Source: Haloflavibacter putidus (GTDB lineage Bacteria; Bacteroidota; Bacteroidia; Flavobacteriales; Flavobacteriaceae). Taken from it: a stretch of DNA of 64,000 nt. The DNA is taken from NCBI RefSeq assembly GCF_006546625.1, contig NZ_VIAR01000002.1, positions 248,001 through 312,000 on the forward strand, in the 5' to 3' direction. Below, piece by piece: positions 1-64,000 of this stretch. The translations under genes and the position numbers were made by a program. The notes under the pieces are model-generated. The model ran no database searches and was not told where the DNA came from. It saw only the letters and a list, made by a program, of their open reading frames with translations. Within the stretch, counting starts at the first letter, position 1. Each line of letters starts with the position of its first letter.

Positions 1-39
1 CCCGTAAGTATTTTGAATGAAGCTTTACTTTAATTATTC

Positions 40-858
40 CTAATTAAAGCTATATGAATCAATAACTTGTGATAAAACGGCGTGGTATTCTAAACTGGGT
101 ATGTTTATTTCGCTTATGGCTTCGGTAGCAATATCGTATTGGGTTTCGTTGTAAATAAGTCCAATGTCTTTTGCAAAGTAATTGGTAGAACTTATTACTT
201 CGGTTTCATCTAACAGCGGTAGGCTTATAAAACCACCAACAATGGCGCTTATGCTCATTCTTAAACCTATTTTGGAGGTTATTACATCTGCAAAACTTTC
301 CGTAGCAACGCTATAATTATCCAGTTTTTGGCCTTGATCTATAAAAATGTCATAGTCTATAACCAAATCAAAACTTTGTCCTTCAAAACTAAGTTCTTGC
401 GTTATTTGATTAGAATTAGAAAATAAATTGGTTCCGGCGCTAGCTGCTTTATCATACAATTTCGCATTTTCTATACTAAATACAATAGGTTCTAGGTTTA
501 TTGGAAAAGAACCAAATTCACTTAAATCTATAGTTAAAGCGCCATTATATAGCAAACTATTGTTTTGTTTGGTTACTTCGCCATTAGTTAAAATGCTAGA
601 TGCAAAACCGGTTAAGATATCGCCTTCTCGCTCAAAAGTATAGGCGTTGTTGCCGGCATCTACTGCTGTAAGCGTTTCTGTGCCTTCTTGGTTCTCTTGT
701 TGCTCTATGTTAAGGCGGTTAGTGTACGTCCAAGAATTATTATTTTCTAACGGATAATAATTCGCAAGGTTAGAATTTAGTACATCAGAATCATCATCAG
801 AGCAACCTACGGTAAAAAACAATAATGTAATTCCGCAAAGAAAAAGCAGTTTTCTCAT
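40..858 (-). CDS. Hypothetical lipoprotein
   Basis: This 272-residue protein starts with a lipoprotein signal peptide: charged MRK, a hydrophobic run, then lipobox-like FTVGC with the Cys at about residue 19, followed by an acidic SDDDSD stretch. In Bacteroidota such an acidic run after the Cys often marks export of the lipoprotein to the cell surface. The rest is polar, with no further membrane segment and no motif I recognise. Short beta-rich blocks fit a secreted beta-sandwich, but that is inference. It is monocistronic and divergent from aroC, with 139 bp between the two starts. Function unknown. Confidence 0.8.
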   Translation of the reverse strand: MRKLLFLCGITLLFFTVGCSDDDSDVLNSNLANYYPLENNNSWTYTNRLNIEQQENQEGTETLTAVDAGNNAYTFEREGDILTGFASSILTNGEVTKQNNSLLYNGALTIDLSEFGSFPINLEPIVFSIENAKLYDKAASAGTNLFSNSNQITQELSFEGQSFDLVIDYDIFIDQGQKLDNYSVATESFADVITSKIGLRMSISAIVGGFISLPLLDETEVISSTNYFAKDIGLIYNETQYDIATEAISEINIPSLEYHAVLSQVIDSYSFN

Positions 859-975
859 AATTTTTAAGTTTTATCAAATATACATATTCAAAGGTTTTTA
901 AACCGCATTTTTTTATTATTGTAGAAAATAAGCGGGATAATTTAAATTCTATTTTCAGATATTGGTATAAAAAAT

Positions 976-983
976 TACATTTG
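976..983 (+). promoter_or_regulatory. Putative -7 element of aroC promoter
   Basis: TACATTTG matches the Bacteroidota -7 consensus TAnnTTTG and lies 14 bp upstream of the aroC ATG. No good TTG -33 box sits at the usual 17-23 bp upstream, so this is a half-match only. Confidence 0.4.
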
Positions 984-997
984 TTAAAAAGCTATCT

Positions 998-2062
998 ATG
1001 GCAGGCAACTCTTTTGGCAAACTTTTTAAACTAACTACTTTTGGCGAATCGCACGGCAAAGCCATTGGTGGTATTTTAGATGGTTGTCCGGCAAATTTAG
1101 AGCTAGATTTAGAAGCTATTCAAAAAGATCTAGATCGTAGAAAACCGGGTCAATCTGCTATTGTTACGCAACGTAAAGAGAGCGATATTGTAGATTTTCT
1201 TTCCGGAATATTTCAAAACAAAACTACCGGAACACCAATTGGATTCCAAATTGTAAATAAAGACTATAAATCCCGCGACTATGAACATATAAAAGATGTT
1301 TACCGGCCAAGTCACGCAGATTTTACCTACGATAAAAAATACAAACACAGAGATTATCGTGGCGGCGGTCGTGCAAGCGCACGAGAGACAGCTTGTAGGG
1401 TAGTAGCGGGCGCTATTGCAAAACAAGTAATTAGCAAGGTAAAAATTCAAGCTTTTGTGAGTGCTGTGGGAGAAATAGAATTAAAAAAAGACTTTACGGA
1501 AATAGATTTATTTGAAACAGAAAACAATCCTGTGCGTTGTCCAGATAAAAAAACTGCCGAAAAAATGGAAACTTACCTGAGAAAAATCCGTAAAGAAGGC
1601 GATACCGTTGGGGGCGTGGTAACTTGCGTTATAGAAAATGTACCTATAGGTTTGGGCGAACCTGTTTTTGATAAATTACACGCAGATTTAGCAAAAGCAA
1701 TGCTTTCTATAAATGCGGTAAAAGGTTTTGAGTACGGAAGCGGTTTTGAAGGTGCTAAAATGCGCGGGAGCAATCATAACGATAGTTTTAATACAGATAG
1801 CAGCACCAAAACCAATTATTCCGGTGGCATACAAGGTGGTATTTCTAACGGGATGCCAATTTATTTTAAAGTAGCGTTTAAACCTGTAGCAACCTTAATG
1901 CAGAAACAGCAAACTATAAATAGTAAAAACCAAGTGGTAGAAATGCAAGGTAAAGGCAGACACGACCCTTGTGTAGTGCCACGCGCTGTACCAATAGTAG
2001 AGGCAATGGCTGCAATGGTTTTAACCGATTTTTATTTACAACAAAAAGCAATAACTTTATAA
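998..2062 (+). CDS. aroC: Chorismate synthase
   Basis: AroC converts 5-enolpyruvylshikimate-3-phosphate to chorismate, the last step of the shikimate pathway, using reduced FMN. All three family signatures are visible: GESHG at residues 16-20 with the conserved His19, [19 protein letters not shown] at about 121-139, and [18 protein letters not shown] at about 320-337. Its length of 354 residues is normal for the family. It is first in a tight plus-strand run with a symporter (17 bp gap) and an EEP-family gene (11 bp gap). A 10-mer CTTTACGGAA copy lies inside it at 1492-1501. Confidence 0.97.
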
Positions 2063-2079
2063 ACGAATAGTTTTTTTAT

Positions 2080-3393
2080 ATGAAAAAATTAGCATTGCAT
2101 TGGCAAATTTTATTGGGGATGGCCGCCGGGGTTGTTTTCGCTTTAATATTGACCAATTTTTCTTGGGGACCAGATTTTATTGAAGATTGGATAAAACCTT
2201 TTGGAACCATCTTTATAAACGCTTTAAAACTTATTGCGGTACCGTTAATTTTAGCATCGCTAATAAAAGGAATATCAGATTTAAAAGACATTTCTCAAAT
2301 TTCTAAAATGGGAATTAGAACCATTGGCATCTATATACTTACCACTGTAATAGCTGTGAGTATTGGTTTATTGATGGTAAACGGAATTAAACCCGGGAAG
2401 ACCATAAATCCCGATACACGCACAGAGCTAGTAGAAAATTACGGTGGCGATGCAGAATTAACCAGACAAAATGCACAAAAACAGAAAGAGGCCGGTCCCT
2501 TGCAGGCTTTGGTAGATTTAGTGCCCGAAAATATTATTGGCGCAGCCGGAAAAAATTCTAATATGCTGCAAGTAATATTCTTTTCTATTTTCTTTGGAAT
2601 TGGACTTATTTTAATACCTGAAAAAACTGCCAAACCCGTAAAAGATTTTTTTGATGGCTTTAACGAAGTTATTTTAAAAATGATAGACATTATTATGCTT
2701 ACCGCTCCTTACGGCGTTTTTGCATTGTTGGCGGCTTTGGTGGTAGAAGCTCCAAGCGCCGATCTTTTTGCAGCTTTAGGAATGTATGCGTTAACCGTTG
2801 TAATTGGTTTAGCTCTAATGATTGTAATTTATACTTTACTAGTTTGGATTTTTACCAAACGTAAACCAAGTTTCTTTATAAACGGTATATCGCCAGCGCA
2901 ATTACTTGCTTTTTCTACAAGTTCTAGTGCGGCAACTTTACCGGTAACAATGGAGCGCGTAGAAGAACATTTGGGAGTAGAAGAAGAAGTAGCCAGTTTT
3001 GTCTTACCTATTGGCGCTACCATAAATATGGATGGAACCAGCTTATACCAAGCAGTTGCCGCCGTTTTTATTGCCCAAGCATTTGGAATAGATTTAAGCA
3101 TTGGGGCGCAATTAGGCATTATTGCTACTGCAACTTTAGCATCTATTGGTTCTGCCGCGGTACCCGGCGCAGGAATGGTAATGTTAGTTATCGTGTTGGC
3201 TCAAGCCGGAATTCCGGAAGCCGGTTTGGCACTTATTTTTGCGGTAGACAGACCTTTAGATATGTGTAGAACTACTGTAAATGTTACCGGAGATGCAGCA
3301 GTGTCTATGATGGTAGGAAAATCTGTAGGAAAACTTAGAGATAAACCCATTATCAAAAATTGGGACGATAATTATCCTAAAAATAAAAGTTAA
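2080..3393 (+). CDS. Dicarboxylate/amino acid:cation symporter (DAACS family)
   Basis: This 437-residue inner-membrane protein belongs to the GltP/DctA family, which takes up glutamate, aspartate or C4-dicarboxylates with Na+ or H+. Diagnostic segments are present: the serine-rich re-entrant hairpin STSSSAATLP at about 281-290, NMDGTS at about 316-321 and DRPLDMCRTTVNVTGD at about 389-404. In this family the NMDGT motif and the last helix bind substrate and cation. The N-terminus is strongly hydrophobic with about eight membrane segments overall. Substrate (glutamate versus dicarboxylate) cannot be settled from the sequence. It follows aroC by 17 bp and is probably co-transcribed. Confidence 0.93.
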   Translation: MKKLALHWQILLGMAAGVVFALILTNFSWGPDFIEDWIKPFGTIFINALKLIAVPLILASLIKGISDLKDISQISKMGIRTIGIYILTTVIAVSIGLLMVNGIKPGKTINPDTRTELVENYGGDAELTRQNAQKQKEAGPLQALVDLVPENIIGAAGKNSNMLQVIFFSIFFGIGLILIPEKTAKPVKDFFDGFNEVILKMIDIIMLTAPYGVFALLAALVVEAPSADLFAALGMYALTVVIGLALMIVIYTLLVWIFTKRKPSFFINGISPAQLLAFSTSSSAATLPVTMERVEEHLGVEEEVASFVLPIGATINMDGTSLYQAVAAVFIAQAFGIDLSIGAQLGIIATATLASIGSAAVPGAGMVMLVIVLAQAGIPEAGLALIFAVDRPLDMCRTTVNVTGDAAVSMMVGKSVGKLRDKPIIKNWDDNYPKNKS

Positions 3394-3404
3394 AAACAGT
3401 CTCT

Positions 3405-4484
3405 ATGCAAACCCTAGAAATTATCGTCTTAGTTTATGCGGCAATAATGCTCATACCAACTTTGGCTTCTATAACAAGAATAGACCAGTGGTGGATTCGT
3501 GGATTTGATTTTCCTAGAATACAAATTTCGGTACTGATTTTAGTGGGTTTGTTGGGGTGTTTATTTTTTTTAGACTTTGATAAATACCTGCATTTCTTTG
3601 CAGCCGGATTATTAATCTACAGTTTAGGATATCAATTTTATTATATTTACCCGTATACTTATTTGGCTAAAACAGAGGTGTTTAAATACAATCCGCAAAG
3701 CGAAAAGCGTAATATTTCTGTTTTGGTAAGCAATGTGCTAACTCCAAATAAAAAATATAATAAGCTTATAAATTTGGTGCAAGAAAGAAAACCAGATATT
3801 CTTTTAACCTTAGAAACCGATAAAACCTGGGAAAAAGAATTAGAAGTATTAGAAAAAGATTACCCTTATACCGTAAAGATACCGCAAGATAACCTTTACG
3901 GAATGCATCTGTACTCAAAATTAGAATTGAAAAATATTGAAGTAAAATATTTGGTGCAGAAAGATATTCCTTCTATTCACGGCGAAGTTATTTTAGATGA
4001 CGATCAAAACACGGCAATAAAAATTCATTGTTTGCACCCAAGACCGCCAAGTCCAACAGAAAGTGATACCTCTACTGCTCGCGATGCAGAACTGCTTTTG
4101 GTTGGCGAAAGTTTAAAAGAGGTTCACGATAAAACCTTGGTTTTTGGAGATTTAAACGATGTAGCTTGGTCACGAACTACAAAATTATTTCACGAGATAA
4201 GCGGTTTTTTAGATCCGCGAATTGGCAGAGGTTTTTATAACACTTTTCATGCTGATTATCCTTTGCTTAGATGGCCGTTAGACCACGTTTTTCATTCGCA
4301 CGATTTTACTTTAATAGAGATAAAAAGAGAAAAATCTGTCGGGTCAGATCATTTTCCTATGTATTTTAATCTGAATTTAGAACCAAAAGCTAAAGTAGTG
4401 CAAGAAGAGCCGGAGCCCGATAAAGAAGAAGAAAACTGGGCAAAAGAAAAAATAAAAGACGGCCAACCCCGACAAATGGTTTAA
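3405..4484 (+). CDS. Membrane-anchored endonuclease/exonuclease/phosphatase family protein
   Basis: The 359-residue protein has three N-terminal membrane segments (about residues 4-20, 38-56 and 62-80) followed by an EEP-fold catalytic domain. Visible EEP motifs are a conserved Glu in LLTLETDKTW, the GDLNDV metal/catalytic motif near residue 246 and the terminal SDHFP motif near 313. The C-terminus is a charged tail. The family cleaves phosphodiesters in nucleic acids, phosphoinositides or sphingolipids; the membrane anchor places the active domain at the membrane, probably outside the cytoplasm, but the substrate is unknown. It ends 4 bp into the convergent DCC gene. One CTTTACGGAA copy is at 3894-3903. 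Confidence 0.88.
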   Translation: MQTLEIIVLVYAAIMLIPTLASITRIDQWWIRGFDFPRIQISVLILVGLLGCLFFLDFDKYLHFFAAGLLIYSLGYQFYYIYPYTYLAKTEVFKYNPQSEKRNISVLVSNVLTPNKKYNKLINLVQERKPDILLTLETDKTWEKELEVLEKDYPYTVKIPQDNLYGMHLYSKLELKNIEVKYLVQKDIPSIHGEVILDDDQNTAIKIHCLHPRPPSPTESDTSTARDAELLLVGESLKEVHDKTLVFGDLNDVAWSRTTKLFHEISGFLDPRIGRGFYNTFHADYPLLRWPLDHVFHSHDFTLIEIKREKSVGSDHFPMYFNLNLEPKAKVVQEEPEPDKEEENWAKEKIKDGQPRQMV

Positions 4485-4897
4485 GCCAAAAATTTTTTCT
4501 GTAACTCTGGCGTAGGAATGCGACAATTTTCTCTTTTACCATACCATTTATAGCGTTTACGAGCCACCAAATCATAAACAGCATCGCGCAAACCTTCTGG
4601 CAAATACAAGAAAAGACCTAAGGTAGGATAAACGCCAGATAGTTCTTTTGCTATATGCAAAGCCGCAGAAGATTTTAAATAATAAGCATTTCCCGGATCT
4701 ATTAAAACTATAGAATCTGTTTGCAAAGAATCTATACCGCGCTCTTCCAAAAGTTTTTCGCCTATTTCACTTTGTAATGGGGCAAATCTAAAAACGTCTT
4801 TTTTATCTTTGTCAATAACAAAATTGATGGCATTGTTGCACAAATTGCAAACGCCATCAAATAATATTATTTTTTTATTCTCTAAATTTTGCTTCAT
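4481..4897 (-). CDS. DCC-family thiol-disulfide oxidoreductase-like protein (DUF393)
   Basis: This 138-residue cytosolic protein carries the family motif LFDGVCNLCN at residues 12-21, giving a CxxC pair at Cys17 and Cys20 within a thioredoxin-like fold. The family name comes from this DxxCxxC motif; its members are presumed to have a redox role, with no firm substrate. The start overlaps the mutS2 stop by 4 bp (ATGA), so translation is likely coupled to mutS2. The stop overlaps the convergent EEP-family gene by 4 bp. Confidence 0.9.
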   Translation of the reverse strand: MKQNLENKKIILFDGVCNLCNNAINFVIDKDKKDVFRFAPLQSEIGEKLLEERGIDSLQTDSIVLIDPGNAYYLKSSAALHIAKELSGVYPTLGLFLYLPEGLRDAVYDLVARKRYKWYGKRENCRIPTPELQKKFLA

Positions 4898-7077
4898 TTT
4901 TTTGCGCGTTCTACCAATTCTAGTTTAGACATATCTACCTCTGTGGTAAACATACCATAATTTACAAAAGCCTTCTTTTTCTCTATTTTATCTATGCTGC
5001 CAACGGCGCGACTGTCTTCTAATCTAACCCTATCGTTTACTTTAAAAGAAGTAACTTTTTTCGCGGCTGCTTCTTTTTCAATAGCTTTTTCTTTCTTTTT
5101 TTCTTCTTTCTTCTTTTTCCTAATTTCAACAACCTCTTTTTGAGCTTCTTTTTCCAGTTGCTTTTTTTGTTGCTCTTGTTGTTTTTTCTGCTTTTTATTT
5201 ACTTTTTTCCGTTTGGAATTTTCTATAGCAATTAGCTTTAAAAATTCGCCAATAAGGTTTTTCTTGTTTTTGTTATTGAAGAAGTTTTCAGCTAAAGAAT
5301 CTATTTTTTCTCCCAAATGAATCATTCGTTGATTGCTATCGTAAAGCTCTTGAAAACCTTCTAACTTTTGCTGAATTCTTTGGTTGGTTTCTTCTAATTT
5401 TTCTTTTTCTTCTGTAGCTTTTTCTTCTTTCTTTTTTAAGGCGGTAGTGGTTTTATTTAATTTAGAACGTTCTTGCTGTAATTTTGCAATGCTTTTATCA
5501 AACCGTATTTTACCACGTTCTACCTTCTTTTTAGACCTATTTATCAAACTATACGGAATGCCGTTTTTTTGGGCTACTTCAAACGTAAAAGAGCTTCCGG
5601 CTTCACCTAAATGTAATTTAAATTTTGGTTCTAAAGTCCTGGCATCAAAAAGCATATTGGCGTTGCTAATACCTTCTGTCTCGTTGGCCATCTTTTTTAA
5701 ATTGGCGTAATGCGTGGTAATTATTCCGTAGGCATTTTTCTCGTAGAAAACTTCTAAAAAAGTTTCGGCTAAAGCTCCGCCCAACTCCGGGTCGCTTCCT
5801 GTACCAAATTCATCTATTAAAAATAAGCTTTTGTCGTCTACCTTCCTAAGAAAATATTTCATGTTTTTTAAACGATAGGAATAAGTGCTCAAATGATTTT
5901 CGATACTCTGATTATCGCCAATATCTGTCAAAATCTTGTCAAAAAAACACATTCTACTGTATTCGTGAACCGGAATAAGCATACCGCTTTGCAGCATTAT
6001 TTGTAAAAGTCCAACGGTTTTTAAGGTGATACTTTTACCGCCGGCATTTGGTCCCGAAATTACAATTATCCTGTTATCCGGCTGTAAATTTATGTCCTGC
6101 GGAAAGGTTTCTTTATTAGAATTTTTATTGGTAAGATACAATAATGGGTGATAAGCATCTTTTAATTGTAACTCTCGTTTTTTAGTGATTTTCGGAAGAA
6201 TAGCTTGCATACTTTCGGCATATTTTGTTTTTGCCGATACAACATCTATAGCACTTAAATAAGTTTGATAATCTATCAATAACTCACGATAAGGCCTAAT
6301 TTCTTCCGTTAAGGTTTTTAAAATACGCTTTACTTCTTCGTGTTCTTCATATTGTAAATTGTTGAGTTCTCTAGAATGCTGCAAAGTAACTTCCGGCTGA
6401 ATGTAAACAATTCTTCCCGTTTTAGAGTTGCCCAAAATAGAACCTTTTACTTTGCGCCTATGCATAGCAGAAACCGCTAAAACCCGCACATTTTCTACCA
6501 CAGATTCTTTAATTTCGTCTAAATACCCAAAGCTGTTGTATTTTGAAAGTTCGATAGAGAAACTAGAATTTATTTTTCCGCGCACGCGATTAATAGCGCG
6601 ACGGGTTTGTTGTAAAAGGGGAGAGGCATCATCTTTAACTTCTCCAAACCTATTTATAATTTTATCTATGGCATCGTTTATAAACGTAGTAAACTCAACC
6701 GTCTCGGAAGTTTCATAAAGCTTCGGATAAATTTCTTGGTACTTTTTAAAAAAGCGTTTATGTGTATTTACCGTTTGTGCAATAAAACCAATTCTTCTAA
6801 TTCCGTTTATTTCTAAAATTGTGTTCTTAATATTTAACAACTTTATTTCTTCCGTAATGGGATCAAATCCGTGATTGGGAATGGTGCTTTCTTGTAAAGC
6901 AGAAGATTTATACTCTTGGGTTTGCGCCAAGCTAAATCTAATTTCTTTTTCGGTAGGGAAGGGGCGTAATTTTAGCGCTTTTTCTTTACCTAAATCTGTT
7001 ACGCAATATTGGCTAAGTTGCCCGCATACCACAGGAAACTCTAAATCTTTTAATGTCTTGTCTGTTATTTTTATCAT
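4894..7077 (-). CDS. mutS2: MutS2-family DNA-binding ATPase without Smr domain
   Basis: The 727-residue protein has the MutS-type ATPase: Walker A GPNAGGKS near residue 341 and Walker B FLIDEFGTGSDPELGG near 412-427. MutS2 lacks the mismatch-recognition domain of MutS1 and acts in recombination control or ribosome rescue in the bacteria studied. A long Lys/Glu-rich coiled coil follows at about 515-670. The C-terminus (about 675-727) looks like a small KOW/SH3-type beta domain, VNDRVRLEDSRAVGSIDKIE. The usual C-terminal Smr nuclease domain (about 80 residues) is not visible, which also explains the shorter length. It is first in a two-gene operon with the DCC gene and divergent from ung. Confidence 0.9.
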   Translation of the reverse strand: MIKITDKTLKDLEFPVVCGQLSQYCVTDLGKEKALKLRPFPTEKEIRFSLAQTQEYKSSALQESTIPNHGFDPITEEIKLLNIKNTILEINGIRRIGFIAQTVNTHKRFFKKYQEIYPKLYETSETVEFTTFINDAIDKIINRFGEVKDDASPLLQQTRRAINRVRGKINSSFSIELSKYNSFGYLDEIKESVVENVRVLAVSAMHRRKVKGSILGNSKTGRIVYIQPEVTLQHSRELNNLQYEEHEEVKRILKTLTEEIRPYRELLIDYQTYLSAIDVVSAKTKYAESMQAILPKITKKRELQLKDAYHPLLYLTNKNSNKETFPQDINLQPDNRIIVISGPNAGGKSITLKTVGLLQIMLQSGMLIPVHEYSRMCFFDKILTDIGDNQSIENHLSTYSYRLKNMKYFLRKVDDKSLFLIDEFGTGSDPELGGALAETFLEVFYEKNAYGIITTHYANLKKMANETEGISNANMLFDARTLEPKFKLHLGEAGSSFTFEVAQKNGIPYSLINRSKKKVERGKIRFDKSIAKLQQERSKLNKTTTALKKKEEKATEEKEKLEETNQRIQQKLEGFQELYDSNQRMIHLGEKIDSLAENFFNNKNKKNLIGEFLKLIAIENSKRKKVNKKQKKQQEQQKKQLEKEAQKEVVEIRKKKKEEKKKEKAIEKEAAAKKVTSFKVNDRVRLEDSRAVGSIDKIEKKKAFVNYGMFTTEVDMSKLELVERAKK

Positions 7078-7124
7078 ATAAAAAATTTCCTACTTTCGTA
7101 GCTGCGCAAATTTACATAAATATT

Positions 7125-7790
7125 ATGAAGGTTGAGATTGAAGAAAGTTGGAAAAAGCAACTGCAAGAAGAGTTTGAAAAAGATTACTTTAAAGATTTGG
7201 TGAGTTTTGTAAGAGAAGAATACAAAAACCATACTTGTTTCCCCAAAGCGCAAAATATTTTTCAAGCCTTTGATTACTGTCCGTTTAACCAAACAAAAGT
7301 TGTAATTATAGGGCAAGACCCTTACCACGGCGAGCACCAAGCACATGGTTTATGTTTTTCTGTATACAGAGATGCTAAAATTCCGCCTTCTTTGGTTAAT
7401 ATTTTTAAAGAAATAAAAACCGATGTAAATACAGAACTTCCGCCAAACGGAAATTTAGAACGTTGGGCAGAACAAGGTGTTTTATTACTGAATGCTGCAC
7501 TCACCGTACGTGCACACGAGCCAGGAAGTCATCAAAATAAAGGTTGGGAAAAATTTACCGATGCAGTGATTAAAAAAATATCTTCTGAAAAAGAAGGAGT
7601 GGTTTTTTTGCTCTGGGGCGGATTTGCAAAGAAGAAGAAAAAACTGATAGATGCTAAAAAACATTTTATTTTAGAAACCGGACATCCTTCGCCTTTAGCG
7701 GCAAATAGAGGTTATTGGTTTGGAAATAAGCATTTTAGTAAAACCAATGAAATTTTACTTAAACAAGGAAAAAAACCAATAAAATGGTAG
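7125..7790 (+). CDS. ung: Uracil-DNA glycosylase
   Basis: Ung removes uracil from DNA and starts base-excision repair. The 221-residue protein contains the water-activating motif GQDPYHG at residues 63-69, with the catalytic Asp65, and the DNA-intercalation motif HPSPLAA near 187-193. Both are diagnostic for family 1 UDG and the length is typical. I chose the ATG at 7125 because the family N-terminus is short; upstream in-frame codons run into the mutS2 promoter region. It is divergent from mutS2, with under 50 bp shared between the starts. Confidence 0.96.
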   Translation: MKVEIEESWKKQLQEEFEKDYFKDLVSFVREEYKNHTCFPKAQNIFQAFDYCPFNQTKVVIIGQDPYHGEHQAHGLCFSVYRDAKIPPSLVNIFKEIKTDVNTELPPNGNLERWAEQGVLLLNAALTVRAHEPGSHQNKGWEKFTDAVIKKISSEKEGVVFLLWGGFAKKKKKLIDAKKHFILETGHPSPLAANRGYWFGNKHFSKTNEILLKQGKKPIKW

Positions 7791-7791
7791 T

Positions 7792-7917
7792 TTATTTATC
7801 GCCAATGGAGACTTGATTTTGCGTAGTTTCTGAAGTTTCTTCTGAATTTCTACTAAATAAAAAAAGTAAAACGGTAATTACCAATAACACCGCCAAAACA
7901 CCTAAAAAAATAATCAT
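7792..7917 (-). CDS. Small single-pass membrane protein (41 aa)
   Basis: A short reading frame opens with ATG at 7915-7917 and encodes a hydrophobic helix at residues 2-21 (MIIFLGVLAVLLVITVLLFL) followed by a polar tail rich in Ser, Glu and Thr. It fills the gap between ung (convergent, 1 bp away) and the next minus-strand gene. There is no recognisable family. The clean helix-plus-polar-tail layout and tight fit between neighbours favour a real gene. Confidence 0.5.
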   Translation of the reverse strand: MIIFLGVLAVLLVITVLLFLFSRNSEETSETTQNQVSIGDK

Positions 7918-8015
7918 AACAGATAAATACTTTGGTTCGTCTATGCATTAGATGTTAAGGTAAACAAAAAGTTGCGTTAAAAAAACCTTTAATTTCAAAA
8001 AAATAAAAAATTAAC

Positions 8016-8858
8016 TTAAATAAGTTCTTCGTAAGACATTTTTTCACCGATTAAACCTAAGTCTTTTAACTGGTTTTGTGTGTCTTTTACTTCGTCTTTG
8101 GATATTTGTTCTTGGCTCCAAGAGGTTAATCTTAACCATTGATTTACATCTTCTAATTCTAAATTATATTTCTCAGCAATTTCTTTTGTTAAGTTTTCTC
8201 GTGACTTAAGTTCTTTGGTAACGCTATTTATTATTTTCAATAAAGTACTTACCGATGCTATGTTATTTTTATAATAATTTTCTCTGGTCGCCAAAACAAA
8301 GCACGGCCACGGCGTTGGCACATCTGCAACTTTTCTAAAAATACCTTTATCTACAAAAGGTTTGGTGGTAAAACGCTCCCACATAAAATATTGCGCCTCA
8401 TTATTTGGCAGAGCTTCTAAAGCGCCATCTAGATTATTTATTACTTTAAAATCTAACGCGCCGGTATCCCAATTTTGTTCTTTGGCATTTACATAAGCCA
8501 ACAAGTGCGAACCGGAACCATATCTACTTATAGCAGCTGTGGTGTTTTCTAATTCATCTAAATTATGGTATGCCGAATTAGCCGCCACGTGAACGCCCCA
8601 AATTAAAGGACTACCAATAAATTTCTGTAAAATCTTAAAATCTTTACCTTCGTTAATCTTTTTAATTACACCTTCGGTAAGAATTACGGCCAAATCTATT
8701 TCTTTGTTTTCTAAAGCTTGCGACATTTGTCCTGTGCCGCCGGGAAAGTCTTTCCAAACTAAATTTATACCTTGTTCTTTAAAAAGATTATTTTTTATTG
8801 CTAAATGCCAAGGGTAATTAAAATGCTCTGGCACGCCACCAATAGTTATGGTTTTCAT
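8016..8858 (-). CDS. Periplasmic-binding-protein-like (SsuA/ThiY-type) protein without signal peptide
   Basis: The 280-residue protein has the type 2 substrate-binding fold typical of ABC transporters for sulfonates, nitrate or thiamine precursors: TIGGVPEHFNYPWHLAIKNN at the start, the EIDLAVILTEG hinge near residue 55, and a WERFTTKPFVDKG segment. The protein begins directly with the domain, with no signal peptide or lipobox, so it should stay in the cytoplasm. No permease or ATPase gene is nearby. It overlaps the ppk1 stop by one base (TAATG), so the two are probably translated together. A sensor or ligand-binding role rather than transport is an inference. Confidence 0.75.
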   Translation of the reverse strand: MKTITIGGVPEHFNYPWHLAIKNNLFKEQGINLVWKDFPGGTGQMSQALENKEIDLAVILTEGVIKKINEGKDFKILQKFIGSPLIWGVHVAANSAYHNLDELENTTAAISRYGSGSHLLAYVNAKEQNWDTGALDFKVINNLDGALEALPNNEAQYFMWERFTTKPFVDKGIFRKVADVPTPWPCFVLATRENYYKNNIASVSTLLKIINSVTKELKSRENLTKEIAEKYNLELEDVNQWLRLTSWSQEQISKDEVKDTQNQLKDLGLIGEKMSYEELI

Positions 8859-10906
8859 TACGTATTCTTTTCTTTTAAATACTCGTATATTTTATATTGT
8901 GATCTTATTCTAGAAGCAGAATTATCTACTACATAGTCGTTGGTTTCTGCTTCGTCTTGTATTCTTGCTTTTACATTATCTGCAAGCTGAATATTTAATA
9001 TGTCTTTTATTTCTTCCGCTACAGCGTTATCATAAATTGGCGTTAAAACCTCTATGCGCCGGTCTAGGTTACGCGTCATCCAATCTGCGCTTCCTATATA
9101 TAAATATTCGTCGCCATCGTTATTAAATAAATAAATACGACCATGTTCTAGATAGCGATCTAAAATACTGGTCATATAAATATTTTCGCTCAGCCCTTTT
9201 TTACCCGGAATTAGACAAGTAAAACCTCTTACCAACAATCTAATTTTAACTCCTTTTTGACTAGCCCGATACAAAAGATCTATGATTTCTGTATCTTCTA
9301 AACTGTTCATTTTGGCAGTAATTTGCGCTTTTTTACCTTGTTTAGCCAAATCGATTTCATTTAAAATCATTTTGGTAAATTCTTGGCGCGTATTAAAAGG
9401 AGAGACCAATAAATTTTTGGTTCGCGGAATTATTAATTCTCCTTCCAAAACTTTAAAAACCCGGTCTAATTCTTTACTGATTTTTTTGTGCGCGGTAAAC
9501 AAAGCGTGATCGGCGTAAATTTCACTGGTTTTACTGTTAAAATTTCCGGTGCCAATATAAGCATAACCCACTTTTTGATCTTCCTCAATACGATGCACCA
9601 ATAAAATCTTGCTGTGTACTTTTATTTTAGGATAACTATAAATTACCCTTGCGCCTTTTTCTTCGAATTTTTTACCCCATTCTATATTGTTTTCTTCATC
9701 AAAACGGGCTTTTGCTTCTATAAAAACCGTAAGATCTTTGCCGTTATCTAAAGCTCTCAATAATAAGGTAGTTAGTTTAGATTCGTCTGCAACGCGGTAA
9801 AGGCTTATTTTAATTTCTACTACTTGCGAGTCGTTGACGGCTTGTTCTAAAAATTTTTCTAAATAAGAAAAAGACTGGTAAGGATAATGTACCAATTGGT
9901 CTTGCTCGTAAATAGTTTTAAAAAGATTGCTAGAGTTTTCTAAATTTTTCTGCGGAAGCGGCGGCAGTTCCTTAAAAAATAATTCTGGTTTACTTTTGGG
10001 TTCTGGCAGCTCAAAAAAATCGCTTAGATTATGATATTTACCGCCCGGCATCATATCTATTTTACCCAAGCCCAGGTGTTTTCTTATTTTTTTCTGTAAA
10101 TCTTTGGGCATTTCTGCATCATATAATAAACGCGTAGGTTGGCCGTCTGTACGTTGTTTTAAGGAAGCATAAATTTTTTCGGCCAAGACACCGTTGTATT
10201 GATCGTCTATATACAATTCTGCGTCTCGAGACATTTTTACTTCGTAAATACCGCTTATTTTAAACTTAGGAAATACCTGCTGCATTTGTACGCGCAAAAT
10301 CTCGTCTATAAAAGTAATTTCTAAGTTTTTACCGGCATTAGAAAATTGGTAGAAACGTCCTACTTCTTCTACAGGAATATTTACCAAACCTGCCTTATCG
10401 GAATTAGAAAAGCTTACAAAAAAATAAATAGTGTTGTTTTCTAAGAAAGCTTTTTTTTCTTCCGTAAAGTCGATGATTTGAGGCGCTAAATGCGATTTTA
10501 TTTTTGATTTAAAAAAATCTTCGGCTTGTTCTAATTGCCTTTTTTTAAAATCTTCTTGCTCTAGTAAATAAATATTGTTTTCTGCCAGTTCCGGCAAAAT
10601 TTGATCATATAAAATATGGCCAAATTCTTTTTGGTGTTCTTTTACCCTGGCAATAATTTCTTTTACTTTTCTAGAGGGTTTTAAAGCCAATTTTTTTCGA
10701 AGGCTCTTTTTTATTTTTTTAATTTGTCGCAGCTGTGATACCCGAACGCGGTAATATTCGTCTAAGTTTGAAGAAAATATAGCCAAAAATCGTAAACGTT
10801 CGTAAAGCGGATTTCTTTTATCTGCAGCTTCCTGCAAAACCCGTTTATTAAAACTTAGCCAATTAAGATCGCGGTGCTTTACCCTAGTCTCAATAGGTTC
10901 ATCCAT
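8858..10906 (-). CDS. ppk1: Polyphosphate kinase 1
   Basis: Ppk1 reversibly transfers the gamma-phosphate of ATP to long-chain polyphosphate. The 682-residue length fits the family. The two histidines needed for the phosphoenzyme are in place: His431 in KVHSKILLV and His588 in YLEHGRIYLF, followed by the conserved SADWMTRNLDRRIEV block. The N-terminal helical domain begins LNWLSFNKRVLQEA, as is usual. One TTCCGTAAAG copy lies inside it at 10460-10469. The downstream substrate-binding-like gene overlaps its stop codon. Confidence 0.96.
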   Translation of the reverse strand: MDEPIETRVKHRDLNWLSFNKRVLQEAADKRNPLYERLRFLAIFSSNLDEYYRVRVSQLRQIKKIKKSLRKKLALKPSRKVKEIIARVKEHQKEFGHILYDQILPELAENNIYLLEQEDFKKRQLEQAEDFFKSKIKSHLAPQIIDFTEEKKAFLENNTIYFFVSFSNSDKAGLVNIPVEEVGRFYQFSNAGKNLEITFIDEILRVQMQQVFPKFKISGIYEVKMSRDAELYIDDQYNGVLAEKIYASLKQRTDGQPTRLLYDAEMPKDLQKKIRKHLGLGKIDMMPGGKYHNLSDFFELPEPKSKPELFFKELPPLPQKNLENSSNLFKTIYEQDQLVHYPYQSFSYLEKFLEQAVNDSQVVEIKISLYRVADESKLTTLLLRALDNGKDLTVFIEAKARFDEENNIEWGKKFEEKGARVIYSYPKIKVHSKILLVHRIEEDQKVGYAYIGTGNFNSKTSEIYADHALFTAHKKISKELDRVFKVLEGELIIPRTKNLLVSPFNTRQEFTKMILNEIDLAKQGKKAQITAKMNSLEDTEIIDLLYRASQKGVKIRLLVRGFTCLIPGKKGLSENIYMTSILDRYLEHGRIYLFNNDGDEYLYIGSADWMTRNLDRRIEVLTPIYDNAVAEEIKDILNIQLADNVKARIQDEAETNDYVVDNSASRIRSQYKIYEYLKEKNT

Positions 10907-10972
10907 ATAAAATATATTTGTTTAAAAATACGCAATGGCAGTTAGCTGCGTTTCTAATTTTTTGTTAATAAA

Positions 10973-11848
10973 TTATAATTGCGCCAGTTTGTTTAAGCTA
11001 TAACGAATAAGGTTATCTACTGCTTTTTTGGGGTTTTCACTAAAATTACCGTTTGCACGGTTAGCAATAATTGCGTTTATGGCAACAGCGCGATGCCCTA
11101 GTAATTTAGAAAGACCAAAAATTGCGCTGGTTTCCATTTCTAAATTGGTTACTTTTTTGTCTTCATAATTAAAAGTTACCAGTTGATCTATAAAATCTGG
11201 ATCTGAAACTTTTGCACGCAAAACACGACCTTGCGGACCGTAAAAACCAACATTGGTTCCCGTTATGCCTTTATAAACTTTATCTTCTTGCGACAACAAA
11301 TTTATCAAATCTTGGCTGCCATCTACCATATATGGTGTGGCTTTTCCTGCTTGTATTTTTAAATGTTTATTTATTGCCGCGGTATAGGTTTGGTTTATTA
11401 CTTTTTCTGCTTCGTAATAATATAATAATCCGTCAAACCCTAATCCTTTTTCAGAAACCACAAAAGAATCTACCGGAATATCTTTTTGAATAGAACCAGA
11501 GGTGCCAATTCTTACAAAATTCAAACTTTTAAGGTCTTTTTTCACCTCGCGTGTAGTTAAATCAATATTGGCTAATGCGTCTAGTTCGTTAATTACAATA
11601 TCTATATTATCTGTGCCAATTCCGGTAGAAATCACCGTTAAGCGTTTACCTTTATAGGTACCGGTTTGCGTGTAAAACTCACGTTTCTGCACTTTGGTTT
11701 CTACTTTGTCAAAATGAGCCGCAACGCGTTCTACACGAGCGGGATCTCCTACCGTAATAATTGTGTCTGCTATTTGCTCTGGTCTTAAATTAACGTGGTA
11801 TATACTACCATCTGGATTTATGATTAATTCTGACTCTTTAATTTTCAT
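10973..11848 (-). CDS. Uridine phosphorylase-type nucleoside phosphorylase
   Basis: This 291-residue protein is a PNP_UDP_1-family enzyme that splits a nucleoside with phosphate. Family features are GDPARVERVA (phosphate site, about residues 33-42), STGIGTDNIDIVINEL (about 74-89), RIGTSGSIQ, and the ribose-binding block TNLEMETSAIFGL near 235. The pattern resembles uridine phosphorylase more than purine nucleoside phosphorylase or MTA nucleosidase, though substrate choice is inferred. It stands alone, 66 bp from the ppk1 start and 31 bp from the DUF1835 gene stop. Confidence 0.87.
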   Translation of the reverse strand: MKIKESELIINPDGSIYHVNLRPEQIADTIITVGDPARVERVAAHFDKVETKVQKREFYTQTGTYKGKRLTVISTGIGTDNIDIVINELDALANIDLTTREVKKDLKSLNFVRIGTSGSIQKDIPVDSFVVSEKGLGFDGLLYYYEAEKVINQTYTAAINKHLKIQAGKATPYMVDGSQDLINLLSQEDKVYKGITGTNVGFYGPQGRVLRAKVSDPDFIDQLVTFNYEDKKVTNLEMETSAIFGLSKLLGHRAVAINAIIANRANGNFSENPKKAVDNLIRYSLNKLAQL

Positions 11849-11879
11849 ACTAAAATTTTTGTGTGGAAAAAAGAAGCTT

Positions 11880-12812
11880 TTAAAGCTTCATTAAATTATG
11901 CGTTTGTGTGTTGTAGAGGAAGTCGTATTTACCAACGCCACCAAACTGCATATCGTCTTTTAAGGTTCTATAAAAACTTTTTGTTTTATTTATTACCGCA
12001 AGACCTTCTTCTGTAAGTTGTAATTTATTTTCACTTTCGTAGAAAAAAATATCTATTTTTTTAAGAATGCGCTGCATTTGTATTTCGGTATAACCGTAAT
12101 AACCTTGATATTCTAAAGCATAACCCAACAATTGCTTGCGATTTTTAATCGTATTTTTTGTAACGAGTTTTAAAATATTGGTCTCTGCCGAATTTAAACC
12201 GGTTTTGTAATGCGGGAACCGCTCAATATGTGCCCGTATGCAACTAGACAAATACTCAAAATTGGAGGTTCGCTTAATTTCGGGTTTTAATTTAATAGGA
12301 TTTTTCTCGCAATACAATTTCCAAATCAAAACCGCCTGTTCTTGGTCTTGATCGTTTAGGTTAATACGGTGTTTATAATGTTCTTTAAGTTGCGGCAGCT
12401 TTAAAGCAGAAAGCGGTTGTTTACTTTTCTCTTTTTCTAGCGGTCTACTACAAACCAAATAAACAGGAATAGTGGGTTTGTATTTATTGATTAGATGCAA
12501 GGCCGCTATCATATTTACATGGCAAAACAAATCGAACTCAAACCAAAGAATAATTTCTTTATAGTTTTCTAAGCGCTTAAATTTTTTGATTTCTTCTACA
12601 AAATTCTTTTCATAATCTGTTGCAGAAATTCCGTAATATCTTTTCAAAAAATCTTTTCGTTGCTTTATAAACTTTTCGGAATCTATATCTTTTGTTGTGG
12701 GACCTTCGTTAAGCATTTCCCGCCAAATAATATGTTCTCCTTCAATTTTAAGCGTCTTGATTTTTTTACCAAGGTTATCGCTGTTAACTATGTGTAATTG
12801 TTTTTTTGCCAT
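11880..12812 (-). CDS. DUF1835-like protein
   Basis: The 310-residue protein begins KQLHIVNSDNLGKKIK and continues with EHIIWREMLNEGP, matching the DUF1835 N-terminal pattern (xHIVNGDSxxxxL, WREMLxEGP). A segment IILWFEFDLFCHVNMIAALH near residue 93 is also typical. The C-terminal half looks helical and may be a winged-helix-like domain. No biochemical role is established for the family. It is last in a tight three-gene minus-strand operon after a SUI1 protein (6 bp gap) and an oxygenase. Confidence 0.75.
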   Translation of the reverse strand: MAKKQLHIVNSDNLGKKIKTLKIEGEHIIWREMLNEGPTTKDIDSEKFIKQRKDFLKRYYGISATDYEKNFVEEIKKFKRLENYKEIILWFEFDLFCHVNMIAALHLINKYKPTIPVYLVCSRPLEKEKSKQPLSALKLPQLKEHYKHRINLNDQDQEQAVLIWKLYCEKNPIKLKPEIKRTSNFEYLSSCIRAHIERFPHYKTGLNSAETNILKLVTKNTIKNRKQLLGYALEYQGYYGYTEIQMQRILKKIDIFFYESENKLQLTEEGLAVINKTKSFYRTLKDDMQFGGVGKYDFLYNTQTHNLMKL

Positions 12813-12818
12813 CTTTTG

Positions 12819-13148
12819 CTAACCGCCAACCCGTTTTACTTTAAAACCTTTTTCTTGCAACATCTCCATAATTTGCGGCCGGTAATCTCCTTGTATAATT
12901 ATCTTGTCGTTTTTAGTTGTGCCACCAACGCCCAAAGTGGTTTTTAGCTCTTTAGCAAGCTTTTTAAAATCTTTGTCTGCGCCGGTATAACCATCTATAA
13001 TGGTAACCGGTTTTCCTTTTCTTTTTTCAAATTTACAGAGTAAAGCATCGTCTTGCAGCCATAAATCATCTTTGTTTTTTTTGTCGTCTTTTTCCGGAGG
13101 TGGGGTATGCTCCGGAAAAAGGTTTTGAAGTTGGTCTTTTAAATCCAT
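12819..13148 (-). CDS. SUI1/eIF1-like translation factor (YciH family)
   Basis: The 109-residue protein has a low-complexity charged N-terminus (about 1-45) and a SUI1 domain at about 46-109, with TLGVGGTTKNDKIIIQGDYR and GFKVKRVGG at the very end. The equivalent E. coli protein YciH resembles archaeal and eukaryotic eIF1 and can influence start-site fidelity on the ribosome. Bacteroidota commonly keep one copy; its role there is not well defined. It is the middle gene of an operon, 6 bp from each neighbour. Confidence 0.88.
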   Translation of the reverse strand: MDLKDQLQNLFPEHTPPPEKDDKKNKDDLWLQDDALLCKFEKRKGKPVTIIDGYTGADKDFKKLAKELKTTLGVGGTTKNDKIIIQGDYRPQIMEMLQEKGFKVKRVGG

Positions 13149-13154
13149 ACCAAA

Positions 13155-14120
13155 CTATTTATCATCTTCTTTTATAAGTCCAATTTCTACCAAACGCTGG
13201 TGCAAAAATTCGCCGGCAGTAATATCTTCATACTGCTTTGGGTTATCTTCGTCTATACATTCTTCTAAGCAGTTTAATTTCATTTCGCTTCTAGGGTGCA
13301 TAAAAAACGGGATAGAATAACGGGGTTCATCCCATTCTTCTTTTGGCGGATTTGCCACCCGATGTATTGTAGAGCGTAACTTATTGTTGGTAAGCCGTTC
13401 TAACATATCGCCAACATTTATTACCAACTCATCGTCTTTTGGTATGGCATCAATCCATTCGCCATCTTTACGCAAAACTTGTAAGCCGCCGGCAGAAGCT
13501 CCCATTAAAAGGGTAATTAAATTTATATCGCCGTGAGCTCCGGCTCTTACTGCTCCTTTTGGTTCTGTTTCTATTGGCGGATAATGTATTGGTCGTAAAA
13601 TGCTATTACCGTTGCTTGCCCAATGGTCAAAATAATCTTCTTCTAAACCTATGTAGAGTGCTAAAGAGCGTAATACATAAATTCCGGTTTTTTCTAACAT
13701 TCTATAGGCTTCCATACCTACGCTGTTAAAATCTTTAAGTTCATCTACCTGAACGTTTTCAGGATAATCCTCTGTTAGGTTTGCGTTTTCATCGGGAATT
13801 TGCCCAAAATGCCAAAACTCTTTTAAATCGCCTTCTTTTTTACCTTTTGCGTGTTCTTTTCCAAAAGAAATATAACCGCGCTGTCCGCCAAGACCTTCTA
13901 TTTCATATTTTTCTTTTACTTCTAAAGGCAAGTCAAAAAAGGCTTTTACTTCTTTATAAAGTTCCTTCACCAAATCGTCACTTAAAAAGTGGTTTTTTAA
14001 AGCTACAAAACCTATTTCTTCATAAGCATTACCTATTTCTCGTACAAATTTTTGCTTTTTATCGGGATCGTCTGACAGAAAATCAGATAAATCTACGCTG
14101 GGTATATTATTCATGGCCAT
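13155..14120 (-). CDS. 2-oxoglutarate/Fe(II)-dependent oxygenase, isopenicillin N synthase-like
   Basis: The 321-residue protein has the two-part layout of this family: an N-terminal DIOX_N region (DLSDFLSDDPDKKQKFV, then EIGFVALKNH) and a C-terminal 2OG-FeII_Oxy domain. The iron ligands are visible as HGDINLITLLMG (HxD, about residues 196-198) and STIHRVANPP (distal His, about 255), with RYSIPFF giving the Arg-x-Ser that binds 2-oxoglutarate. The substrate is unknown; bacterial relatives are not beta-lactam synthases as a rule. The start may be at 14120 or two codons later (MAMNN versus MNN). It leads the oxygenase-SUI1-DUF1835 operon. Confidence 0.87.
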   Translation of the reverse strand: MAMNNIPSVDLSDFLSDDPDKKQKFVREIGNAYEEIGFVALKNHFLSDDLVKELYKEVKAFFDLPLEVKEKYEIEGLGGQRGYISFGKEHAKGKKEGDLKEFWHFGQIPDENANLTEDYPENVQVDELKDFNSVGMEAYRMLEKTGIYVLRSLALYIGLEEDYFDHWASNGNSILRPIHYPPIETEPKGAVRAGAHGDINLITLLMGASAGGLQVLRKDGEWIDAIPKDDELVINVGDMLERLTNNKLRSTIHRVANPPKEEWDEPRYSIPFFMHPRSEMKLNCLEECIDEDNPKQYEDITAGEFLHQRLVEIGLIKEDDK

Positions 14121-14249
14121 CTTAAAAATACTTTTTATAATCTAAGTTAAGAAATTTATGCAATTTACGAAGTTAATTAAAGATTATGGTCTGCTGTAGA
14201 TAAAATCTGCTTTCAATTTTAAATTTAAGTATCTACCAAATAATATTGT

Positions 14250-14257
14250 TAACTTTG
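14250..14257 (+). promoter_or_regulatory. Putative -7 element upstream of the E1 gene
   Basis: TAACTTTG matches TAnnTTTG and ends 19 bp before the ATG at 14277. No clear -33 TTG is seen at the usual spacing. Confidence 0.35.
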
Positions 14258-14276
14258 GGTTTTTAATTGATATACT

Positions 14277-16277
14277 ATGAATATTACTGAAGCAACCCTG
14301 ATTAATTATACCAACACCAAATTATCTGCACAACGTCTTAAAAAACTCTATTTTCAGATGCTTAAACCACGTCTTATCGAAGAGAAAATGCTTATTTTAC
14401 TTCGGCAAGGAAGAATCTCTAAATGGTTTAGCGGCATAGGACAAGAAGCTATTTCTGTAGGCGTAACTGCTTGTTTACAAGAAGATGAATATGTTTTGCC
14501 CATGCACAGAAACTTAGGGGTTTTTACTACCAGAAACATTCCGCTGCAGCGGCTTTTCTCGCAATGGCAAGGCAAAGCCAATGGTTTTACCAAAGGGCGC
14601 GACCGTAGTTTCCATTTTGGTACGCAAGAATTTAAAGTAATTGGTATGATCTCTCATCTTGGTCCGCAAATGGGCGTGGCAGATGGTATTGCATTGGCGC
14701 ATAAACTGCGTAAAGAGAAAAAACTAACCGCTGTTTTTACCGGAGAAGGTGGCACAAGCGAAGGCGATTTTCACGAAGCTTTAAACATTGCTTCGGTTTG
14801 GCAATTACCTGTTTTGTTTTGTATAGAGAATAATGGTTATGGCCTATCAACACCTACTCACGAACAATATTTCTGTAAAGATTTGGCAGATAGAGGAAAA
14901 GGTTATGGAATGGAAGCGCATATTATAGACGGCAATAATATTATAGAAGTAGTAGAGCAGGTAGAAAAAATTGCACAAAGCGTTAGAGAGAATCCGCGTC
15001 CGGTATTAATAGAATTTAAAACGTTTAGAATGCGCGGCCACGAAGAAGCCAGCGGAACAAAATATGTACCAAATCAATTATTAGATGATTGGGCAAAAAA
15101 AGACCCGATAGATAATTTTAAAAACTTTTTAATTGCTGAAGGTATTCTTACCGAAACAGAAGATGAAACAGAAAGAAAACAGATAAAGAAAGAAATTAAC
15201 TCTAATTTAAAAATTGCCAACGAAGAACCCGCAATTAAATCTTCCGTAAAGGAAGAATTACAAGATGTTTACAAAGCCCACGAGCCCGAAATTTTAGAAC
15301 CTGGTAGCGAAACGGAAAACATTCGGTTTGTAGATGCAATTTCAGAAGGTTTATACCAAGCTATGGAAAAGCATGAAAATTTGGTATTAATGGGACAAGA
15401 TATTGCAGAATATGGTGGAGTTTTTAAAATAACCGATGGTTTTGCAGAGCGTTTTGGCGTGGACCGCGTGAGAAATACACCTATTTGTGAGTCTGCTGTA
15501 ATTTCTGCAGCAATGGGACTTTCTATAAATAAAATGAAAGCCGTGGTAGAAATGCAATTTGGTGATTTTGTTTCTTCCGGGTTTAACCCAATTGTAAATT
15601 ATTTGGCAAAAGTGCATTACCGTTGGAACCAAAATGCAGATGTTGTAGTAAGAATGCCTTGTGGCGCAGGTGTTGGGGCAGGACCGTTTCATAGCCAAAC
15701 AAACGAAGCTTGGTTTACCAAAACCCCGGGTTTGAAAGTGCTATATCCGGCATTTCCTGCAGATGCTAAAGGCTTATTAACCGCCGCAATAGAAGACCCA
15801 AACCCCGTAATGTTTTTTGAACATAAAGCCCTTTACAGAAGCGTTCGGCAAGAGGTTGCAAAAAATTATTATAATTTACCTTTAGGGAAAGCAGCCAAGT
15901 TAGAAGAAGGTAACAATATAAGTATTATAACCTATGGTGCCGGCGTGCATTGGGCCTTAGATATTGCAAAAGAATTACCGGATATAGAACTCGATATTAT
16001 AGATTTAAGAAGTTTGCAGCCGCTAGATAAAGAAAGCATTTTCGCTTCCGTAAGGAAAACAGGAAAAGTGCTTATTTTACAAGAAGATTCTATGTTTGGT
16101 GGTTTGGCGGCAGAAATTTCGGCATTAATTGCACAAGAATGTTTTGAGTATTTAGATGCGCCAATAAAAAGAGTTGCAAGCATAGAAACCCCAATTCCAT
16201 TTGCCGCTAATTTGGAAGAAAAGTATCTGGCTAAGAATAAATTGCAAGAAAGCTTAGAAGAATTAATGGCTTTTTAA
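14277..16277 (+). CDS. Fused 2-oxoacid dehydrogenase E1 alpha/beta (branched-chain type)
   Basis: One 666-residue chain carries both E1 subunits. The alpha half (about 1-320) has the thiamine diphosphate motif GEGGTSEGDFHEALN near residue 157, ending with NNGYG near 185. The beta half (about 345-666) has RFVDAISEGLYQAMEKHENL, GQDIAEYGGVFKIT and EDPNPVMFFEHKALYR. Most bacteria encode the halves separately; fused forms are common in Bacteroidota. E1 decarboxylates branched-chain 2-oxoacids, or pyruvate, and passes the acyl group to a lipoyl E2. No E2 or E3 gene is in the window, so substrate is assigned by family resemblance only. A TTCCGTAAAG copy is at 15242-15251. Confidence 0.92.
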   Translation: MNITEATLINYTNTKLSAQRLKKLYFQMLKPRLIEEKMLILLRQGRISKWFSGIGQEAISVGVTACLQEDEYVLPMHRNLGVFTTRNIPLQRLFSQWQGKANGFTKGRDRSFHFGTQEFKVIGMISHLGPQMGVADGIALAHKLRKEKKLTAVFTGEGGTSEGDFHEALNIASVWQLPVLFCIENNGYGLSTPTHEQYFCKDLADRGKGYGMEAHIIDGNNIIEVVEQVEKIAQSVRENPRPVLIEFKTFRMRGHEEASGTKYVPNQLLDDWAKKDPIDNFKNFLIAEGILTETEDETERKQIKKEINSNLKIANEEPAIKSSVKEELQDVYKAHEPEILEPGSETENIRFVDAISEGLYQAMEKHENLVLMGQDIAEYGGVFKITDGFAERFGVDRVRNTPICESAVISAAMGLSINKMKAVVEMQFGDFVSSGFNPIVNYLAKVHYRWNQNADVVVRMPCGAGVGAGPFHSQTNEAWFTKTPGLKVLYPAFPADAKGLLTAAIEDPNPVMFFEHKALYRSVRQEVAKNYYNLPLGKAAKLEEGNNISIITYGAGVHWALDIAKELPDIELDIIDLRSLQPLDKESIFASVRKTGKVLILQEDSMFGGLAAEISALIAQECFEYLDAPIKRVASIETPIPFAANLEEKYLAKNKLQESLEELMAF

Positions 16278-16367
16278 AGATGCAAGGTTTAAAATCTTGT
16301 TTTAGCTAATTTTTAACAAGTTGGCGTTAAACATTCTTAATTATTTTTAGAAAATACCAATCGATTT

Positions 16368-16375
16368 TAAATTTG
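16368..16375 (+). promoter_or_regulatory. Putative -7 element for lipocalin-like/OmpA pair
   Basis: TAAATTTG matches TAnnTTTG and lies 38 bp before the chosen ATG at 16414. Confidence 0.35.
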
Positions 16376-16413
16376 ATGTTAATTAAGAATTGTATAAACT
16401 AACCTTATTCTTT

Positions 16414-16893
16414 ATGAAAAAAATAGCAATTTTATTACTAATAGCCGTAATGGGCTCTTGTGCTTCTACCAAAGTAGAGCGGCAAGCAGAACGTACTTTT
16501 AAGGGAGATTGGACGTTAACCAAAATCACGTACCCTAACAGTTCTGGCTTTGTAGATGTTAACATGTTTAACGATGCATCTGCCAATTGTTTTAGAAACT
16601 CAGATTGGAGCTTTATCTCTAACAATAACAAAGGGTCTTATATACTTAGCGGAACTAATTGCAGCAGCCAACCGCAAGAATTTGTGTGGTCTGTGCAAGA
16701 AGTGCAAGCCAATTCTAACACCTTTAATTTTACTTTAAAGCCGGTTGATGATGGTGAAAATGCCCGTAAAATAGATACAGGTTTTAGAATGAGTTTAGTC
16801 AACTTATCTGAAAATGCTATGGTGTGGGAACAAAATGTAACCTACAACGGAGAGCCTTTTTTAATACGCATGCAGTTTAATAAAAAATTCTAA
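16414..16893 (+). CDS. Lipocalin-like lipoprotein
   Basis: From the ATG at 16414 this is a 159-residue lipoprotein: MKKIAILLLIAVMGSCAS, lipobox MGSC. I prefer this start to an upstream in-frame codon because it places a normal signal peptide at the N-terminus. The mature part begins with GDWTLTKITYP, the opening strand of small lipocalin-like domains common in Flavobacteriaceae, and has a Cys pair that could form a disulfide. The ligand is unknown. It precedes an OmpA-family lipoprotein by 12 bp and is probably co-transcribed. A distantly similar lipoprotein is at 63359-63850. Confidence 0.8.
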   Translation: MKKIAILLLIAVMGSCASTKVERQAERTFKGDWTLTKITYPNSSGFVDVNMFNDASANCFRNSDWSFISNNNKGSYILSGTNCSSQPQEFVWSVQEVQANSNTFNFTLKPVDDGENARKIDTGFRMSLVNLSENAMVWEQNVTYNGEPFLIRMQFNKKF

Positions 16894-16905
16894 AAAAACA
16901 TTATT

Positions 16906-17601
16906 ATGAAAACGATATTTAAAAAACCTTTGGTTGTCCTAATTGCTTTAGGTTTAACCTTTTCTGGTTGTGAGGCCATAAAAAACTCTAATAATACACA
17001 ACGAGGCGCTGCCGCAGGAACCGCCGGCGGAGCAGTAATTGGTGGTGTAATTGGTAACAATGTTGGCGATGGAGATAACACTGCTTTAGGCGCTATTATT
17101 GGTGGTGTAGTTGGTGGTGCAGCCGGAGCCTATATTGGAAACCGAATGGATAAACAAGCTAAAGATATTGAACAGCAAGTGCCGGGAGCCGAAGTTACAC
17201 GAGTTGGAGAAGGAATTAATGTGACTTTTGACGAAAACAGCGGAGTCTATTTTGCTACCGATAAACATAATATAAACGATAAATCGCAACAGTCTTTAGA
17301 TAAGCTTGTCGGAATTTTTAAAGAGTATCCGGATACTAATATTTTGGTAGAAGGACATACAGACAATACCGGACGTGAAGCTTACAATATGACCTTATCT
17401 AAAAAAAGAGCGAGCTCTGTAACAGATTATCTCGTAGCTCAAGGAGTTGCTGCAGATAGGTTTACCACAAAATGGTATGGTGAAACTCAACCAAAATACG
17501 ATAACTCTACTGTAGACGGAAGAGCTAAAAACAGAAGAGTAGAGTTGGCAATTATCGCTAACGAAGACTTAAAAGAAGAAGCAAAACAAAAAGCAAATTA
17601 A
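16906..17601 (+). CDS. OmpA-family lipoprotein with glycine zipper
   Basis: The 231-residue protein has a lipobox (TFSGC, Cys at about 22), a glycine-zipper segment at about 36-80 rich in GG and GxxxG (AGGAVIGGVIG, GAIIGGVVGGAAGAYIG), and a C-terminal OmpA domain at about 115-225. The OmpA domain carries the peptidoglycan-binding residues in LVEGHTDNTG and the closing GRAKNRRVEL. It should tether the outer membrane to the cell wall, while the glycine zipper may associate with membrane. It is second in an operon with the lipocalin-like gene and ends in a strong terminator. Confidence 0.92.
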   Translation: MKTIFKKPLVVLIALGLTFSGCEAIKNSNNTQRGAAAGTAGGAVIGGVIGNNVGDGDNTALGAIIGGVVGGAAGAYIGNRMDKQAKDIEQQVPGAEVTRVGEGINVTFDENSGVYFATDKHNINDKSQQSLDKLVGIFKEYPDTNILVEGHTDNTGREAYNMTLSKKRASSVTDYLVAQGVAADRFTTKWYGETQPKYDNSTVDGRAKNRRVELAIIANEDLKEEAKQKAN

Positions 17602-17629
17602 AAGTTTTGTATCATAAAGAAGTTTAGAG

Positions 17630-17658
17630 AAACCGAGCAATTAAGCTCGGTTTTTTTT
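17630..17658 (+). terminator. Rho-independent terminator after OmpA gene
   Basis: AACCGAGC (17631-17638) pairs with GCTCGGTT (17645-17652) across a 6-base loop, followed by a run of eight T. Confidence 0.9.
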
Positions 17659-17785
17659 ATTTATAAAGTGCAAAATGTTAATGAAATTTTCGTTTTTGTA
17701 GTTGACACTATTGGTTGTAGATCTTTAAAATGGGTAAAGACGCTTAAAGAAAAACACAACTAAACTGGTATTGTATTAAATGAGA

Positions 17786-17813
17786 AATCCCATATAAATA
17801 AATATATGGGATT
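17786..17813. repeat. Inverted repeat, 11 bp arms
   Basis: AATCCCATATA at 17786-17796 is perfectly complementary to 17803-17813 across a 6-base loop. There is no T-run on either side, so it is not a typical terminator. It lies between the convergent OmpA and HPF genes and could be a transcript-end structure for either. Confidence 0.6.
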
Positions 17814-17863
17814 AGCTTTATAATACCGAAAAGTTATTAATTACAACACTTTTCAACTGTACG

Positions 17864-18169
17864 TTATAAATGCGTACTCATTTTTTCTTTCTTTTTCTGC
17901 AATTGGCGTTTTAAATCGTTAATGGTTTTACTAAGTGCCATATCAAAATTTTCCTCGTTAGAGGAAGCAAAAATTCTTGGGCCGGGTACACTTAATTCAA
18001 TTTCCACAATTCTTCCTTTTTGATTAGAGGAAGATTTTTCGGTTTTGTAATATACTTCGGCGCTAACCAGAAAATCATAGCGCTCTTTTAATTTACTTAA
18101 TTTCTCTTTCGTAGAATTCTCCAAGCGTTCACTCGCTTTTACGTGAACATAGTTAAAGTTTGTATCCAT
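17864..18169 (-). CDS. hpf: Ribosome hibernation promoting factor (short HPF/RaiA family)
   Basis: The 101-residue protein matches the short HPF family: it opens with a beta strand (FNYVHVKASERLENSTKEKL), then a KLKERYDFLVSAEVYYK helix-strand unit, and ends with a Lys-rich helix (KRQLQKKKEKM). Such proteins bind the small-subunit decoding region and promote inactive 100S ribosomes in stationary phase. It lacks the C-terminal dimerisation domain of long HPF. It is monocistronic and convergent with the OmpA gene. Confidence 0.88.
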   Translation of the reverse strand: MDTNFNYVHVKASERLENSTKEKLSKLKERYDFLVSAEVYYKTEKSSSNQKGRIVEIELSVPGPRIFASSNEENFDMALSKTINDLKRQLQKKKEKMSTHL

Positions 18170-18323
18170 AGTATAACTTTTAAATTGAGTTATAAAGATA
18201 CGTCCAAATTTACAGGAATCCCAATAATTTAATAGACTTTTAGCACCATAGCGTATATTTATTTTATTCCCTGTAAAGGATTAAAATGCAGCAATATTTT
18301 AGTTAAGTTTAAAAATTTAGGTA

Positions 18324-18358
18324 TAAAAAAATCTTGTTACCTTAATAGATAACAAGAT
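18324..18358 (-). terminator. Rho-independent terminator after ArsC-like gene
   Basis: On the minus strand ATCTTGTTA pairs with TAACAAGAT (plus positions 18350-18358 and 18331-18339), followed by seven T (plus-strand A run 18324-18330). Confidence 0.85.
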
Positions 18359-18383
18359 GATTTTTATATAGTATTCTGTTTGC

Positions 18384-18788
18384 TTATGGTTGCGGAATGT
18401 CTCCTGTATCCGGATTGATTAATTTTCTTAAATCTGTAGATTGCTTTGCTCTAATTGCGCGTTGACCACGCACAGCAATAGGATACACCAAAGTTTCTGG
18501 GTTTTTCTCCAATACTTTTAAAGCATCGTCTGCATCTAAATTTACATTGTCCTCTCCGTAAGTTTGTTTAAAAACCGGATGGTCTGTAGCAATTAATTCG
18601 CTTACCTTACAATTTAAAAGTTCTGCTACTTCTGTCCATTCTGTAGCAGCAACTTTGGTTTCTGTAATGTCTATTGGTAATAATTGCGCTCCGGAGGCTT
18701 CTGCGTGCGCGCGTACTTTTTTGCCCAACTCACTGGTTCCATCATAATAAAGAATTAATTGGCGTTCGTTTTTTGCTAATATTGTCAT
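18384..18788 (-). CDS. ArsC-like thioredoxin-fold protein lacking the catalytic cysteine
   Basis: From the ATG at 18788 this is a 134-residue protein of the ArsC/Spx fold. The C-terminal half matches arsenate reductases well: DHPVFKQTYGE, LEKNPETLVYPIAVRGQRAI, with the Arg that contacts substrate. The N-terminal loop reads YYDGTSELGKK, where true arsenate reductases have a Cys-x5-Arg motif, so the nucleophile is absent. Arsenate reduction by the usual chemistry is therefore unlikely; a regulatory or structural role is possible but unproven. It lies 72 bp downstream of recQ and is followed by its own terminator. Confidence 0.75.
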   Translation of the reverse strand: MTILAKNERQLILYYDGTSELGKKVRAHAEASGAQLLPIDITETKVAATEWTEVAELLNCKVSELIATDHPVFKQTYGEDNVNLDADDALKVLEKNPETLVYPIAVRGQRAIRAKQSTDLRKLINPDTGDIPQP

Positions 18789-18860
18789 TTTTCCTTTTTT
18801 TATTAATTGATTTTTAAAAATAAAACCTTGTAAGAAACGTAGCAAACTTTTAGCTTAGGT

Positions 18861-20969
18861 TTATGAATTTTCTTTCTCTAAATAGGCAAGACATAACCTA
18901 ATTACCGCATAATCTATTTTCTCTTCAAAAAATTCAAAATAAGGTTTAAGCGCGGTGTCCTCTTTTATTTCTTTTTTTGCTGCCCTAACTTTCTCTATCT
19001 GTTTTTCACTAATAAATTGTAAAATATCTATAGGTTTTCCTTTTTTATATAAATGCCCGAGATGCGAATAAATTGTACCCTCCTTAAGGTCTCTTATTTG
19101 TACGATTTCTTTTATAGTTTTACCTTCCTGTAAAAGTTTATAGGTCTTTTGATAGGTTGTAGCTTTTTTATCATTTTTAGCGCGATTAAATTTTTGTATT
19201 TCGGCTATAAATATGCTTCCGTAATTTTGCATTTTATACTCGCCAACGCCGCTTATTGCCAAGAATTCGCTTTCACTTTGTGGTCGTTCCCGTTCTATTT
19301 CTTTTAAGGTAGCATCAGAAAAAATTTGATAAGCGGGTATATTTTCTTCTTGCGATAGACGGTAGCGCAATTTTCGCAATTGTTCAAATAGAGTAGAGGT
19401 AGTTTTAGAAACACTTTGCTTGCTGCTTTGCGCTTTTTTAGAAGCAATGTCTTGTGGTTTGGTTAATTGAACCTTTTGCTTTCTAAACAAAACTTCTTTT
19501 GCATAGGGCGTTAATTTTAAAGCGTTTTTTTCGTGAAAAGCAATCTCACAATAACCTTGATTTATTAATTGCGTAATATAATGTTGCCAATCCCGCCAAC
19601 TTACATCTTTCCCAATTCCGTAGGTTTTAAGACTGGAATAATTTTTATTTAAAATCTCTTGATTTCTAGCACCACGCAAAACATCTATTACTGTATTGGT
19701 AGACTCGCTTTCGCGTAATCTGGCAATGCACGATAAAATTTTCTGTGCTAAAATGGTGCCGTCAAAAAATTCAGGCGGATTTTTACAAACGTCGCAATGA
19801 CCGCAGTTTTCCGGTAAAAACTCCCCAAAATAACTCAGTAAAATTTTTCTTCTACAATCTGTGGCGTCTGCAAATTCTTTAATTCTATCTAACTTTGCAT
19901 TTTGCAGTTCTTCATTAACTGCTCCTTCCGTAAACCTTCTTAATTGCACCACATCTGCATAGGTGTGAAAAAGCAAAGCTTTAGATGGCAAGCCGTCTCT
20001 TCCTGCGCGACCTATTTCTTGGTAATAACCTTCTAAGTTTTTGGGTAAATTATAATGTATTACAAAGCGCACGTTAGATTTGTCTATTCCCATTCCAAAG
20101 GCTACGGTGGCGCAAACAATTTTTACTTTGTCAAAAATAAAATCTTCTTGTACTTGGTTGCGGTCTTCAAAACTTAAACCGGCGTGATAGGCGGTAGCAC
20201 TAAAACCTTTATTTTGAAGTTTTTCTGCCAGTTTTTCTGTTCCTTTCCGGCTTAAACAATAAATTATACCGCTTTCTTGTTCTCTGTTTTCTATAAAATT
20301 AACAATTTGCTTTACGCGATTGGCAGCGGGCCGCACTTCCAAAAAGATATTCTTCCGATCAAACGAACTTATAAATTGCTTGGCATGCGGTATGTTGAGC
20401 TGCTTTACAATATCATGCCGCGTAGCCTTATCTGCAGTTGCTGTTAAGGCGATAACCGGTACTTGCGGTAAAGATTTTTTTAAAAACCCCAATTGCTGGT
20501 AAGACGGTCTAAAATCGTGCCCCCAAGAAGAGATGCAATGGGCCTCATCTATGGCAATACAACTCACGTAGTTGCTATTTAAAATATTGTTTAAACCGCC
20601 CAAACTTTCTGGTGCCACATACAGTAAATCCAATTCTTTTTTAGCCAGGCTGTTAAGAATAGCATCTTGCTCTTCGTAGGTTTGACTGCTGTTATAAAAT
20701 TCTGCTTTTACGCCGTTGGCCTTAAGTCCGTCTACTTGATCTTTCATCAAAGCTATAAGTGGCGAGATTACAATACAAACCCCATCTAAAAGTAATGCCG
20801 GTAGTTGGTAGCAAATAGATTTCCCGCCACCGGTTGGCATAATAACCAATACGTCTTCTTGGTTTAAAACAGATTTTATTATTTCTTCTTGATTTTTACG
20901 AAAACTATCGTAACCAAAATATTTTTTTAAGGTTGGCAATAATTGCTGTTGCAATGCGGTAACAGGCAT
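18861..20969 (-). CDS. recQ: ATP-dependent DNA helicase RecQ
   Basis: RecQ unwinds DNA 3'-5' in recombination and fork repair. The 702-residue protein has Walker A PTGGGKS at residues 45-51, the DEAH box followed by CISSWGHDFRPSY near 141, motif VI QEIGRAGRDG, and the RecQ zinc-binding cysteines in CRRKILLSYFGE and ENCGHCDVC near 380-395. A winged-helix RQC region follows, then an HRDC domain (about 525-600). The last about 100 residues form a helix-turn-helix-like region (KTIKEIVQIRDLKEGTIYSH) common in Bacteroidota and Firmicutes RecQ. A 9/10 match to the dispersed 10-mer is at 19926. Confidence 0.97.
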   Translation of the reverse strand: MPVTALQQQLLPTLKKYFGYDSFRKNQEEIIKSVLNQEDVLVIMPTGGGKSICYQLPALLLDGVCIVISPLIALMKDQVDGLKANGVKAEFYNSSQTYEEQDAILNSLAKKELDLLYVAPESLGGLNNILNSNYVSCIAIDEAHCISSWGHDFRPSYQQLGFLKKSLPQVPVIALTATADKATRHDIVKQLNIPHAKQFISSFDRKNIFLEVRPAANRVKQIVNFIENREQESGIIYCLSRKGTEKLAEKLQNKGFSATAYHAGLSFEDRNQVQEDFIFDKVKIVCATVAFGMGIDKSNVRFVIHYNLPKNLEGYYQEIGRAGRDGLPSKALLFHTYADVVQLRRFTEGAVNEELQNAKLDRIKEFADATDCRRKILLSYFGEFLPENCGHCDVCKNPPEFFDGTILAQKILSCIARLRESESTNTVIDVLRGARNQEILNKNYSSLKTYGIGKDVSWRDWQHYITQLINQGYCEIAFHEKNALKLTPYAKEVLFRKQKVQLTKPQDIASKKAQSSKQSVSKTTSTLFEQLRKLRYRLSQEENIPAYQIFSDATLKEIERERPQSESEFLAISGVGEYKMQNYGSIFIAEIQKFNRAKNDKKATTYQKTYKLLQEGKTIKEIVQIRDLKEGTIYSHLGHLYKKGKPIDILQFISEKQIEKVRAAKKEIKEDTALKPYFEFFEEKIDYAVIRLCLAYLEKENS

Positions 20970-21048
20970 AACGGTAAATACTTATAAATTAAAAACTCCC
21001 GTGAGAAATAAAAAACAATCTTATTATAAAATTCAATATAAATAAAAT

Positions 21049-21077
21049 AACCGTTTAAGCTTTATACCTAAACGGTT
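21049..21077 (-). terminator. Terminator after the charged small protein gene
   Basis: AACCGTTTA (21049-21057) pairs with TAAACGGTT (21069-21077) across an 11-base loop. On the minus strand a T-rich tract follows. It separates the 21110-21424 gene from the recQ promoter region. Confidence 0.65.
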
Positions 21078-21109
21078 ATTTTTAAAAAGTTTTCAAGATT
21101 TTTTAGTAG

Positions 21110-21424
21110 TTAATCGGCGCTGTTATCTTCTTCTAATTTATTGGTATTGCCGCCTTTGCTGTAAAAATCATTTTCTTCGTCGCGCAATTTTGAATCTTCT
21201 TTATTCCTTTTGGCACGTTCTTGCCCAGGAATATCTAAATCTTCTGCGGCAAAATCTGGGTTGCGTTTTCTTTCTCTTAAAAACTCGTCGTCGCCGCCAT
21301 CTTTATGAACGTTTTCTTGGTTTAAGATCTTTTTTTCTTGCTCTGTAATTTCAGAGTTGTACGGATCTTCCTTTTGATTTTTACTCTCTTTAGCTTTACT
21401 ATTTTCTTTCTTTTGCTCGCTCAT
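21110..21424 (-). CDS. Hypothetical highly charged protein (104 aa)
   Basis: The protein is almost entirely Lys, Glu, Asp, Asn, Gln and Arg with no hydrophobic core and no membrane segment, so it is probably intrinsically disordered. Short patches (DEFLRERKRNPDFAAEDLDI) look conserved-protein-like rather than random, and small proteins of this kind recur in Flavobacteriaceae. There is no recognisable domain. It has its own terminator and is bounded upstream by a 345-bp structured gap. Confidence 0.65.
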   Translation of the reverse strand: MSEQKKENSKAKESKNQKEDPYNSEITEQEKKILNQENVHKDGGDDEFLRERKRNPDFAAEDLDIPGQERAKRNKEDSKLRDEENDFYSKGGNTNKLEEDNSAD

Positions 21425-21769
21425 AATTTTTTATTTTGAAGATAAAAACTTAAGTCGTAACCACATAGCATTTAACATATTTTAAAACTTCTTTCTTTCC
21501 GTAAAGAGCTAATAAATAGATTAATTTTTTCCGTTAAACGGAAATTTAAATGCGCTAGAATTATAAAACTAGCTTTAAATTACTTTTTATCCGCTTTACT
21601 TTCCGTAAAGAATAGCTTCAAAATCAGTAAAAAGAATAACTATTTTTAAACGAATAGCTTTACGGAAGCTAAAAATGCCAACGTTTTTAAATTTTACCAT
21701 TTATTTAAACTTAGATATAGCTTTGTCTGGCGCAACTTTTTTAATTTTGAAAACAAAAATTAAAATACT
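21425..21769. other. Structured non-coding gap with three CTTTACGGAA copies
   Basis: No credible gene lies in these 345 bp. It holds three exact 10-mer copies (21497, 21601, 21658), of which 21601-21610 and 21658-21667 form a perfect inverted pair 47 bp apart. There is also the near-perfect palindrome TTTCCGTTAAACGGAAA at 21528-21544, whose outer arms resemble the 10-mer, and an inverted repeat GCTAG/CTAGC at 21554-21573 extended by ATTTAAA/TTTAAAT. The right end holds the putative promoter of the old yellow enzyme gene. Confidence 0.6.
21722..21749 (+). promoter_or_regulatory. Putative promoter of old yellow enzyme gene
   Basis: TTTG at 21722-21725 and TAATTTTG at 21742-21749 match the Bacteroidota -33/-7 pair, but with a 16-bp spacer, slightly shorter than usual. 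The ATG is at 21770. Confidence 0.45.
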
Positions 21770-22879
21770 ATGAAAGAAAACGCCGTATTAAATAGTTACG
21801 ACCTAAACGGATTATTTTTACCAAATCGTGTTGTAATGGCGCCAATGACGCGAAGTAGGGCAGAGAACCCCGAGAAAAAAGCAACGGCAGAATTGCAAGG
21901 GAAATATTACCAACAACGAGCCTCTGCAGGCTTAATTATAGCCGAAGGTTCTCCGGTTTCTTCGCAAGCAATTGGGTATGTAAACGTGCCGGGAATTTAC
22001 ACCAAAGCACAAACCCAAGGTTGGAAAGAAGTAACAAAAATGGTGCACGAAGAAAAAGGACGCATCTTTTTACAACTTTGGCATGTGGGCAGAATTTCTC
22101 ACCCAGATTTTCATAATGGCGAAAAACCTTTGGCGCCTTCTGCTATAAATCCGCAAAGCCAATCTTTTACGCCGCAAGGTTTTAAAGACACGGTTACGCC
22201 AAAAGAAATGAGCAAAGAAGATATTAAACAAACTGTGGCAGATTTTAAAAATGCAGCCATAAATGCAATGGATGCTGATTTTGATGGAATAGAAATTCAC
22301 TCTTCTAACGGCTATCTTTTTCATCAATTTTTTAATAATTTTTCCAATAAGCGCGAAGATGAATACGGCGGAAGCATTGAAAACAAAGCGCGTTTCTTTT
22401 TTGAAGTTTTAGATGCCGTGGCAGAAGTGATGCCGCAAAATAAAATAGGAGTGCGGTTTAATCCTAGTTTACACGATATATTTGGAATGAAAATGGACGA
22501 AGAAACCATTCCGACATTTGAATATATAATCAAAAAACTAAACGATTATAATTTGGCGTATGTGCATTTGTCAGAACCTTTTAATGACGTAAGCAAAGTG
22601 CCGCACGCGATTACTAATATTGCCAAGCATTTTAGACCAATTTATAAAGGTACTTTAATGATTAACACCAATTTTGATTTAGAAAAAGCTAATGAGGTAA
22701 TTAAAAGTGACGACGCAGACTTGGTGGCTTTTGGCAAACCCTTTATTTCTAATCCAGATTTGGTAGAGAGATTTGCACAAAATGCCAAATTAAACAATTG
22801 GGATAAAGATACTTTTTACACCGGCGGAAAAAAGGGTTATTTAGATTATGAGCGGATGCAGGAAAAAGTAAACCAATAA
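21770..22879 (+). CDS. Alkene reductase, old yellow enzyme family
   Basis: This 369-residue FMN-dependent enzyme reduces activated C=C bonds with NAD(P)H and in relatives also nitrate esters or maleimides. Family motifs are visible: VVMAPMTRSRAE near residue 22, LQLWHVGRISHPDF near 101, the substrate-binding His and Asn in IEIHSSNGYLFHQFFN near 177-190, and the following DEYGGSIENKARF. The physiological substrate cannot be read from the sequence. It is monocistronic, with a possible own promoter. Confidence 0.92.
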   Translation: MKENAVLNSYDLNGLFLPNRVVMAPMTRSRAENPEKKATAELQGKYYQQRASAGLIIAEGSPVSSQAIGYVNVPGIYTKAQTQGWKEVTKMVHEEKGRIFLQLWHVGRISHPDFHNGEKPLAPSAINPQSQSFTPQGFKDTVTPKEMSKEDIKQTVADFKNAAINAMDADFDGIEIHSSNGYLFHQFFNNFSNKREDEYGGSIENKARFFFEVLDAVAEVMPQNKIGVRFNPSLHDIFGMKMDEETIPTFEYIIKKLNDYNLAYVHLSEPFNDVSKVPHAITNIAKHFRPIYKGTLMINTNFDLEKANEVIKSDDADLVAFGKPFISNPDLVERFAQNAKLNNWDKDTFYTGGKKGYLDYERMQEKVNQ

Positions 22880-22917
22880 TATTTTTTTACAGCGCATAAT
22901 TAGCCAAAAAGATTTCT

Positions 22918-22925
22918 TATTTTTG
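22918..22925 (+). promoter_or_regulatory. Putative -7 element of upp promoter
   Basis: TATTTTTG matches TAnnTTTG and ends 11 bp before the upp ATG, which would give a very short leader. Confidence 0.4.
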
Positions 22926-22936
22926 AAAAAAACCTT

Positions 22937-23596
22937 ATGAAAGTTCACCATTTACTGGAAGAAAACAGTCTAGCTACCAAATTTGTGTCAGAATTACGCG
23001 ATGTAGATAGACAAAAAGACGCTATGCGTTTTCGTAAGAATATAGAACGTATAGGCGAAATTTTAGGTTATGAATTGAGTAAATCCTTATCCTATTTTCC
23101 TAAAGAAATAAAAACACCTTTAGGCAACGCAACGCATCAATTACCCAAAAAAGATGTGGTAATTTGTTCTATTTTGCGTGCCGGATTGCCATTGCATAAT
23201 GGTTTATTAAATTATTTTGATTGGGCAGAAAACGCTTTTATTTCTGCCTATAGACATCATCCTAAAGAAGACGAAGAGTTTGAGATATTGGTAGAATATC
23301 TAGCTTCGCCATCTTTAGAAGATAAGACGTTAATTTTGGCAGATCCTATGTTGGCAACCGGTAAATCTTTTGTAAACGTTTTAAAAGCTTTAGAAAAGAT
23401 GGGGAAACCTAAAAAAATACATTTGGTTGCCGTAATTGGCGCCAAAGAAGGTTTGAAGTTGGTAGAAGAAGAGTTTCCTGAAAACAGCGAATTATGGATT
23501 GCTACAATAGACGAAAAATTAGATAAAAACGGCTATATCGTACCGGGCCTTGGCGATGCGGGAGATTTGAGTTACGGCTCTAAAATGCAACATTAA
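22937..23596 (+). CDS. upp: Uracil phosphoribosyltransferase
   Basis: Upp salvages uracil with PRPP to give UMP. The 219-residue protein has the PRPP loop LADPMLATGKS near residues 134-144, the ICSILRAGLPLHNG segment near 75, and the C-terminal uracil-binding segment GLGDAGDLSYG. The length is close to the usual 208-210 with a slightly longer N-terminus. It is followed without a gap by a membrane protein gene, so the two are likely one transcript. Confidence 0.93.
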   Translation: MKVHHLLEENSLATKFVSELRDVDRQKDAMRFRKNIERIGEILGYELSKSLSYFPKEIKTPLGNATHQLPKKDVVICSILRAGLPLHNGLLNYFDWAENAFISAYRHHPKEDEEFEILVEYLASPSLEDKTLILADPMLATGKSFVNVLKALEKMGKPKKIHLVAVIGAKEGLKLVEEEFPENSELWIATIDEKLDKNGYIVPGLGDAGDLSYGSKMQH

Positions 23597-24019
23597 TTGA
23601 GCGCGGTAGCAAAAAATATAATAGGAATTCTTTTAGGCATTTTTGTTGGCGGCTTGGTAAATATGAGCCTAGTTTTAATAAGCGCTTCCCTTATTACAGA
23701 AACCGCCGGTTTTGATATAACGGGAGCCAGCGGTTTACAAACAATTCCTGATTTGTATGAAAGTCCGCAATTTTTATTACCCTTATTGGCCCACGTTTTA
23801 GGAACATTTATTGCCACTTTGCTTAGCGTTTTAATTGCAGAAGATAACTTGTTTAAAGTAAGTTTTATTACAGTTCTGTTCTTCTTTGGTGGTGGCATTG
23901 TAAACGCAATTAGCGTCCCGGCCCCAACTTGGTTTATTGGTTTAGATTTGGTGGTAGCCTATTTTCCTGCTGGTTATTTGGGGTATCTTTTAGGAAAAAA
24001 AAGAAACAAGAATGTGTGA
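23597..24019 (+). CDS. Four-pass membrane protein, TTG start
   Basis: The 140-residue protein appears to start with TTG directly after the upp stop codon. The next in-frame ATG lies within the first membrane helix, so TTG best preserves the full helix (AKNIIGILLGIFVGGLVNMS). Four hydrophobic segments are visible (about residues 5-30, 60-82, 85-107 and 112-134), ending in a Lys/Arg-rich tail. I recognise no domain. Its tight link to upp hints at coupling, but a pyrimidine role is not supported. Confidence 0.7.
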   Translation: MSAVAKNIIGILLGIFVGGLVNMSLVLISASLITETAGFDITGASGLQTIPDLYESPQFLLPLLAHVLGTFIATLLSVLIAEDNLFKVSFITVLFFFGGGIVNAISVPAPTWFIGLDLVVAYFPAGYLGYLLGKKRNKNV

Positions 24020-24050
24020 GCAATTATCTATTTTTTAAAAGCTTTACGGA

Positions 24051-24572
24051 ATGAGTAAGCGCCAATTAAATGCCTATTTAAAAGATTTATCAAAAGAAGA
24101 ATTAGAAGAACAGGTTTTAGATCTTTATCAGCGGTTTAAACCGGTAAAGGTTTTTTACGATTTTGTGTTTAATCCGCGGGAAGAAGAGTTGGTGCGAAAG
24201 GCTAAGTTTAAAATTTCTAAAGAATATTTTCCAGATACAAAGCGTAAAGCAAAAACCCGACGATCTGTTGCGCAAAATGAAATTAAACATTTTAGACAAT
24301 TGGGGGTAGAACCGCATTTAACAGCAGATTTAATGCTTTTTAATATAGAAATTGCCCAAACCTATGCCGCAGAACAAAACAAATTAAAAGAAGCGTTTTG
24401 TAAAAGCATGTTTAAGTCTTATGAAGAAGCCGTGAAATATATTACCAAGACGGGAATAGTAACGGAGTTTAAAAAACGTTTACTTAAAATTGCAGATACC
24501 ACCGAAAAACAAAAATGGCCAAATGTTTATAGGTTTGAAAAAACTGCAATGCAGTTTCAGGAAATGCCTTAG
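24051..24572 (+). CDS. Conserved hypothetical protein (DUF6155-like)
   Basis: The 173-residue cytosolic protein starts MSKRQLNAYLKDLSKEELEE and continues with LYQRFKPVKVFYDFVFNP, a pattern I associate with the DUF6155 family of Bacteroidota. It is alpha-helical and Lys/Glu-rich, with no catalytic motif. A CTTTACGGAA copy (24042-24051) overlaps the A of the ATG. It lies 31 bp downstream of the membrane protein gene, possibly in the upp operon. Family assignment is from memory and moderately sure. Confidence 0.7.
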   Translation: MSKRQLNAYLKDLSKEELEEQVLDLYQRFKPVKVFYDFVFNPREEELVRKAKFKISKEYFPDTKRKAKTRRSVAQNEIKHFRQLGVEPHLTADLMLFNIEIAQTYAAEQNKLKEAFCKSMFKSYEEAVKYITKTGIVTEFKKRLLKIADTTEKQKWPNVYRFEKTAMQFQEMP

Positions 24573-24600
24573 TATTCGTTTAAGTTTTTATAAATCTTAT

Positions 24601-24635
24601 AGTAAAAAACCACTTTGAGAGTAAGGTTTTTTACT
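24601..24635 (+). terminator. Possible terminator hairpin
   Basis: AGTAAAAAACC (24601-24611) pairs perfectly with GGTTTTTTACT (24625-24635). The T-run lies inside the stem, as in some Bacteroidota terminators. It is placed after the 24051-24572 gene. Confidence 0.6.
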
Positions 24636-24862
24636 GAACTTTTTAATTATACGAGCTTAAAAACCGTTCGAATTACACCCAATAAGAGAAATTGAATTTT
24701 ACGCAATCTATTAGAAAATCTGGCATTGCCCAATAATAACTATACAGATAGGGAAGAGGTGCTTTTTGAAAATAGCCTCTTTTATAAATCAAAATAAGTA
24801 GTAAAGTAAATTTATTTAGTATATTTATAATCAGTAACTTACAAATTTATAAATTAAATAAT

Positions 24863-25288
24863 ATGGACTATCCTTTGGTTAATTTTCATTTTCAGGTAGA
24901 ATGGGGTGGTACGCGTATAGGCTTTACGGAAATAACAGGACTTTCTGCAACGCAAGAAATAGTAGAATATAGAGATGGTGCCTCAAAAGAATATGCAACT
25001 CAGAAAATTCCGGGATTACGCAAATATTCTTCTATTGTTTTAAAAAGAGGTGCTCTTAAATAAGATAACGAATTGTTTGAATGGTTTAGTACTGTACGAC
25101 TAGGCAATGTAGAAAGACGAGATATCACAATAAGTTTATTAAACGAAGAACACGAACCAACTATAACATGGAAAATAAAAGGTGCTTGGCCGGTAGCTAT
25201 TAATTATGCAGAACTAAATGCGATGAAAAGTGAAGTTTTTATTGAACGTTTAGAGATTGCTCACGAAGGCTTCAACGTTCAGAATTAA
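24863..25288 (+). pseudogene. T4 gp19-like tail tube protein, interrupted by an in-frame TAA
   Basis: The frame starts MDYPLVNFHFQVEWGG and reads through a tail-tube fold: GFTEITGLSATQEIVEYRDG, then IPGLRKYSSIVLKRGALK. A TAA stop at 25061-25063 interrupts it after 66 residues. The same frame continues with DNELFEWFSTVRLGNVERRD, ITISLLNEEHEPTITWKIKG and EVFIERLEIAHEGF. Together this gives about 141 residues, the normal length of phage-type or contractile-injection-system tube proteins. One base change from a Lys, Glu or Gln codon would give this stop. A CTTTACGGAA copy is at 24922. No sheath, baseplate, spike or chaperone genes are nearby. Confidence 0.8.
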
Positions 25289-25310
25289 TGAAAAATCATT
25301 TTTAGTTATT

Positions 25311-25760
25311 ATGAATTATCCGCCTTTAAATATGCATTTTGTTGTTAAATTCAAGCACAAGGAGTTTTCTAAAGATATACATTTTCAATCTGTTAATGGT
25401 TTAAAAGCAAGCATCTGTAAAACCGAAGAATCTAAACTAGAAAAAGTGCATTTTGAGAATTTAGTTCTTAAACGAGCTTATGAGCCAGATTCGCGCTTAA
25501 TTGGTTGGTGTATGAACAGAATTAACAACCATAAAACACAAGCTGTAAACCTTGTAATAAGTCTTTTAAATTCTGAACATAAAATGCTTAGCGGTTGGAT
25601 AATAGAAAAAGCAATTCCCGTTTCTTGGAGTGTAGAAGAATTACACGCGCAAGAAACCAGAATTTTAATTGAAAGAATTGAACTGGAATATAAATTTTTT
25701 GAAGTACTAAATAGTCAAGGAGAAATAATAGCTCCAAAAGAAAAAAAGAGAATTAGGTAA
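25311..25760 (+). CDS. T4 gp19-like tail tube protein, second copy
   Basis: The 149-residue protein starts at the ATG at 25311 (MNYPPLNMHFVVKFKHKEFS) and shares the layout of the upstream copy: SVNGLKASICKTEESKLEKV, then LVLKRAYEPDSRLIGW, NLVISLLNSEHKML and ILIERIELEYKFFEV. This is the tail-tube family of contractile tails (phage, tailocin, eCIS/MAC), which often carry two different tube paralogues. It is intact, 22 bp after the interrupted copy. With no other tail genes here it is either a remnant or a stand-alone component acting with a machine elsewhere in the genome. Confidence 0.8.
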   Translation: MNYPPLNMHFVVKFKHKEFSKDIHFQSVNGLKASICKTEESKLEKVHFENLVLKRAYEPDSRLIGWCMNRINNHKTQAVNLVISLLNSEHKMLSGWIIEKAIPVSWSVEELHAQETRILIERIELEYKFFEVLNSQGEIIAPKEKKRIR

Positions 25761-25958
25761 TAATTATTTTATGCTACTATGAATAGTTCACGAATAATCA
25801 ATTTTGTTTTAGTATTATAGTTTGTGAATGAAAACACAGATTGGTTGTAAAATAGCACGAAAGATGTTATTCACCATTTTATTCAGCTAAACATATTTGT
25901 ACTATAATTTATATTATGTAAAATAGAATAATTCCATAAAGAGAAAAATAACTTCAAA

Positions 25959-26522
25959 CTAATACTCCTCTGTTTTTAAGGCTGTCGCTTTTCCACGGTA
26001 AGCAATACGATCACGATTGCTGCTATTTATATTTAAAACACTACCGCCGCTATTACTTATATACAAAATAACCGAATAATTTTCATTGCTTTCTTTTTGG
26101 TCGATGCTAAAACTAATTTCTGTTTGTCTTTTTTCTGTATCGTAAACCATCGAATAATTTTTGGGAATCCCGCTAAATTCTATGGCTCCTAAATTATCGC
26201 GCATGCTAATACCTTGTCTGCTTCCAAAATATGGTAAATACGCTTTAATACTGTCTCCTTTAATTTTTAGATAGTTCTTAGATGCTGTTAACGATATATT
26301 TCCGGCGGTATTGCCAGCACCCAGCATTCCTTGCACAGATAATTGCTCTAAAGCACGATTAAATTTTGGCTCTGCAGAATTAAAACGGATTGCTATTGTT
26401 TTGTTTTCGATAAAATCCGGACGCTGTTGCGGAAGATTTTGCGTGCTTGTACACGCACTAAAAAAAACACTAGATGATAGCACGATTAATAATAGGCTAA
26501 GATTTTTCTGTAAAAGATTCAT
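25959..26522 (-). CDS. DUF4251-like lipoprotein
   Basis: The 187-residue protein has a lipoprotein signal (VFFSACTS, Cys at about 24). The mature part has the pattern of DUF4251: an N-terminal strand IAIRFNSAEPKFN, LKIKGDSIKAYLPYFG, the GAIEFSGIPKNYSM segment and a final beta-rich half. The function of the family is unknown; members are surface or periplasmic lipoproteins in Bacteroidota. It lies 26 bp downstream of a clearly related paralogue, so the pair is probably a tandem duplication transcribed together. Confidence 0.75.
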   Translation of the reverse strand: MNLLQKNLSLLLIVLSSSVFFSACTSTQNLPQQRPDFIENKTIAIRFNSAEPKFNRALEQLSVQGMLGAGNTAGNISLTASKNYLKIKGDSIKAYLPYFGSRQGISMRDNLGAIEFSGIPKNYSMVYDTEKRQTEISFSIDQKESNENYSVILYISNSGGSVLNINSSNRDRIAYRGKATALKTEEY

Positions 26523-26548
26523 TTAGTATGCTTTTTTCAGATTAAATT

Positions 26549-27130
26549 TTAATGTTTTCCTGTCTCTAGTTCGTACTTTTTAGTAGTTCTGCTTAAACTT
26601 TTGGCTTTTCCAAAATACTGAATGGTATTTCTTTCAGAACTGCTTATATTCAGTAAACTATTACCTTTGTCGTGAATATAAATTTTTGCATTTAAGATTT
26701 CGTCACTATTAATTTGTTTAATGTTAAATTCAATTTCTGTACGATTTTTTCTTGGGTTATATGTCATTTGAAATTCTTTTGGAATTCCTTCAAATTCTAT
26801 AGAACCTAAAGCATTAGCACTTTTTTTACCACTACCCTTACGATAAAATGGTAAAAATCCAGTTATGCTATCGCCTTTAAACTTTATAAATATTTGTGAA
26901 TTTGAAGCAACTGAAATGCTATTAATAACATCATTATTTGTGAGTGTTCCTTTAGCAGATAACTTACTTGAAACCCTACTATTTGGAGTTAAAACCGAAT
27001 GAAAATCTATTCCAATATTTTTATTCGCTATAAAATCTGGTTGGTTATTTATTTCAAGATTTGTGGTTTTACAACTTATTAAACTCCAAAAAAATAGAAT
27101 TGCAATCAAAAAAGTAAAAAGGTTTTTCAT
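26549..27130 (-). CDS. DUF4251-like lipoprotein, tandem paralogue
   Basis: From the ATG at 27130 this 193-residue protein has a signal peptide ending in SLISCKTT. It aligns by eye with its downstream neighbour: IFIKFKGDSITGFLPFYRKG matches LKIKGDSIKAYLPYFG, and GSIEFEGIPKEFQMTYNPRK matches GAIEFSGIPKNYSMVYDTEK. I reject the earlier in-frame start, seven codons upstream, because it would put polar residues before the signal peptide. Function unknown. Confidence 0.75.
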   Translation of the reverse strand: MKNLFTFLIAILFFWSLISCKTTNLEINNQPDFIANKNIGIDFHSVLTPNSRVSSKLSAKGTLTNNDVINSISVASNSQIFIKFKGDSITGFLPFYRKGSGKKSANALGSIEFEGIPKEFQMTYNPRKNRTEIEFNIKQINSDEILNAKIYIHDKGNSLLNISSSERNTIQYFGKAKSLSRTTKKYELETGKH

Positions 27131-27252
27131 AGAAGATTGGTTATTACACACTACAAAAAATTAAACATTCCTTAACGAAATAATAAAAAGCTACGTTAAA
27201 TCGGTTTTTAATTTCTATAAATATATGTAATTTTCAGTAAAAACAGCAGATT

Positions 27253-27453
27253 ATGCCTAAACGTATTAGATTATTCTTACTCGTATTTTTTATAGTGGGT
27301 ATTGCTACCTTTATAATGTATTATATTGCCAGCAACTCTATTTGGGATTCTGTTTTTCTAAGTCTTATTGGCGGGACAGTAGTTGGTAGTATTATTAGCT
27401 TGGCTTTACCTTTTATTTCTAAACAAAGGCAAAAACACAAAAACCAAGATTAG
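27253..27453 (+). CDS. Small two-pass membrane protein (66 aa)
   Basis: Two hydrophobic helices (about residues 7-27 and 33-55) join through a short polar loop (YIASNSIWDS) and end in a basic tail rich in Lys and Gln. No family is recognised. It is flanked by a divergent lipoprotein gene and a convergent stress-protein gene. Confidence 0.6.
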   Translation: MPKRIRLFLLVFFIVGIATFIMYYIASNSIWDSVFLSLIGGTVVGSIISLALPFISKQRQKHKNQD

Positions 27454-27466
27454 TTATTGCGTAAAT

Positions 27467-27919
27467 TTACTTTTTTACCGGCACCATAAATACTGGTATT
27501 GTGGTATTTTCTAAAACTTTAGTAGCCTCGGTTCCCATAAATAGTTTTTCTAAAGTGCTGCGGCTATGCGTGCCCATTACTACTAAATCTGCCTTCCATT
27601 CTTTGGAATACTTTAAAATTTCTTCGGCAGTTTCTCCTACTTTCAATTGGGTTTGTATGTTTTTTCCTAAATGTTTGGCAGCTTCTTCTACATAATTTTC
27701 GGCTACTTTTTTTATCTCCGATTGCATTTCCATATTCAAGGCTACATTATAACTGTCGTATCCTAAAAAGGTAGGAAATTCTACTCCATAATATTTTGTT
27801 TCCGTGAAAACGTGCAACAAACACACCTCTGCATTCATTTTTTTAGCGAGCTCATAACCGGCTTCTGCTACTTTTTCTGAAGATGGATGATAATCTATTG
27901 CTATTAAAACTCGTTGCAT
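27467..27919 (-). CDS. Universal stress protein (UspA family)
   Basis: This 150-residue single-domain Usp has the alpha/beta layout: LIAIDYHPSSEKVAEAG at the start and the C-terminal nucleotide-loop region VVMGTHSRSTLEKLFMGTEA, ending TIPVFMVPV. The ATP-binding motif G-2x-G-9x-G(S/T) is imperfect: the second Gly is Ser here, so ATP binding is uncertain. Such proteins help survive starvation or stress. It is monocistronic. Confidence 0.92.
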   Translation of the reverse strand: MQRVLIAIDYHPSSEKVAEAGYELAKKMNAEVCLLHVFTETKYYGVEFPTFLGYDSYNVALNMEMQSEIKKVAENYVEEAAKHLGKNIQTQLKVGETAEEILKYSKEWKADLVVMGTHSRSTLEKLFMGTEATKVLENTTIPVFMVPVKK

Positions 27920-27975
27920 AGTTTTTAATTTTTGCCCCTCTCCTATTTGTTTTACTAAAAATTATAGAGGGAAAA

Positions 27976-28635
27976 TTACTCTTCTTTTATTACTATCATA
28001 GAGGCTTTAAAACCGGTTGCCAAATTCCATTGGTTAGAAGAAATTACCGTTCCTTGATCGTCCAATACTTTAAAAGCCGCTGTATTTGGTCCGCTAGAAC
28101 CTTGATTTAAAGCTTCTATTTCAATCTTATTAAAACCTTTTTCCAATTTTATAAAAACGCTTTTAAAAGAGCCTTCCAAAAAGACTTGGTCTAAAGCTAC
28201 TTTTCCGTTTACAATTATGCGCACCAAATCGCCATCTACGGCTTGATGATCGCGACATAATAATTTTACATTGGCTCCGGTTGTTCTAAACTCTCCTAAA
28301 TCTTGGTTGCGTTTAAACTGTTCTATATTGCGTTTGCTTTCTTGTTTCTTTAAATATTTAGGATCAAATTTTTGATTGGGCTCTATAAAACCTTCATTTT
28401 TGGTTATGTCTAAAGTTTCATTATTACTTTCTAAACTTCTAGAAGTATTTCTAGTGCTGTAAATGCCTTTATTGGTTTTAGATAAACTTGGCGTAGAAGT
28501 AGAAAAACCGTTCATATTGGTAGATCTACCAAACATACTACCACTAGTAGTTGTGTTAGAATTATCTAATTGTGCATAACTTATTACCGGCAAAAAGCCT
28601 GCAAAAATTCCGAATAAAAAAACAATTTTCTTCAT
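27976..28635 (-). CDS. Secreted protein of unknown function
   Basis: The 219-residue protein has a clear signal peptide (MKKIVFLFGIFAGFLP, cut near ISYAQ). Residues 22-115 are Ser/Thr/Asn-rich and look disordered. The C-terminal part (about 118-219) looks like a beta-sandwich: VKLLCRDHQAVDGDLVRIIV, then IKLEKGFNKIEIEALNQGSS. That pattern is typical of small secreted domains in Flavobacteriaceae, with no known function. No lipobox or T9SS sorting signal is present, so it is probably periplasmic. Confidence 0.7.
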   Translation of the reverse strand: MKKIVFLFGIFAGFLPVISYAQLDNSNTTTSGSMFGRSTNMNGFSTSTPSLSKTNKGIYSTRNTSRSLESNNETLDITKNEGFIEPNQKFDPKYLKKQESKRNIEQFKRNQDLGEFRTTGANVKLLCRDHQAVDGDLVRIIVNGKVALDQVFLEGSFKSVFIKLEKGFNKIEIEALNQGSSGPNTAAFKVLDDQGTVISSNQWNLATGFKASMIVIKEE

Positions 28636-28792
28636 AATATAAATTTACAGATTATTTCTTAAACAAAAACCCCACCAAACAATAATACGACCAATTTTCT
28701 TTTAAGGATTATTAACAAAAGTATAAGATTTCATAAGTACTATTTACTGAATATATTGAGTTATTTAGCACTAACCATTAAAAAAATTCACT

Positions 28793-29623
28793 ATGAAATC
28801 TAAAATTGCACTAACCGCTGTAGCCTTGGCTATTGTAACAAGTTCTTGTGTTTCTAAGAAGAAATATACAGAGCTGGAAACAGAATTAGACAACACGCGC
28901 AGCACCTTGATGAAAACCCGCGTAGATAAGGAAGAATGCGAAGAAAAATACGCAAAAATTCAAGACCGGGTTACAGAGTATTACGCAAAGATTAATCGTT
29001 TGCAAGAAGAAAACGACGAAAAATTAGAAATGGTAGAAGACATTGGCGCTATGTCTAAAAAATCTAAAGATGCAATGCGTAAAACTTTACGGAATGTAGA
29101 TTCCGAAAAGCTTGCAGGAGCCAAAACTTTTAAAGATTCTGTAGATTTGGCCATTTCGTACAATTTAACCAAATCGCTATCAGATGGCGACGACGGTATT
29201 GATATTGATGTAAACGAAACCGTAGTACAAATTACCATCTCAGACGAATTATTGTTTAGAAGTGGTAGTTATTGGGTAAACCCGAAAGCGCATAAACTAC
29301 TTGGTAGAATTGCCGAAGTTATTAAATCTGAACCGGCAATGGAGGTTTTGGTAGAAGGCCATACCGATAATAAAACCATTGTAAAAGATTCTTATTTAGA
29401 AGATAACTGGGATTTAAGTGTGAGACGAGCCACGTCTATCGTTCGTTTATTGCAAGATAAATTTGATGTAGACGGCCAGCAGCTAATCGCTTCAGGAAGA
29501 AGCAGCTATAAACCAGTAGCAGACAACGGCAACGCAGACGGAAGAGAGAAAAACAGACGTACGCGTATTGTAATCTTGCCAAACTTAGATAAGTTTTTGG
29601 CTATGTTAGAAAGTTCAGAATAA
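28793..29623 (+). CDS. OmpA-family lipoprotein with coiled coil
   Basis: The 276-residue protein has a lipobox (VTSSCVSKK, Cys at about 19), a heptad-rich coiled coil at about 25-100 (YTELETELDNTRSTLMKTR and onward), and a C-terminal OmpA domain at about 145-265 with LVEGHTDNKTIVKDS and GREKNRRTRI. It should anchor the outer membrane to peptidoglycan, with the coiled coil as a spacer or oligomerisation rod. A CTTTACGGAA copy at 29085 lies within the gene and another sits just after the stop at 29635, beside the terminator. Confidence 0.92.
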   Translation: MKSKIALTAVALAIVTSSCVSKKKYTELETELDNTRSTLMKTRVDKEECEEKYAKIQDRVTEYYAKINRLQEENDEKLEMVEDIGAMSKKSKDAMRKTLRNVDSEKLAGAKTFKDSVDLAISYNLTKSLSDGDDGIDIDVNETVVQITISDELLFRSGSYWVNPKAHKLLGRIAEVIKSEPAMEVLVEGHTDNKTIVKDSYLEDNWDLSVRRATSIVRLLQDKFDVDGQQLIASGRSSYKPVADNGNADGREKNRRTRIVILPNLDKFLAMLESSE

Positions 29624-29645
29624 TAAAAATTTTTCTTTACGGAAG

Positions 29646-29680
29646 AAAGGGATAGTTCAAAACGAACTATCCCTTTTTTT
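29646..29680 (+). terminator. Strong rho-independent terminator after OmpA gene
   Basis: A 13-bp perfect stem (29646-29658 with 29664-29676) and a 5-base loop are followed by a T-run. Confidence 0.92.
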
Positions 29681-29762
29681 AGTTTCAAAATAAAAATTCC
29701 GCGTAAGCGATACTATTTTTTACCCTCCTCCAATTGAATTAAAGATTAGGTATGAAAATTTT

Positions 29763-29909
29763 TTACCACCATTCCATATAAAATCCGGAAGCAATCACGC
29801 CGCCGGCCAAAATTATTAAGACTACAATAATAAGGCCTGCACCAATTTTTGTTTTCTTATTATCTTTAAGAATATAATCTTCTTTTTCTTGTCTGTTTTC
29901 TTTTTTCAT
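29763..29909 (-). CDS. Small single-pass membrane protein (48 aa)
   Basis: ATG at 29907-29909 opens a 48-codon frame: a charged N-terminus (KKENRQEKEDYILKDNKKTK), one hydrophobic helix at about residues 22-40 (IGAGLIIVVLIILAGGVIA) and the C-terminal YMEWW. The positive-inside pattern fits a cytoplasmic N-terminus. No family is recognised. It occupies the gap between the OmpA terminator and the PPIase promoter. Confidence 0.55.
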   Translation of the reverse strand: MKKENRQEKEDYILKDNKKTKIGAGLIIVVLIILAGGVIASGFYMEWW

Positions 29910-30037
29910 AAATTTTTTATTGAAGTTAGAAAGCCAAGATAAATGCTTTTTTTTAACTTTTACAAAATGTTAAGACCCTATGTTCTAAAAAAAATGTTAA
30001 GCTTTATCCAAAATTAGAAGAAAACGGACTTAACTAC

Positions 30038-30067
30038 TTGGTTTTCAATTTTAATCTTATAGTTTTG
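30038..30067 (+). promoter_or_regulatory. Promoter of SlyD-like PPIase gene
   Basis: TTG at 30038-30040, a 19-bp spacer and TAGTTTTG at 30060-30067 match the Bacteroidota TTG-N19-TAnnTTTG promoter. The transcript leader would be about 60 nt. Confidence 0.65.
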
Positions 30068-30132
30068 CAAAGCGTTTTCAAACAGCTGTTAAAAGGTTGT
30101 ACGCATATTTATTAAACTGAAAATTAAACTCT

Positions 30133-30561
30133 ATGAGTCAAGTTAAAAAAGATGACACCGTTAAAGTACATTACACAGGAAAACTTACCAATGGCCAGGT
30201 TTTCGATAGTTCTTTAGAAAGAGAACCAATCGAGTTTACCGTGGGCGGAGGACAAATTATTCCGGGACTTGAAAACGGTCTTATTGATATGAAGGTAAAC
30301 GAAAAGAAAACCATAGAAATACCTCAAGCCGAAGCTTATGGCGATGTAAAAGATGAGCTTTTTATGGAAGTTCCTAAAAGCCAATTGCCACAAGAAATAG
30401 AACCGGAAGTAGGAATGGGCTTAGTTTCTAAGAATCCTGATGGTAGCGAGCGCCAATTGCGTGTTGCCGAGGTAAAAGATGAATCTATCTTAGTAGACGC
30501 TAACCACCCATTGGCTGGACAAGATTTGGTTTTTGACGTAGAAGTTATGGAAATCAAATAA
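30133..30561 (+). CDS. FKBP-type peptidyl-prolyl isomerase, SlyD-like
   Basis: The 142-residue protein catalyses prolyl isomerisation in the cytoplasm. The FKBP halves are split by an inserted flap as in SlyD: VKVHYTGKLTNGQVFDSS and GGGQIIPGLENGLI at the start, EIPQAEAYGD in the middle, then LFMEVPKSQLPQ onward for the insert, and HPLAGQDLVFDVEVMEI to close. The His-rich metal-binding tail of E. coli SlyD is absent. It has its own promoter and terminator. Confidence 0.93.
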   Translation: MSQVKKDDTVKVHYTGKLTNGQVFDSSLEREPIEFTVGGGQIIPGLENGLIDMKVNEKKTIEIPQAEAYGDVKDELFMEVPKSQLPQEIEPEVGMGLVSKNPDGSERQLRVAEVKDESILVDANHPLAGQDLVFDVEVMEIK

Positions 30562-30581
30562 ATTGTACGTTATAACTACTT

Positions 30582-30616
30582 AAAAAATCACGAGCATTTT
30601 TTGTTCGTGATTTTTT
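30582..30616 (+). terminator. Terminator after PPIase gene
   Basis: AAAAAATCACGA (30582-30593) pairs with TCGTGATTTTTT (30605-30616), so the T-run forms the stem and tail. This is a classic A/T-rich bidirectional layout. Confidence 0.85.
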
Positions 30617-30787
30617 TAGTTTTATAACTAAACTATGAAACCTTTTAATTTTTTTAGAAAAACACAAAATTGACGTATTTTTTTAAAGAATAACGCATAA
30701 AAGCATTTTATTGTAAGTTTATTTGGAATTCTCGTCTAATTTACGTATAATGAAAACTGTGTTAATTTACAAAAACAGCCTATATAC

Positions 30788-31654
30788 ATGAGACAACTTA
30801 AAATTACGAAACAAGTTACCAACCGAGAATCGAAATCTTTAGATAAATATCTACAAGATATTAGCAAGGTAGATTTAATTACAGCCGAGGAAGAAGTAGA
30901 ATTGGCACAGCGTATACGTGAAGGAGATCAAGTAGCGCTGGAAAAATTGACAAATGCTAATTTACGATTTGTGGTTTCTGTTGCAAAACAATATCAAAAT
31001 CAAGGTTTAAAACTTCCAGATTTGATTAATGAAGGAAATGTAGGCTTAGTAAAAGCTGCCAAACGTTTTGATGAAACCCGTGGTTTTAAATTTATATCGT
31101 ATGCTGTTTGGTGGATTAGACAATCTATTTTACAAGCGCTTGCGGAACAATCGCGAGTGGTAAGATTGCCGCTTAATAAAATTGGCGTAATTAATAAAAT
31201 AAATAAAACTTTTTCGCATTTAGAGCAAAGTTTAGAGCGCCCACCTTCTGCAGAAGAAGTTGCAAAAGAGTTAGATATGACTATTTCGCAAGTTAAAACT
31301 GCTATTAAAAACTCCGGAAGACATCTTTCTATGGATGCGCCGTTTAAAGAAGGCGAAAACGATTCTAATCTTTACGATGTTTTGAGTTCGGGAGAATCTC
31401 CTACACCAGACGATCAATTAATGTTAGACAGTTTAAGCATAGAAATTAATCGCGCGTTAGATACCTTATCTACTAGAGAGGCAGATGTTATTCGTCTTAA
31501 TTACGGTATTGGCAACCAACCCGCAATGACTTTGCAAGAAATTGGCGATACGTTTGATTTAAGCCGTGAGCGCGTGAGACAAATTAGAGAAAAAGGAATT
31601 AGAAGACTTAAACACCAATCTAAAAATAAGATTCTTAAAAAATATTTAGGTTAA
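30788..31654 (+). CDS. rpoD: Primary RNA polymerase sigma factor (RpoD/SigA type)
   Basis: The 288-residue protein has regions 1.2 ([20 protein letters not shown]), 2.2-2.4 ([20 protein letters not shown] and [14 protein letters not shown]), 3, and 4.2 ([20 protein letters not shown]). It lacks the long region 1.1 of E. coli sigma-70, as is normal for the Bacteroidota primary sigma. This short form is what recognises the TTG/TAnnTTTG promoters seen across the window. It is monocistronic and followed by a bidirectional terminator. Confidence 0.95.
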
Positions 31655-31671
31655 GGTAATTTGTAATATAT

Positions 31672-31713
31672 AAAAAAAGGCTATCAGATAAAATAATCTC
31701 GATAGCCTTTTTT
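31672..31713. terminator. Bidirectional terminator between rpoD and AKR gene
   Basis: AAAAAAGGCTATC (31673-31685) pairs perfectly with GATAGCCTTTTTT (31701-31713), giving T-runs on both strands between convergent genes. Confidence 0.9.
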
Positions 31714-31731
31714 ATGCTTAATTTTTGAGTT

Positions 31732-32685
31732 TTACTTTTTACTTACTTGATCTAAAACCCCCATTTCTTGTTCAGAGAGTTCTAGTTTTACAGCTTCGGT
31801 AAAAGCGGTTAAATGTTTGCTTTTTGTAGCACTGGCAATTGGCGCAGTTATCCCCGGTTTTTGCATTATCCAAGCCAAAGCAACGGCAGCATTAGAAACT
31901 TGGTGCGTTTTTGCAATTTCGTCTAATGTATCTAAAACTTGTAAACCTCTGCGATTGAGATATTTTTCTACAAAATCTTTCCGTTTTTGACCTTCAAAAT
32001 CGCTTTCTTGCCTATATTTTCCGGTTAAAAAACCGCTGGCCAAAGAAAAGTAATTGGTTACGCCCAAGTCATTTTCTACACAAATTTCTTTTATTTTACC
32101 TTCAAATTTATCGCGTTCTAATAAATTATATTCCGGTTGAAAAACTTGGTATTTAGGTAAATTTTCATTTTTTGCAGCATCTAAAGAAGCCTGTAAACGC
32201 TCTGCCGAAAGATTGGAAGCTCCAATATAACGTACTTTTCCATCTTCTATTAATTTTTGATAAGCAGACAGAGTTTCTTCTACCGGAGTTTTATTGTCAT
32301 CCCAATGCGTGAAATATAAATCTAAATAATCTGTTTTTAAGCGCTTTAAGGAATCTTCCACAGCAGTGAAAATATGTTTTTTACTAATATCTTTATCTCC
32401 ACCTTGCTGCATACTGGAGCCAACTTTGGTAGCCAATACAATTTTATCACGGTTGCCGCGCGATTGCATCCACTCTCCTATTATTTTTTCGGACTCTCCC
32501 CCGCTGTTGCCTTCCGCCCAACGCGAATAAACATCTGCGGAGTCAATAAAATTAAAACCCATTTCAAAAATCTCGTCTAAGATTGCAAAAGATTCTTTTT
32601 TATCTAGGGTCCAGCCAAAAACATTTCCGCCAAAAACAATAGGCGGCGTTTTTAAATCGGTTTTTCCTAATAATTTATAGTTCAT
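31732..32685 (-). CDS. Aldo/keto reductase
   Basis: The 317-residue NAD(P)H oxidoreductase shows the catalytic tetrad context: Asp and Tyr in FIDSADVYSRWAEG near residue 48, Lys in IVLATKVGS near 84 and His in DLYFTHWDDN near 126. The TIM-barrel end is PGITAPIASATKSKHL. The physiological carbonyl substrate is not apparent. It lies 4 bp downstream of an SDR gene; the two likely form one operon of redox enzymes. Confidence 0.93.
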   Translation of the reverse strand: MNYKLLGKTDLKTPPIVFGGNVFGWTLDKKESFAILDEIFEMGFNFIDSADVYSRWAEGNSGGESEKIIGEWMQSRGNRDKIVLATKVGSSMQQGGDKDISKKHIFTAVEDSLKRLKTDYLDLYFTHWDDNKTPVEETLSAYQKLIEDGKVRYIGASNLSAERLQASLDAAKNENLPKYQVFQPEYNLLERDKFEGKIKEICVENDLGVTNYFSLASGFLTGKYRQESDFEGQKRKDFVEKYLNRRGLQVLDTLDEIAKTHQVSNAAVALAWIMQKPGITAPIASATKSKHLTAFTEAVKLELSEQEMGVLDQVSKK

Positions 32686-32689
32686 AAAA

Positions 32690-33418
32690 TTACTTTTTGG
32701 GAGGTTGAGAAGGTCTAATTTCCACTTTACTTGGTAAGCTTCGTTTATTCATTTTAAATAAATCTACAACCAGCTCACCCAAATCTTCTTTTTGAATTTT
32801 CCACGCATCTTTTTCTTTATTGTTTTCGGGATCGTTACCATTAAAATGTGTACTAACAGAACCCGGCATAATTGTAGAAACGCTTATACCTTCTTGGCGC
32901 AAGTCTAACATTACTGCTTGTGTAAAACCGGTTAAACCAAATTTACTAGCATTGTATGCAGAGCCGCCGGCAAAGAAATTTGTACCTGCCAAGCTAGAAA
33001 TGCTTATAAAATATCCTTTAGATTTTTTAAGTTCTTCTAACCCGGCTTTTACCGTGTAGAAAACACCGGTTAAATTGGTATCTATAGTTTCGCGCCATTG
33101 TCTATCTGTTATTTCTTCTATATTGCCGTAATGACCAATTCCTGCATTGGCAATAACAAAATCTACGCTACCAAATTCTTCGGCAGTTCTTCTTATGGCT
33201 TCTTCTTGGTCTACCAAATTGCGTACATCTGCTTTTAAGCCCAGAGCTTTAGCAGAATTATTGCTGCCTAAATTAGTTGCTGCGTCTTCAGCTGCTTGTA
33301 ACGACCTGCTGGTTACAGCAACATTTACGCCTTCATTTAATAAAGCTTCTGCAATTCCGTAACCTATACCTTTACTACCACCGGTAATAAAAGCTGTTTT
33401 TCCTTTTAAATTGTTCAT
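32690..33418 (-). CDS. Short-chain dehydrogenase/reductase
   Basis: This 242-residue classical SDR has the cofactor motif TGGSKGIGYGIAEA at about residues 12-25, NAGIGHYG near 90, the catalytic Ser in SISSLAG near 140 and YNASKFGL (Tyr-x3-Lys) near 155. The cofactor is NAD(P), with the substrate unknown. It leads the SDR-AKR operon (4 bp gap). Confidence 0.93.
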   Translation of the reverse strand: MNNLKGKTAFITGGSKGIGYGIAEALLNEGVNVAVTSRSLQAAEDAATNLGSNNSAKALGLKADVRNLVDQEEAIRRTAEEFGSVDFVIANAGIGHYGNIEEITDRQWRETIDTNLTGVFYTVKAGLEELKKSKGYFISISSLAGTNFFAGGSAYNASKFGLTGFTQAVMLDLRQEGISVSTIMPGSVSTHFNGNDPENNKEKDAWKIQKEDLGELVVDLFKMNKRSLPSKVEIRPSQPPKK

Positions 33419-33590
33419 TTTTAAATTTTTCTTGAAAATAAGAATTAGTCTTTAAATTTTTGCTTTTAAACAGAGGTTTGACAAGTTTTTAACGTATGCA
33501 TTATTAAATGTTAAGTTTTTCTGATTTTAAAAAAATAATCCATAAAAAAATTTACCTTAGCATTCAAAATATCATAAAAAAACCAACAAA

Positions 33591-34358
33591 ATGGATAGTA
33601 AATATAAAAAAATTGCAAAAGTAGGATTTGTAGCTAAAGGAAGTATTTACATTATAATTGGTGTTTTAAGTTTATTAACGGCTTTAAATTTAGGCGGACA
33701 AATGAGCGGAAAAACACAGGTGTTTGAATGGATACAAAAACAAGCTTATGGTCAAGTACTGTTAATTGCAATGGCGCTAGGATTAATTGCTTATGCTTTT
33801 TGGCGTTATATAGAAGTAACACAAGATCCCGAAGATATTGGCAACGACAAGAAAGGTATCTTAAAAAAAGTTGGTTTTGCCGTAAGTGGTTTATCCTATA
33901 TTGCTTTTGCAGGCATTGCCATAAAAGCGGTAATTAGCAGTCAGTCTTCCGGTAATAGTAGTTTAATAAAAACCTTGGGTCCTACTGTTGCCAGTATAAT
34001 TCTCATTATTGTTGGTTTAGGTTTGTTGGCCAAAGCAATTTTTCATTTAAAAAAAGTTTTTGAGAAAGATTTTTTAGATGAATTTGCTATACAAGATTTA
34101 AAATATTATAAATTACTAAAAAACCTGGGGTATTTTGGTTTTACAGCAAGAGGATTGGTTGTTATGCTTTTATCATATTTCTTTTTAAGAGCCGGTATAA
34201 GCTCCAGAGGCGATAAGGAAATTAAAAGTTTAAGCGATGCTTTTTCATTTCTAGAAAATTCTGATTACGGAATGTATTTGGCTGGTTTTGCCGCGGCAGG
34301 TCTGTTGTGCTATGGTTTGTTTGTTTTAGCTATGGCAAAATTTAAAAAATTCAGTTAA
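33591..34358 (+). CDS. DUF1206 membrane protein
   Basis: The 255-residue protein has three internal repeats of two membrane helices each. Repeat heads are KIAKVGFVAKGSIYIIIGVL near residue 5, LKKVGFAVSGLSYIAFAGIA near 90 and LKNLGYFGFTARGLVVMLLS near 175. This threefold pattern with Gly-Phe-x-x-x-Gly is diagnostic for DUF1206. The function is unknown. It is monocistronic. Confidence 0.88.
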   Translation: MDSKYKKIAKVGFVAKGSIYIIIGVLSLLTALNLGGQMSGKTQVFEWIQKQAYGQVLLIAMALGLIAYAFWRYIEVTQDPEDIGNDKKGILKKVGFAVSGLSYIAFAGIAIKAVISSQSSGNSSLIKTLGPTVASIILIIVGLGLLAKAIFHLKKVFEKDFLDEFAIQDLKYYKLLKNLGYFGFTARGLVVMLLSYFFLRAGISSRGDKEIKSLSDAFSFLENSDYGMYLAGFAAAGLLCYGLFVLAMAKFKKFS

Positions 34359-34468
34359 ACTTAAAATGCAATCTGTTTTTGTACTTTACGGAATTTAAAG
34401 CGTTTAGTATAACTATAAAAACATGTTAAACATCTGCGAAAGCCTAATCTTTTTATCGGTTGTATTTC

Positions 34469-34476
34469 TATTTTTG
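34469..34476 (+). promoter_or_regulatory. Putative -7 element upstream of PBP gene
   Basis: TATTTTTG matches TAnnTTTG and ends 23 bp before the ATG at 34500. No -33 box is seen at standard spacing. Confidence 0.35.
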
Positions 34477-34499
34477 CAGTCTATTTTTAATTGATTTTT

Positions 34500-36800
34500 A
34501 TGCTAAAATTTCTGAAAAACAAATGGGTAAAAAGAATAGGTCTTTTTATAAGTTTACTTGTTGTTTTATTTTTTGGTTTTTATGCAAGTATATTTTTTGG
34601 TTTTTGGGGAAAAGTAGCCAGCTCAAAAGAATTAGCCAATTTAAAACAAGCCCAAGCCACCCAAATCTTAGCAGATAATGAACAATTAATAGGTAAAATT
34701 TACACGTTTGACAGACAGTCTGTAGGTTTTGAAGATATTCCGCAGCACTTAATAAATGCGCTTATAGCTACAGAAGATGCCCGATTTTACGAACACGATG
34801 GGATAGACAATAAAAGCCTTTTACGTGTGTTTTTTAAGACCATATTATTATCAGATAAATCTTCTGGAGGTGGCAGTACAATTACCTTGCAATTAGCAAA
34901 AAACCTTTACGGAAGAAAAGACTACGGTTTTTTGAGTATTGTAATCAATAAACTAAAAGAAAGCATAATTGCAGAGCGTATTGAAGAAATATATTCTAAA
35001 AACGAAATTATAGCGCTTTATTTTAATACAGTTCCCTTTAGCGATAATACCTACGGAATAGAAAGTGCCGCACATAAATTTTTTAATACTTCTACCAAAA
35101 ACCTATCGCTCTCGCAAGCGGCTACTTTGGTGGGAAGTCTAAAAGCCAATCATAGTTATAACCCAAGATTATTTCCGGAAAGAAGTCAGTTGCGCCGGGA
35201 TGTAGTTCTGCAACAAATGGTAAAATACGATTACCTACCTGCCGCAAAGGCCGAAAAGATAATGCAACAAAAAATAAAATTAGACTATCATTATTATACG
35301 GCCAATTTAGGCTTAGCGCCTTATTTTAGAAATCGGGTAAAACAGCAGGTAAAAGCAATTTTAGAAGAAGAAAAGATAAAAAAACCAGACGGCAGCGCAT
35401 ACAGTTTATATACAGATGGTTTAAAAATTTACACTACTCTAAATGCAGAAATGCAAGCTTACGCGGAAGAAGCAATGCGCGAACATATGCAAAAATTACA
35501 AGAGCAATATGAGAATGCATATTCTGCCAATGCCCCGTGGAAAAACAAAGCACTTTTAGCCGAAGCCGTAAAAAAATTGCAACTCTATAAAAAAATTGAG
35601 AAAGAAGGTTTTACCGAAAATGAAATTCAGGATAGTTTACAAAAAACCAAAGAAACCGAACTTTTTGGCTGGGAGAAAAATACGGTAAAAAATGTTTCTA
35701 CCATAGATAGCCTGGCGCATTATTTAAAGTTTTTAAATACCGGAATGCTTTCTGTAGAACCTTCTACCGGCGCAATAAAAACCTATATTGGCGGGATAGA
35801 TTATAGGTATTTTCAATACGATCATGTTTGGCAAAGTAAACGCCAAGTAGGTTCTACTTTTAAACCTTTTGTATATACCGCAGCCATAGAAAACGGAATG
35901 GATGTTTGCACCCACTTTCCTATAAAAGCCGTAACCTATACAGATGTAGATAATTGGACGCCAACAAACGCTTCTAACAAATATGACGAAGATTTAAACT
36001 ACTCGTTAGAGTTTGCGTTAAGCAGATCTATAAACACGATAGCGGTTAAAGTACTGAATGAAACCGGTATAGAAAATGTTATTTCTTTAGTGCAAAAAAT
36101 GGGAATTGAAGAAGAAATAAAACCGGTTCCTTCTATAGCCTTAGGATCTGCCGATATAAAGCTTATAGAAATGGCCAAAGCCTACTCTACTTATGTAAAT
36201 AACGGAAAAGCATCGCAACCATATTTCATTAAAAAAATAGAAGACAAAAACGGAAATTTACTGGTAGAATTTGAACCGGAAGTATTTGAAAAACAGGCAT
36301 TTTCTATTCGAACAAGGCAAATAATGTTAGAAATGTTGCAAACTACGGTAAATGAAGGTACTGCCAAAAGATTGCGCACCACGTATGGTTTGCACAATGC
36401 TATTGCCGGAAAAACAGGAACTACACAAGACAATAAAGATGGTTGGTTTGTGGGCATTACCCCAAAACTGGTAAATGTGGTTTGGGTTGGCAACGATAAC
36501 CATAAAATTGGCTTTAGCTCTACCGGATTGGGACAAGGCGCTAATTCTGCTTTACCAATTTTTGCGAAGTTTATGCAAAAACTAAATGCCGATAAAGAAT
36601 TTAATAGCTACACGCACGCCAATTTTGAACCTATACCAAAAAGTATACAAGAAGAATTAGATTGCGAACCAACCGAAAAAGATGGTTTTTTTAAACGATT
36701 ATTCGGTAAAAAAGAAAGAGAAGAACAGCAATTTGAGGAAGAAAAAGAAGATAAAAATGGCGGTATCTTCTCTTTCCTTAAAGGGAAAAAAGACAAATAA
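34500..36800 (+). CDS. Class A penicillin-binding protein (PBP1A type)
   Basis: From the ATG at 34500 this is a 766-residue bifunctional cell-wall synthase: a short cytoplasmic tail, one membrane helix (about 13-33), a glycosyltransferase domain (about 55-225; IATEDARFYEHDGID with the catalytic Glu, GGSTITLQLAKNLYG) and a transpeptidase domain (about 400-690). The transpeptidase motifs are Ser452-x-x-Lys455 in VGSTFKPF, SRSIN near 508 and Lys638-Thr-Gly in AGKTGTTQD. A Glu/Lys-rich tail follows. An in-frame TTG three codons upstream is a less likely start. One CTTTACGGAA copy is at 34905. Confidence 0.95.
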   Translation: MLKFLKNKWVKRIGLFISLLVVLFFGFYASIFFGFWGKVASSKELANLKQAQATQILADNEQLIGKIYTFDRQSVGFEDIPQHLINALIATEDARFYEHDGIDNKSLLRVFFKTILLSDKSSGGGSTITLQLAKNLYGRKDYGFLSIVINKLKESIIAERIEEIYSKNEIIALYFNTVPFSDNTYGIESAAHKFFNTSTKNLSLSQAATLVGSLKANHSYNPRLFPERSQLRRDVVLQQMVKYDYLPAAKAEKIMQQKIKLDYHYYTANLGLAPYFRNRVKQQVKAILEEEKIKKPDGSAYSLYTDGLKIYTTLNAEMQAYAEEAMREHMQKLQEQYENAYSANAPWKNKALLAEAVKKLQLYKKIEKEGFTENEIQDSLQKTKETELFGWEKNTVKNVSTIDSLAHYLKFLNTGMLSVEPSTGAIKTYIGGIDYRYFQYDHVWQSKRQVGSTFKPFVYTAAIENGMDVCTHFPIKAVTYTDVDNWTPTNASNKYDEDLNYSLEFALSRSINTIAVKVLNETGIENVISLVQKMGIEEEIKPVPSIALGSADIKLIEMAKAYSTYVNNGKASQPYFIKKIEDKNGNLLVEFEPEVFEKQAFSIRTRQIMLEMLQTTVNEGTAKRLRTTYGLHNAIAGKTGTTQDNKDGWFVGITPKLVNVVWVGNDNHKIGFSSTGLGQGANSALPIFAKFMQKLNADKEFNSYTHANFEPIPKSIQEELDCEPTEKDGFFKRLFGKKEREEQQFEEEKEDKNGGIFSFLKGKKDK

Positions 36801-36801
36801 A

Positions 36802-37686
36802 TTATGGCGCGCTTACTGGCGAGCTACCAAAAACTACATGTAAAATATTGGCAGCGCTAAAACCACCTTCGTTAGCAATATATATTTTACCCTCGGGACT
36901 AAAAGTTAGGCCTTCTGGCTGGTTAAATACTTTTGGATCAAAAACGTAAAGCTGTTTTTCTTGCCAATTAGAATCTAAAATTAGCAATTTTGGTGTTTTG
37001 CCATCTAAAATATAAATATCTCCCGTTTTGGGATGTATGCCAATTTCGGAAGGTTTAAAAACTTTATCGGTATTAAAGTGGCGTAATTCTTTAAACAACG
37101 GATTGTTATAGGTTATTTTATAAACCGGTTCTTTTAAGAGTTTTTTCTGCTCAAGATCAAACTGTAAAATTTCTTTATAATCTTTATCTTTTTGCGGGTT
37201 TTCGTCTTTGTAAGCTAACAATAATCTATTAAATTTTTTATCGTAAGTAATTCCTTCAAAATCGTATTCGTCTGTTAAACCCAACTCATGTTTGGTAACC
37301 TGTGGTTCTTCTTTGGTAATGTCTTCTACTTCAAAAATATAGGCATCGCTTCTTAAAACATAGGCTTTGTTACCAACCATTGCTATACCTTCATAATCGC
37401 CATTTTCTGCAAATTTTATTTCTCTATCTATATTTTTTGTAATTAAATTGTAAATAAAAATACTTCCTTTTTCATCTTGTATAGCGGCCATAGAGGTTTT
37501 ATCTAAATAAGCAATACCGGAAACTTCGTGCAAGGTATCGCTCATCTCCCATTTGTTTACCACATTTACTTCGGAAGGGTTTACGTGATTTATTTCATAT
37601 TTGCTACGAAATAAGAAATAAACAGCTGTCACAAATAGCAAAATACCCATAGTAACATAAAACGGTAAACTTTTAAAATAGCTCAT
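36802..37686 (-). CDS. SdiA-regulated (YjiK-like) beta-propeller protein
   Basis: The 294-residue protein has an N-terminal membrane anchor (about residues 9-26) and a beta-propeller of the SdiA-regulated family: VSGIAYLDKTSMAAIQDEKG, DYEGIAMVGNKAYVLRSDA, EFDFEGITYD-like DYDFEGITYDKKFN and FKPSEIGIHPKTGDIYILDG. The repeated EGI motif is typical. Its role is unknown; in E. coli the relative yjiK is near quorum-sensing-regulated genes. It lies 4 bp after the FUSC gene and stops 1 bp from the convergent PBP gene. Confidence 0.85.
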   Translation of the reverse strand: MSYFKSLPFYVTMGILLFVTAVYFLFRSKYEINHVNPSEVNVVNKWEMSDTLHEVSGIAYLDKTSMAAIQDEKGSIFIYNLITKNIDREIKFAENGDYEGIAMVGNKAYVLRSDAYIFEVEDITKEEPQVTKHELGLTDEYDFEGITYDKKFNRLLLAYKDENPQKDKDYKEILQFDLEQKKLLKEPVYKITYNNPLFKELRHFNTDKVFKPSEIGIHPKTGDIYILDGKTPKLLILDSNWQEKQLYVFDPKVFNQPEGLTFSPEGKIYIANEGGFSAANILHVVFGSSPVSAP

Positions 37687-37690
37687 ATTC

Positions 37691-39907
37691 TTATTTTATT
37701 TTTTTTAAATTTAAAGAAACTTTGTACAACCACTGCAATTGCTCTGTTATTAGCTGTACTTCCTGCATGCTGTTTTCTAAACTGTCGCTAATTTGATTTT
37801 TGCCCAGTTGCAGTTCTTCAAAGCGTAAGGTGTCTAAGCGGCGTTTTTCTTGGTTAATATATTGCTTTATTTCTTTTATTTCCAGTTCGGGTTCGGGAAT
37901 TTTATTATCCTTATTTTTTAAATTATTAATACTACGCTTTAAATTGCCCTTAATCGTTTCGGCGTAAGCCTTAAAATAAACCGATGCGCCACCTGTAGGA
38001 TGTGTGCGAATAAAAGTTCCTAAACTGGCCAAAGACGCTAAAAAAGTATGGTTATAAGAAGTGTATTGGTACAACCTATTATACGATTTTTGTTTTGATT
38101 TTGGCTCTTGCGCCATTCTTTGAAAGGCGGCGTTTAAATTACCCATAGCCAGAAAAGCTTGTTTTCTTCTTAGCTTTAACTTAGATAAATCGTCGTTTTT
38201 TGAAATATATAATTCTGTAATACTTTGAAAGTAATCTAAATTTGCTTCTAAGGAGGCAATTACGCTTTTATTCATTTCTTTATACTCCCAATTTGGCCAT
38301 AAGAAAAAGCTGCCGCCAAACGCCAAACCAGCCCCCAAAACCGTATCTAAAACGCGATATTGAATAACATCAAAAGCATTAGGGCGCAACAAAGCATAAA
38401 TCATCACCACGTTTATTGTAATAAATGCGGCGGCGCCAACATAATTTTTTTGAAACATAGAAAATGCCAAAATGAGCGAAATTATACCTAAAATAGCGTA
38501 AACATTATTGTTTTGCACCAATAATATTATACTAATTGCCACTGCCCCTCCAATTAAAGTTCCTAAAATTCTTTTGAACGTGCGTTGTTTGGTTAAACCG
38601 TAACTGGGACGCATTATTACCACAATAGTAAGTAAAATCCAATAGGTGTTAGGTAATTGAAAAAAAGTACCAACAAAAAAACCAATTAATAATAAAACAG
38701 ATATGCGCAAAGCATGTCTAAATATATTGGATTTAAAACTTATATTCTCCCATAAAATTTTGGGGTTATAATCTGTTGGGGTTAAGAACTTTTTTATGTC
38801 TTTGCTTCTAAAGCCTACAAGATCTCCTTGTTTTATATTGGTTAAAACACGCTCTATAGATTGTATTTTTTGGCGTTGTTTTTTTTCAAAATCCAGTACA
38901 TTTTTTAAAAGCAATAAGGTAGACTGTGATAGATTTTGTTGTTGATAAGATTGCGTTATGAATTTTTCTATTGTGTTAATAGAGTCTATGGCAAGATTAG
39001 AAGTTTCTAATCTTTTACCATCTATAAAAACTTCCGAAATATGGCTAAGCTCCTTGCTCATTGCTAAAACTAAGCTAACGTATTCTTTTATAATTTCGGG
39101 ATTGTGATTGGTTAGCGCATCTACTTTTTTAAAGTTTACCGGATGCGCAATGGCAAGTTCTAAAATATCTACCAAATCTATAAAAATAAGCAGTCGGCGT
39201 CTGGTATAATTAGAGCTTCCGGATCTTTTTCTAGAGCTAAGCAAATGTTCGCGTAAGCTTTCGTGTAAATCATTTATTTTGGTATGTAAATCAGTTTGTT
39301 TTTTTTGTAAATCTGCCCGGGTATTTTTGTAACGCAATAAATCTGCACGTAATTCTAAAAAATCTGCTGTTAATTTGGCCGTTTCTCCAAGATCTAATTC
39401 TAACTGTTTGGTTGGCCGCAACCAGATAAAAAATGTACTGATAAGCATATACCAAATGCCACCAATACCCATAAAAAAAACATGAAGGTAAACCGATGCC
39501 TCACCAAGATTAGCATAACTTAACACCAAAGCCAAAAGCCCAGATAATGCTACCAATGAAGCTCTAAATCCATAAACAGAAAGCATAGAAATGCTCATAC
39601 TTGCTATAAAAAAAAGAAGTAAATTGAGTACAAGAAAATCTTTGGTTAAATTCAATACCAAAGTTGTAAACATTATTAAACTAATAGCAAGTAGCATCCC
39701 ATTAAAACGATGTTTTACATTACCTTGCACATCGTTTGGTGCGGTTAATAAAACGCCTAAAACGCTACCAAAACCCAAGGCCATATTATCGGTGTAAACT
39801 GCCAACATAACGGGTATTACCGCCGCTAAAGCCATTACAAAAGATTTATATAAATCTGTGCTTTTTAGATACCTTAGAAAAAGAGTTTTACTGAAATTTA
39901 ACGTCAT
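37691..39907 (-). CDS. FUSC-family membrane transporter (YccS/AaeB-like)
   Basis: From the ATG at 39907 the protein has 738 residues. It shows the duplicated layout of the FUSC family: a block of about six membrane helices near 20-150, a long soluble helical region near 160-380, a second membrane block near 390-520 (WILLTIVVIMRPSYGLTKQR) and a helical C-terminal domain. The sequence GTLIGGAVAISIILL after that fits the family core. Relatives export aromatic acids or related compounds; this substrate is unknown. A TTG codon seven codons upstream is a possible but less likely start. It leads the operon with the SdiA-regulated gene. Confidence 0.88.
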   Translation of the reverse strand: MTLNFSKTLFLRYLKSTDLYKSFVMALAAVIPVMLAVYTDNMALGFGSVLGVLLTAPNDVQGNVKHRFNGMLLAISLIMFTTLVLNLTKDFLVLNLLLFFIASMSISMLSVYGFRASLVALSGLLALVLSYANLGEASVYLHVFFMGIGGIWYMLISTFFIWLRPTKQLELDLGETAKLTADFLELRADLLRYKNTRADLQKKQTDLHTKINDLHESLREHLLSSRKRSGSSNYTRRRLLIFIDLVDILELAIAHPVNFKKVDALTNHNPEIIKEYVSLVLAMSKELSHISEVFIDGKRLETSNLAIDSINTIEKFITQSYQQQNLSQSTLLLLKNVLDFEKKQRQKIQSIERVLTNIKQGDLVGFRSKDIKKFLTPTDYNPKILWENISFKSNIFRHALRISVLLLIGFFVGTFFQLPNTYWILLTIVVIMRPSYGLTKQRTFKRILGTLIGGAVAISIILLVQNNNVYAILGIISLILAFSMFQKNYVGAAAFITINVVMIYALLRPNAFDVIQYRVLDTVLGAGLAFGGSFFLWPNWEYKEMNKSVIASLEANLDYFQSITELYISKNDDLSKLKLRRKQAFLAMGNLNAAFQRMAQEPKSKQKSYNRLYQYTSYNHTFLASLASLGTFIRTHPTGGASVYFKAYAETIKGNLKRSINNLKNKDNKIPEPELEIKEIKQYINQEKRRLDTLRFEELQLGKNQISDSLENSMQEVQLITEQLQWLYKVSLNLKKIK

Positions 39908-40223
39908 TAACTTGTTTTTACACAGCAAAGATATTTAAACTATTTAGGGCTGCTTGATAATTAAGAATAGTTTAAATTTATTTTTAATAGCAGCTAGAAA
40001 TGCTTCCGGAAAGCACAGAAAAAATCTTAAAAACTATTTTAAATTTCGGTTAGTATTAAGGCCGTGTTTTGTCTTTTCGTTTTCACGAAATCGTATCTTA
40101 CAAGAAGCGATAAAGTTTCTTCTCAAGGTATTTTGAGCAAGATTATTTCCGTAAAGGCATTAAATAAAGTCTAATTGTATAAAAATCTAAAAGGATTGCT
40201 ATTTTTGTGCTAAATTTTTTATT
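39908..40223. other. Intergenic region between FUSC and MscS genes
   Basis: No gene is supported here. It contains a short hairpin TTTCGT/ACGAAA at 40075-40090, one TTCCGTAAAG copy at 40147-40156, and the MscS promoter near its right end. Confidence 0.6.
40175..40207 (+). promoter_or_regulatory. Putative promoter of MscS-like gene
   Basis: TTG at 40175-40177 and TATTTTTG at 40200-40207 are separated by 22 bp, within the tolerated range. The ATG follows at 40224. Confidence 0.5.
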
Positions 40224-41501
40224 ATGGAAGGAAGCGAACTTACCACTATTTTTTACGATTGGTTTTTAGGTTTTGGTTGGAAAAGCGAAAATGCCAAAAT
40301 AGCAAATTTATTGCTGAACATTACCGCTTTAGCCCTATTGAGCTATTTGTTAAACTACGTTTTACGCAAAATTTTAAAAAGCTTTCTTTTTCGTATTGCC
40401 AGACGTACGGCCACAAAATTTGACGATTATCTTTTTAAAAATAACGTACTGTCGCATTTCTCTAATTTGCTTACTTTAATTTTAGTGCATTGGATAGTTC
40501 CTGAAATTTTAACCGGTTTTTCGTACCTCAAAGAAGAGGCCGTTATTTTAATACAAATAGGTATTATAGTCGTTATTATATTACTTATTCGCAGCCTTTT
40601 ACTTACCGTTAGAGATTATTTAAAAACCTTAAACAGTTTTAAAGACAAACCTATAGAAAGCTATATTCAAGTCTTTATGATATTTACTTGGTTTGTAGGT
40701 TTTATTTTACTTTTTTCTGTTATAACAGGAGAATCTGTCGTGTATTTTCTTACTGCTTTAGGAGCAGTTTCTGCGGTAATTTTACTTATTTTTAAAGACA
40801 CCATTCTTGGTTTTGTAGCTAGTATACAAGTGGCGGTAAACGATACCGTACGCATTGGCGATTGGATTACCATGAATAAATACGGCGCCGATGGCGATGT
40901 GATAGAAATAAATCTTTCTTCTGTAAAAGTTAGAAATTTTGATAAAACTATCACCACTATTCCTACCTATTACTTAATTTCAGATTCTTTTAAAAACTGG
41001 CGCGGAATGAGCGCATCTGGCGGAAGAAGAATTAAACGTGCGGTAATTGTAAAAACCAGCAGTATTCATTTTCTTACCGAACAAAAAATAAAAGAATTAA
41101 AGAAAATAGGCCTCATAAAAGACTATTTAACCAACAAAGAACAAGAAATTGAAAAATTTAATCAGGACAATAAAATAGATAGATCTTTACCTATAAACGG
41201 CAGGAATCTTACCAATTTTGGCGTTTTTAGAGAGTATCTTAATACGTACTTACAAAAACATCCTAAAATTAATCAGGAAATGACGGTTATGTGCAGGCAG
41301 TTAGAGCAAACCCCACAAGGCATTCCGTTAGAAATTTATGCTTTTAGTAAAGATAAAGTTTGGCGCAATTATGAAAATATAATGGGCGATATTTTTGACC
41401 ATCTTTTAGCGGCGACCCCCTACTTTGATCTAGAGATTTTTGAATTACCTACGGCTAAAGATTTTAACCGTATAAGCCTTAACCATAGCAAAATAGAATA
41501 G
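40224..41501 (+). CDS. Mechanosensitive ion channel, MscS family (YbdG-like)
   Basis: The 425-residue protein has five N-terminal membrane segments and an MscS core: the pore-lining helix region FLTALGAVSAVILLIFKDTI near residue 175, then IQVAVNDTVRIGDWITMNKY and DGDVIEINLSSVKVRNFDKT for the beta domain. The long C-terminal cytoplasmic part resembles the YbdG/YnaI subgroup. It opens under membrane tension during osmotic downshock. It is probably monocistronic with its own promoter. Confidence 0.92.
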   Translation: MEGSELTTIFYDWFLGFGWKSENAKIANLLLNITALALLSYLLNYVLRKILKSFLFRIARRTATKFDDYLFKNNVLSHFSNLLTLILVHWIVPEILTGFSYLKEEAVILIQIGIIVVIILLIRSLLLTVRDYLKTLNSFKDKPIESYIQVFMIFTWFVGFILLFSVITGESVVYFLTALGAVSAVILLIFKDTILGFVASIQVAVNDTVRIGDWITMNKYGADGDVIEINLSSVKVRNFDKTITTIPTYYLISDSFKNWRGMSASGGRRIKRAVIVKTSSIHFLTEQKIKELKKIGLIKDYLTNKEQEIEKFNQDNKIDRSLPINGRNLTNFGVFREYLNTYLQKHPKINQEMTVMCRQLEQTPQGIPLEIYAFSKDKVWRNYENIMGDIFDHLLAATPYFDLEIFELPTAKDFNRISLNHSKIE

Positions 41502-41582
41502 TTTACTTAGAGCTTATGTTTATAGCTGTTTTTTAAGGAGAATTAAAATTTAAAATCTCTAACAAATTATTAACCCTAAAAA

Positions 41583-41613
41583 TTTGCATAAGCTGCAAAA
41601 GCCCTTACTTTTG
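41583..41613 (+). promoter_or_regulatory. Consensus promoter of VTT gene with very short leader
   Basis: TTTG at 41583-41586, a spacer of exactly 19 bp and TACTTTTG at 41606-41613 match the Bacteroidota consensus fully. The ATG at 41624 is only 10 bp after the -7 box, so the transcript should be nearly leaderless. Confidence 0.75.
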
Positions 41614-41623
41614 CACTTTTAAA

Positions 41624-42247
41624 ATGGGAAAGAAAAACAACAAACCTAATAAAAAACCACGGTGGAAACTTCTTCACCAATACTACTCGTACACAGGGTT
41701 TTATTCTTTTGTGGGAAAAAGTTTGCTTAAAGCTGCTATTCCCATCGCAATTTTTGTAGCCGCTCTTATTGGGGTACATTTCTTTGTGATGGATATCAAC
41801 ACCATGTTAACCTATATAACAGATAATTTCCCTGCTATTGGGGTTTTTGCTGTTTTCTTTGCATCCGAATCTATTCTAGGTTTAATACCACCAGAAATAT
41901 TTATTGCTTGGTCCGGCAAGTCTGCTTCGCCAAAATTGTTTTTAGCTATTTTGGCTTTTCTATCGTACTTTGGCGGGATTATCTCCTATTTTATTGGTCG
42001 TGGTATTGCTGCTATTCCTGCTGTTTTTGTATATCTGGAAGTAAAAATGGCCAAGCATATAAAAAATATGCGAAAATGGGGTGGCTTCCTAATTGTAGTA
42101 GGAGCGCTTTTACCGGTTCCTTTTGCGGTATCTAGTATTGCAGCAGGAATTATCAAGTTCTCGTTTAGAAGTTATCTGCTTTTTGGTTTACTACGTTTTC
42201 TACGCTTTTTACTTTACGGAATAGCAATTTTTGGAGCGTTGAATTAA
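41624..42247 (+). CDS. VTT-domain (DedA-like) membrane protein
   Basis: The 207-residue inner-membrane protein has a basic N-terminus and the SNARE-associated/VTT core: FFASESILGLIPPEIFIAWS near residue 80, a re-entrant helix, and the conserved Gly-Phe-x-Val block MRKWGGFLIVVGALLPVPFA near 150-170 with the family Pro. DedA-type proteins help lipid carrier or phospholipid turnover across the membrane. The acidic and Arg residues expected in the motif are partly replaced, so it is a diverged member. A CTTTACGGAA copy is at 42212. Confidence 0.83.
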   Translation: MGKKNNKPNKKPRWKLLHQYYSYTGFYSFVGKSLLKAAIPIAIFVAALIGVHFFVMDINTMLTYITDNFPAIGVFAVFFASESILGLIPPEIFIAWSGKSASPKLFLAILAFLSYFGGIISYFIGRGIAAIPAVFVYLEVKMAKHIKNMRKWGGFLIVVGALLPVPFAVSSIAAGIIKFSFRSYLLFGLLRFLRFLLYGIAIFGALN

Positions 42248-42277
42248 ATTTCCAGTTATTGCAGAAACACCTCAAAT

Positions 42278-44929
42278 TTATAAATTATAACCTATACTAA
42301 ATAATAAGATTCTTGGTAAAATATAGGTTTTGGAATCTGCGATAACATACGAAGTAAAGATGTTTTGGTTTTTAAACCGAGTATCAAATAAGTTTTGTGC
42401 TTCTATTTTGAAACTCCAAGCACTACTTTCTTTTTGATAAAACAACGAAGTGTTGGCAATCTCATAATTGTTTTTTTGACCTAAGGTTTTATTTTTATAA
42501 GTGTAAGAAGTAAAATCTGCCGAAAAGATAAACCCATCTAAAAAATCATAATCTAAATTGATATAAGGTTTGGTGGTCATAAACTTAGTTGTATTATCAC
42601 TAAGCTTAAAATTACCAAAACTTTGTTTCCAACCTATCTCTATAATTGGTAAATTGTCATAAATTGTTTTTGCCGAAAAACTATAACTAGTATTGATGTT
42701 TTTATTTTTAAATTGGTCATCATTACTAAATTGTAAATAGCTTGTATTATTATAGCGCAATCCGGTTTGAAAATCAATTTTTTTAACTTTTTTACTTGCT
42801 CTTGCGTTAATACCCCAATTTTCTGAAGAGTTATCAACAAATAATAATGATGCAACTTGGTTGATACCATCATAATTCACTTTATCTGCAATTCCTTTTA
42901 TTTGTTTTGAATAATTTGCAACAGCATAAATTCCAACACCGCGATATCCCTTTGATTTTGTATAGCGTAGTTTAAAATCGTGTTTTAGTGTATTTTCTAA
43001 ATTTGCACTTCCTTTAAAAATACTATTATAACGCTGTAGGTAAAATCTATTTGCAAATTGTGAAGCATTGGTAAAAGAAGATTTTAACTCGTAATCAAAT
43101 CGTAAGCTTTTACGGCGGTCAAATTCAGCTTTAGCCGTTAAATTTGGTAAAACAACTAATTTGTTTTCTTTCTCTGTCAATGTCTGGTTCGGGTTCCAAT
43201 GATAAAAATGTAAGAAAGCACCCTGATCAAAAGTAAAAATACCGGTTTTAAATTTATAAAATATTCCTGCAAAAGCATCATTTAATCTAAATTGAAAATC
43301 GTTATTAAAACCCACTCCCGCAAAATTATTTATACTTCCGTCTTCTAATTCTTGAACATCCTCTGTAATAAAACCTTGGTTAATATTAAAATTACCCAAA
43401 GTTGAGTAAATATGGTTATTTCTATTTATTATCCAATAATGTTTAAAAATAGCTTTAAACTGATTTTTTGTAGTCTCTTTAAATTGTTTTATGCTTATCG
43501 TGGGTTCATCTATAATTGGTATAAGACCAGATAAGAAATCATCATTGGTTTTCCATATATTTCTAGGCGTTAAATTATTATAAGTATAATCAACTACTGC
43601 AGAAAAAGAATGCTCTCTAGATTCTTTTCTATGCCATTCTACTGTTTGGTTAAAAAAAGTTTGCTTTCCACTACTATTATTTAAAAAAGAATTGGAAAGA
43701 CTATCAACTATAGAATTAATACTATTGTTATAATCATCATTTGCTCTTTTAAATTTAGACTTAAAATGCCACTGGTCTGTATAATTGGGTAGATACTTTC
43801 CATTTATACTTGCAATTGCTAGTGCATTCCTGGTATTTGTGGCTATCGTACTTTCTTCCGTAAAGGTATTGTATCTATTGATAGATTCTATAAGCGTACT
43901 TTCTTTGGTTTTTGAAAAAATACCGTAGCCCGTTATATCTAATTCTTTATTTACTTGTTGCGTAAAGTTAATTGCAGCAAATTTACGATCACTTTTGATA
44001 ACATCTTCTTTTTCTAAAAAGTCGGCAAAATCATCATAGCTGTTCTCAAAGTGGGTGTTACCTTTCTCAAATATTGAATTAATGCCTTTTTGAAAATTAT
44101 AATATTGCTCATAGGTAAATACACGGTCTCTTATATTATTTAAATTCCCAATTACATTTAAAGTAGTTTTTGGACTGTAATAAAATAAGTTGGTGTGTGC
44201 ATTGTAAAATTCGTTATTGCCCAAACCAGCTACAATATCACCAAAGACGAAGTCTTTTTTATCGTCTTGCAGTTTTATGTCCATTGCCATATCTTCACTT
44301 TCTTGAAAGTCTTTAAGCATTGCTATTTCGTTATAATTATCTAAAACGACTACTTGTTTTACCGCATCGGCAGGAATATTATCTACAGCTAATTTAGTAT
44401 CACCATCAAAAAACTTTTTGTTTTCTACCAGCATTGTTGTTACCTTTTTACCGTTAACTTTTATATCACCATCTTTACTTACTTCAACGCCAGGTAGCTT
44501 TTTTAATATGTCCTTAAGTTTTCGTTCTTCCCCACTAGTAATTTTATTAACATTATAAATAATTGTGTCTTTTTTAATAATCACTGGCATTTCTAATACT
44601 ACTTCGTCTAAACTTTCTGCTTTTTCCTGTAATATTATATTTTTGGTTTGGTCTGATTTTAAGTTAATTTCAAAGGTTTTTTTTGCATAACCCATATAAT
44701 TAACCGTAACGGTGTAAGGAATAGCTTTTAAAGCTAAATCATAATTGCCATTTTGATTGGTAATAGAGAATTTAACTTCTTGTAAAGTGTCTTTTGGATG
44801 GGCCAACAGATTTGCAGATGCAAGAGGTTTACCAAGACTATCTGTTACCTTACCGCTTAAAATTTTTTGCGAAAAAGATGTAAAACTTAAAAAAAGAAAA
44901 AATATGAAAATTAACTTACCCTCACGCAT
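42278..44929 (-). CDS. Outer-membrane beta-barrel protein, TonB-receptor-like
   Basis: The 883-residue protein has a signal peptide (to about 21, FTSFSQ), then a carboxypeptidase-like regulatory domain (about 23-105; LSGKVTDSLGKPLASANLLA, ITNQNGNYDLALKAIPYTVT), a plug-like domain near 120-220 (LKDILKKLPGVEVSKDGDIK, VNGKKVTTMLVENKKFF) and a long barrel. This is the outer-membrane beta-barrel family that lacks a clear TonB box. It follows a GLPGLI gene by 8 bp, a pairing seen repeatedly in Bacteroidota. Substrate unknown. One TTCCGTAAAG copy is at 43856. Confidence 0.88.
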   Translation of the reverse strand: MREGKLIFIFFLFLSFTSFSQKILSGKVTDSLGKPLASANLLAHPKDTLQEVKFSITNQNGNYDLALKAIPYTVTVNYMGYAKKTFEINLKSDQTKNIILQEKAESLDEVVLEMPVIIKKDTIIYNVNKITSGEERKLKDILKKLPGVEVSKDGDIKVNGKKVTTMLVENKKFFDGDTKLAVDNIPADAVKQVVVLDNYNEIAMLKDFQESEDMAMDIKLQDDKKDFVFGDIVAGLGNNEFYNAHTNLFYYSPKTTLNVIGNLNNIRDRVFTYEQYYNFQKGINSIFEKGNTHFENSYDDFADFLEKEDVIKSDRKFAAINFTQQVNKELDITGYGIFSKTKESTLIESINRYNTFTEESTIATNTRNALAIASINGKYLPNYTDQWHFKSKFKRANDDYNNSINSIVDSLSNSFLNNSSGKQTFFNQTVEWHRKESREHSFSAVVDYTYNNLTPRNIWKTNDDFLSGLIPIIDEPTISIKQFKETTKNQFKAIFKHYWIINRNNHIYSTLGNFNINQGFITEDVQELEDGSINNFAGVGFNNDFQFRLNDAFAGIFYKFKTGIFTFDQGAFLHFYHWNPNQTLTEKENKLVVLPNLTAKAEFDRRKSLRFDYELKSSFTNASQFANRFYLQRYNSIFKGSANLENTLKHDFKLRYTKSKGYRGVGIYAVANYSKQIKGIADKVNYDGINQVASLLFVDNSSENWGINARASKKVKKIDFQTGLRYNNTSYLQFSNDDQFKNKNINTSYSFSAKTIYDNLPIIEIGWKQSFGNFKLSDNTTKFMTTKPYINLDYDFLDGFIFSADFTSYTYKNKTLGQKNNYEIANTSLFYQKESSAWSFKIEAQNLFDTRFKNQNIFTSYVIADSKTYILPRILLFSIGYNL

Positions 44930-44937
44930 ATAAAAAA

Positions 44938-45663
44938 TTAATTTTTGTTACGGTCTTTCATCATTTCGGCAATTCTATCATTTCTCTCCTCTAGTGTAAT
45001 CACCTTATCCCCTTCTTCAACTGTTTTTATTTTTAATTTGTTTTTATCTGGATTCAAGTTTATTTTGCTAACCGTAATGGTGTATTCTTTTCGTTCTACT
45101 TCCAAAACTAAACCCGGTAAACCACTATAATTTTTGGGACCAAATTTTACTGTAATTCCCGGTGCAAACCAAGCTGTGACTTCCCTATCGTAAAAATGAC
45201 CTTGACGACTATATAAGGTTTCGGTAGCAGTGGCTTTTAAACACTCTATTTTTCCTATTTTTTTATTTTCATTAGTGATTTTCCAGTTCAATGGCTCGTA
45301 AGAAACAAAATTAAAAATTCGGCTATCTTCAATAATATTACCAGATTGTGTATTGGTGTAAAACGGACTATTACCTGCTTTACTTCCCATACTATACGAT
45401 TTTTCTTTTTTTAATGATTCATCTTTGAAGTAATAGGATCTATTTTTATTAAAATGTAATTCGTAATAATCTGGTTCTGCATTTTGATAAAGATCTATCA
45501 CTTGCTGTTTGACACTCATACTAACATCTTCGTCATTTTTTACATCTTGTATAAAATCTTTTTTATGCTGAAGATTAATTTGAGCTGTGTAATAGATAAT
45601 ACCACTTTGGCAGTAGGAAATAAAAGTGCTGCAAATGAATAGTAAAGAAATAATGATTTTCAT
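44938..45663 (-). CDS. GLPGLI family protein
   Basis: The 241-residue secreted protein has a signal peptide (IISLLFICSTFISYCQ) and the signature GLPGL in NYSGLPGLVLEVERK near residue 183, which names the family. Upstream of it are AWFAPGITVKFGPK and YFKDESLKKEKSY, also typical. Function is unknown, but members are regularly encoded next to outer-membrane barrel receptors, as here, so a partner role at the outer membrane is a fair inference. It is first in the operon. Confidence 0.92.
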   Translation of the reverse strand: MKIIISLLFICSTFISYCQSGIIYYTAQINLQHKKDFIQDVKNDEDVSMSVKQQVIDLYQNAEPDYYELHFNKNRSYYFKDESLKKEKSYSMGSKAGNSPFYTNTQSGNIIEDSRIFNFVSYEPLNWKITNENKKIGKIECLKATATETLYSRQGHFYDREVTAWFAPGITVKFGPKNYSGLPGLVLEVERKEYTITVSKINLNPDKNKLKIKTVEEGDKVITLEERNDRIAEMMKDRNKN

Positions 45664-45873
45664 ATTTTCAATTTTAATTAACTAAGAAAATAGTTGAGCT
45701 AACTTAATAAAGAAATGTCAATGTACACAGTTACAAAACTACCTTAACAGTTTTTTAACTTTTATTTTAGATCATAGTTTCTAATTAAATTCATTTTCTT
45801 TTTATTCTAACTTTTCATAAAAAAAATAAAAGTTTTTTTTATGGGTAAGTAACCTGTAGAAAACATTTAAACA

Positions 45874-45911
45874 AAAGACTCCCAATATGTGTAAAACAAT
45901 TGGGAGTCTTT
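45874..45911 (-). terminator. Terminator after SF2 helicase gene
   Basis: A 13-bp stem (45874-45886 with 45899-45911) and a 12-base loop are followed on the minus strand by TTTGTTT. Confidence 0.8.
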
Positions 45912-45929
45912 ACGCTTCAAATTAGAAAT

Positions 45930-47429
45930 TTAATCCCTAAACATCTCATTAATCTGACTTCGCAGTTTACGTGTATAATCGTCAAACAACCAATCTCTGT
46001 AATTTTTGGTGTTGTTTATAATACAACGCGAATAGCGTTTTATACGGTCTTTAATATCATCGTTTAATTCGCGGGCCAGAATTCTGGCATCAAAAACATC
46101 TTCGCTGTTTTCATAACACATTTGGGCGTGTTGTTGAATAGATTTTTCTAAAACTGCTTTTGATTTTTCGCCGTTATCTACAGATTTTTTATACTCTTCT
46201 TTTACGTTAAAATCAATATTTTCAGAATTGCTGAATAGTTCCCGGGTTTCGTCTGGCATTACGTATTTAAACTCCCGCTCTATTTCTTCGTCACTGGTAA
46301 TGTTTTCTAAGAAATAATCTGGGTTTTTAAAGATAAGTTGCCAATCTACCGGCGCATCCCACATACCAAAACGTGCAGCATTGTTTCCTAAATCTATTAC
46401 GTTAAACGTATCTTTGTTTTTTAACTTTCTACTTCCCCTACCAATCATTTGGTAATATAAGGTAAGCGATTTTGTAGCGCGGTTTAAAATTATGTTTTCT
46501 ACACTGGGTTCATCAAAACCGGTAGTTAAAATACTTACCGAAGTTAAAATAGCATCCGGCTTTTCTCTAAACCATCTTAAAATAGCTTTCCGCTCTTTTT
46601 TACTATGGGTATTATCTAAATGTTTTATTTCGTAACCTGCATCCCTAAAGGTTTGGTAAACATACCAAGAGGTATTAATCCCGTTGTTAAAAATTAAGGT
46701 TTTCTTCCCTTTACAACGTTCTTCATAGGCTTGAATTAATTTATCTTGCATAGCCATATTGGTATACAAATCTTCAGAAGATTTTACCGTATAATCGCCA
46801 TTTATACCAACTTGCAGCGTTCCTAAACCAACGTCGTAACTAAAGGTATTGGCTCGTGCTAAAAATCCTTTTTGAATAAGCGATGGTATAGAGTCTCCCA
46901 CAATCAATTCTCCATAATTATCCTTCATAGGAAGTTTTATGTTAGAACTAAGCGGGGTTGCGGTAACGCCAAGAATAAAAGATTTCTCAAAGTATTTAAA
47001 CAATTTGGTAAACGAATTGTAATGCGCTTCGTCAATAATAACCAAGCCAACGTTAGAAACCTCTAATTTTTCGTCGTTTAGCCTATTGTTTAAAGTTTCT
47101 ACCATTGCCACAAAACATTGGTATTCGTCTTGGTCCGGCAATTCTTTTACCTTACTGTTTATTATTTTATTGCGCACCCCAAAGCCTTTAAGCATCTTAG
47201 AAGTTTGTTTGCACAACTCTATACGGTGGGTTAAAATTACCACCTTTTTGTTGGTTTGCTCGATGTAGCGTCTTACTATTTCAGAAAAAACTACTGTTTT
47301 TCCGCCCCCGGTAGGCAACTGGTACAATAAGTTATAATCGTCCGGGGCTTCATTGAGATAATGAAAAATCTTTTGTAAATCTTTTTCTTGGTAATCGTAT
47401 AACTCTTTTTCAACAACTTTTTCAGCCAT
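45930..47429 (-). CDS. Superfamily 2 DEAH-box helicase (SSL2/YeeB-type)
   Basis: The 499-residue protein has helicase motifs in order: Q-like YDYQEKDLQKI, Walker A PTGGGKT at residues 39-45, Ia VVILTHRIELC, DEAH at 133-136 in LVIIDEAHYNS, motif III VTATPLSS, and motif VI YQMIGRGSRKL near 335. It lacks any nuclease or restriction domain; the C-terminus (about 390-499) is helical. Such stand-alone helicases of the COG1061 type occur in repair and defence contexts, but its neighbours here do not indicate one. It ends in a terminator and is monocistronic. Confidence 0.9.
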   Translation of the reverse strand: MAEKVVEKELYDYQEKDLQKIFHYLNEAPDDYNLLYQLPTGGGKTVVFSEIVRRYIEQTNKKVVILTHRIELCKQTSKMLKGFGVRNKIINSKVKELPDQDEYQCFVAMVETLNNRLNDEKLEVSNVGLVIIDEAHYNSFTKLFKYFEKSFILGVTATPLSSNIKLPMKDNYGELIVGDSIPSLIQKGFLARANTFSYDVGLGTLQVGINGDYTVKSSEDLYTNMAMQDKLIQAYEERCKGKKTLIFNNGINTSWYVYQTFRDAGYEIKHLDNTHSKKERKAILRWFREKPDAILTSVSILTTGFDEPSVENIILNRATKSLTLYYQMIGRGSRKLKNKDTFNVIDLGNNAARFGMWDAPVDWQLIFKNPDYFLENITSDEEIEREFKYVMPDETRELFSNSENIDFNVKEEYKKSVDNGEKSKAVLEKSIQQHAQMCYENSEDVFDARILARELNDDIKDRIKRYSRCIINNTKNYRDWLFDDYTRKLRSQINEMFRD

Positions 47430-47658
47430 AAATTTTGTCTCCTTCGTCTCTTTTTTGAATTTTAAAATCCTGCAAAATTAAGCAGTTTTATAGGTTTTCT
47501 GAAATTATTTGGGCTTTATTCCTAAATATAAAATCAATCTACTTAGGTCCAGCTATTTAAAATAGCTCAAGTATCTATTAAAACCAAGCCTTTACCAATA
47601 ATTACCTAAATCTTGCAAGCTTTTTAAAAATTGTAGGGTGTATGAAAAATTCTTCTCT

Positions 47659-47666
47659 TATTTTTG
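47659..47666 (+). promoter_or_regulatory. Putative -7 element for acidic protein gene
   Basis: TATTTTTG matches TAnnTTTG and ends 28 bp before the TTG start at 47695, which supports transcription of that frame. Confidence 0.4.
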
Positions 47667-47694
47667 TAACTCTTAATGCAAAAAACAAACCATT

Positions 47695-48093
47695 TTGAAT
47701 AATCCGAAAGCCCAAAAATTAATTAAAAAAATCCTAGACGATATAGATCACGTCGGGATTATTACCAACACTTTAGTAGACGATCTAAAAAAACTACGTC
47801 CGTACGCTGTAGAAGAAAAGCGGCCGGTTATTGCTAAGGCCATTAGACTTACTTTCGAGCACGTAGAAGCCTACGATAGTTTTTATATTCCTATTCCGGA
47901 AGATGACCCAATTGAGGAAGAAGATTTGGAAGAAGATGTAGAAATAGATACAGAAATAGAAACTACCACTTCTACCCCAGAAGAAAGTTTAAGTTATTTA
48001 TTGTCTTTAATTAAAGACAGCGACAACCGATTAAACATTGAAGAAATACGTGAATTTAATGCGGCTCTAATAGAATACGCAGAAGAAAACTAA
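47695..48093 (+). CDS. Acidic hypothetical protein with TTG start (132 aa)
   Basis: The frame opens with TTG at 47695; no in-frame ATG exists, and the nearest upstream ATG (out of frame) stops after eight codons. The N-terminal half is a helical domain (AQKLIKKILDDIDHVGIITN, then LRPYAVEEKRPVIAKAIRLT). It is followed by a Glu/Asp-rich linker (about 80-105) and a second helix pair. I recognise no family. The protein is cytosolic. A -7 promoter element and a downstream hairpin support a real gene. Confidence 0.7.
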   Translation: MNNPKAQKLIKKILDDIDHVGIITNTLVDDLKKLRPYAVEEKRPVIAKAIRLTFEHVEAYDSFYIPIPEDDPIEEEDLEEDVEIDTEIETTTSTPEESLSYLLSLIKDSDNRLNIEEIREFNAALIEYAEEN

Positions 48094-48405
48094 TCGGTTT
48101 TTTTAAAAAAAAGGTGTTTTTGCAGAAACTAGTGTAAGGTTTCTCAAAAACACTTTTTTATTTGTAGTATTTAAACTTCTTTATAATATTATTTAACACT
48201 ATTTTTCTTTACGGAATTAATTTACCATCTCAGTAAAATTCCGCCGAAAGGCTTCTTATAGTTATCGCTACGCAGAAGATTCAAATATAAACAGCCAAAG
48301 TTTTTAAAAACGTAAAACACACATCAAAAGCGTAAAAGCGTTTTAATTTTGTTAAATAGTTACGAAGCCTATAAGTAATTTTTATTTTTACAAAAAAATA
48401 AAAAC
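48094..48405. other. Intergenic region with hairpin and one CTTTACGGAA copy
   Basis: There is no gene here. The left part holds the terminator hairpin. A CTTTACGGAA copy at 48207-48216 is followed by a degenerate inverted version (AATTCCG then AAAG, about 48237-48250). Confidence 0.6.
48107..48159 (+). terminator. Terminator after acidic protein gene
   Basis: About 15 bp pair between 48107-48122 and 48145-48159 across a 22-base loop, with A and T runs on the two flanks. Confidence 0.65.
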
Positions 48406-48561
48406 ATGTCTATACTAACTATTATCCTTAGTGTTATCTTACCACCGCTCGCTGTTTTTTTAGAAAAAGGTTTGGGTAAAGATTTTTTAATCAATTTGAT
48501 TCTTAGTCTAATTTTTTGGGTGCCAGGTGTTATTCACGCTTTATATGTAAATAGTCGCTAA
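48406..48561 (+). CDS. Pmp3/YqaE-family small membrane protein (51 aa)
   Basis: ATG at 48406 opens a 51-residue frame with the two-helix hairpin of the Pmp3/UPF0057 family: TIILSVILPPLAVFLEKGLG with the conserved Pro-Pro, then FLINLILSLIFWVPGVIHAL with the family WxPGxIHA end. These stress-linked proteins sit in the plasma membrane and affect ion homeostasis in yeast and plants; the bacterial role is unclear. Its stop overlaps the convergent galE stop by 3 bp. Confidence 0.9.
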   Translation: MSILTIILSVILPPLAVFLEKGLGKDFLINLILSLIFWVPGVIHALYVNSR

Positions 48562-49574
48562 TATTCTTGCTTTTGCTGCCACGTCCACGCACTTTTTAAA
48601 GCGTCTTCTAAGCTATACTCGGCTTTCCATTGCAATTCTGTATTGGCTTTTAGCGTATCTGCATAAGCGGCAACCACATCGCCTTCTCTTCTTCCTACAA
48701 TTTTATAAGGTAATTTTTGATTGGTTGCTTTTTCAAAGGTTTGTATAACTTCTAAAACCGAGTTGCCTTTGCCGGTACCTAAATTAAAAATTTCGTAAGC
48801 AGCTTTATTGTTGTTTTCTAGAAGTCGTTGTAACGCAATTACATGAGCGTTGGCCAAATCTACCACGTGAATATAATCTCGAATGCAAGTGCCGTCTTCT
48901 GTATTATAATCATCACCAAAAACAGATAATTCTTCTCTTTTGCCGACTGCAGTTTGCGTGATAAAAGGTACAAGATTTTGTGGCACGCCAATTGGCAATT
49001 CTCCAATTTTAGCACTTGGGTGTGCGCCAATTGGGTTAAAATAACGTAAGCAAATTGCTTTAAACGTTGTTTCGCTTTTTATGAAGTCTTGTATAATTTC
49101 TTCGCCTATTTGCTTGGTGTTTCCGTAAGGAGATTCTGCCGGTTTTTTTGGTGCTTTTTCTGTAATGGGTAAGCTATCTGCTTGGCCATAAACCGTACAA
49201 GAGGAACTAAAGATAAAATTTTCTATATTTCTACGGCGCATTTCTTGCAGCAAATGCACTAATGTATTTATATTGTTTTCGTAATAAAGCAATGGTTTTT
49301 CTACACTCTCTCCTACTGCTTTAGAAGCGGCAAAATGAATTATACCTGCAATATCCGGATTTTCTTCAAAAAAATCTGATATTTCATATTTATCGCGCAA
49401 ATCCAGTTTATAGAACTTTGGAGATTTGTCGGTTATGCTGGTAATTCCCTGCAAAACAGAAATACTGGAATTAGATAAATTATCTATAATTATTACTTCA
49501 AAACCTTCTTCTAAAAGACTTACCACCGTATGCGAACCAATAAAACCAAGTCCGCCGGTTACCAAAATTTTCAT
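48558..49574 (-). CDS. galE: UDP-glucose 4-epimerase
   Basis: GalE interconverts UDP-glucose and UDP-galactose for polysaccharide synthesis. The 338-residue extended SDR has the NAD+ motif GGLGFIGSHT at about residues 7-16, the catalytic Ser in SSSCTVYG near 124 and Tyr-x3-Lys in YGNTK near 150, plus ICLRYFNPIGAHPSAKIGE and TRDYIHVVDLA-like IRDYIHVVDLANAHV. Length and motifs fit a true GalE. It is monocistronic. Confidence 0.95.
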   Translation of the reverse strand: MKILVTGGLGFIGSHTVVSLLEEGFEVIIIDNLSNSSISVLQGITSITDKSPKFYKLDLRDKYEISDFFEENPDIAGIIHFAASKAVGESVEKPLLYYENNINTLVHLLQEMRRRNIENFIFSSSCTVYGQADSLPITEKAPKKPAESPYGNTKQIGEEIIQDFIKSETTFKAICLRYFNPIGAHPSAKIGELPIGVPQNLVPFITQTAVGKREELSVFGDDYNTEDGTCIRDYIHVVDLANAHVIALQRLLENNNKAAYEIFNLGTGKGNSVLEVIQTFEKATNQKLPYKIVGRREGDVVAAYADTLKANTELQWKAEYSLEDALKSAWTWQQKQEY

Positions 49575-49802
49575 CTATTTGATTTTTACTTCAAATCTAC
49601 TAAAGTTTTCTAATTATTAAGAAACCCTTTTTGTAAATATTAACAGCTTAAAGTAAGGAATTTAATTCTTGTTTTCCGCTTAAAGCGAATACAACAATCG
49701 AGAAGAATTCTTCTAATTGCTCCATAACTCGAACCCAATAAGCGTTTTTTAACTTGTTTTAAGGTTATTACATTTTTATTCTGCTAAGATTTTTTTAATA
49801 AG

Positions 49803-49810
49803 TATCTTTG
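49803..49810 (+). promoter_or_regulatory. Putative -7 element for DUF3817 gene
   Basis: TATCTTTG matches TAnnTTTG and ends 13 bp before the ATG at 49824, again implying a short leader. Confidence 0.4.
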
Positions 49811-49823
49811 CCAAAAATTGAAA

Positions 49824-50111
49824 ATGGATAAATCGGTTAAAATTTTTAAAGCTGTTAGCACTTTAGAAGCTATCTCGTTTTTGGTATTATTACTTATAGC
49901 AATGCCATTAAAATACGCTTTTGACCAACCCGAAATGGTAAGAATTGTTGGTATGGCTCACGGCGTTTTGTTTGTACTATACGTTTTTGGCGCTTATTGG
50001 ATGTACGAAAAGCTAAGTTGGACATTCAAAATGCTAGCAATTAGTGTTTTTTGTTCTGTACTACCTTTAGGGCCATTTTATATAGAACGAAAATATTTGC
50101 CAAAATCTTAA
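49824..50111 (+). CDS. DUF3817 membrane protein
   Basis: From the ATG at 49824 this is a 95-residue protein with three membrane helices and the family pattern: VSTLEAISFLVLLLIAMPLK, then VRIVGMAHGVLFVLYVFGAY with the conserved Gly-x-x-His-Gly, and a final VLPLGPFYIERKYL. No biochemical role is known. It is convergent with the thioesterase gene, 12 bp away. Confidence 0.87.
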   Translation: MDKSVKIFKAVSTLEAISFLVLLLIAMPLKYAFDQPEMVRIVGMAHGVLFVLYVFGAYWMYEKLSWTFKMLAISVFCSVLPLGPFYIERKYLPKS

Positions 50112-50123
50112 TATTTAGATTTT

Positions 50124-50507
50124 TTACAGACGATCTTTAACAAACTCCTTTTGGGTTTTACCGTGAGGCGTGGGTTTGCCGTTTTTATCTAAATTTACCA
50201 TTATTATTTTGTCTACCGTAAGTATAGTTTCGCGCGTCATCATATTGCGTACTTGACAGGTTAAAGTTATCGAGCTTTCTCCAAATTTAACCACATCCAT
50301 TCCTATCTCTACAATATCTCCTTGTCCCGCAGATGCTGTAAAACTAATCTCACTCATATAAGCGGTTACCGTTTTGCGGTTTTCTAATTGCACCACGGTA
50401 TAAAGAGCCGCTTCTTCGTCTATCCAAGCTAATAATTTACCGCCAAACAAAGTGCCATTAGGATTCAAATCTCCGGGTTTAACCCATTTTCTTGTATGAA
50501 ACTTCAT
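50124..50507 (-). CDS. Acyl-CoA thioesterase, hotdog fold (YciA type)
   Basis: The 127-residue single hotdog domain has the active-site motif NPNGTLFGGKLLAWIDEEAA near residues 15-34, with the conserved Asp, and SFTASAGQGDIVEIG near 55. YciA-type enzymes hydrolyse CoA esters and control the acyl-CoA pool. It is last on the minus strand after NUDIX (62 bp gap, with one CTTTACGGAA copy at 50537), so it may be in the same operon or have its own promoter. Confidence 0.9.
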   Translation of the reverse strand: MKFHTRKWVKPGDLNPNGTLFGGKLLAWIDEEAALYTVVQLENRKTVTAYMSEISFTASAGQGDIVEIGMDVVKFGESSITLTCQVRNMMTRETILTVDKIIMVNLDKNGKPTPHGKTQKEFVKDRL

Positions 50508-50569
50508 AATTTTTTATTTTAAGATATGCTTATTTTCTTTACGGAAGTTACTCTTCTTATAAAGAAAAT

Positions 50570-50992
50570 TTATAATGTAATTGCCAACTTTTTTATGGCA
50601 TCTTCTATAATTTTGGCGTGATCAAAAGCTAGATTTTCCTTTAAAGGTAATTCTACCCAATGTGCTTCTGCAGCATCGTCTGCACCTTTTGGTTTTGGTT
50701 TATCTTCCAATAATCCACCAAAAGCAACAGATAAAGTTCTACCACGCGGATCGCGTTCTATAGCATCGTAAATACCAATTTGGGTAAGGTTTGCAGCTTC
50801 TATACCGGTTTCTTCTTTTAATTCGCGCAAGCAAGCTTGGTGTAAAAGTTCTTTTTCTTCTACAAAACCTCCCGGCAAAGCCCATTGATTTTTAAAGGGA
50901 TTGTTGCCTCTTTTTATCAGTAAAATAAAAACCTGCTCTTGCCCTTTCGTAAAAATAACAGCATCTGTAGTTATAGCAATTTTTTGTTTCAT
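50570..50992 (-). CDS. NUDIX hydrolase
   Basis: The 140-residue protein has a complete Nudix box, GGFVEEKELLHQACLRELKE followed by ETGIE (about residues 41-65), matching Gx5Ex7REUxEExGU. It hydrolyses a nucleoside diphosphate linked to another moiety; the N-terminus DAVIFTKGQEQVFILLIKRG is like ADP-ribose or ADP-sugar pyrophosphatases. Its start overlaps the DUF72 stop by 4 bp. Confidence 0.92.
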   Translation of the reverse strand: MKQKIAITTDAVIFTKGQEQVFILLIKRGNNPFKNQWALPGGFVEEKELLHQACLRELKEETGIEAANLTQIGIYDAIERDPRGRTLSVAFGGLLEDKPKPKGADDAAEAHWVELPLKENLAFDHAKIIEDAIKKLAITL

Positions 50993-51858
50993 AATAAGGT
51001 TTTTGGTAATTTTAAATCTAAGTTTAAAGCTTCGTTTAATTTTTCCGTAAAGTAAGCGCTAAGCAAAGGAGATTCTTTTTCGACATTTTGGTGTACGAAA
51101 AAATATAAGTTTTTAAGACCTTCTTTTTCCCATTTTTTTATGCGCTCTATCCAATCGTCTAAACGCGAATAATCTGTTGGGTGGTTGGCACCATTATAAC
51201 GAATAAAAGCCGTTGGGGTAGTTAGCCGCATATGCAACAAATCTCGACGCCCGGCGCTATCTGTTATTATACTAGCAATATTATATTCTTGTAAAATATT
51301 GTTGAGCCGGTTACTTATTTCTTGATCTGTGTGCCAATCTGTATGGCGTAATTCTATGGCTAACGGAATTTGTTTTGGCCAGGCTTCAAAAAACAACGGT
51401 AAGCGGTCTATATGTTTTGGGTTGAAGTTTTCTGGCATTTGTAAAAAAACCATTCCTAATTTTTCCCTTAACGGAAGTAAATTAGCGGTAAAATCTGTTA
51501 CAAGATCGTCTGCATTTACCAAGCGTTTGGTATGACTTATTAAACGCGGTACTTTGGGGAAGAATTTAAAACCCTCTGCTGCTTTTTCGTACCAATTAAT
51601 AAATTGCTCTTCCGGAAACATTCGGTAAAAAGAAGCGTTGAGCTCTATGCTGTTAAATTGTGTGGAATAATAACTCAACTCGTCTCTGGTACCACGCGGA
51701 TAGAAATTTTTTAAATCTTTTCTGTTCCATTTTGCACAACCCACATAAACTTCTTGTAAGCCTTCTTTATGTTGCTCAAAAACCTGCTTGGTTTGCTGGT
51801 GATCTTTAGGTAGGTTAAAGTCTACATCTTCGGGGTTTTCTACTTTTCCAAATTTCAT
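50989..51858 (-). CDS. DUF72 protein (YecE family)
   Basis: The 289-residue TIM-barrel-like protein has family motifs: VYVGCAKWNRKDLKNFYPRG, FNSIELNASFYRMFPEEQF, LGMVFLQMPENF and IPLAIELRHTDW. The function is unknown, although some relatives occur with DNA repair genes. It starts 2 bp after PgpH and overlaps NUDIX by 4 bp, so all three share a transcript. One TTCCGTAAAG copy is at 51043. Confidence 0.92.
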   Translation of the reverse strand: MKFGKVENPEDVDFNLPKDHQQTKQVFEQHKEGLQEVYVGCAKWNRKDLKNFYPRGTRDELSYYSTQFNSIELNASFYRMFPEEQFINWYEKAAEGFKFFPKVPRLISHTKRLVNADDLVTDFTANLLPLREKLGMVFLQMPENFNPKHIDRLPLFFEAWPKQIPLAIELRHTDWHTDQEISNRLNNILQEYNIASIITDSAGRRDLLHMRLTTPTAFIRYNGANHPTDYSRLDDWIERIKKWEKEGLKNLYFFVHQNVEKESPLLSAYFTEKLNEALNLDLKLPKTLL

Positions 51859-51860
51859 AA

Positions 51861-53918
51861 TTACTCGGGATATTCAATTCGTAAATGGTAAATATTCTTC
51901 AACTTTCGTTTTAAAACCTTTTTAATTACTTGTATTTCCTTAAAGGTAATATCGGCGTTTAAAAATTGCCCCTCCTCCATTTGTTTGTTGATTATTTTTT
52001 CTACAAACTCGTCTATAATTTGGGCATTGGGTTCTTTTAAACTTTTGCTGGCCGCCTCTACACTATCGCTCATCATTAAAATAGCGGTTTCCTGACTAAA
52101 GGGTTCGGGACCGGGATATTGAAACCTACTTTTGTCTACTTCTTTTCCGGTTTCTTCTGCTATTTCTTGTTGTTTTTTATAAAAATAATAAACAATACTG
52201 GTTCCATGATGGGTTCTAATAAAATCTATAATCCTGTCGGGAAGATTGTTCTTTTTGGCTATTTCTATTCCGTGAATAACGTGGTTGATAATAATTTCTG
52301 CGCTTTCTCGCGGTTCTAATTCGTCATGCGGATTTACAGAAGTGGTTTGATTTTCCGTAAAGTAAGTAGGATTAGACATTTTGCCAATATCGTGGTACAA
52401 AGCTCCAACCCTTACCAACATAGCATTTGCACCAATTTCGTTGGCGGCGGCTTCGGCAAGATTGGCTACGTTTAAACTATGGTGAAAAGTACCCGGAGCC
52501 GTATTGGATAACTCTTTTAGCAATTTATTATTAGTGTCTGAAAGTTCTAAAAGTGACATATCTGAAACCAAACCAAAAACTTTTTCATAGGCGTAGATAA
52601 GCGGTTGCACGAATAACAAAGCCACACCACCTAGTAGAAACATTATAAAGGTTTCGTAGTTAATATCATTCATATTACCTTCTTGAATAATGGTAAAAGA
52701 GAAATAGGCAAAAATGTAAACAGCCGTTATTTGTCCTACAGAAATAAATAAATTAGCACGTTTGTAAAGTTCAGAAATCGTTAAGATAGTAACAATACCG
52801 GCTATGATTTGCAAAAACATATATTCGTAACTATTAGGCACAATAAAACCTAAGATAAGTACTGTAATGACGTGCGTAAATAAGCCTAAACGTGAGTCAA
52901 AAAAAGCTTTTAAGGTTAGCGGTAAAATACATAATGGTACTACATATACATAACTTACATTTAGGCGCATAACCGCGGTGGTGAGTAAAACCGCTAATAA
53001 AACATTAAAAAACACAAAAGTAACTTTGGTATTATTATCAAATATAAGCGGACGGTATTGTTTGATAAACAAAAACAACATTAGCAAGGCTAAGGAAACC
53101 AGTAAAACATAACCAACTACCACTACATAATAGCTGTTAGCCGTCCATACTTTAGACTCGTATTCAGATTTAAGAGATTTTAAAATACTCAGTTTATTGC
53201 CTTCTACAACTTCTCCTTTTGCTATTATTTTGGTACCCTGACTAACGCTGCCGCGCGTATAGGAAATTGCATCTAATTTAGATTGTAAATCTTTTTGCGT
53301 TAGGGCTTCATTAAGTTTTACATTGGGTTCTATAATCTCAAAAAACAATTCTTTTATAGAACGCTCAAAATCTTTTAACTTAGCTTCTTCTACTCTATTT
53401 TCTATAAAGTCTCCTAACTCGTCTTGTTTTATAATGTTCTTGTAAACTACTTCTTCTACCTCGTTTCCCTTTTTAAGGTAAACATAACGGTCTTCGTCAA
53501 ACGGATTGATCTCTAACAGAACGCCGTTCTTATAAATATCTTCTAACATAATATCTATAAAACCGATAATTGCCTTATTGTTTTTTTGTAAAATACTGTC
53601 GTTAAAAACCGCACGAATTTGAGAAGATAAACCCTTTTCTATACTTTGCGGAATACTTTTATTATAATTATAATAAGGCGTATGGCTTTTTCTTATTTCG
53701 CTCTTTTCTTCCTCTATTTCTTCTTTAGATTTTAGAATGGCAAAATCAAAAGGCGCATAAAGATTTTCATACTGCCAGGGTTTTCCTTTAGAAATATCGT
53801 ACTTAAATTTACTTCCTTTAGGAAACATATAAACAATAACCACCGTGGTTAAAATATATAACAACACTTTGTATATAAGTGCTTGGTTTTTGTAAATCTC
53901 GTTGATAAACTTATTCAT
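51861..53918 (-). CDS. pgpH: 7TM-HD phosphodiesterase, PgpH type
   Basis: The 685-residue membrane protein has one N-terminal helix (about 17-34), an extracytoplasmic domain (about 40-265), seven further helices (about 270-450) and a C-terminal HD domain with LYHDIGKMSNPTYF near residue 509 (His-Asp) and FIRTHHGTSIVYYFY. This is the PgpH/7TMR-HD layout; PgpH hydrolyses cyclic di-AMP in Listeria and relatives. Specificity here is inferred from architecture. It leads a three-gene operon. One TTCCGTAAAG copy is at 52353. Confidence 0.92.
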   Translation of the reverse strand: MNKFINEIYKNQALIYKVLLYILTTVVIVYMFPKGSKFKYDISKGKPWQYENLYAPFDFAILKSKEEIEEEKSEIRKSHTPYYNYNKSIPQSIEKGLSSQIRAVFNDSILQKNNKAIIGFIDIMLEDIYKNGVLLEINPFDEDRYVYLKKGNEVEEVVYKNIIKQDELGDFIENRVEEAKLKDFERSIKELFFEIIEPNVKLNEALTQKDLQSKLDAISYTRGSVSQGTKIIAKGEVVEGNKLSILKSLKSEYESKVWTANSYYVVVVGYVLLVSLALLMLFLFIKQYRPLIFDNNTKVTFVFFNVLLAVLLTTAVMRLNVSYVYVVPLCILPLTLKAFFDSRLGLFTHVITVLILGFIVPNSYEYMFLQIIAGIVTILTISELYKRANLFISVGQITAVYIFAYFSFTIIQEGNMNDINYETFIMFLLGGVALLFVQPLIYAYEKVFGLVSDMSLLELSDTNNKLLKELSNTAPGTFHHSLNVANLAEAAANEIGANAMLVRVGALYHDIGKMSNPTYFTENQTTSVNPHDELEPRESAEIIINHVIHGIEIAKKNNLPDRIIDFIRTHHGTSIVYYFYKKQQEIAEETGKEVDKSRFQYPGPEPFSQETAILMMSDSVEAASKSLKEPNAQIIDEFVEKIINKQMEEGQFLNADITFKEIQVIKKVLKRKLKNIYHLRIEYPE

Positions 53919-54032
53919 ATATAAAACTTGACTATCTCAAATGTACTAAAAAATATAAGTATTTATAGGTAGGTTCGTATGTTCTTTATAATTTGATTAA
54001 ATTCGCAAAACTAGTAACTAAAATTTTGTACA

Positions 54033-55211
54033 ATGAGTAAAGAAGTTGTAATTGTAAGCGCTGCAAGAACTCCTATAGGGAGCTTTTTAGGAAGTTTATC
54101 TTCTATAGCTGCCCCAAAATTAGGAGCCATTGCCATAAAAGGCGCTTTAGATAAAATAAACCTACAAGCAAATCAAGTTCAAGAAGTATTAATGGGTAAC
54201 GTGGTGCAAGCCGGCGTTGGGCAAGCTCCCGCACGCCAGGCCGCATTAGAAGCCGGTATTCCGGAAAGCGTACCTTGTACTACTATTAATAAAGTTTGCG
54301 CCAGCGGGATGAAAGCCGTAATGCAAGGCGCGCAAGCCATTGCTTTAGGAGATGCAAATATTATTGTAGCGGGCGGAATGGAAAATATGAGTATGATACC
54401 GCATTACGTGCAGATGCGCAATGGCAAAAAATTTGGTCCGGCAACTATGGAAGATGGTTTGCAAAAAGACGGCTTGGTAGATGCCTACGACAATAATGCT
54501 ATGGGAGTTTGTGCAGACTTATGCGCAAAAGAATATGAATTTTCTAGAGAAGACCAAGACGAGTTTGCTTTAGAATCGTATAAACGCTCTAAAGAAGCTT
54601 GGGAAAAAGGTAATTTTAAAGACGAAGTTGTTCCTGTAGAAGTACCACAACGAAGAGGAGAACCAAAAATCTTTGCGGAAGACGAAGAATACAAAAACAT
54701 TAAAATGGAAAAAGTAGGTTCTTTACGCCCCGCATTTAGTAAAGAAGGTACTGTAACTGCAGCCAATGCCTCTACCATTAATGATGGCGCCGGCGCGGTA
54801 GTTTTAATGAGCAAAGAAAAAGCAGAAGAATTAGGGCTTAAACCTTTGGCAACCATAAAATCTTATGCAGATGCTGCACAAGAACCAAAATGGTTTACCA
54901 CGGCTCCTTCTAAAGCTTTGCCAAAAGCTATAAATAAAGCAGGAATAAGCTTAGATGACGTAGATTATTTTGAGTTTAATGAAGCCTTTTCTGTTGTTGG
55001 TTTGGCAAATATTAAAATCTTAGGTTTAGACGATAAAAAAGTAAACGTAAACGGCGGCGCTGTTTCTTTAGGTCACCCATTGGGTTGCTCTGGCGTACGC
55101 ATTTTAATTACTTTAATGAATGTCTTAAAACAAAACAACGCCAAAGTTGGTGCTGCAGCTATTTGTAATGGCGGTGGCGGCGCATCTGCAATGGTTATAG
55201 AAAGAAGCTAA
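54033..55211 (+). CDS. Acetyl-CoA C-acetyltransferase (thiolase)
   Basis: The 392-residue thiolase has the acyl-accepting Cys89 in INKVCASGM, His348 in LGHPLGCSGVR and the proton-donor Cys378 in AICNGGGGASAM, all in the right order. It condenses or splits acetoacetyl-CoA; the biosynthetic versus degradative direction is not clear. It is followed by an NlpC/P60 gene with a 19-bp gap, an arrangement I recall from other Flavobacteriaceae. Confidence 0.95.
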   Translation: MSKEVVIVSAARTPIGSFLGSLSSIAAPKLGAIAIKGALDKINLQANQVQEVLMGNVVQAGVGQAPARQAALEAGIPESVPCTTINKVCASGMKAVMQGAQAIALGDANIIVAGGMENMSMIPHYVQMRNGKKFGPATMEDGLQKDGLVDAYDNNAMGVCADLCAKEYEFSREDQDEFALESYKRSKEAWEKGNFKDEVVPVEVPQRRGEPKIFAEDEEYKNIKMEKVGSLRPAFSKEGTVTAANASTINDGAGAVVLMSKEKAEELGLKPLATIKSYADAAQEPKWFTTAPSKALPKAINKAGISLDDVDYFEFNEAFSVVGLANIKILGLDDKKVNVNGGAVSLGHPLGCSGVRILITLMNVLKQNNAKVGAAAICNGGGGASAMVIERS

Positions 55212-55230
55212 TTTTATTTTTTGGATATAA

Positions 55231-55983
55231 ATGCAATACGGAATTTGTAACCTCAATATTGTGCCGGTTCGATTAGAAGCCGCAGACGCAAGCGAAATGG
55301 TAACCCAACTTTTATATGGTGATCATTTTAAAGTTTTGGAAAAACGAAAAAATTGGAGCAAAATCCGTATTGCTTTTGATGCTTACGAAGGTTGGATAGA
55401 CAACAAGCAATATCTAGATATAGAAGAAAACACCTATCAACAACTGCAAGAACAACCCGGCAATTATGTGTCTGATTTGGTAGAGTTTGCCATAAGCAAC
55501 ACGAACTCGCTTTTACCGGTTTGCTTGGGTGCAAATATAGCTGCTGCAAAATTATTAGAAAACAATTACGATGGCCGAAGTCTTACCGGTGTAAAAAACA
55601 GGACGAGTATTTTAGAAACCGCTATGCTCTATATGAATGCACCTTACCTTTGGGGCGGAAAATCTCCTTTTGGAATAGATTGCAGCGGACTAACACAAAT
55701 GGTTTATAAATTAAACGGCTATTCTTTATTCAGAGACGCTTCGCAACAAGCTAAACAAGGAGAAGCACTTAGTTTTATTGAAGAAAGTGCCGCCGGAGAT
55801 TTGGCTTTTTTTGATAATAATGAAGGAGAAATTATTCACGTAGGTATTATTATGCCCGATAATTATATTGTACACGCCCACGGCAAAGTACGAATAGACA
55901 GACTGGACCACAGCGGTATTTTTAATAGCGATACCAAACGCTATACCCATAATTTACGCGTTATCAAAAAAATTATAGATTAG
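55231..55983 (+). CDS. NlpC/P60 (C40) cell-wall peptidase with SH3-like domain
   Basis: The 250-residue protein has an N-terminal bacterial SH3-like part (about 1-70; VPVRLEAADASEMVTQLLYG) and a C40 domain with Cys151 in FGIDCSGLTQMVYKL, His203 in IIHVGIIM and HAHGK near 215. It cuts peptide stems of peptidoglycan. No signal peptide is visible at the assigned start, which is common in family members that act on recycled or imported muropeptides, or it may use an unusual export route. It follows the thiolase gene closely. Confidence 0.9.
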   Translation: MQYGICNLNIVPVRLEAADASEMVTQLLYGDHFKVLEKRKNWSKIRIAFDAYEGWIDNKQYLDIEENTYQQLQEQPGNYVSDLVEFAISNTNSLLPVCLGANIAAAKLLENNYDGRSLTGVKNRTSILETAMLYMNAPYLWGGKSPFGIDCSGLTQMVYKLNGYSLFRDASQQAKQGEALSFIEESAAGDLAFFDNNEGEIIHVGIIMPDNYIVHAHGKVRIDRLDHSGIFNSDTKRYTHNLRVIKKIID

Positions 55984-56094
55984 TAGTTATACGATTTCTT
56001 AGTTTTTTCTTTACCGAAAACATTTGTTAAAGAAAACAAAATACATCTTTAGAAATAACGGGCTTTGCCTAACTTTCTATTTTAAAGATTTATT

Positions 56095-56250
56095 ATGGAA
56101 CCTAAAGACACGAATGAGAAGCAACCGGTAGGCGATAAAAAAACGCGCGAGAAATTTCAACAAGACACTAATGAAGATAATCAGTATGTGGAAAATCCGC
56201 CTGAAAAAAATCTTTGGGAGAAATTTGTAGATTTTTTGGCCGGTAAGTAA
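56095..56250 (+). CDS. Small charged protein (51 aa)
   Basis: ATG at 56095 opens a polar frame (MEPKDTNEKQPVGDKKTREK) that closes with an amphipathic C-terminal segment NLWEKFVDFLAGK. The composition is disordered with a single short helix. No family is recognised. It is flanked by the NlpC/P60 gene and a minus-strand membrane gene, leaving little non-coding space. Confidence 0.5.
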   Translation: MEPKDTNEKQPVGDKKTREKFQQDTNEDNQYVENPPEKNLWEKFVDFLAGK

Positions 56251-56262
56251 AAGAATTGCAAC

Positions 56263-56439
56263 CTATTTCTTCGCTTTTAGTTTATTCCGTAAAGAAATAA
56301 TACATAAAATACCACCAAGTAAAACCGCAGAGTAAGCTTTATAATTATTCTCTACACTAAAGTTGTCAAAGTCTAAATAGGTAATACCAAAGGCTAAGAA
56401 CAAGATGCCAAAAAAAGCTATAGGCTTATCGCTTTTCAT
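56263..56439 (-). CDS. Small two-pass membrane protein (58 aa)
   Basis: ATG at 56437-56439 opens a 58-codon frame with two hydrophobic segments: IAFFGILFLAFGITYL (about 7-22) and YSAVLLGGILCIISL (about 36-50), then a basic tail RNKLKAKK. No family is recognised. One TTCCGTAAAG copy (56285-56294) falls inside it, read in the sense direction. It lies 24 bp downstream of the PH-domain gene and could be co-transcribed. Confidence 0.6.
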   Translation of the reverse strand: MKSDKPIAFFGILFLAFGITYLDFDNFSVENNYKAYSAVLLGGILCIISLRNKLKAKK

Positions 56440-56463
56440 TTTTTTTATTTTAAAAAGTACCAG

Positions 56464-56844
56464 TTAATTTAATATTTTATCGGCTAGGAATTTTTGCACC
56501 GCGTAAACATCTATGCTTTTATTAAATTTCTTACTCACAGAAGGATTAGCTTCGCTGGAAACCCAAATTTTCAATTCTGCATCCAAATCAAATGTGCCGG
56601 CGGTTTCTAAAGAAAACCTAGAAATGCTTTTATAAGGCAAACTTTTATATTCTTGCTTACTGCCGGTAAAACCTTGTACGTCTATTAAAATTAATCGTTT
56701 ATCCGTAAAGATAAACGTGTCGCGTAAAAGTTTAAAACCTACTTCAATAACTTCTCCGCTAACTAAAAGCTTTGCATATTTTTCAGTTAGTTTTTCGGAA
56801 GAAACTTCTCCTGCATTGCCCATTAATTTATTGAGTATTCCCAT
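56464..56844 (-). CDS. Bacterial PH-domain protein (bPH_1)
   Basis: From the ATG at 56844 this is a 126-residue single PH-like domain: EKYAKLLVSGEVIEVGFKLL, DTFIFTDKRLILIDVQGFTG and SLPYKSISRFSLETAGTFDL match the bPH_1 family (Bacillus YvlC/YdjB-like proteins). No membrane segment is present. The function of bacterial PH domains is unknown; a lipid or protein-binding role is inferred. I chose the shorter start because it places the MGILNKLMG N-terminus usual in the family. Confidence 0.85.
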   Translation of the reverse strand: MGILNKLMGNAGEVSSEKLTEKYAKLLVSGEVIEVGFKLLRDTFIFTDKRLILIDVQGFTGSKQEYKSLPYKSISRFSLETAGTFDLDAELKIWVSSEANPSVSKKFNKSIDVYAVQKFLADKILN

Positions 56845-56941
56845 TTTTAGTACTGTTTTATTAAGCACAAGATACTTTTTTATTTATAAATTATTTCTCT
56901 TACCTATAAAAAACACCAAATATTTCAAATTATAAGCAATT

Positions 56942-57262
56942 TTATAAGATTTTACCTTTCCCTAAAATATCGCCAAAATCATGGTAAAGAGGTTTAAATT
57001 GTAAAAAACTGTTGATATAGCTTTTACCAAAACTCCCTACTTTAAAAGCTTTTATTTCTCCAGCTTTAAGCTCTAACTTTAATTTTTGTGATTGTAAAAA
57101 ATAGCCGCCCTTTGCCTCTATTATGTAATTACCTGGTGGTAGTTGCCATCGTTTGCTGCTGTTGTTCGCAATACTGCCAACACGTTTATTGTTTATAAAA
57201 ATATGAAAATCAAAAAACGCATTTATAATTTCGTTTTCGCGCTTAATTACTAAACCTCCCAT
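56942..57262 (-). CDS. Hypothetical PEGA-like beta-domain protein (106 aa)
   Basis: The protein is a small all-beta domain: FDFHIFINNKRVGSIANNSS, then KRWQLPPGNYIIEAKGGYFL and LKLELKAGEIKAFKVGSFGK. The pattern resembles PEGA-type domains, which often follow a signal or sit on surface proteins. No signal peptide is visible, so it is probably cytosolic. Function unknown. Confidence 0.6.
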   Translation of the reverse strand: MGGLVIKRENEIINAFFDFHIFINNKRVGSIANNSSKRWQLPPGNYIIEAKGGYFLQSQKLKLELKAGEIKAFKVGSFGKSYINSFLQFKPLYHDFGDILGKGKIL

Positions 57263-57339
57263 TCTGTAAAATATAAAATTGGTAACTTACTTTTAAAATT
57301 ATTGATCTTTGCCAAATAATGATTTACAATTTCTTCAAT

Positions 57340-57533
57340 TTATTGCTTTTTACCAAGCTCTCTAAGTATCAAGTTCACTTCGTTAACCAAGGCAGTATTT
57401 AAACCAATCCGAAGCCTTGCTTATAATATTCTGCCTTAGTGCTATAAATTTTCTCATGTTGCTTGTTCTCCTGATAATATAGAATTTGTGGATTATCGTA
57501 AATAACCGTAACTACCTTTTTAAGAAAAGTCAT
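57340..57533 (-). pseudogene. Frameshifted short gene of unknown function
   Basis: From the ATG at 57531-57533 a frame reads MTFLKKVVTVIYDNPQILYY, ENKQHEKIYSTKAEYYKQGF, and stops at 57399. A -1 frame shift just before this stop opens a continuation GLNTALVNEVNLILRELGKK that ends at 57340-57342. Both parts look like genuine protein, so the simplest reading is one broken frame of about 65 residues. No family is recognised. The upstream limit is unclear because the frame also stays open, antisense to the next gene. Confidence 0.35.
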
Positions 57534-57633
57534 TGCCGCATAAAGATTGGTTCCTGTCACTACTTTAAAAACGCTAAGTTTAATCTTAGCAATTTTTTTA
57601 TATTTTGCAATTACTTGTTTCAGCGAAACTTTT

Positions 57634-57900
57634 ATGAAAAACGAACATGAGCGATACAACCTAGCCAATCAAAGAAAATTGGTTGGTGTTTTGCAAATTC
57701 TGGGTGCCCTAGGTGTTATAATAAGTTTCTTTTTTAGTCAACCTCTACTCTGTCTTTCCAGCGCCGGTCTCGAACTTTTAATGCTGGCAGGTTTTGTGGT
57801 GCGCTTAAAAATTAAAGACAGTTTTTTACAATCTTTACCATCCTTTTTTTATGCAGTGCTTAGTTTCTATGTTTGTTATGCCGCTTTAATCGATCTTTAG
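57634..57900 (+). CDS. Small membrane protein, three helices (88 aa)
   Basis: From the ATG at 57634 (MKNEHERYNLANQRKLVGVL) the protein has three hydrophobic segments (about residues 15-35, 38-55 and 65-85) separated by short polar loops. I recognise no family with confidence; the topology is loosely DoxX-like. I chose this start because an upstream in-frame start would add a hydrophobic segment overlapping the antisense frame. Confidence 0.6.
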   Translation: MKNEHERYNLANQRKLVGVLQILGALGVIISFFFSQPLLCLSSAGLELLMLAGFVVRLKIKDSFLQSLPSFFYAVLSFYVCYAALIDL

Positions 57901-58039
57901 TTAGATTTAATTGTCTATGTCTTAATAATTATATTGTTTTATAAGGTGTAAGATACTTTCACGATAAATTATAAGCAAGATGATTAGTATACTTTTTAAG
58001 CAAGCTTCGGAATATTTAAGCATTACCTAAAATATAAAA

Positions 58040-58403
58040 TTAGCCTACAATCTGTGGTAAAAATGCTATAGCTGCGCACATTATCAAGAATAGAAAAGCA
58101 GGAAAAGATTTATATAGCGGATCGCTTATTTTAATATGCATCGCAATAGATCCAAGCAGTAAAATTCCCAATCCAATAGCTGAAGGCATTACTAAAGCCG
58201 GAACCCAAATACCAATTATGAGCCCTATTGCCAACACACATTTTAGAAAGCCCACTAAATAGCACATCCATACCGGAAGTCCATAGACTTTAAATTCTTC
58301 AATAATAGTATCAGCGTTTCCTCCGCGCCATTTGGTTGGTTTTTTTTCTGAATTAACCAAAAAGCGCTACAATTACCTGCAAGCCAATAATTAAAATATC
58401 CAT
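58040..58403 (-). pseudogene. DoxX-like membrane protein, frameshifted near the start
   Basis: The main frame (58040 to about 58360) carries a DoxX-like four-helix region: PTKWRGGNADTIIEEFKVYG, then WMCYLVGFLKCVLAIGLIIG, AIGLGILLLGSIAMHIKISD. The family start helix is missing in this frame but is encoded just upstream in another frame from the ATG at 58401-58403 (MDILIIGLQVIVALFG), which stops at once. The two frames meet at a CTTTTTGG run near 58362. One extra or lost base would restore a normal gene. Confidence 0.65.
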
Positions 58404-58537
58404 ATCAATTTTGTTTAAGTTTTAATAAATTTAATCAAACAAAATAAGATTAGGTTTAATTTTATGTTAATTATAAAATCCTAATTAGTGGAATGTACAT
58501 TCCGTAAAGAATGGCGAACTGTGCAACCAATTGAATA

Positions 58538-58570
58538 AAATAAAGCCCACCGGATGAATGGACTTTATTT
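58538..58570 (-). terminator. Terminator after the YadA-repeat/S74 gene
   Basis: On the minus strand AAATAAAGTCC (58570-58560) pairs with GGGCTTTATTT (58548-58538) in an 11-bp stem with one G-U pair and an 11-base loop, followed by a T-rich tail. Confidence 0.75.
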
Positions 58571-58602
58571 TTTTACTTAGTAATAAACATAGATTAATAA
58601 AC

Positions 58603-61600
58603 CTATCTTTTCACATATTTTTTATCCCGATTTCTTCGCTCGATTAAGGCTTCTATTTTAGATAAACGTTCTTCCATCTTGCCTTTGGCTTTATGAAGAT
58701 TATCTACCTTAGCCTCTAAAAACATCTCTTGTTGTTTCATTTCCTTTTTTAGTTTAGCGATTTTATTTTTTAAAGAATCATTTTCCCTTCCCAATTGTTG
58801 AATGGCAATCATCATTACGCCATCAATGTCGGCACTTGCGATAGTGGTATCGTTCCCGATGGTTCCAATACCATCCTCACCAAAATATTTATGAAAATCT
58901 TGTGCCATTGGTCCCCAGTGACGGTATTTCTTTTTGTCTTGGCCAATATAATTCCAACTGCCCAGCGGCATTTTTTTAATGCTCTCGATAAAATAATTTC
59001 CCTTTGCAAGTTTTATGTTTTCCTTTTTGTTCTTGTCGGAAATGGTGCTCCACGAGTTATCGCCATGTTGCATATAGATACCTATATCTGCTAAACCATC
59101 GGTATATAAATAGTATCCATTGTCAAACCTGGCATAAAATCTATTGGCGGTTACCCTAGTGTCTATAGTGCCATAACTTCTATTGTGATCTGCCAAATAC
59201 ATAGCCCCTTCTTGTGTAACGTTAACGTACGAACCTATTACCGTGGAGTAATCTCCGGTTGCTTTACTACTTCTTCCCATTGCAGTAGATGCAGAGCCTG
59301 AGGCTACTGTACCATACCCCATCGCGGTGGAAAAATCGCCGGAGGCTACTGTAACAGTCCCCATTGCGGTGGAGCGAATACCCGACGCAACTGTACCGTA
59401 CCCCATTGCGGCGGAGCTATTGCCCGAGGCTTGGGTAGAATTCCCCATTGCGGTGGAGTTATTGCCCGAGGCTACATTAAAACTCCCCATTGCGGTGGAT
59501 ATATTGCCCGAGGCTTGTGTATAATCTCCCATTGCGGTAGAACCATATCCCGAGGCTGTTGTTAAAAGTCCCATTGCGGTGGAATGATTGCCCAAGGCTT
59601 GTGCATAATATCCCATTGCGGTGGAGCTATAGCCCGAAGCTTTTGTCTTGTGCCCCATTGCGGTCGCAGCTGTATCTATAGCTTCTGTTTTCCAACCCAT
59701 TGCAGTGGACCTATTTCCCAAAGCTTTTGTCTCGTATCCCATTGCGGTTGAGTAATCGCCCGAGGCTTTTGTATAACTACCCATAGCGGTGGACTGAGGG
59801 CCTAGAGCCCTTGTATTGTTCCCTATTGCGGTTGAGATATAGCCCTCTGCCTTTGTATAATTACCCATTGCGGTGGAGAATAAATTCGAGGCTATTGTAT
59901 TAGACCCCATTGCGGTAGAGGCAGCACCCGATGCCTCCGTATAAGATCCAAAAGCTACACTTCTGGGACCTACATTGTCCAAATCCCAACTGTCATCTTC
60001 AATTTTTCCAACGCGAAAGGCTCCATCCATAGATGGTAGAAACATCATTTTATATTCCCATCCGGAATTATGATTGATTTGATTAGTATTCACCAAAAAT
60101 GCTTTTCCAAAATCCGTGGTTTCGGTATAGCTTATTTTATCGGCATCGGCTGTAAAAACACCTCCATTATCATCTAAATATTGTTTTGTAATTAAAGCCT
60201 GTTGTTCACTGTCAATTAAAGTGTTGGTTAATTCCGGGGCAGTCACCAATCCTGATTTCATGACCATAAAACCGTCAACTCTATTGTTTGTAGCGTCTCC
60301 AATTCCTACGGTAAACTGCCTGTCTGTATCATCAAATGAATCTATATCTGCAGGTGTATATTCTGTATTGTAAGTTCCTACAACGGTTTCGGCAAAGGAT
60401 AATGCTTTTGTATTTTGTCCCATAGCAGTGGAGCCCCACCCAGATGCTTCCGCAAATTTTCCCGTTGCTGTCGAATACCAACCAGAGGCTTTTGTATGAT
60501 ATCCTAGTGCGGTGGAGTATAAGCCAGTAGCTTTTGATACAACCCCCGCGGCAAAAGAGTTTTTACCAGAAGCTTCAGTATTGCTTCCAAATGCCACACT
60601 TGAATTTCCAATATTGCTCAAGTTCCAATTTTCATTAGAAATTCTTCCAACTCGTAAAGCACCTTCTTTTGAAGGAACAAACATCAACTTATTCTTAATA
60701 TCTGTGCTACCAGTCGGATAATCAATCTCATCGGTATTTACTAAAAAATCTTTATCAAAATCAGAAATATTAGTATAGTTAATTTTATCGGCATCGGCTT
60801 CAAAAAAAGCATCAGCACCAGCGGTTGGGTCTGTAGGGGTCCAATTGGCATTGGTATCGTCCCATTGCAGGATTTGGCCGTCGGTGGCGCCATTTTGGGC
60901 AAGGCCTAACTCGTTACCTGTTGTTCCATCCCCTGTTAATGTTGCATCGGTTTCAGCTACTTGGCTTCCCCAGTTGTCGCCGCTTCCGCCGGTTATATTG
61001 TCTGGGGTCCAATTGGTGCCGTTAAACGTAAGCACTTGGCCATTGGTGGCGCCCATCGCGTTTATTTTTTCTGCAGTAATTGCTGCATCGTTTATTTTTG
61101 TTGTGGTGATAGCATTATCGGCTATTTTTGCTTCGGTTACAGATGCATCTTGTAACTCACTGGTTTCTATATCGGTGCCTAAATCTGCAGAGATCTCGTC
61201 TGAACCGGAAATAGAAATTCCATTGCCTGCAGTATAAATTGTTCCGGCAGAACCGGTTTCGTCTGTATCGGGAACCCAATTGGTACCGTCAAATTTTAAT
61301 ACCTGCCCATTGGTAGCACCCATAGCATCTATCTTTTCTGAAGTTATTCCGCCATCAGCAACGCCTAACGGATTAGCAGTTGTTCCGTCTCCGTTTAAGG
61401 TCGCATCTGCTTCAACAGTTTGTGTGCCCCAATCGTCACCAGAACCTCCGGTTGCGGTTTCATCGTTGGCCGGTCCCCATGTTGTACCGTTCCATTTTAA
61501 AACCTGACCGTTGGTGGCGCCTTGTGGGGCAAGGTCTAAAGGATTGGCTGATGTCCCGTCCCCAATCAATCTATTGGTGATTTCGGTGGTCTGACTTCCC

Positions 61601-62463
61601 CAGTTATCGCCGCTGCCGCCGGTTATATTATCTGGCACCCAATTGGTTCCATTCCATTTTAAAAATTGGCCATTTGTTGCGCCCATATCGTCTATTTTTA
61701 CAGACGTTACTGCATTGTCGGCAATTTTTGCTTCGGTTACAACCGCATCTTCTAATTCGTTGGTTTGAATTTGAGTACCCAAAACAGCAGAAATTTCATC
61801 TGCTCCAGAGATGTTAATTCCGTTTCCTGCGGTATAAATAGTTCCAGTTGAACCGCCATCATCGTTTCCTGGCAACCAGTTAGTACCATCATATTTTAAA
61901 ACCTGTCCGCTGGTGGCTCCCATATCATCTATTTTTACAGAAGTTACGGCGCCATCTTCTAGTTTTAGTGAATTTATAGTATTGTTGGCAATTTGAGGAT
62001 TGGGATAAGTACCGGTTAAATCTCCGCCCGCATTACCGGTGGGACTGCCACCACCTCCGCCGCCGCTTCCGCTACTTGCGGAATACATAGCGTAAGGAAC
62101 GCTTAAAAGTTCTGTAATACCTAAAGTAGCATAAGAACTACCACCATTTGGATCTATTTGTACTTTAATGAATTTGTTGCCTGTGCTCCAATCTACGCTG
62201 TTCATTGCGCCAGAAACAGTGGTGCCCCCTCCTATAGCGAGATTATACAAACCAAAATTGTTGGTGGTAACCGTATGGGTTTCTACATAAACCGCAGTGC
62301 CGCCATTCATAATACTGATTTTTAAACCAAGGTTTTGGTTGGCCATTGCATCGCCATTTGTGCTCCTGGCAATACCTTGGTAGTTAAATTTTTCTGGCAT
62401 TTGTGCATGCAAATTAAGACTTATAAATATCGTACTAACGAATAAGAATATAATTTTTTTCAT
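58603..62463 (-). CDS. Giant YadA-repeat fibre protein with S74 intramolecular chaperone
   Basis: The 1286-residue protein has a signal peptide (about 1-21), an N-terminal beta domain (about 24-130; FNYQGIARSTNGDAMANQNL), a Gly-rich joint and a linker (about 140-560) of repeated GATNGQVLKWNGTNW and EAKIADNA units. Two blocks of 14-residue YadA-type head repeats (STAMGxxTxASGxx) follow at about 622-691 and 835-1086. Next are a neck (about 1090-1140) and an S74 chaperone domain: SDKNKKENI with Ser1142 and RHWGPMAQDF with His1182. A coiled coil ends the chain (about 1225-1286). In tail-spike proteins S74 folds a trimer and then cuts itself off. It has no YadA anchor and no T9SS signal. It lies 37 bp after a T9SS cargo gene. 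Confidence 0.85.
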   Translation of the reverse strand: MKKIIFLFVSTIFISLNLHAQMPEKFNYQGIARSTNGDAMANQNLGLKISIMNGGTAVYVETHTVTTNNFGLYNLAIGGGTTVSGAMNSVDWSTGNKFIKVQIDPNGGSSYATLGITELLSVPYAMYSASSGSGGGGGGSPTGNAGGDLTGTYPNPQIANNTINSLKLEDGAVTSVKIDDMGATSGQVLKYDGTNWLPGNDDGGSTGTIYTAGNGINISGADEISAVLGTQIQTNELEDAVVTEAKIADNAVTSVKIDDMGATNGQFLKWNGTNWVPDNITGGSGDNWGSQTTEITNRLIGDGTSANPLDLAPQGATNGQVLKWNGTTWGPANDETATGGSGDDWGTQTVEADATLNGDGTTANPLGVADGGITSEKIDAMGATNGQVLKFDGTNWVPDTDETGSAGTIYTAGNGISISGSDEISADLGTDIETSELQDASVTEAKIADNAITTTKINDAAITAEKINAMGATNGQVLTFNGTNWTPDNITGGSGDNWGSQVAETDATLTGDGTTGNELGLAQNGATDGQILQWDDTNANWTPTDPTAGADAFFEADADKINYTNISDFDKDFLVNTDEIDYPTGSTDIKNKLMFVPSKEGALRVGRISNENWNLSNIGNSSVAFGSNTEASGKNSFAAGVVSKATGLYSTALGYHTKASGWYSTATGKFAEASGWGSTAMGQNTKALSFAETVVGTYNTEYTPADIDSFDDTDRQFTVGIGDATNNRVDGFMVMKSGLVTAPELTNTLIDSEQQALITKQYLDDNGGVFTADADKISYTETTDFGKAFLVNTNQINHNSGWEYKMMFLPSMDGAFRVGKIEDDSWDLDNVGPRSVAFGSYTEASGAASTAMGSNTIASNLFSTAMGNYTKAEGYISTAIGNNTRALGPQSTAMGSYTKASGDYSTAMGYETKALGNRSTAMGWKTEAIDTAATAMGHKTKASGYSSTAMGYYAQALGNHSTAMGLLTTASGYGSTAMGDYTQASGNISTAMGSFNVASGNNSTAMGNSTQASGNSSAAMGYGTVASGIRSTAMGTVTVASGDFSTAMGYGTVASGSASTAMGRSSKATGDYSTVIGSYVNVTQEGAMYLADHNRSYGTIDTRVTANRFYARFDNGYYLYTDGLADIGIYMQHGDNSWSTISDKNKKENIKLAKGNYFIESIKKMPLGSWNYIGQDKKKYRHWGPMAQDFHKYFGEDGIGTIGNDTTIASADIDGVMMIAIQQLGRENDSLKNKIAKLKKEMKQQEMFLEAKVDNLHKAKGKMEERLSKIEALIERRNRDKKYVKR
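59206..59961 (-). repeat. 18 tandem 42-bp coding repeats
   Basis: The block encodes 18 consecutive 14-residue YadA-type head units, exactly 756 bp, with no length change between units. Most begin STAMG or a close variant, and the third position block is TxASG. Units differ at several positions, so they are diverged rather than recent copies. Confidence 0.9.
60391..60600 (-). repeat. Five tandem 42-bp coding repeats (first block)
   Basis: Five 14-residue head units (SVAFGSNTEASGKN to STAMGQNTKALSFA) precede a partial unit. They share the unit length and pattern of the longer block and the same entry unit (SVAFGSxTEASG), suggesting that the two blocks arose by duplication. Confidence 0.85.
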
Positions 62464-62500
62464 GGTGGTGTGTTTTTGGTAGGTTTTGTTTTAAAAAGAT

Positions 62501-63034
62501 TTATCTCCCGCTAGTTTTTACGACCTTATAGGTTTGTCTGTAATTTTTTTGGCCCTTGTTAAATTTTACATTTAACATATAGGTGGCTTCTGACAAAGTA
62601 GATAGGTCTAGTTCTTGTTTTTCTAAACCTGTTTGCAAAAAGAATTTTTGTTGCATAATGCGTCTTCCTTGCAAATCGAAAAGTTGTACTGAAAGTTCGC
62701 CAGAGCCTTCTAAAATAGGTTCTAAATACAATACATTTTTTACAGGATTAGGATAAATTGTAAGATTTTGACTGGAAAAGATTTCTTCAGATACATCTAA
62801 ATAATCGCTTCCTATTTGAAGCAAACCTTGGGTTACGGTAATGTTTCCGTTACTATGGGTATCAACTACCATCATTTCGCCAATAGAATATTGATGAATT
62901 GCACCGGCAAGATTTTCACTTCCGCCGGAAGCATTTATCGTAGTTTGAGCTCTTATACTGCTAGAGAATAAAACTGCTAGAATACATACAAATAAGATTG
63001 TAATTTTGGTAGTTTTAAGTTTATAACTCTTCAT
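62501..63034 (-). CDS. Small T9SS-sorted secreted protein
   Basis: The 177-residue protein has a signal peptide (about 1-30, ending SSSIRAQ), a short N-terminal segment (about 31-90; GGSENLAGAIHQYSIGEMMV), and a type A T9SS C-terminal sorting domain at about 93-177: LTIYPNPVKNVLYLE, SVQLFDLQGRRIMQQ and a final TYKVVK. The sorting domain sends cargo through the type IX system for attachment to the surface or release. It has almost no passenger domain. It lies 37 bp upstream of the S74 fibre gene in one operon, as is often seen in Bacteroidota. Confidence 0.9.
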   Translation of the reverse strand: MKSYKLKTTKITILFVCILAVLFSSSIRAQTTINASGGSENLAGAIHQYSIGEMMVVDTHSNGNITVTQGLLQIGSDYLDVSEEIFSSQNLTIYPNPVKNVLYLEPILEGSGELSVQLFDLQGRRIMQQKFFLQTGLEKQELDLSTLSEATYMLNVKFNKGQKNYRQTYKVVKTSGR

Positions 63035-63358
63035 AATTTTTGATTAAATGCAATTTGTCTTTATTAAACAAACAGGGAATTCCATATTTAATTCAACGGA
63101 ATTAAAAAGCTCGTTTAAAGCTGCTTGGCTTATTTGGCGTGAAATTAAGTGTTATTTTATATAAGTAAAGGTTTGACTATACATGTGGTATGATATAATT
63201 TGTAATTGGTATGATTTTATGTATGCTTAGTAATTTGCTCTTTTTAAATAGAATACTGATAAAATTCTAAACTGATAATTTTGCTTTTGTTAAGGATAAT
63301 TTTACTTCCTTTTCAATTTACTTATTCGGTAACAGTTTCACTTACATATGGGGTAAAG
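63035..63358. other. Intergenic region upstream of the T9SS cargo gene
   Basis: There is no gene, no strong hairpin and no exact 10-mer in these 324 bp. It should hold the promoter of the minus-strand fibre operon near 63050-63200; I do not see a full TTG/TAnnTTTG match. Confidence 0.5.
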
Positions 63359-63850
63359 TCAATCTAATTTCATAAAAACAAAAATCAAGGATTCAAAACC
63401 AGGTTTTGTTCTATCGCGACGGCTTCTATTACCATAAGGAATTTCTTCTAACTTTAAGGTAGTTTCATTAATTTGCATAATCCTAAATTTTGTGATGGGC
63501 GGAAAAGGACGATTTCTTAAAGAGCCACTTTGAGCTAAATTTATATTTAAAATCTTAGCCTCTACTTCATAATGCCCAATTAAATATTCGTGAATCATAC
63601 AACTTTGGTCATACCACCGTAATTTTATTTTATTATCTGAAGAAAAATGCAAACGGTCTCCCGCTCTACTACATTTATTTTGGTAATCTACCAACTGACT
63701 GTTTGATTGCTTATTTAAAAATCCTGTTTTTTCAAAAGTCCAACTACCCCAAATGCTTCCCGGCAATGGCTGTTGTAAGCTAATACAAGCAGACAGCAAT
63801 GTGCAAACTATAGCTAATACCAATACGTTTTTTATTGTTGAATTTTTCAT
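63359..63850 (-). CDS. Lipocalin-like lipoprotein
   Basis: The 163-residue protein has a lipobox (TLLSACISL, Cys at about 22) and a domain starting GSIWGSWTFEKTGFLNKQSN, similar in layout to the 16414-16893 lipoprotein (GDWTLTKITYP). It has four Cys in total; two in the mature part (NKCSRAGD and DQSCMIHEY) could form a disulfide. It fits small outer-membrane-attached lipocalin-like proteins. Function unknown. It is followed on the minus strand by the T9SS cargo gene 324 bp away, so probably not in the same operon. Confidence 0.72.
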   Translation of the reverse strand: MKNSTIKNVLVLAIVCTLLSACISLQQPLPGSIWGSWTFEKTGFLNKQSNSQLVDYQNKCSRAGDRLHFSSDNKIKLRWYDQSCMIHEYLIGHYEVEAKILNINLAQSGSLRNRPFPPITKFRIMQINETTLKLEEIPYGNRSRRDRTKPGFESLIFVFMKLD

Positions 63851-64000
63851 TAAAAAAATGTTCAGAAAGAACTGCTAAAACACTAATAAGCTACTTTTTC
63901 TAGGTATTGTTTTTTAATTATAATCGCTCAATTATCAGTTTAGCAATTTTTATAGATTTGCTTTTGTTTGCGGCTGCATCTGCAGAAGTTTTTGTGTGTA

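What the first reader, a model, noticed from the sequence alone, without database searches (positions are those of the whole stretch)
1492..58509. CTTTACGGAA is hugely over-represented: a candidate DNA uptake-type or other genome-wide recognition word
By hand I find 22 exact copies of the 10-mer (12 as CTTTACGGAA, 10 as its complement), plus 9/10 matches at 1587, 19926 and 56702. At about 35% GC, base composition predicts roughly 0.1-0.2 copies for both strands of 64 kb. Copies lie in unrelated genes (aroC, ppk1, PBP, MscS neighbourhood, PgpH) and in gaps, with no shared flanks, so it is not a transposon relic. In coding copies the sense strand almost always reads CTTTACGGAA (Phe-Thr-Glu or Leu-Tyr-Gly frames), while the two DNA strands are used equally. 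Lack of strand skew argues against Chi- or KOPS-type polar words and fits uptake signals like those of Haemophilus or Neisseria. I know of no such word described in Flavobacteriaceae.
Basis: partly seen in the sequence, partly recalled or inferred. Interest (0 to 1): 0.85.

Follow-up and report, generated by a model that had tools for sequence, protein, structure and literature searches.

The report
DNA-uptake-type word in Mesonia genomes
A bacterium of the marine genus Mesonia carries one ten-letter DNA word hundreds of times across its genome, in a pattern that fits the 'self' tags by which some bacteria choose which free DNA to take up; such tags are otherwise known from bacteria that pull DNA in with pili, which this one seems to lack.

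Summary
CTTTACGGAA occurs 22 times in the window (0.25 expected) and 746 times in the 2.92-Mb genome (reversed control 8). The genus is Mesonia (inferred). The word peaks in 4 of 16 Mesonia species (746, 804, 263, 255), is weaker in a few relatives and near background elsewhere (at most 59 copies in 296 sampled family genomes outside the genus). A related lineage prefers a one-base dialect, CTTTACGGAT. Copies are maintained between two species at 90% identity (35 of 43; control words 321 of 697). Flanks are T-rich upstream, with two A-rich stretches downstream. The pilus ATPase family is not above cut-off in the word-rich species; ComEC, DprA, an HHH protein and an outer-membrane/DUF5689 pair like that needed for transformation in Riemerella anatipestifer are present. 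That pair's trees conflict with those of two other genes; the four word-rich species share one allele class, as do three word-poor ones. Best reading: a DNA uptake sequence. Uptake is untested.

The parts
1492..1501 (+). CTTTACGGAA
   Evidence: inside ORF 998-2062, sense, Phe-Thr-Glu frame
3894..3903 (+). CTTTACGGAA
   Evidence: ORF 3405-4484, sense
10460..10469 (-). CTTTACGGAA
   Evidence: ORF 8858-10906, sense
15242..15251 (-). CTTTACGGAA
   Evidence: ORF 14277-16277, antisense
21497..21506 (-). CTTTACGGAA
   Evidence: between called ORFs
21601..21610 (-). CTTTACGGAA
   Evidence: between called ORFs
21658..21667 (+). CTTTACGGAA
   Evidence: between called ORFs, 57 bp from an opposite copy
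24042..24051 (+). CTTTACGGAA
   Evidence: counted as intergenic; overlaps the first base of ORF 24051-24572
24922..24931 (+). CTTTACGGAA
   Evidence: between called ORFs
29085..29094 (+). CTTTACGGAA
   Evidence: ORF 28793-29623, sense
29635..29644 (+). CTTTACGGAA
   Evidence: between called ORFs
34384..34393 (+). CTTTACGGAA
   Evidence: between called ORFs
34905..34914 (+). CTTTACGGAA
   Evidence: ORF 34491-36800, sense
40147..40156 (-). CTTTACGGAA
   Evidence: between called ORFs
42212..42221 (+). CTTTACGGAA
   Evidence: ORF 41624-42247, sense
43856..43865 (-). CTTTACGGAA
   Evidence: ORF 42278-44929, sense
48207..48216 (+). CTTTACGGAA
   Evidence: between called ORFs
50537..50546 (+). CTTTACGGAA
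   Evidence: between called ORFs
51043..51052 (-). CTTTACGGAA
   Evidence: ORF 50989-51858, sense
52353..52362 (-). CTTTACGGAA
   Evidence: ORF 51861-53918, sense
56285..56294 (-). CTTTACGGAA
   Evidence: between called ORFs
58500..58509 (-). CTTTACGGAA
   Evidence: between called ORFs; in a stretch without G014 alignment
1586..1595 (-). variant CTTTACGGAT, the dialect form of G009/G011/G015
56701..56710 (-). variant CTTTACGGAT, the dialect form of G009/G011/G015

Best explanation
CTTTACGGA(A/T) is a DNA uptake sequence. A surface receptor of a naturally competent Mesonia binds double-stranded DNA at this word, helped by A/T-rich flanks, so DNA of its own kind is taken up preferentially and then recombined through ComEC, DprA and RecA. 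Repeated uptake and recombination of word-bearing fragments has built up and maintains hundreds of copies (molecular drive). The receptor is probably the outer-membrane protein with a CarboxypepD_reg domain together with the DUF5689-DUF5017 protein beside it (G000:C52:6780-10945), which match RA0C_RS04915/RS04920 of Riemerella anatipestifer in domains and order. Exchange of this cassette between species would shift the dialect or let the word decay. Shown here: the word, its flanks, maintenance, clade distribution, dialect, the genes named, the cassette's conflicting trees. Inferred: competence, uptake bias, the receptor's identity, the exchange itself.
For: Copy number 746, reversed control 8, both strands equal. 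Single-base variants are enriched too, by position. Flanks: T at -5 to -2 0.50 against 0.33 in control draws; A at +10 to +15 0.46 and at +22 to +28 0.43, with A low (0.28) between; 0 of 2000 control draws reach the T value, either A-rich value or the contrast; the downstream pattern holds in intergenic (42) and antisense (26) sites, so it is not codon-driven. Kept at 35 of 43 aligned sites against 321 of 697 control-word copies (Fisher p 5e-6) and 85 of 252 flanking 10-mers. 42 of 131 intergenic with 9.3% non-coding. Dialect CTTTACGGAT in G009/G011/G015: 169/154/162 against 70/70/69 of the A form; G000 97 against 746. ComEC, DprA, DUF5689 and HHH proteins in 16 of 16 Mesonia. Trees of the OM and DUF5689 proteins reject the species grouping that a nearby gene and ComEC support, and put the four word-rich species together, with G001 next.
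Against: No uptake or competence data for Mesonia were found (one paper listed, not opened). Known uptake-sequence systems use type IV pili; the pilus ATPase family is not above cut-off here (other pilus parts not searched). The competence genes do not separate word-rich from word-poor species: they are in all 16. The receptor link rests on few independent lineages: within the ComEC clade 2 word-rich against 3 word-poor, and G001, G004, G006 carry the same allele class with only 5, 9 and 17 copies. The branch holding exactly the four word-rich species is weak (68/55 and 52/46), and the tested groups were named after the quick trees had been seen. The second A-rich stretch is not seen in G002 or G008 (15 sites each). 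One of two word-free stretches examined is the ribosomal-protein region, not an island. Ori and ter were not located.
Confidence: 0.82

Rival explanations
1. A Chi-like recombination word or a KOPS-like segregation word, read by a translocating enzyme along one strand.
For: Such words are also over-represented and lineage-specific (recalled); regional strand imbalances occur (C22 first 140 kb 14 plus to 26 minus, next 100 kb 20 to 9).
Against: On the 304 kb of contig C22 that was read the totals are 46 plus and 45 minus. Coding sense bias (63 of 89) can produce regional imbalance. Patterned flanks on both sides are not expected of a word read from one strand (inference). Ori and ter were not located, so polarity is not excluded.
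Confidence: 0.07
2. A binding site for a nucleoid-associated or DNA-methylation/repair protein (HIP1-like genome word), unrelated to uptake.
For: A-rich stretches about one helical turn apart would also suit an architectural DNA-binding protein; spacing looks random rather than clustered (gap CV 0.97 and 0.98 on the two longest stretches, 0.74 and 0.61 on the others).
Against: The word is not a palindrome, unlike HIP1 (recalled). It is frequent in one clade only, with a one-base dialect inside it, while general chromosome proteins are expected to be shared across the genus (inference).
Confidence: 0.08
3. A regulatory or terminator element multiplied in gaps, or a relic of a mobile element.
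For: 3.4-fold intergenic enrichment; three opposite-strand pairs lie within 60 bp.
Against: 89 of 131 copies lie inside called ORFs in five frame-and-strand combinations; of 16 aligned sites where only one of two species has the word, 12 differ by one or two substitutions and one is a gap.
Confidence: 0.02
4. Over-represented through codon or peptide preference.
For: Sense bias 63 to 26.
Against: 32% of copies are non-coding; three sense and two antisense frames are used; the missing antisense frame would contain an in-frame TAA stop.
Confidence: 0.01

Closest known systems
USS of Haemophilus influenzae and Pasteurellaceae
   Same: Short core at high copy, flanked by AT-tracts predicted rigid and slightly bent (PMC7811141, passages); one orientation favoured in reading frames (PMC2346458, abstract and passages).
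   Different: Different core, different phylum, fewer copies (746 against 1,465 core copies in H. influenzae), pilus ATPase family not above cut-off here. Layouts were compared from passages, not base by base.
DUS and its dialects in Neisseriaceae
   Same: 10-mer at high copy; dialects differing by single bases between related species, thought to mirror the receptor ComP (PMC3630211, passages).
   Different: Dialects there follow the core-genome phylogeny; the receptor is a type IV pilin (recalled). Here the candidate cassette conflicts with the trees of two other genes and no pilus ATPase was found.
Transformation system of Riemerella anatipestifer and R. columbina
   Same: Same domain pair (CarboxypepD_reg outer-membrane protein beside DUF5689-DUF5017 protein), ComEC, DprA, HHH protein; no pilus homologues; R. 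columbina prefers its own DNA (PMC8459023 abstract, passages, section 20; PMC7965970 passages, section 16).
   Different: No uptake word is established there: the k-mer table lists only A/T-rich words. Homology was judged from domains and gene order, not from the Riemerella sequences; ComF and DUF1343 were not searched in Mesonia.
HIP1 in cyanobacteria (recalled)
   Same: Genome-wide short word of high frequency.
   Different: HIP1 is a palindrome; this word is not.

Membership tests
DNA uptake sequence (DUS/USS) | Hundreds or more copies of one short word far above Markov expectation | tested here: met
   746 copies, reversed control 8; 131 against 2.8 in 464 kb
DNA uptake sequence (DUS/USS) | Non-palindromic, both strands, in genes and gaps, gaps enriched | tested here: met
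   376/370; 42 of 131 intergenic, 9.3% non-coding
DNA uptake sequence (DUS/USS) | Near-matching variants also enriched | tested here: met
DNA uptake sequence (DUS/USS) | AT-rich flanking tracts (USS type) | tested here: met
   in G000; similar in G014 at partly shared sites; second stretch not seen in G002/G008, 15 sites each
DNA uptake sequence (DUS/USS) | Dialects between related species | tested here: met
   CTTTACGGAT in G009, G011, G015
DNA uptake sequence (DUS/USS) | Competence genes present | tested here: met
   ComEC, DprA, HHH, OM-DUF5689 pair; in all 16 Mesonia, word-rich or not
DNA uptake sequence (DUS/USS) | Type IV pilus machinery (shared by the known cases; not part of the definition of the word) | tested here: not met
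   PF00437 above cut-off in 4 of 16 genomes, none of the four word-rich ones; other pilus parts not searched
DNA uptake sequence (DUS/USS) | Word raises uptake or transformation | not testable with these tools
   needs an uptake assay
Chi/KOPS-type polar word | Strand bias along replichores | tested here: inconclusive
   46 plus, 45 minus on 304 kb of one contig; ori and ter not located
HIP1-type word | Palindromic octamer (recalled) | tested here: not met
   the word is not its own reverse complement
Riemerella-type transformation machinery | Adjacent CarboxypepD_reg outer-membrane protein and DUF5689-DUF5017 protein | tested here: met
   L180:6780-9569 and 9599-10945; PF13620 and PF18942+PF16409 above cut-off, TonB plug domain just under cut-off; a homologous pair in all 16 genomes
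Riemerella-type transformation machinery | ComF and DUF1343 proteins | not tested
   not searched

The most novel reading that the evidence does not exclude
The outer-membrane/DUF5689 cassette is a pilus-independent, sequence-specific DNA receptor, a new way of reading a DNA uptake sequence. It moves between Mesonia species as a swappable 'language gene' next to an unmoved nuclease gene, and each swap redirects genetic exchange by changing which word is read. Other Flavobacteriia would then have their own undiscovered words.
Probability: 0.4. Interest if true: 0.92.

Novelty: new variant of a known kind. Interest (0 to 1): 0.82.

Why it matters
Uptake sequences are described in Pasteurellaceae and Neisseriaceae (PMC1939737 and PMC7811141, starts of abstracts); both use pili (Haemophilus: passage; Neisseria: recalled). 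An uptake-type word with a dialect in Bacteroidota would be a third origin and would suggest that self-recognition of DNA does not need a pilus. It makes an open question testable: why Riemerella columbina prefers its own DNA although no word was established. It also gives a concrete receptor candidate and a practical tag for transforming Flavobacteriia.

Tried and rejected
CCCATTGCGG, the other extreme window 10-mer, belongs to a 42-bp tandem repeat at 59360-59915 and is not a genome word. Word deserts as horizontally acquired islands: two 35-kb gaps, picked from the 100 places listed (contigs C1-C5), were read; one (C2) holds mixed hydrolases, a TonB-type receptor and a UvrA-like protein, the other (C4) the ribosomal-protein, SecY and RpoA region, so the test is not supportive (10 of 16 and 10 of 19 ORFs of at least 200 aa were scanned). 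Word density in shared against unshared DNA: 42 of 46 copies on the window and C1 lie in DNA aligned to G014 (129 of 164 kb), but the G014 stretches end inside the region, so this says little. Words in word-poor relatives: TTTTGCTGAA and CTARCGGAA are enriched in several species but weaker; not resolved. Inverted-pair terminators: only three opposite-strand pairs within 60 bp in 464 kb. Solved relatives: the DUF5689 set matches one entry, 8jiy_A, over its C-terminal part; no match for the outer-membrane set at E 0.001. Structure prediction was not requested, because its stated rule does not list stretches taken from whole genomes. Literature: searches found no paper; one (Riemerella columbina); one (not opened); one search listed 25 of 90 and 25 of 7,952, none on an uptake word in Bacteroidota by title. 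The word, its complement or its first eight letters are in 1,117 papers, of which 20 were listed; their titles look like incidental oligonucleotides; none was opened.
Full report
OBSERVATION. The word CTTTACGGAA occurs 22 times in the window, 12 plus and 10 minus, at the places given; 100 dinucleotide-preserving shuffles gave 0.25 on average and never more than 3. With one mismatch allowed there are 51 sites against 6.84 expected. In the whole genome G000 (2,923,547 bases, 53 contigs) there are 746 copies, 376 and 370 by strand, against 8 for the reversed pattern. In 464 kb of it (window plus 400 kb) there are 131 copies; an order-3 Markov model, itself fed by the word, expects 2.8, and the word ranks first among 10-mers under an order-4 model.

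WHERE IT LIVES. That the genus is marine is recalled. Exact counts in the 16 Mesonia genomes: G000 746, G014 804, G008 263, G002 255, G009 70, G011 70, G015 69, G010 27, G003 18, and 4 to 17 in the other seven. A family sample of 299 genomes holds 3 of the genus and 296 others; the highest of the others is 59. A ComEC tree puts the genomes with 18 or more copies in one nine-species clade (support 81/89); the EEP tree does not recover that clade and does not reject it (p 0.38).

ANATOMY. One-base variants show which positions bend: at 1, 4, 5, 6, 7 and 10 at least one change is clearly above expectation, at 2 weakly (C 4 against 0.6, G 3 against 0.8), at 3 and 9 hardly, and at 8 all three changes fall below expectation; CTTTACGGAT occurs 25 times against 1.3. 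Upstream positions -5 to -2 are T-rich (0.50), downstream +10 to +15 A-rich (0.46), then A-poor at +16 to +21 (0.28), then A-rich again at +22 to +28 (0.43). Of 2000 draws of 131 composition-matched 10-mers none reached the T value, either A-rich value or the contrast. Intergenic (42), sense (63) and antisense (26) sites show the downstream pattern; the upstream T excess is strong in intergenic (0.63) and antisense (0.62) sites and slight in sense sites (0.37). G014 (93 sites) shows the pattern, partly at the same sites; in G002 and G008, with 15 sites each, the second A-rich stretch is not seen. The layout resembles the core and AT-tracts of the H. influenzae USS (PMC7811141, passages).

GENE CONTEXT. 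42 of 131 copies lie between called ORFs although only 9.3% of the sequence does (binomial p 4e-13). Of 89 coding copies 63 are sense and 26 antisense; five of six frames are used, and the sixth would contain an in-frame TAA stop. A frame preference of one orientation is also reported for known uptake sequences (PMC2346458, abstract and passages). On 304 kb of contig C22 the strand split is 46 to 45.

MAINTENANCE. In 132.7 kb of aligned DNA between G000 and G014 (89.8% identity), 43 G000 copies were compared: 35 are intact in G014; 8 are G000-only and 8 G014-only. For 400 control 10-mers drawn from the G000 side, with four G/C including CG, 321 of 697 G000 copies are intact (Fisher p 5e-6). 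By context 15 of 21 intergenic and 20 of 22 genic words are intact, against 37 of 123 and 48 of 129 of the 10-mers beside them. Of the 16 unshared sites, 12 differ by one or two substitutions, three by more, and one is a gap. The word is therefore held by selection or continued conversion and turns over mainly by point change.

DIALECT. CTTTACGGAT counts are 169, 154 and 162 in G009, G011 and G015, against 70, 70 and 69 of the A form; in G000 97 against 746, G014 102 against 804, G008 61 against 263, G002 37 against 255, G010 29 against 27, G003 12 against 18. G000 and G009 alone differ with odds ratio 18.6. In 19 sampled sites of the T lineage (three close relatives, so not all independent) the next two bases are also T-rich. 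This parallels the DUS dialects of Neisseriaceae (PMC3630211, passages).

MACHINERY. The pilus/secretion ATPase family PF00437 scores above cut-off in 4 of 16 genomes (G006, G007, G012, G015) and in none of the four word-rich ones; all 16 have at least one match at E 0.001 or better, under the cut-off in the other twelve. ComEC, DprA, a DUF5689 protein and an HHH protein of about 300 residues occur in all 16. In R. anatipestifer, which lacks pilus homologues, transformation requires ComEC, DprA, ComF, RecA, an HHH protein, a DUF1343 protein and two proteins with neighbouring locus numbers: a carboxypeptidase-regulatory-domain outer-membrane protein (RS04915) and a DUF5689/DUF5017 protein (RS04920) (PMC8459023, abstract and passages). 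G000 has that domain pair side by side at C52:6780-10945, and a homologous pair was found in all 16 genomes, next in order to an EEP-family nuclease gene. ComF and DUF1343 were not searched.

RECEPTOR ALLELES. The EEP gene agrees with the ComEC tree in two groups: G002, G008 and G010 (96/93), joined by G009/G011/G015 (100/98); it rejects a grouping of the four word-rich species (p 6e-5). The outer-membrane and DUF5689 trees do the opposite: they reject the three ComEC groupings tested (p from 0.004 down to 3e-72) and place G000, G014, G002 and G008 together with G001 (91/94 and 94/98). The groups were named after quick trees had been seen, so these p values are optimistic. Within the nine-species clade, all four word-rich species carry one allele class and all five others the other class. 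This fits a receptor whose exchange changes the word in use. It is not proof: only two against three lineages are independent, and G001, G004 and G006 carry the first class without the word. The four-species branch itself is weak (68/55 and 52/46). Old alleles kept side by side, or exchange of surface proteins under phage pressure, could produce the same trees.

EXPLANATION. The most likely mechanism is sequence-biased DNA uptake: the word and its flanks are bound at the cell surface, DNA enters through the Riemerella-type system and recombines, and the bias accumulates words (probability 0.82). That the outer-membrane/DUF5689 pair reads the word I put at about 0.4. Competence, uptake bias and binding are inferred. 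Against the reading: no pilus ATPase above cut-off, no experimental data, competence genes equally present in word-poor species, and one of two word-free stretches is the ribosomal-protein region. Rivals (Chi/KOPS, genome-organisation word, regulatory element, codon preference) each leave features unexplained, as listed.

LITERATURE. The R. columbina paper shows preference for its own DNA over R. anatipestifer and E. coli DNA at equal amounts and lists the commonest k-mers, which are nearly pure A/T, judged against base composition only (PMC7965970, passages and section 16). The searches listed no uptake word for Bacteroidota; for only 25 titles each were seen. Most subscription papers and bioRxiv preprints are outside that library.

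CHECK.

Noticed in passing
window 59360-59915: A 42-bp direct repeat (11 exact copies of CCCATTGCGG) inside ORF 58603-62463, minus strand, 1286 aa.
   Followed up: no
Mesonia genomes G001, G003, G005, G006, G007, G012, G013: Another word, TTTTGCTGAA, is enriched (110-292 copies against 24-76 in the other nine; reversed control 10-19 in all 16), mostly where CTTTACGGAA is scarce; perhaps another lineage's word.
   Followed up: partly
Mesonia genomes G001, G004, G005, G007, G013 and others: CTARCGGAA, sharing the CGGAA end, is enriched (96-220 copies in these five against reversed controls of 14-69), clearest in G007 at 158 against 14; not enriched in G009, G011, G015.
   Followed up: partly
G000, G014, G002, G008 sampled stretches: Palindrome TTCCGCGGAA (10/1.4, 16/0.9, 8/0.2, 14/0.3 observed/expected, each site counted on both strands) and CCGCGAAAGC are over-represented, cause unknown.
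   Followed up: no
L190:10161-11537 (G007): The DUF5689 protein looks mosaic: N-terminal half like one allele class, a C-terminal stretch like the other (alignment, by eye).
   Followed up: no
L180:5597-6658: An Exo_endo_phos_3 family gene (PF19580) lies next to the outer-membrane/DUF5689 pair in G000, and its homologue is next in order in the other 15 Mesonia; possibly an entry nuclease.
   Followed up: partly
G006, G007, G012, G015: T2SSE/PilT-like ATPase genes (467-477 residue frames) in 4 of 16 Mesonia, not linked to the word.
   Followed up: no
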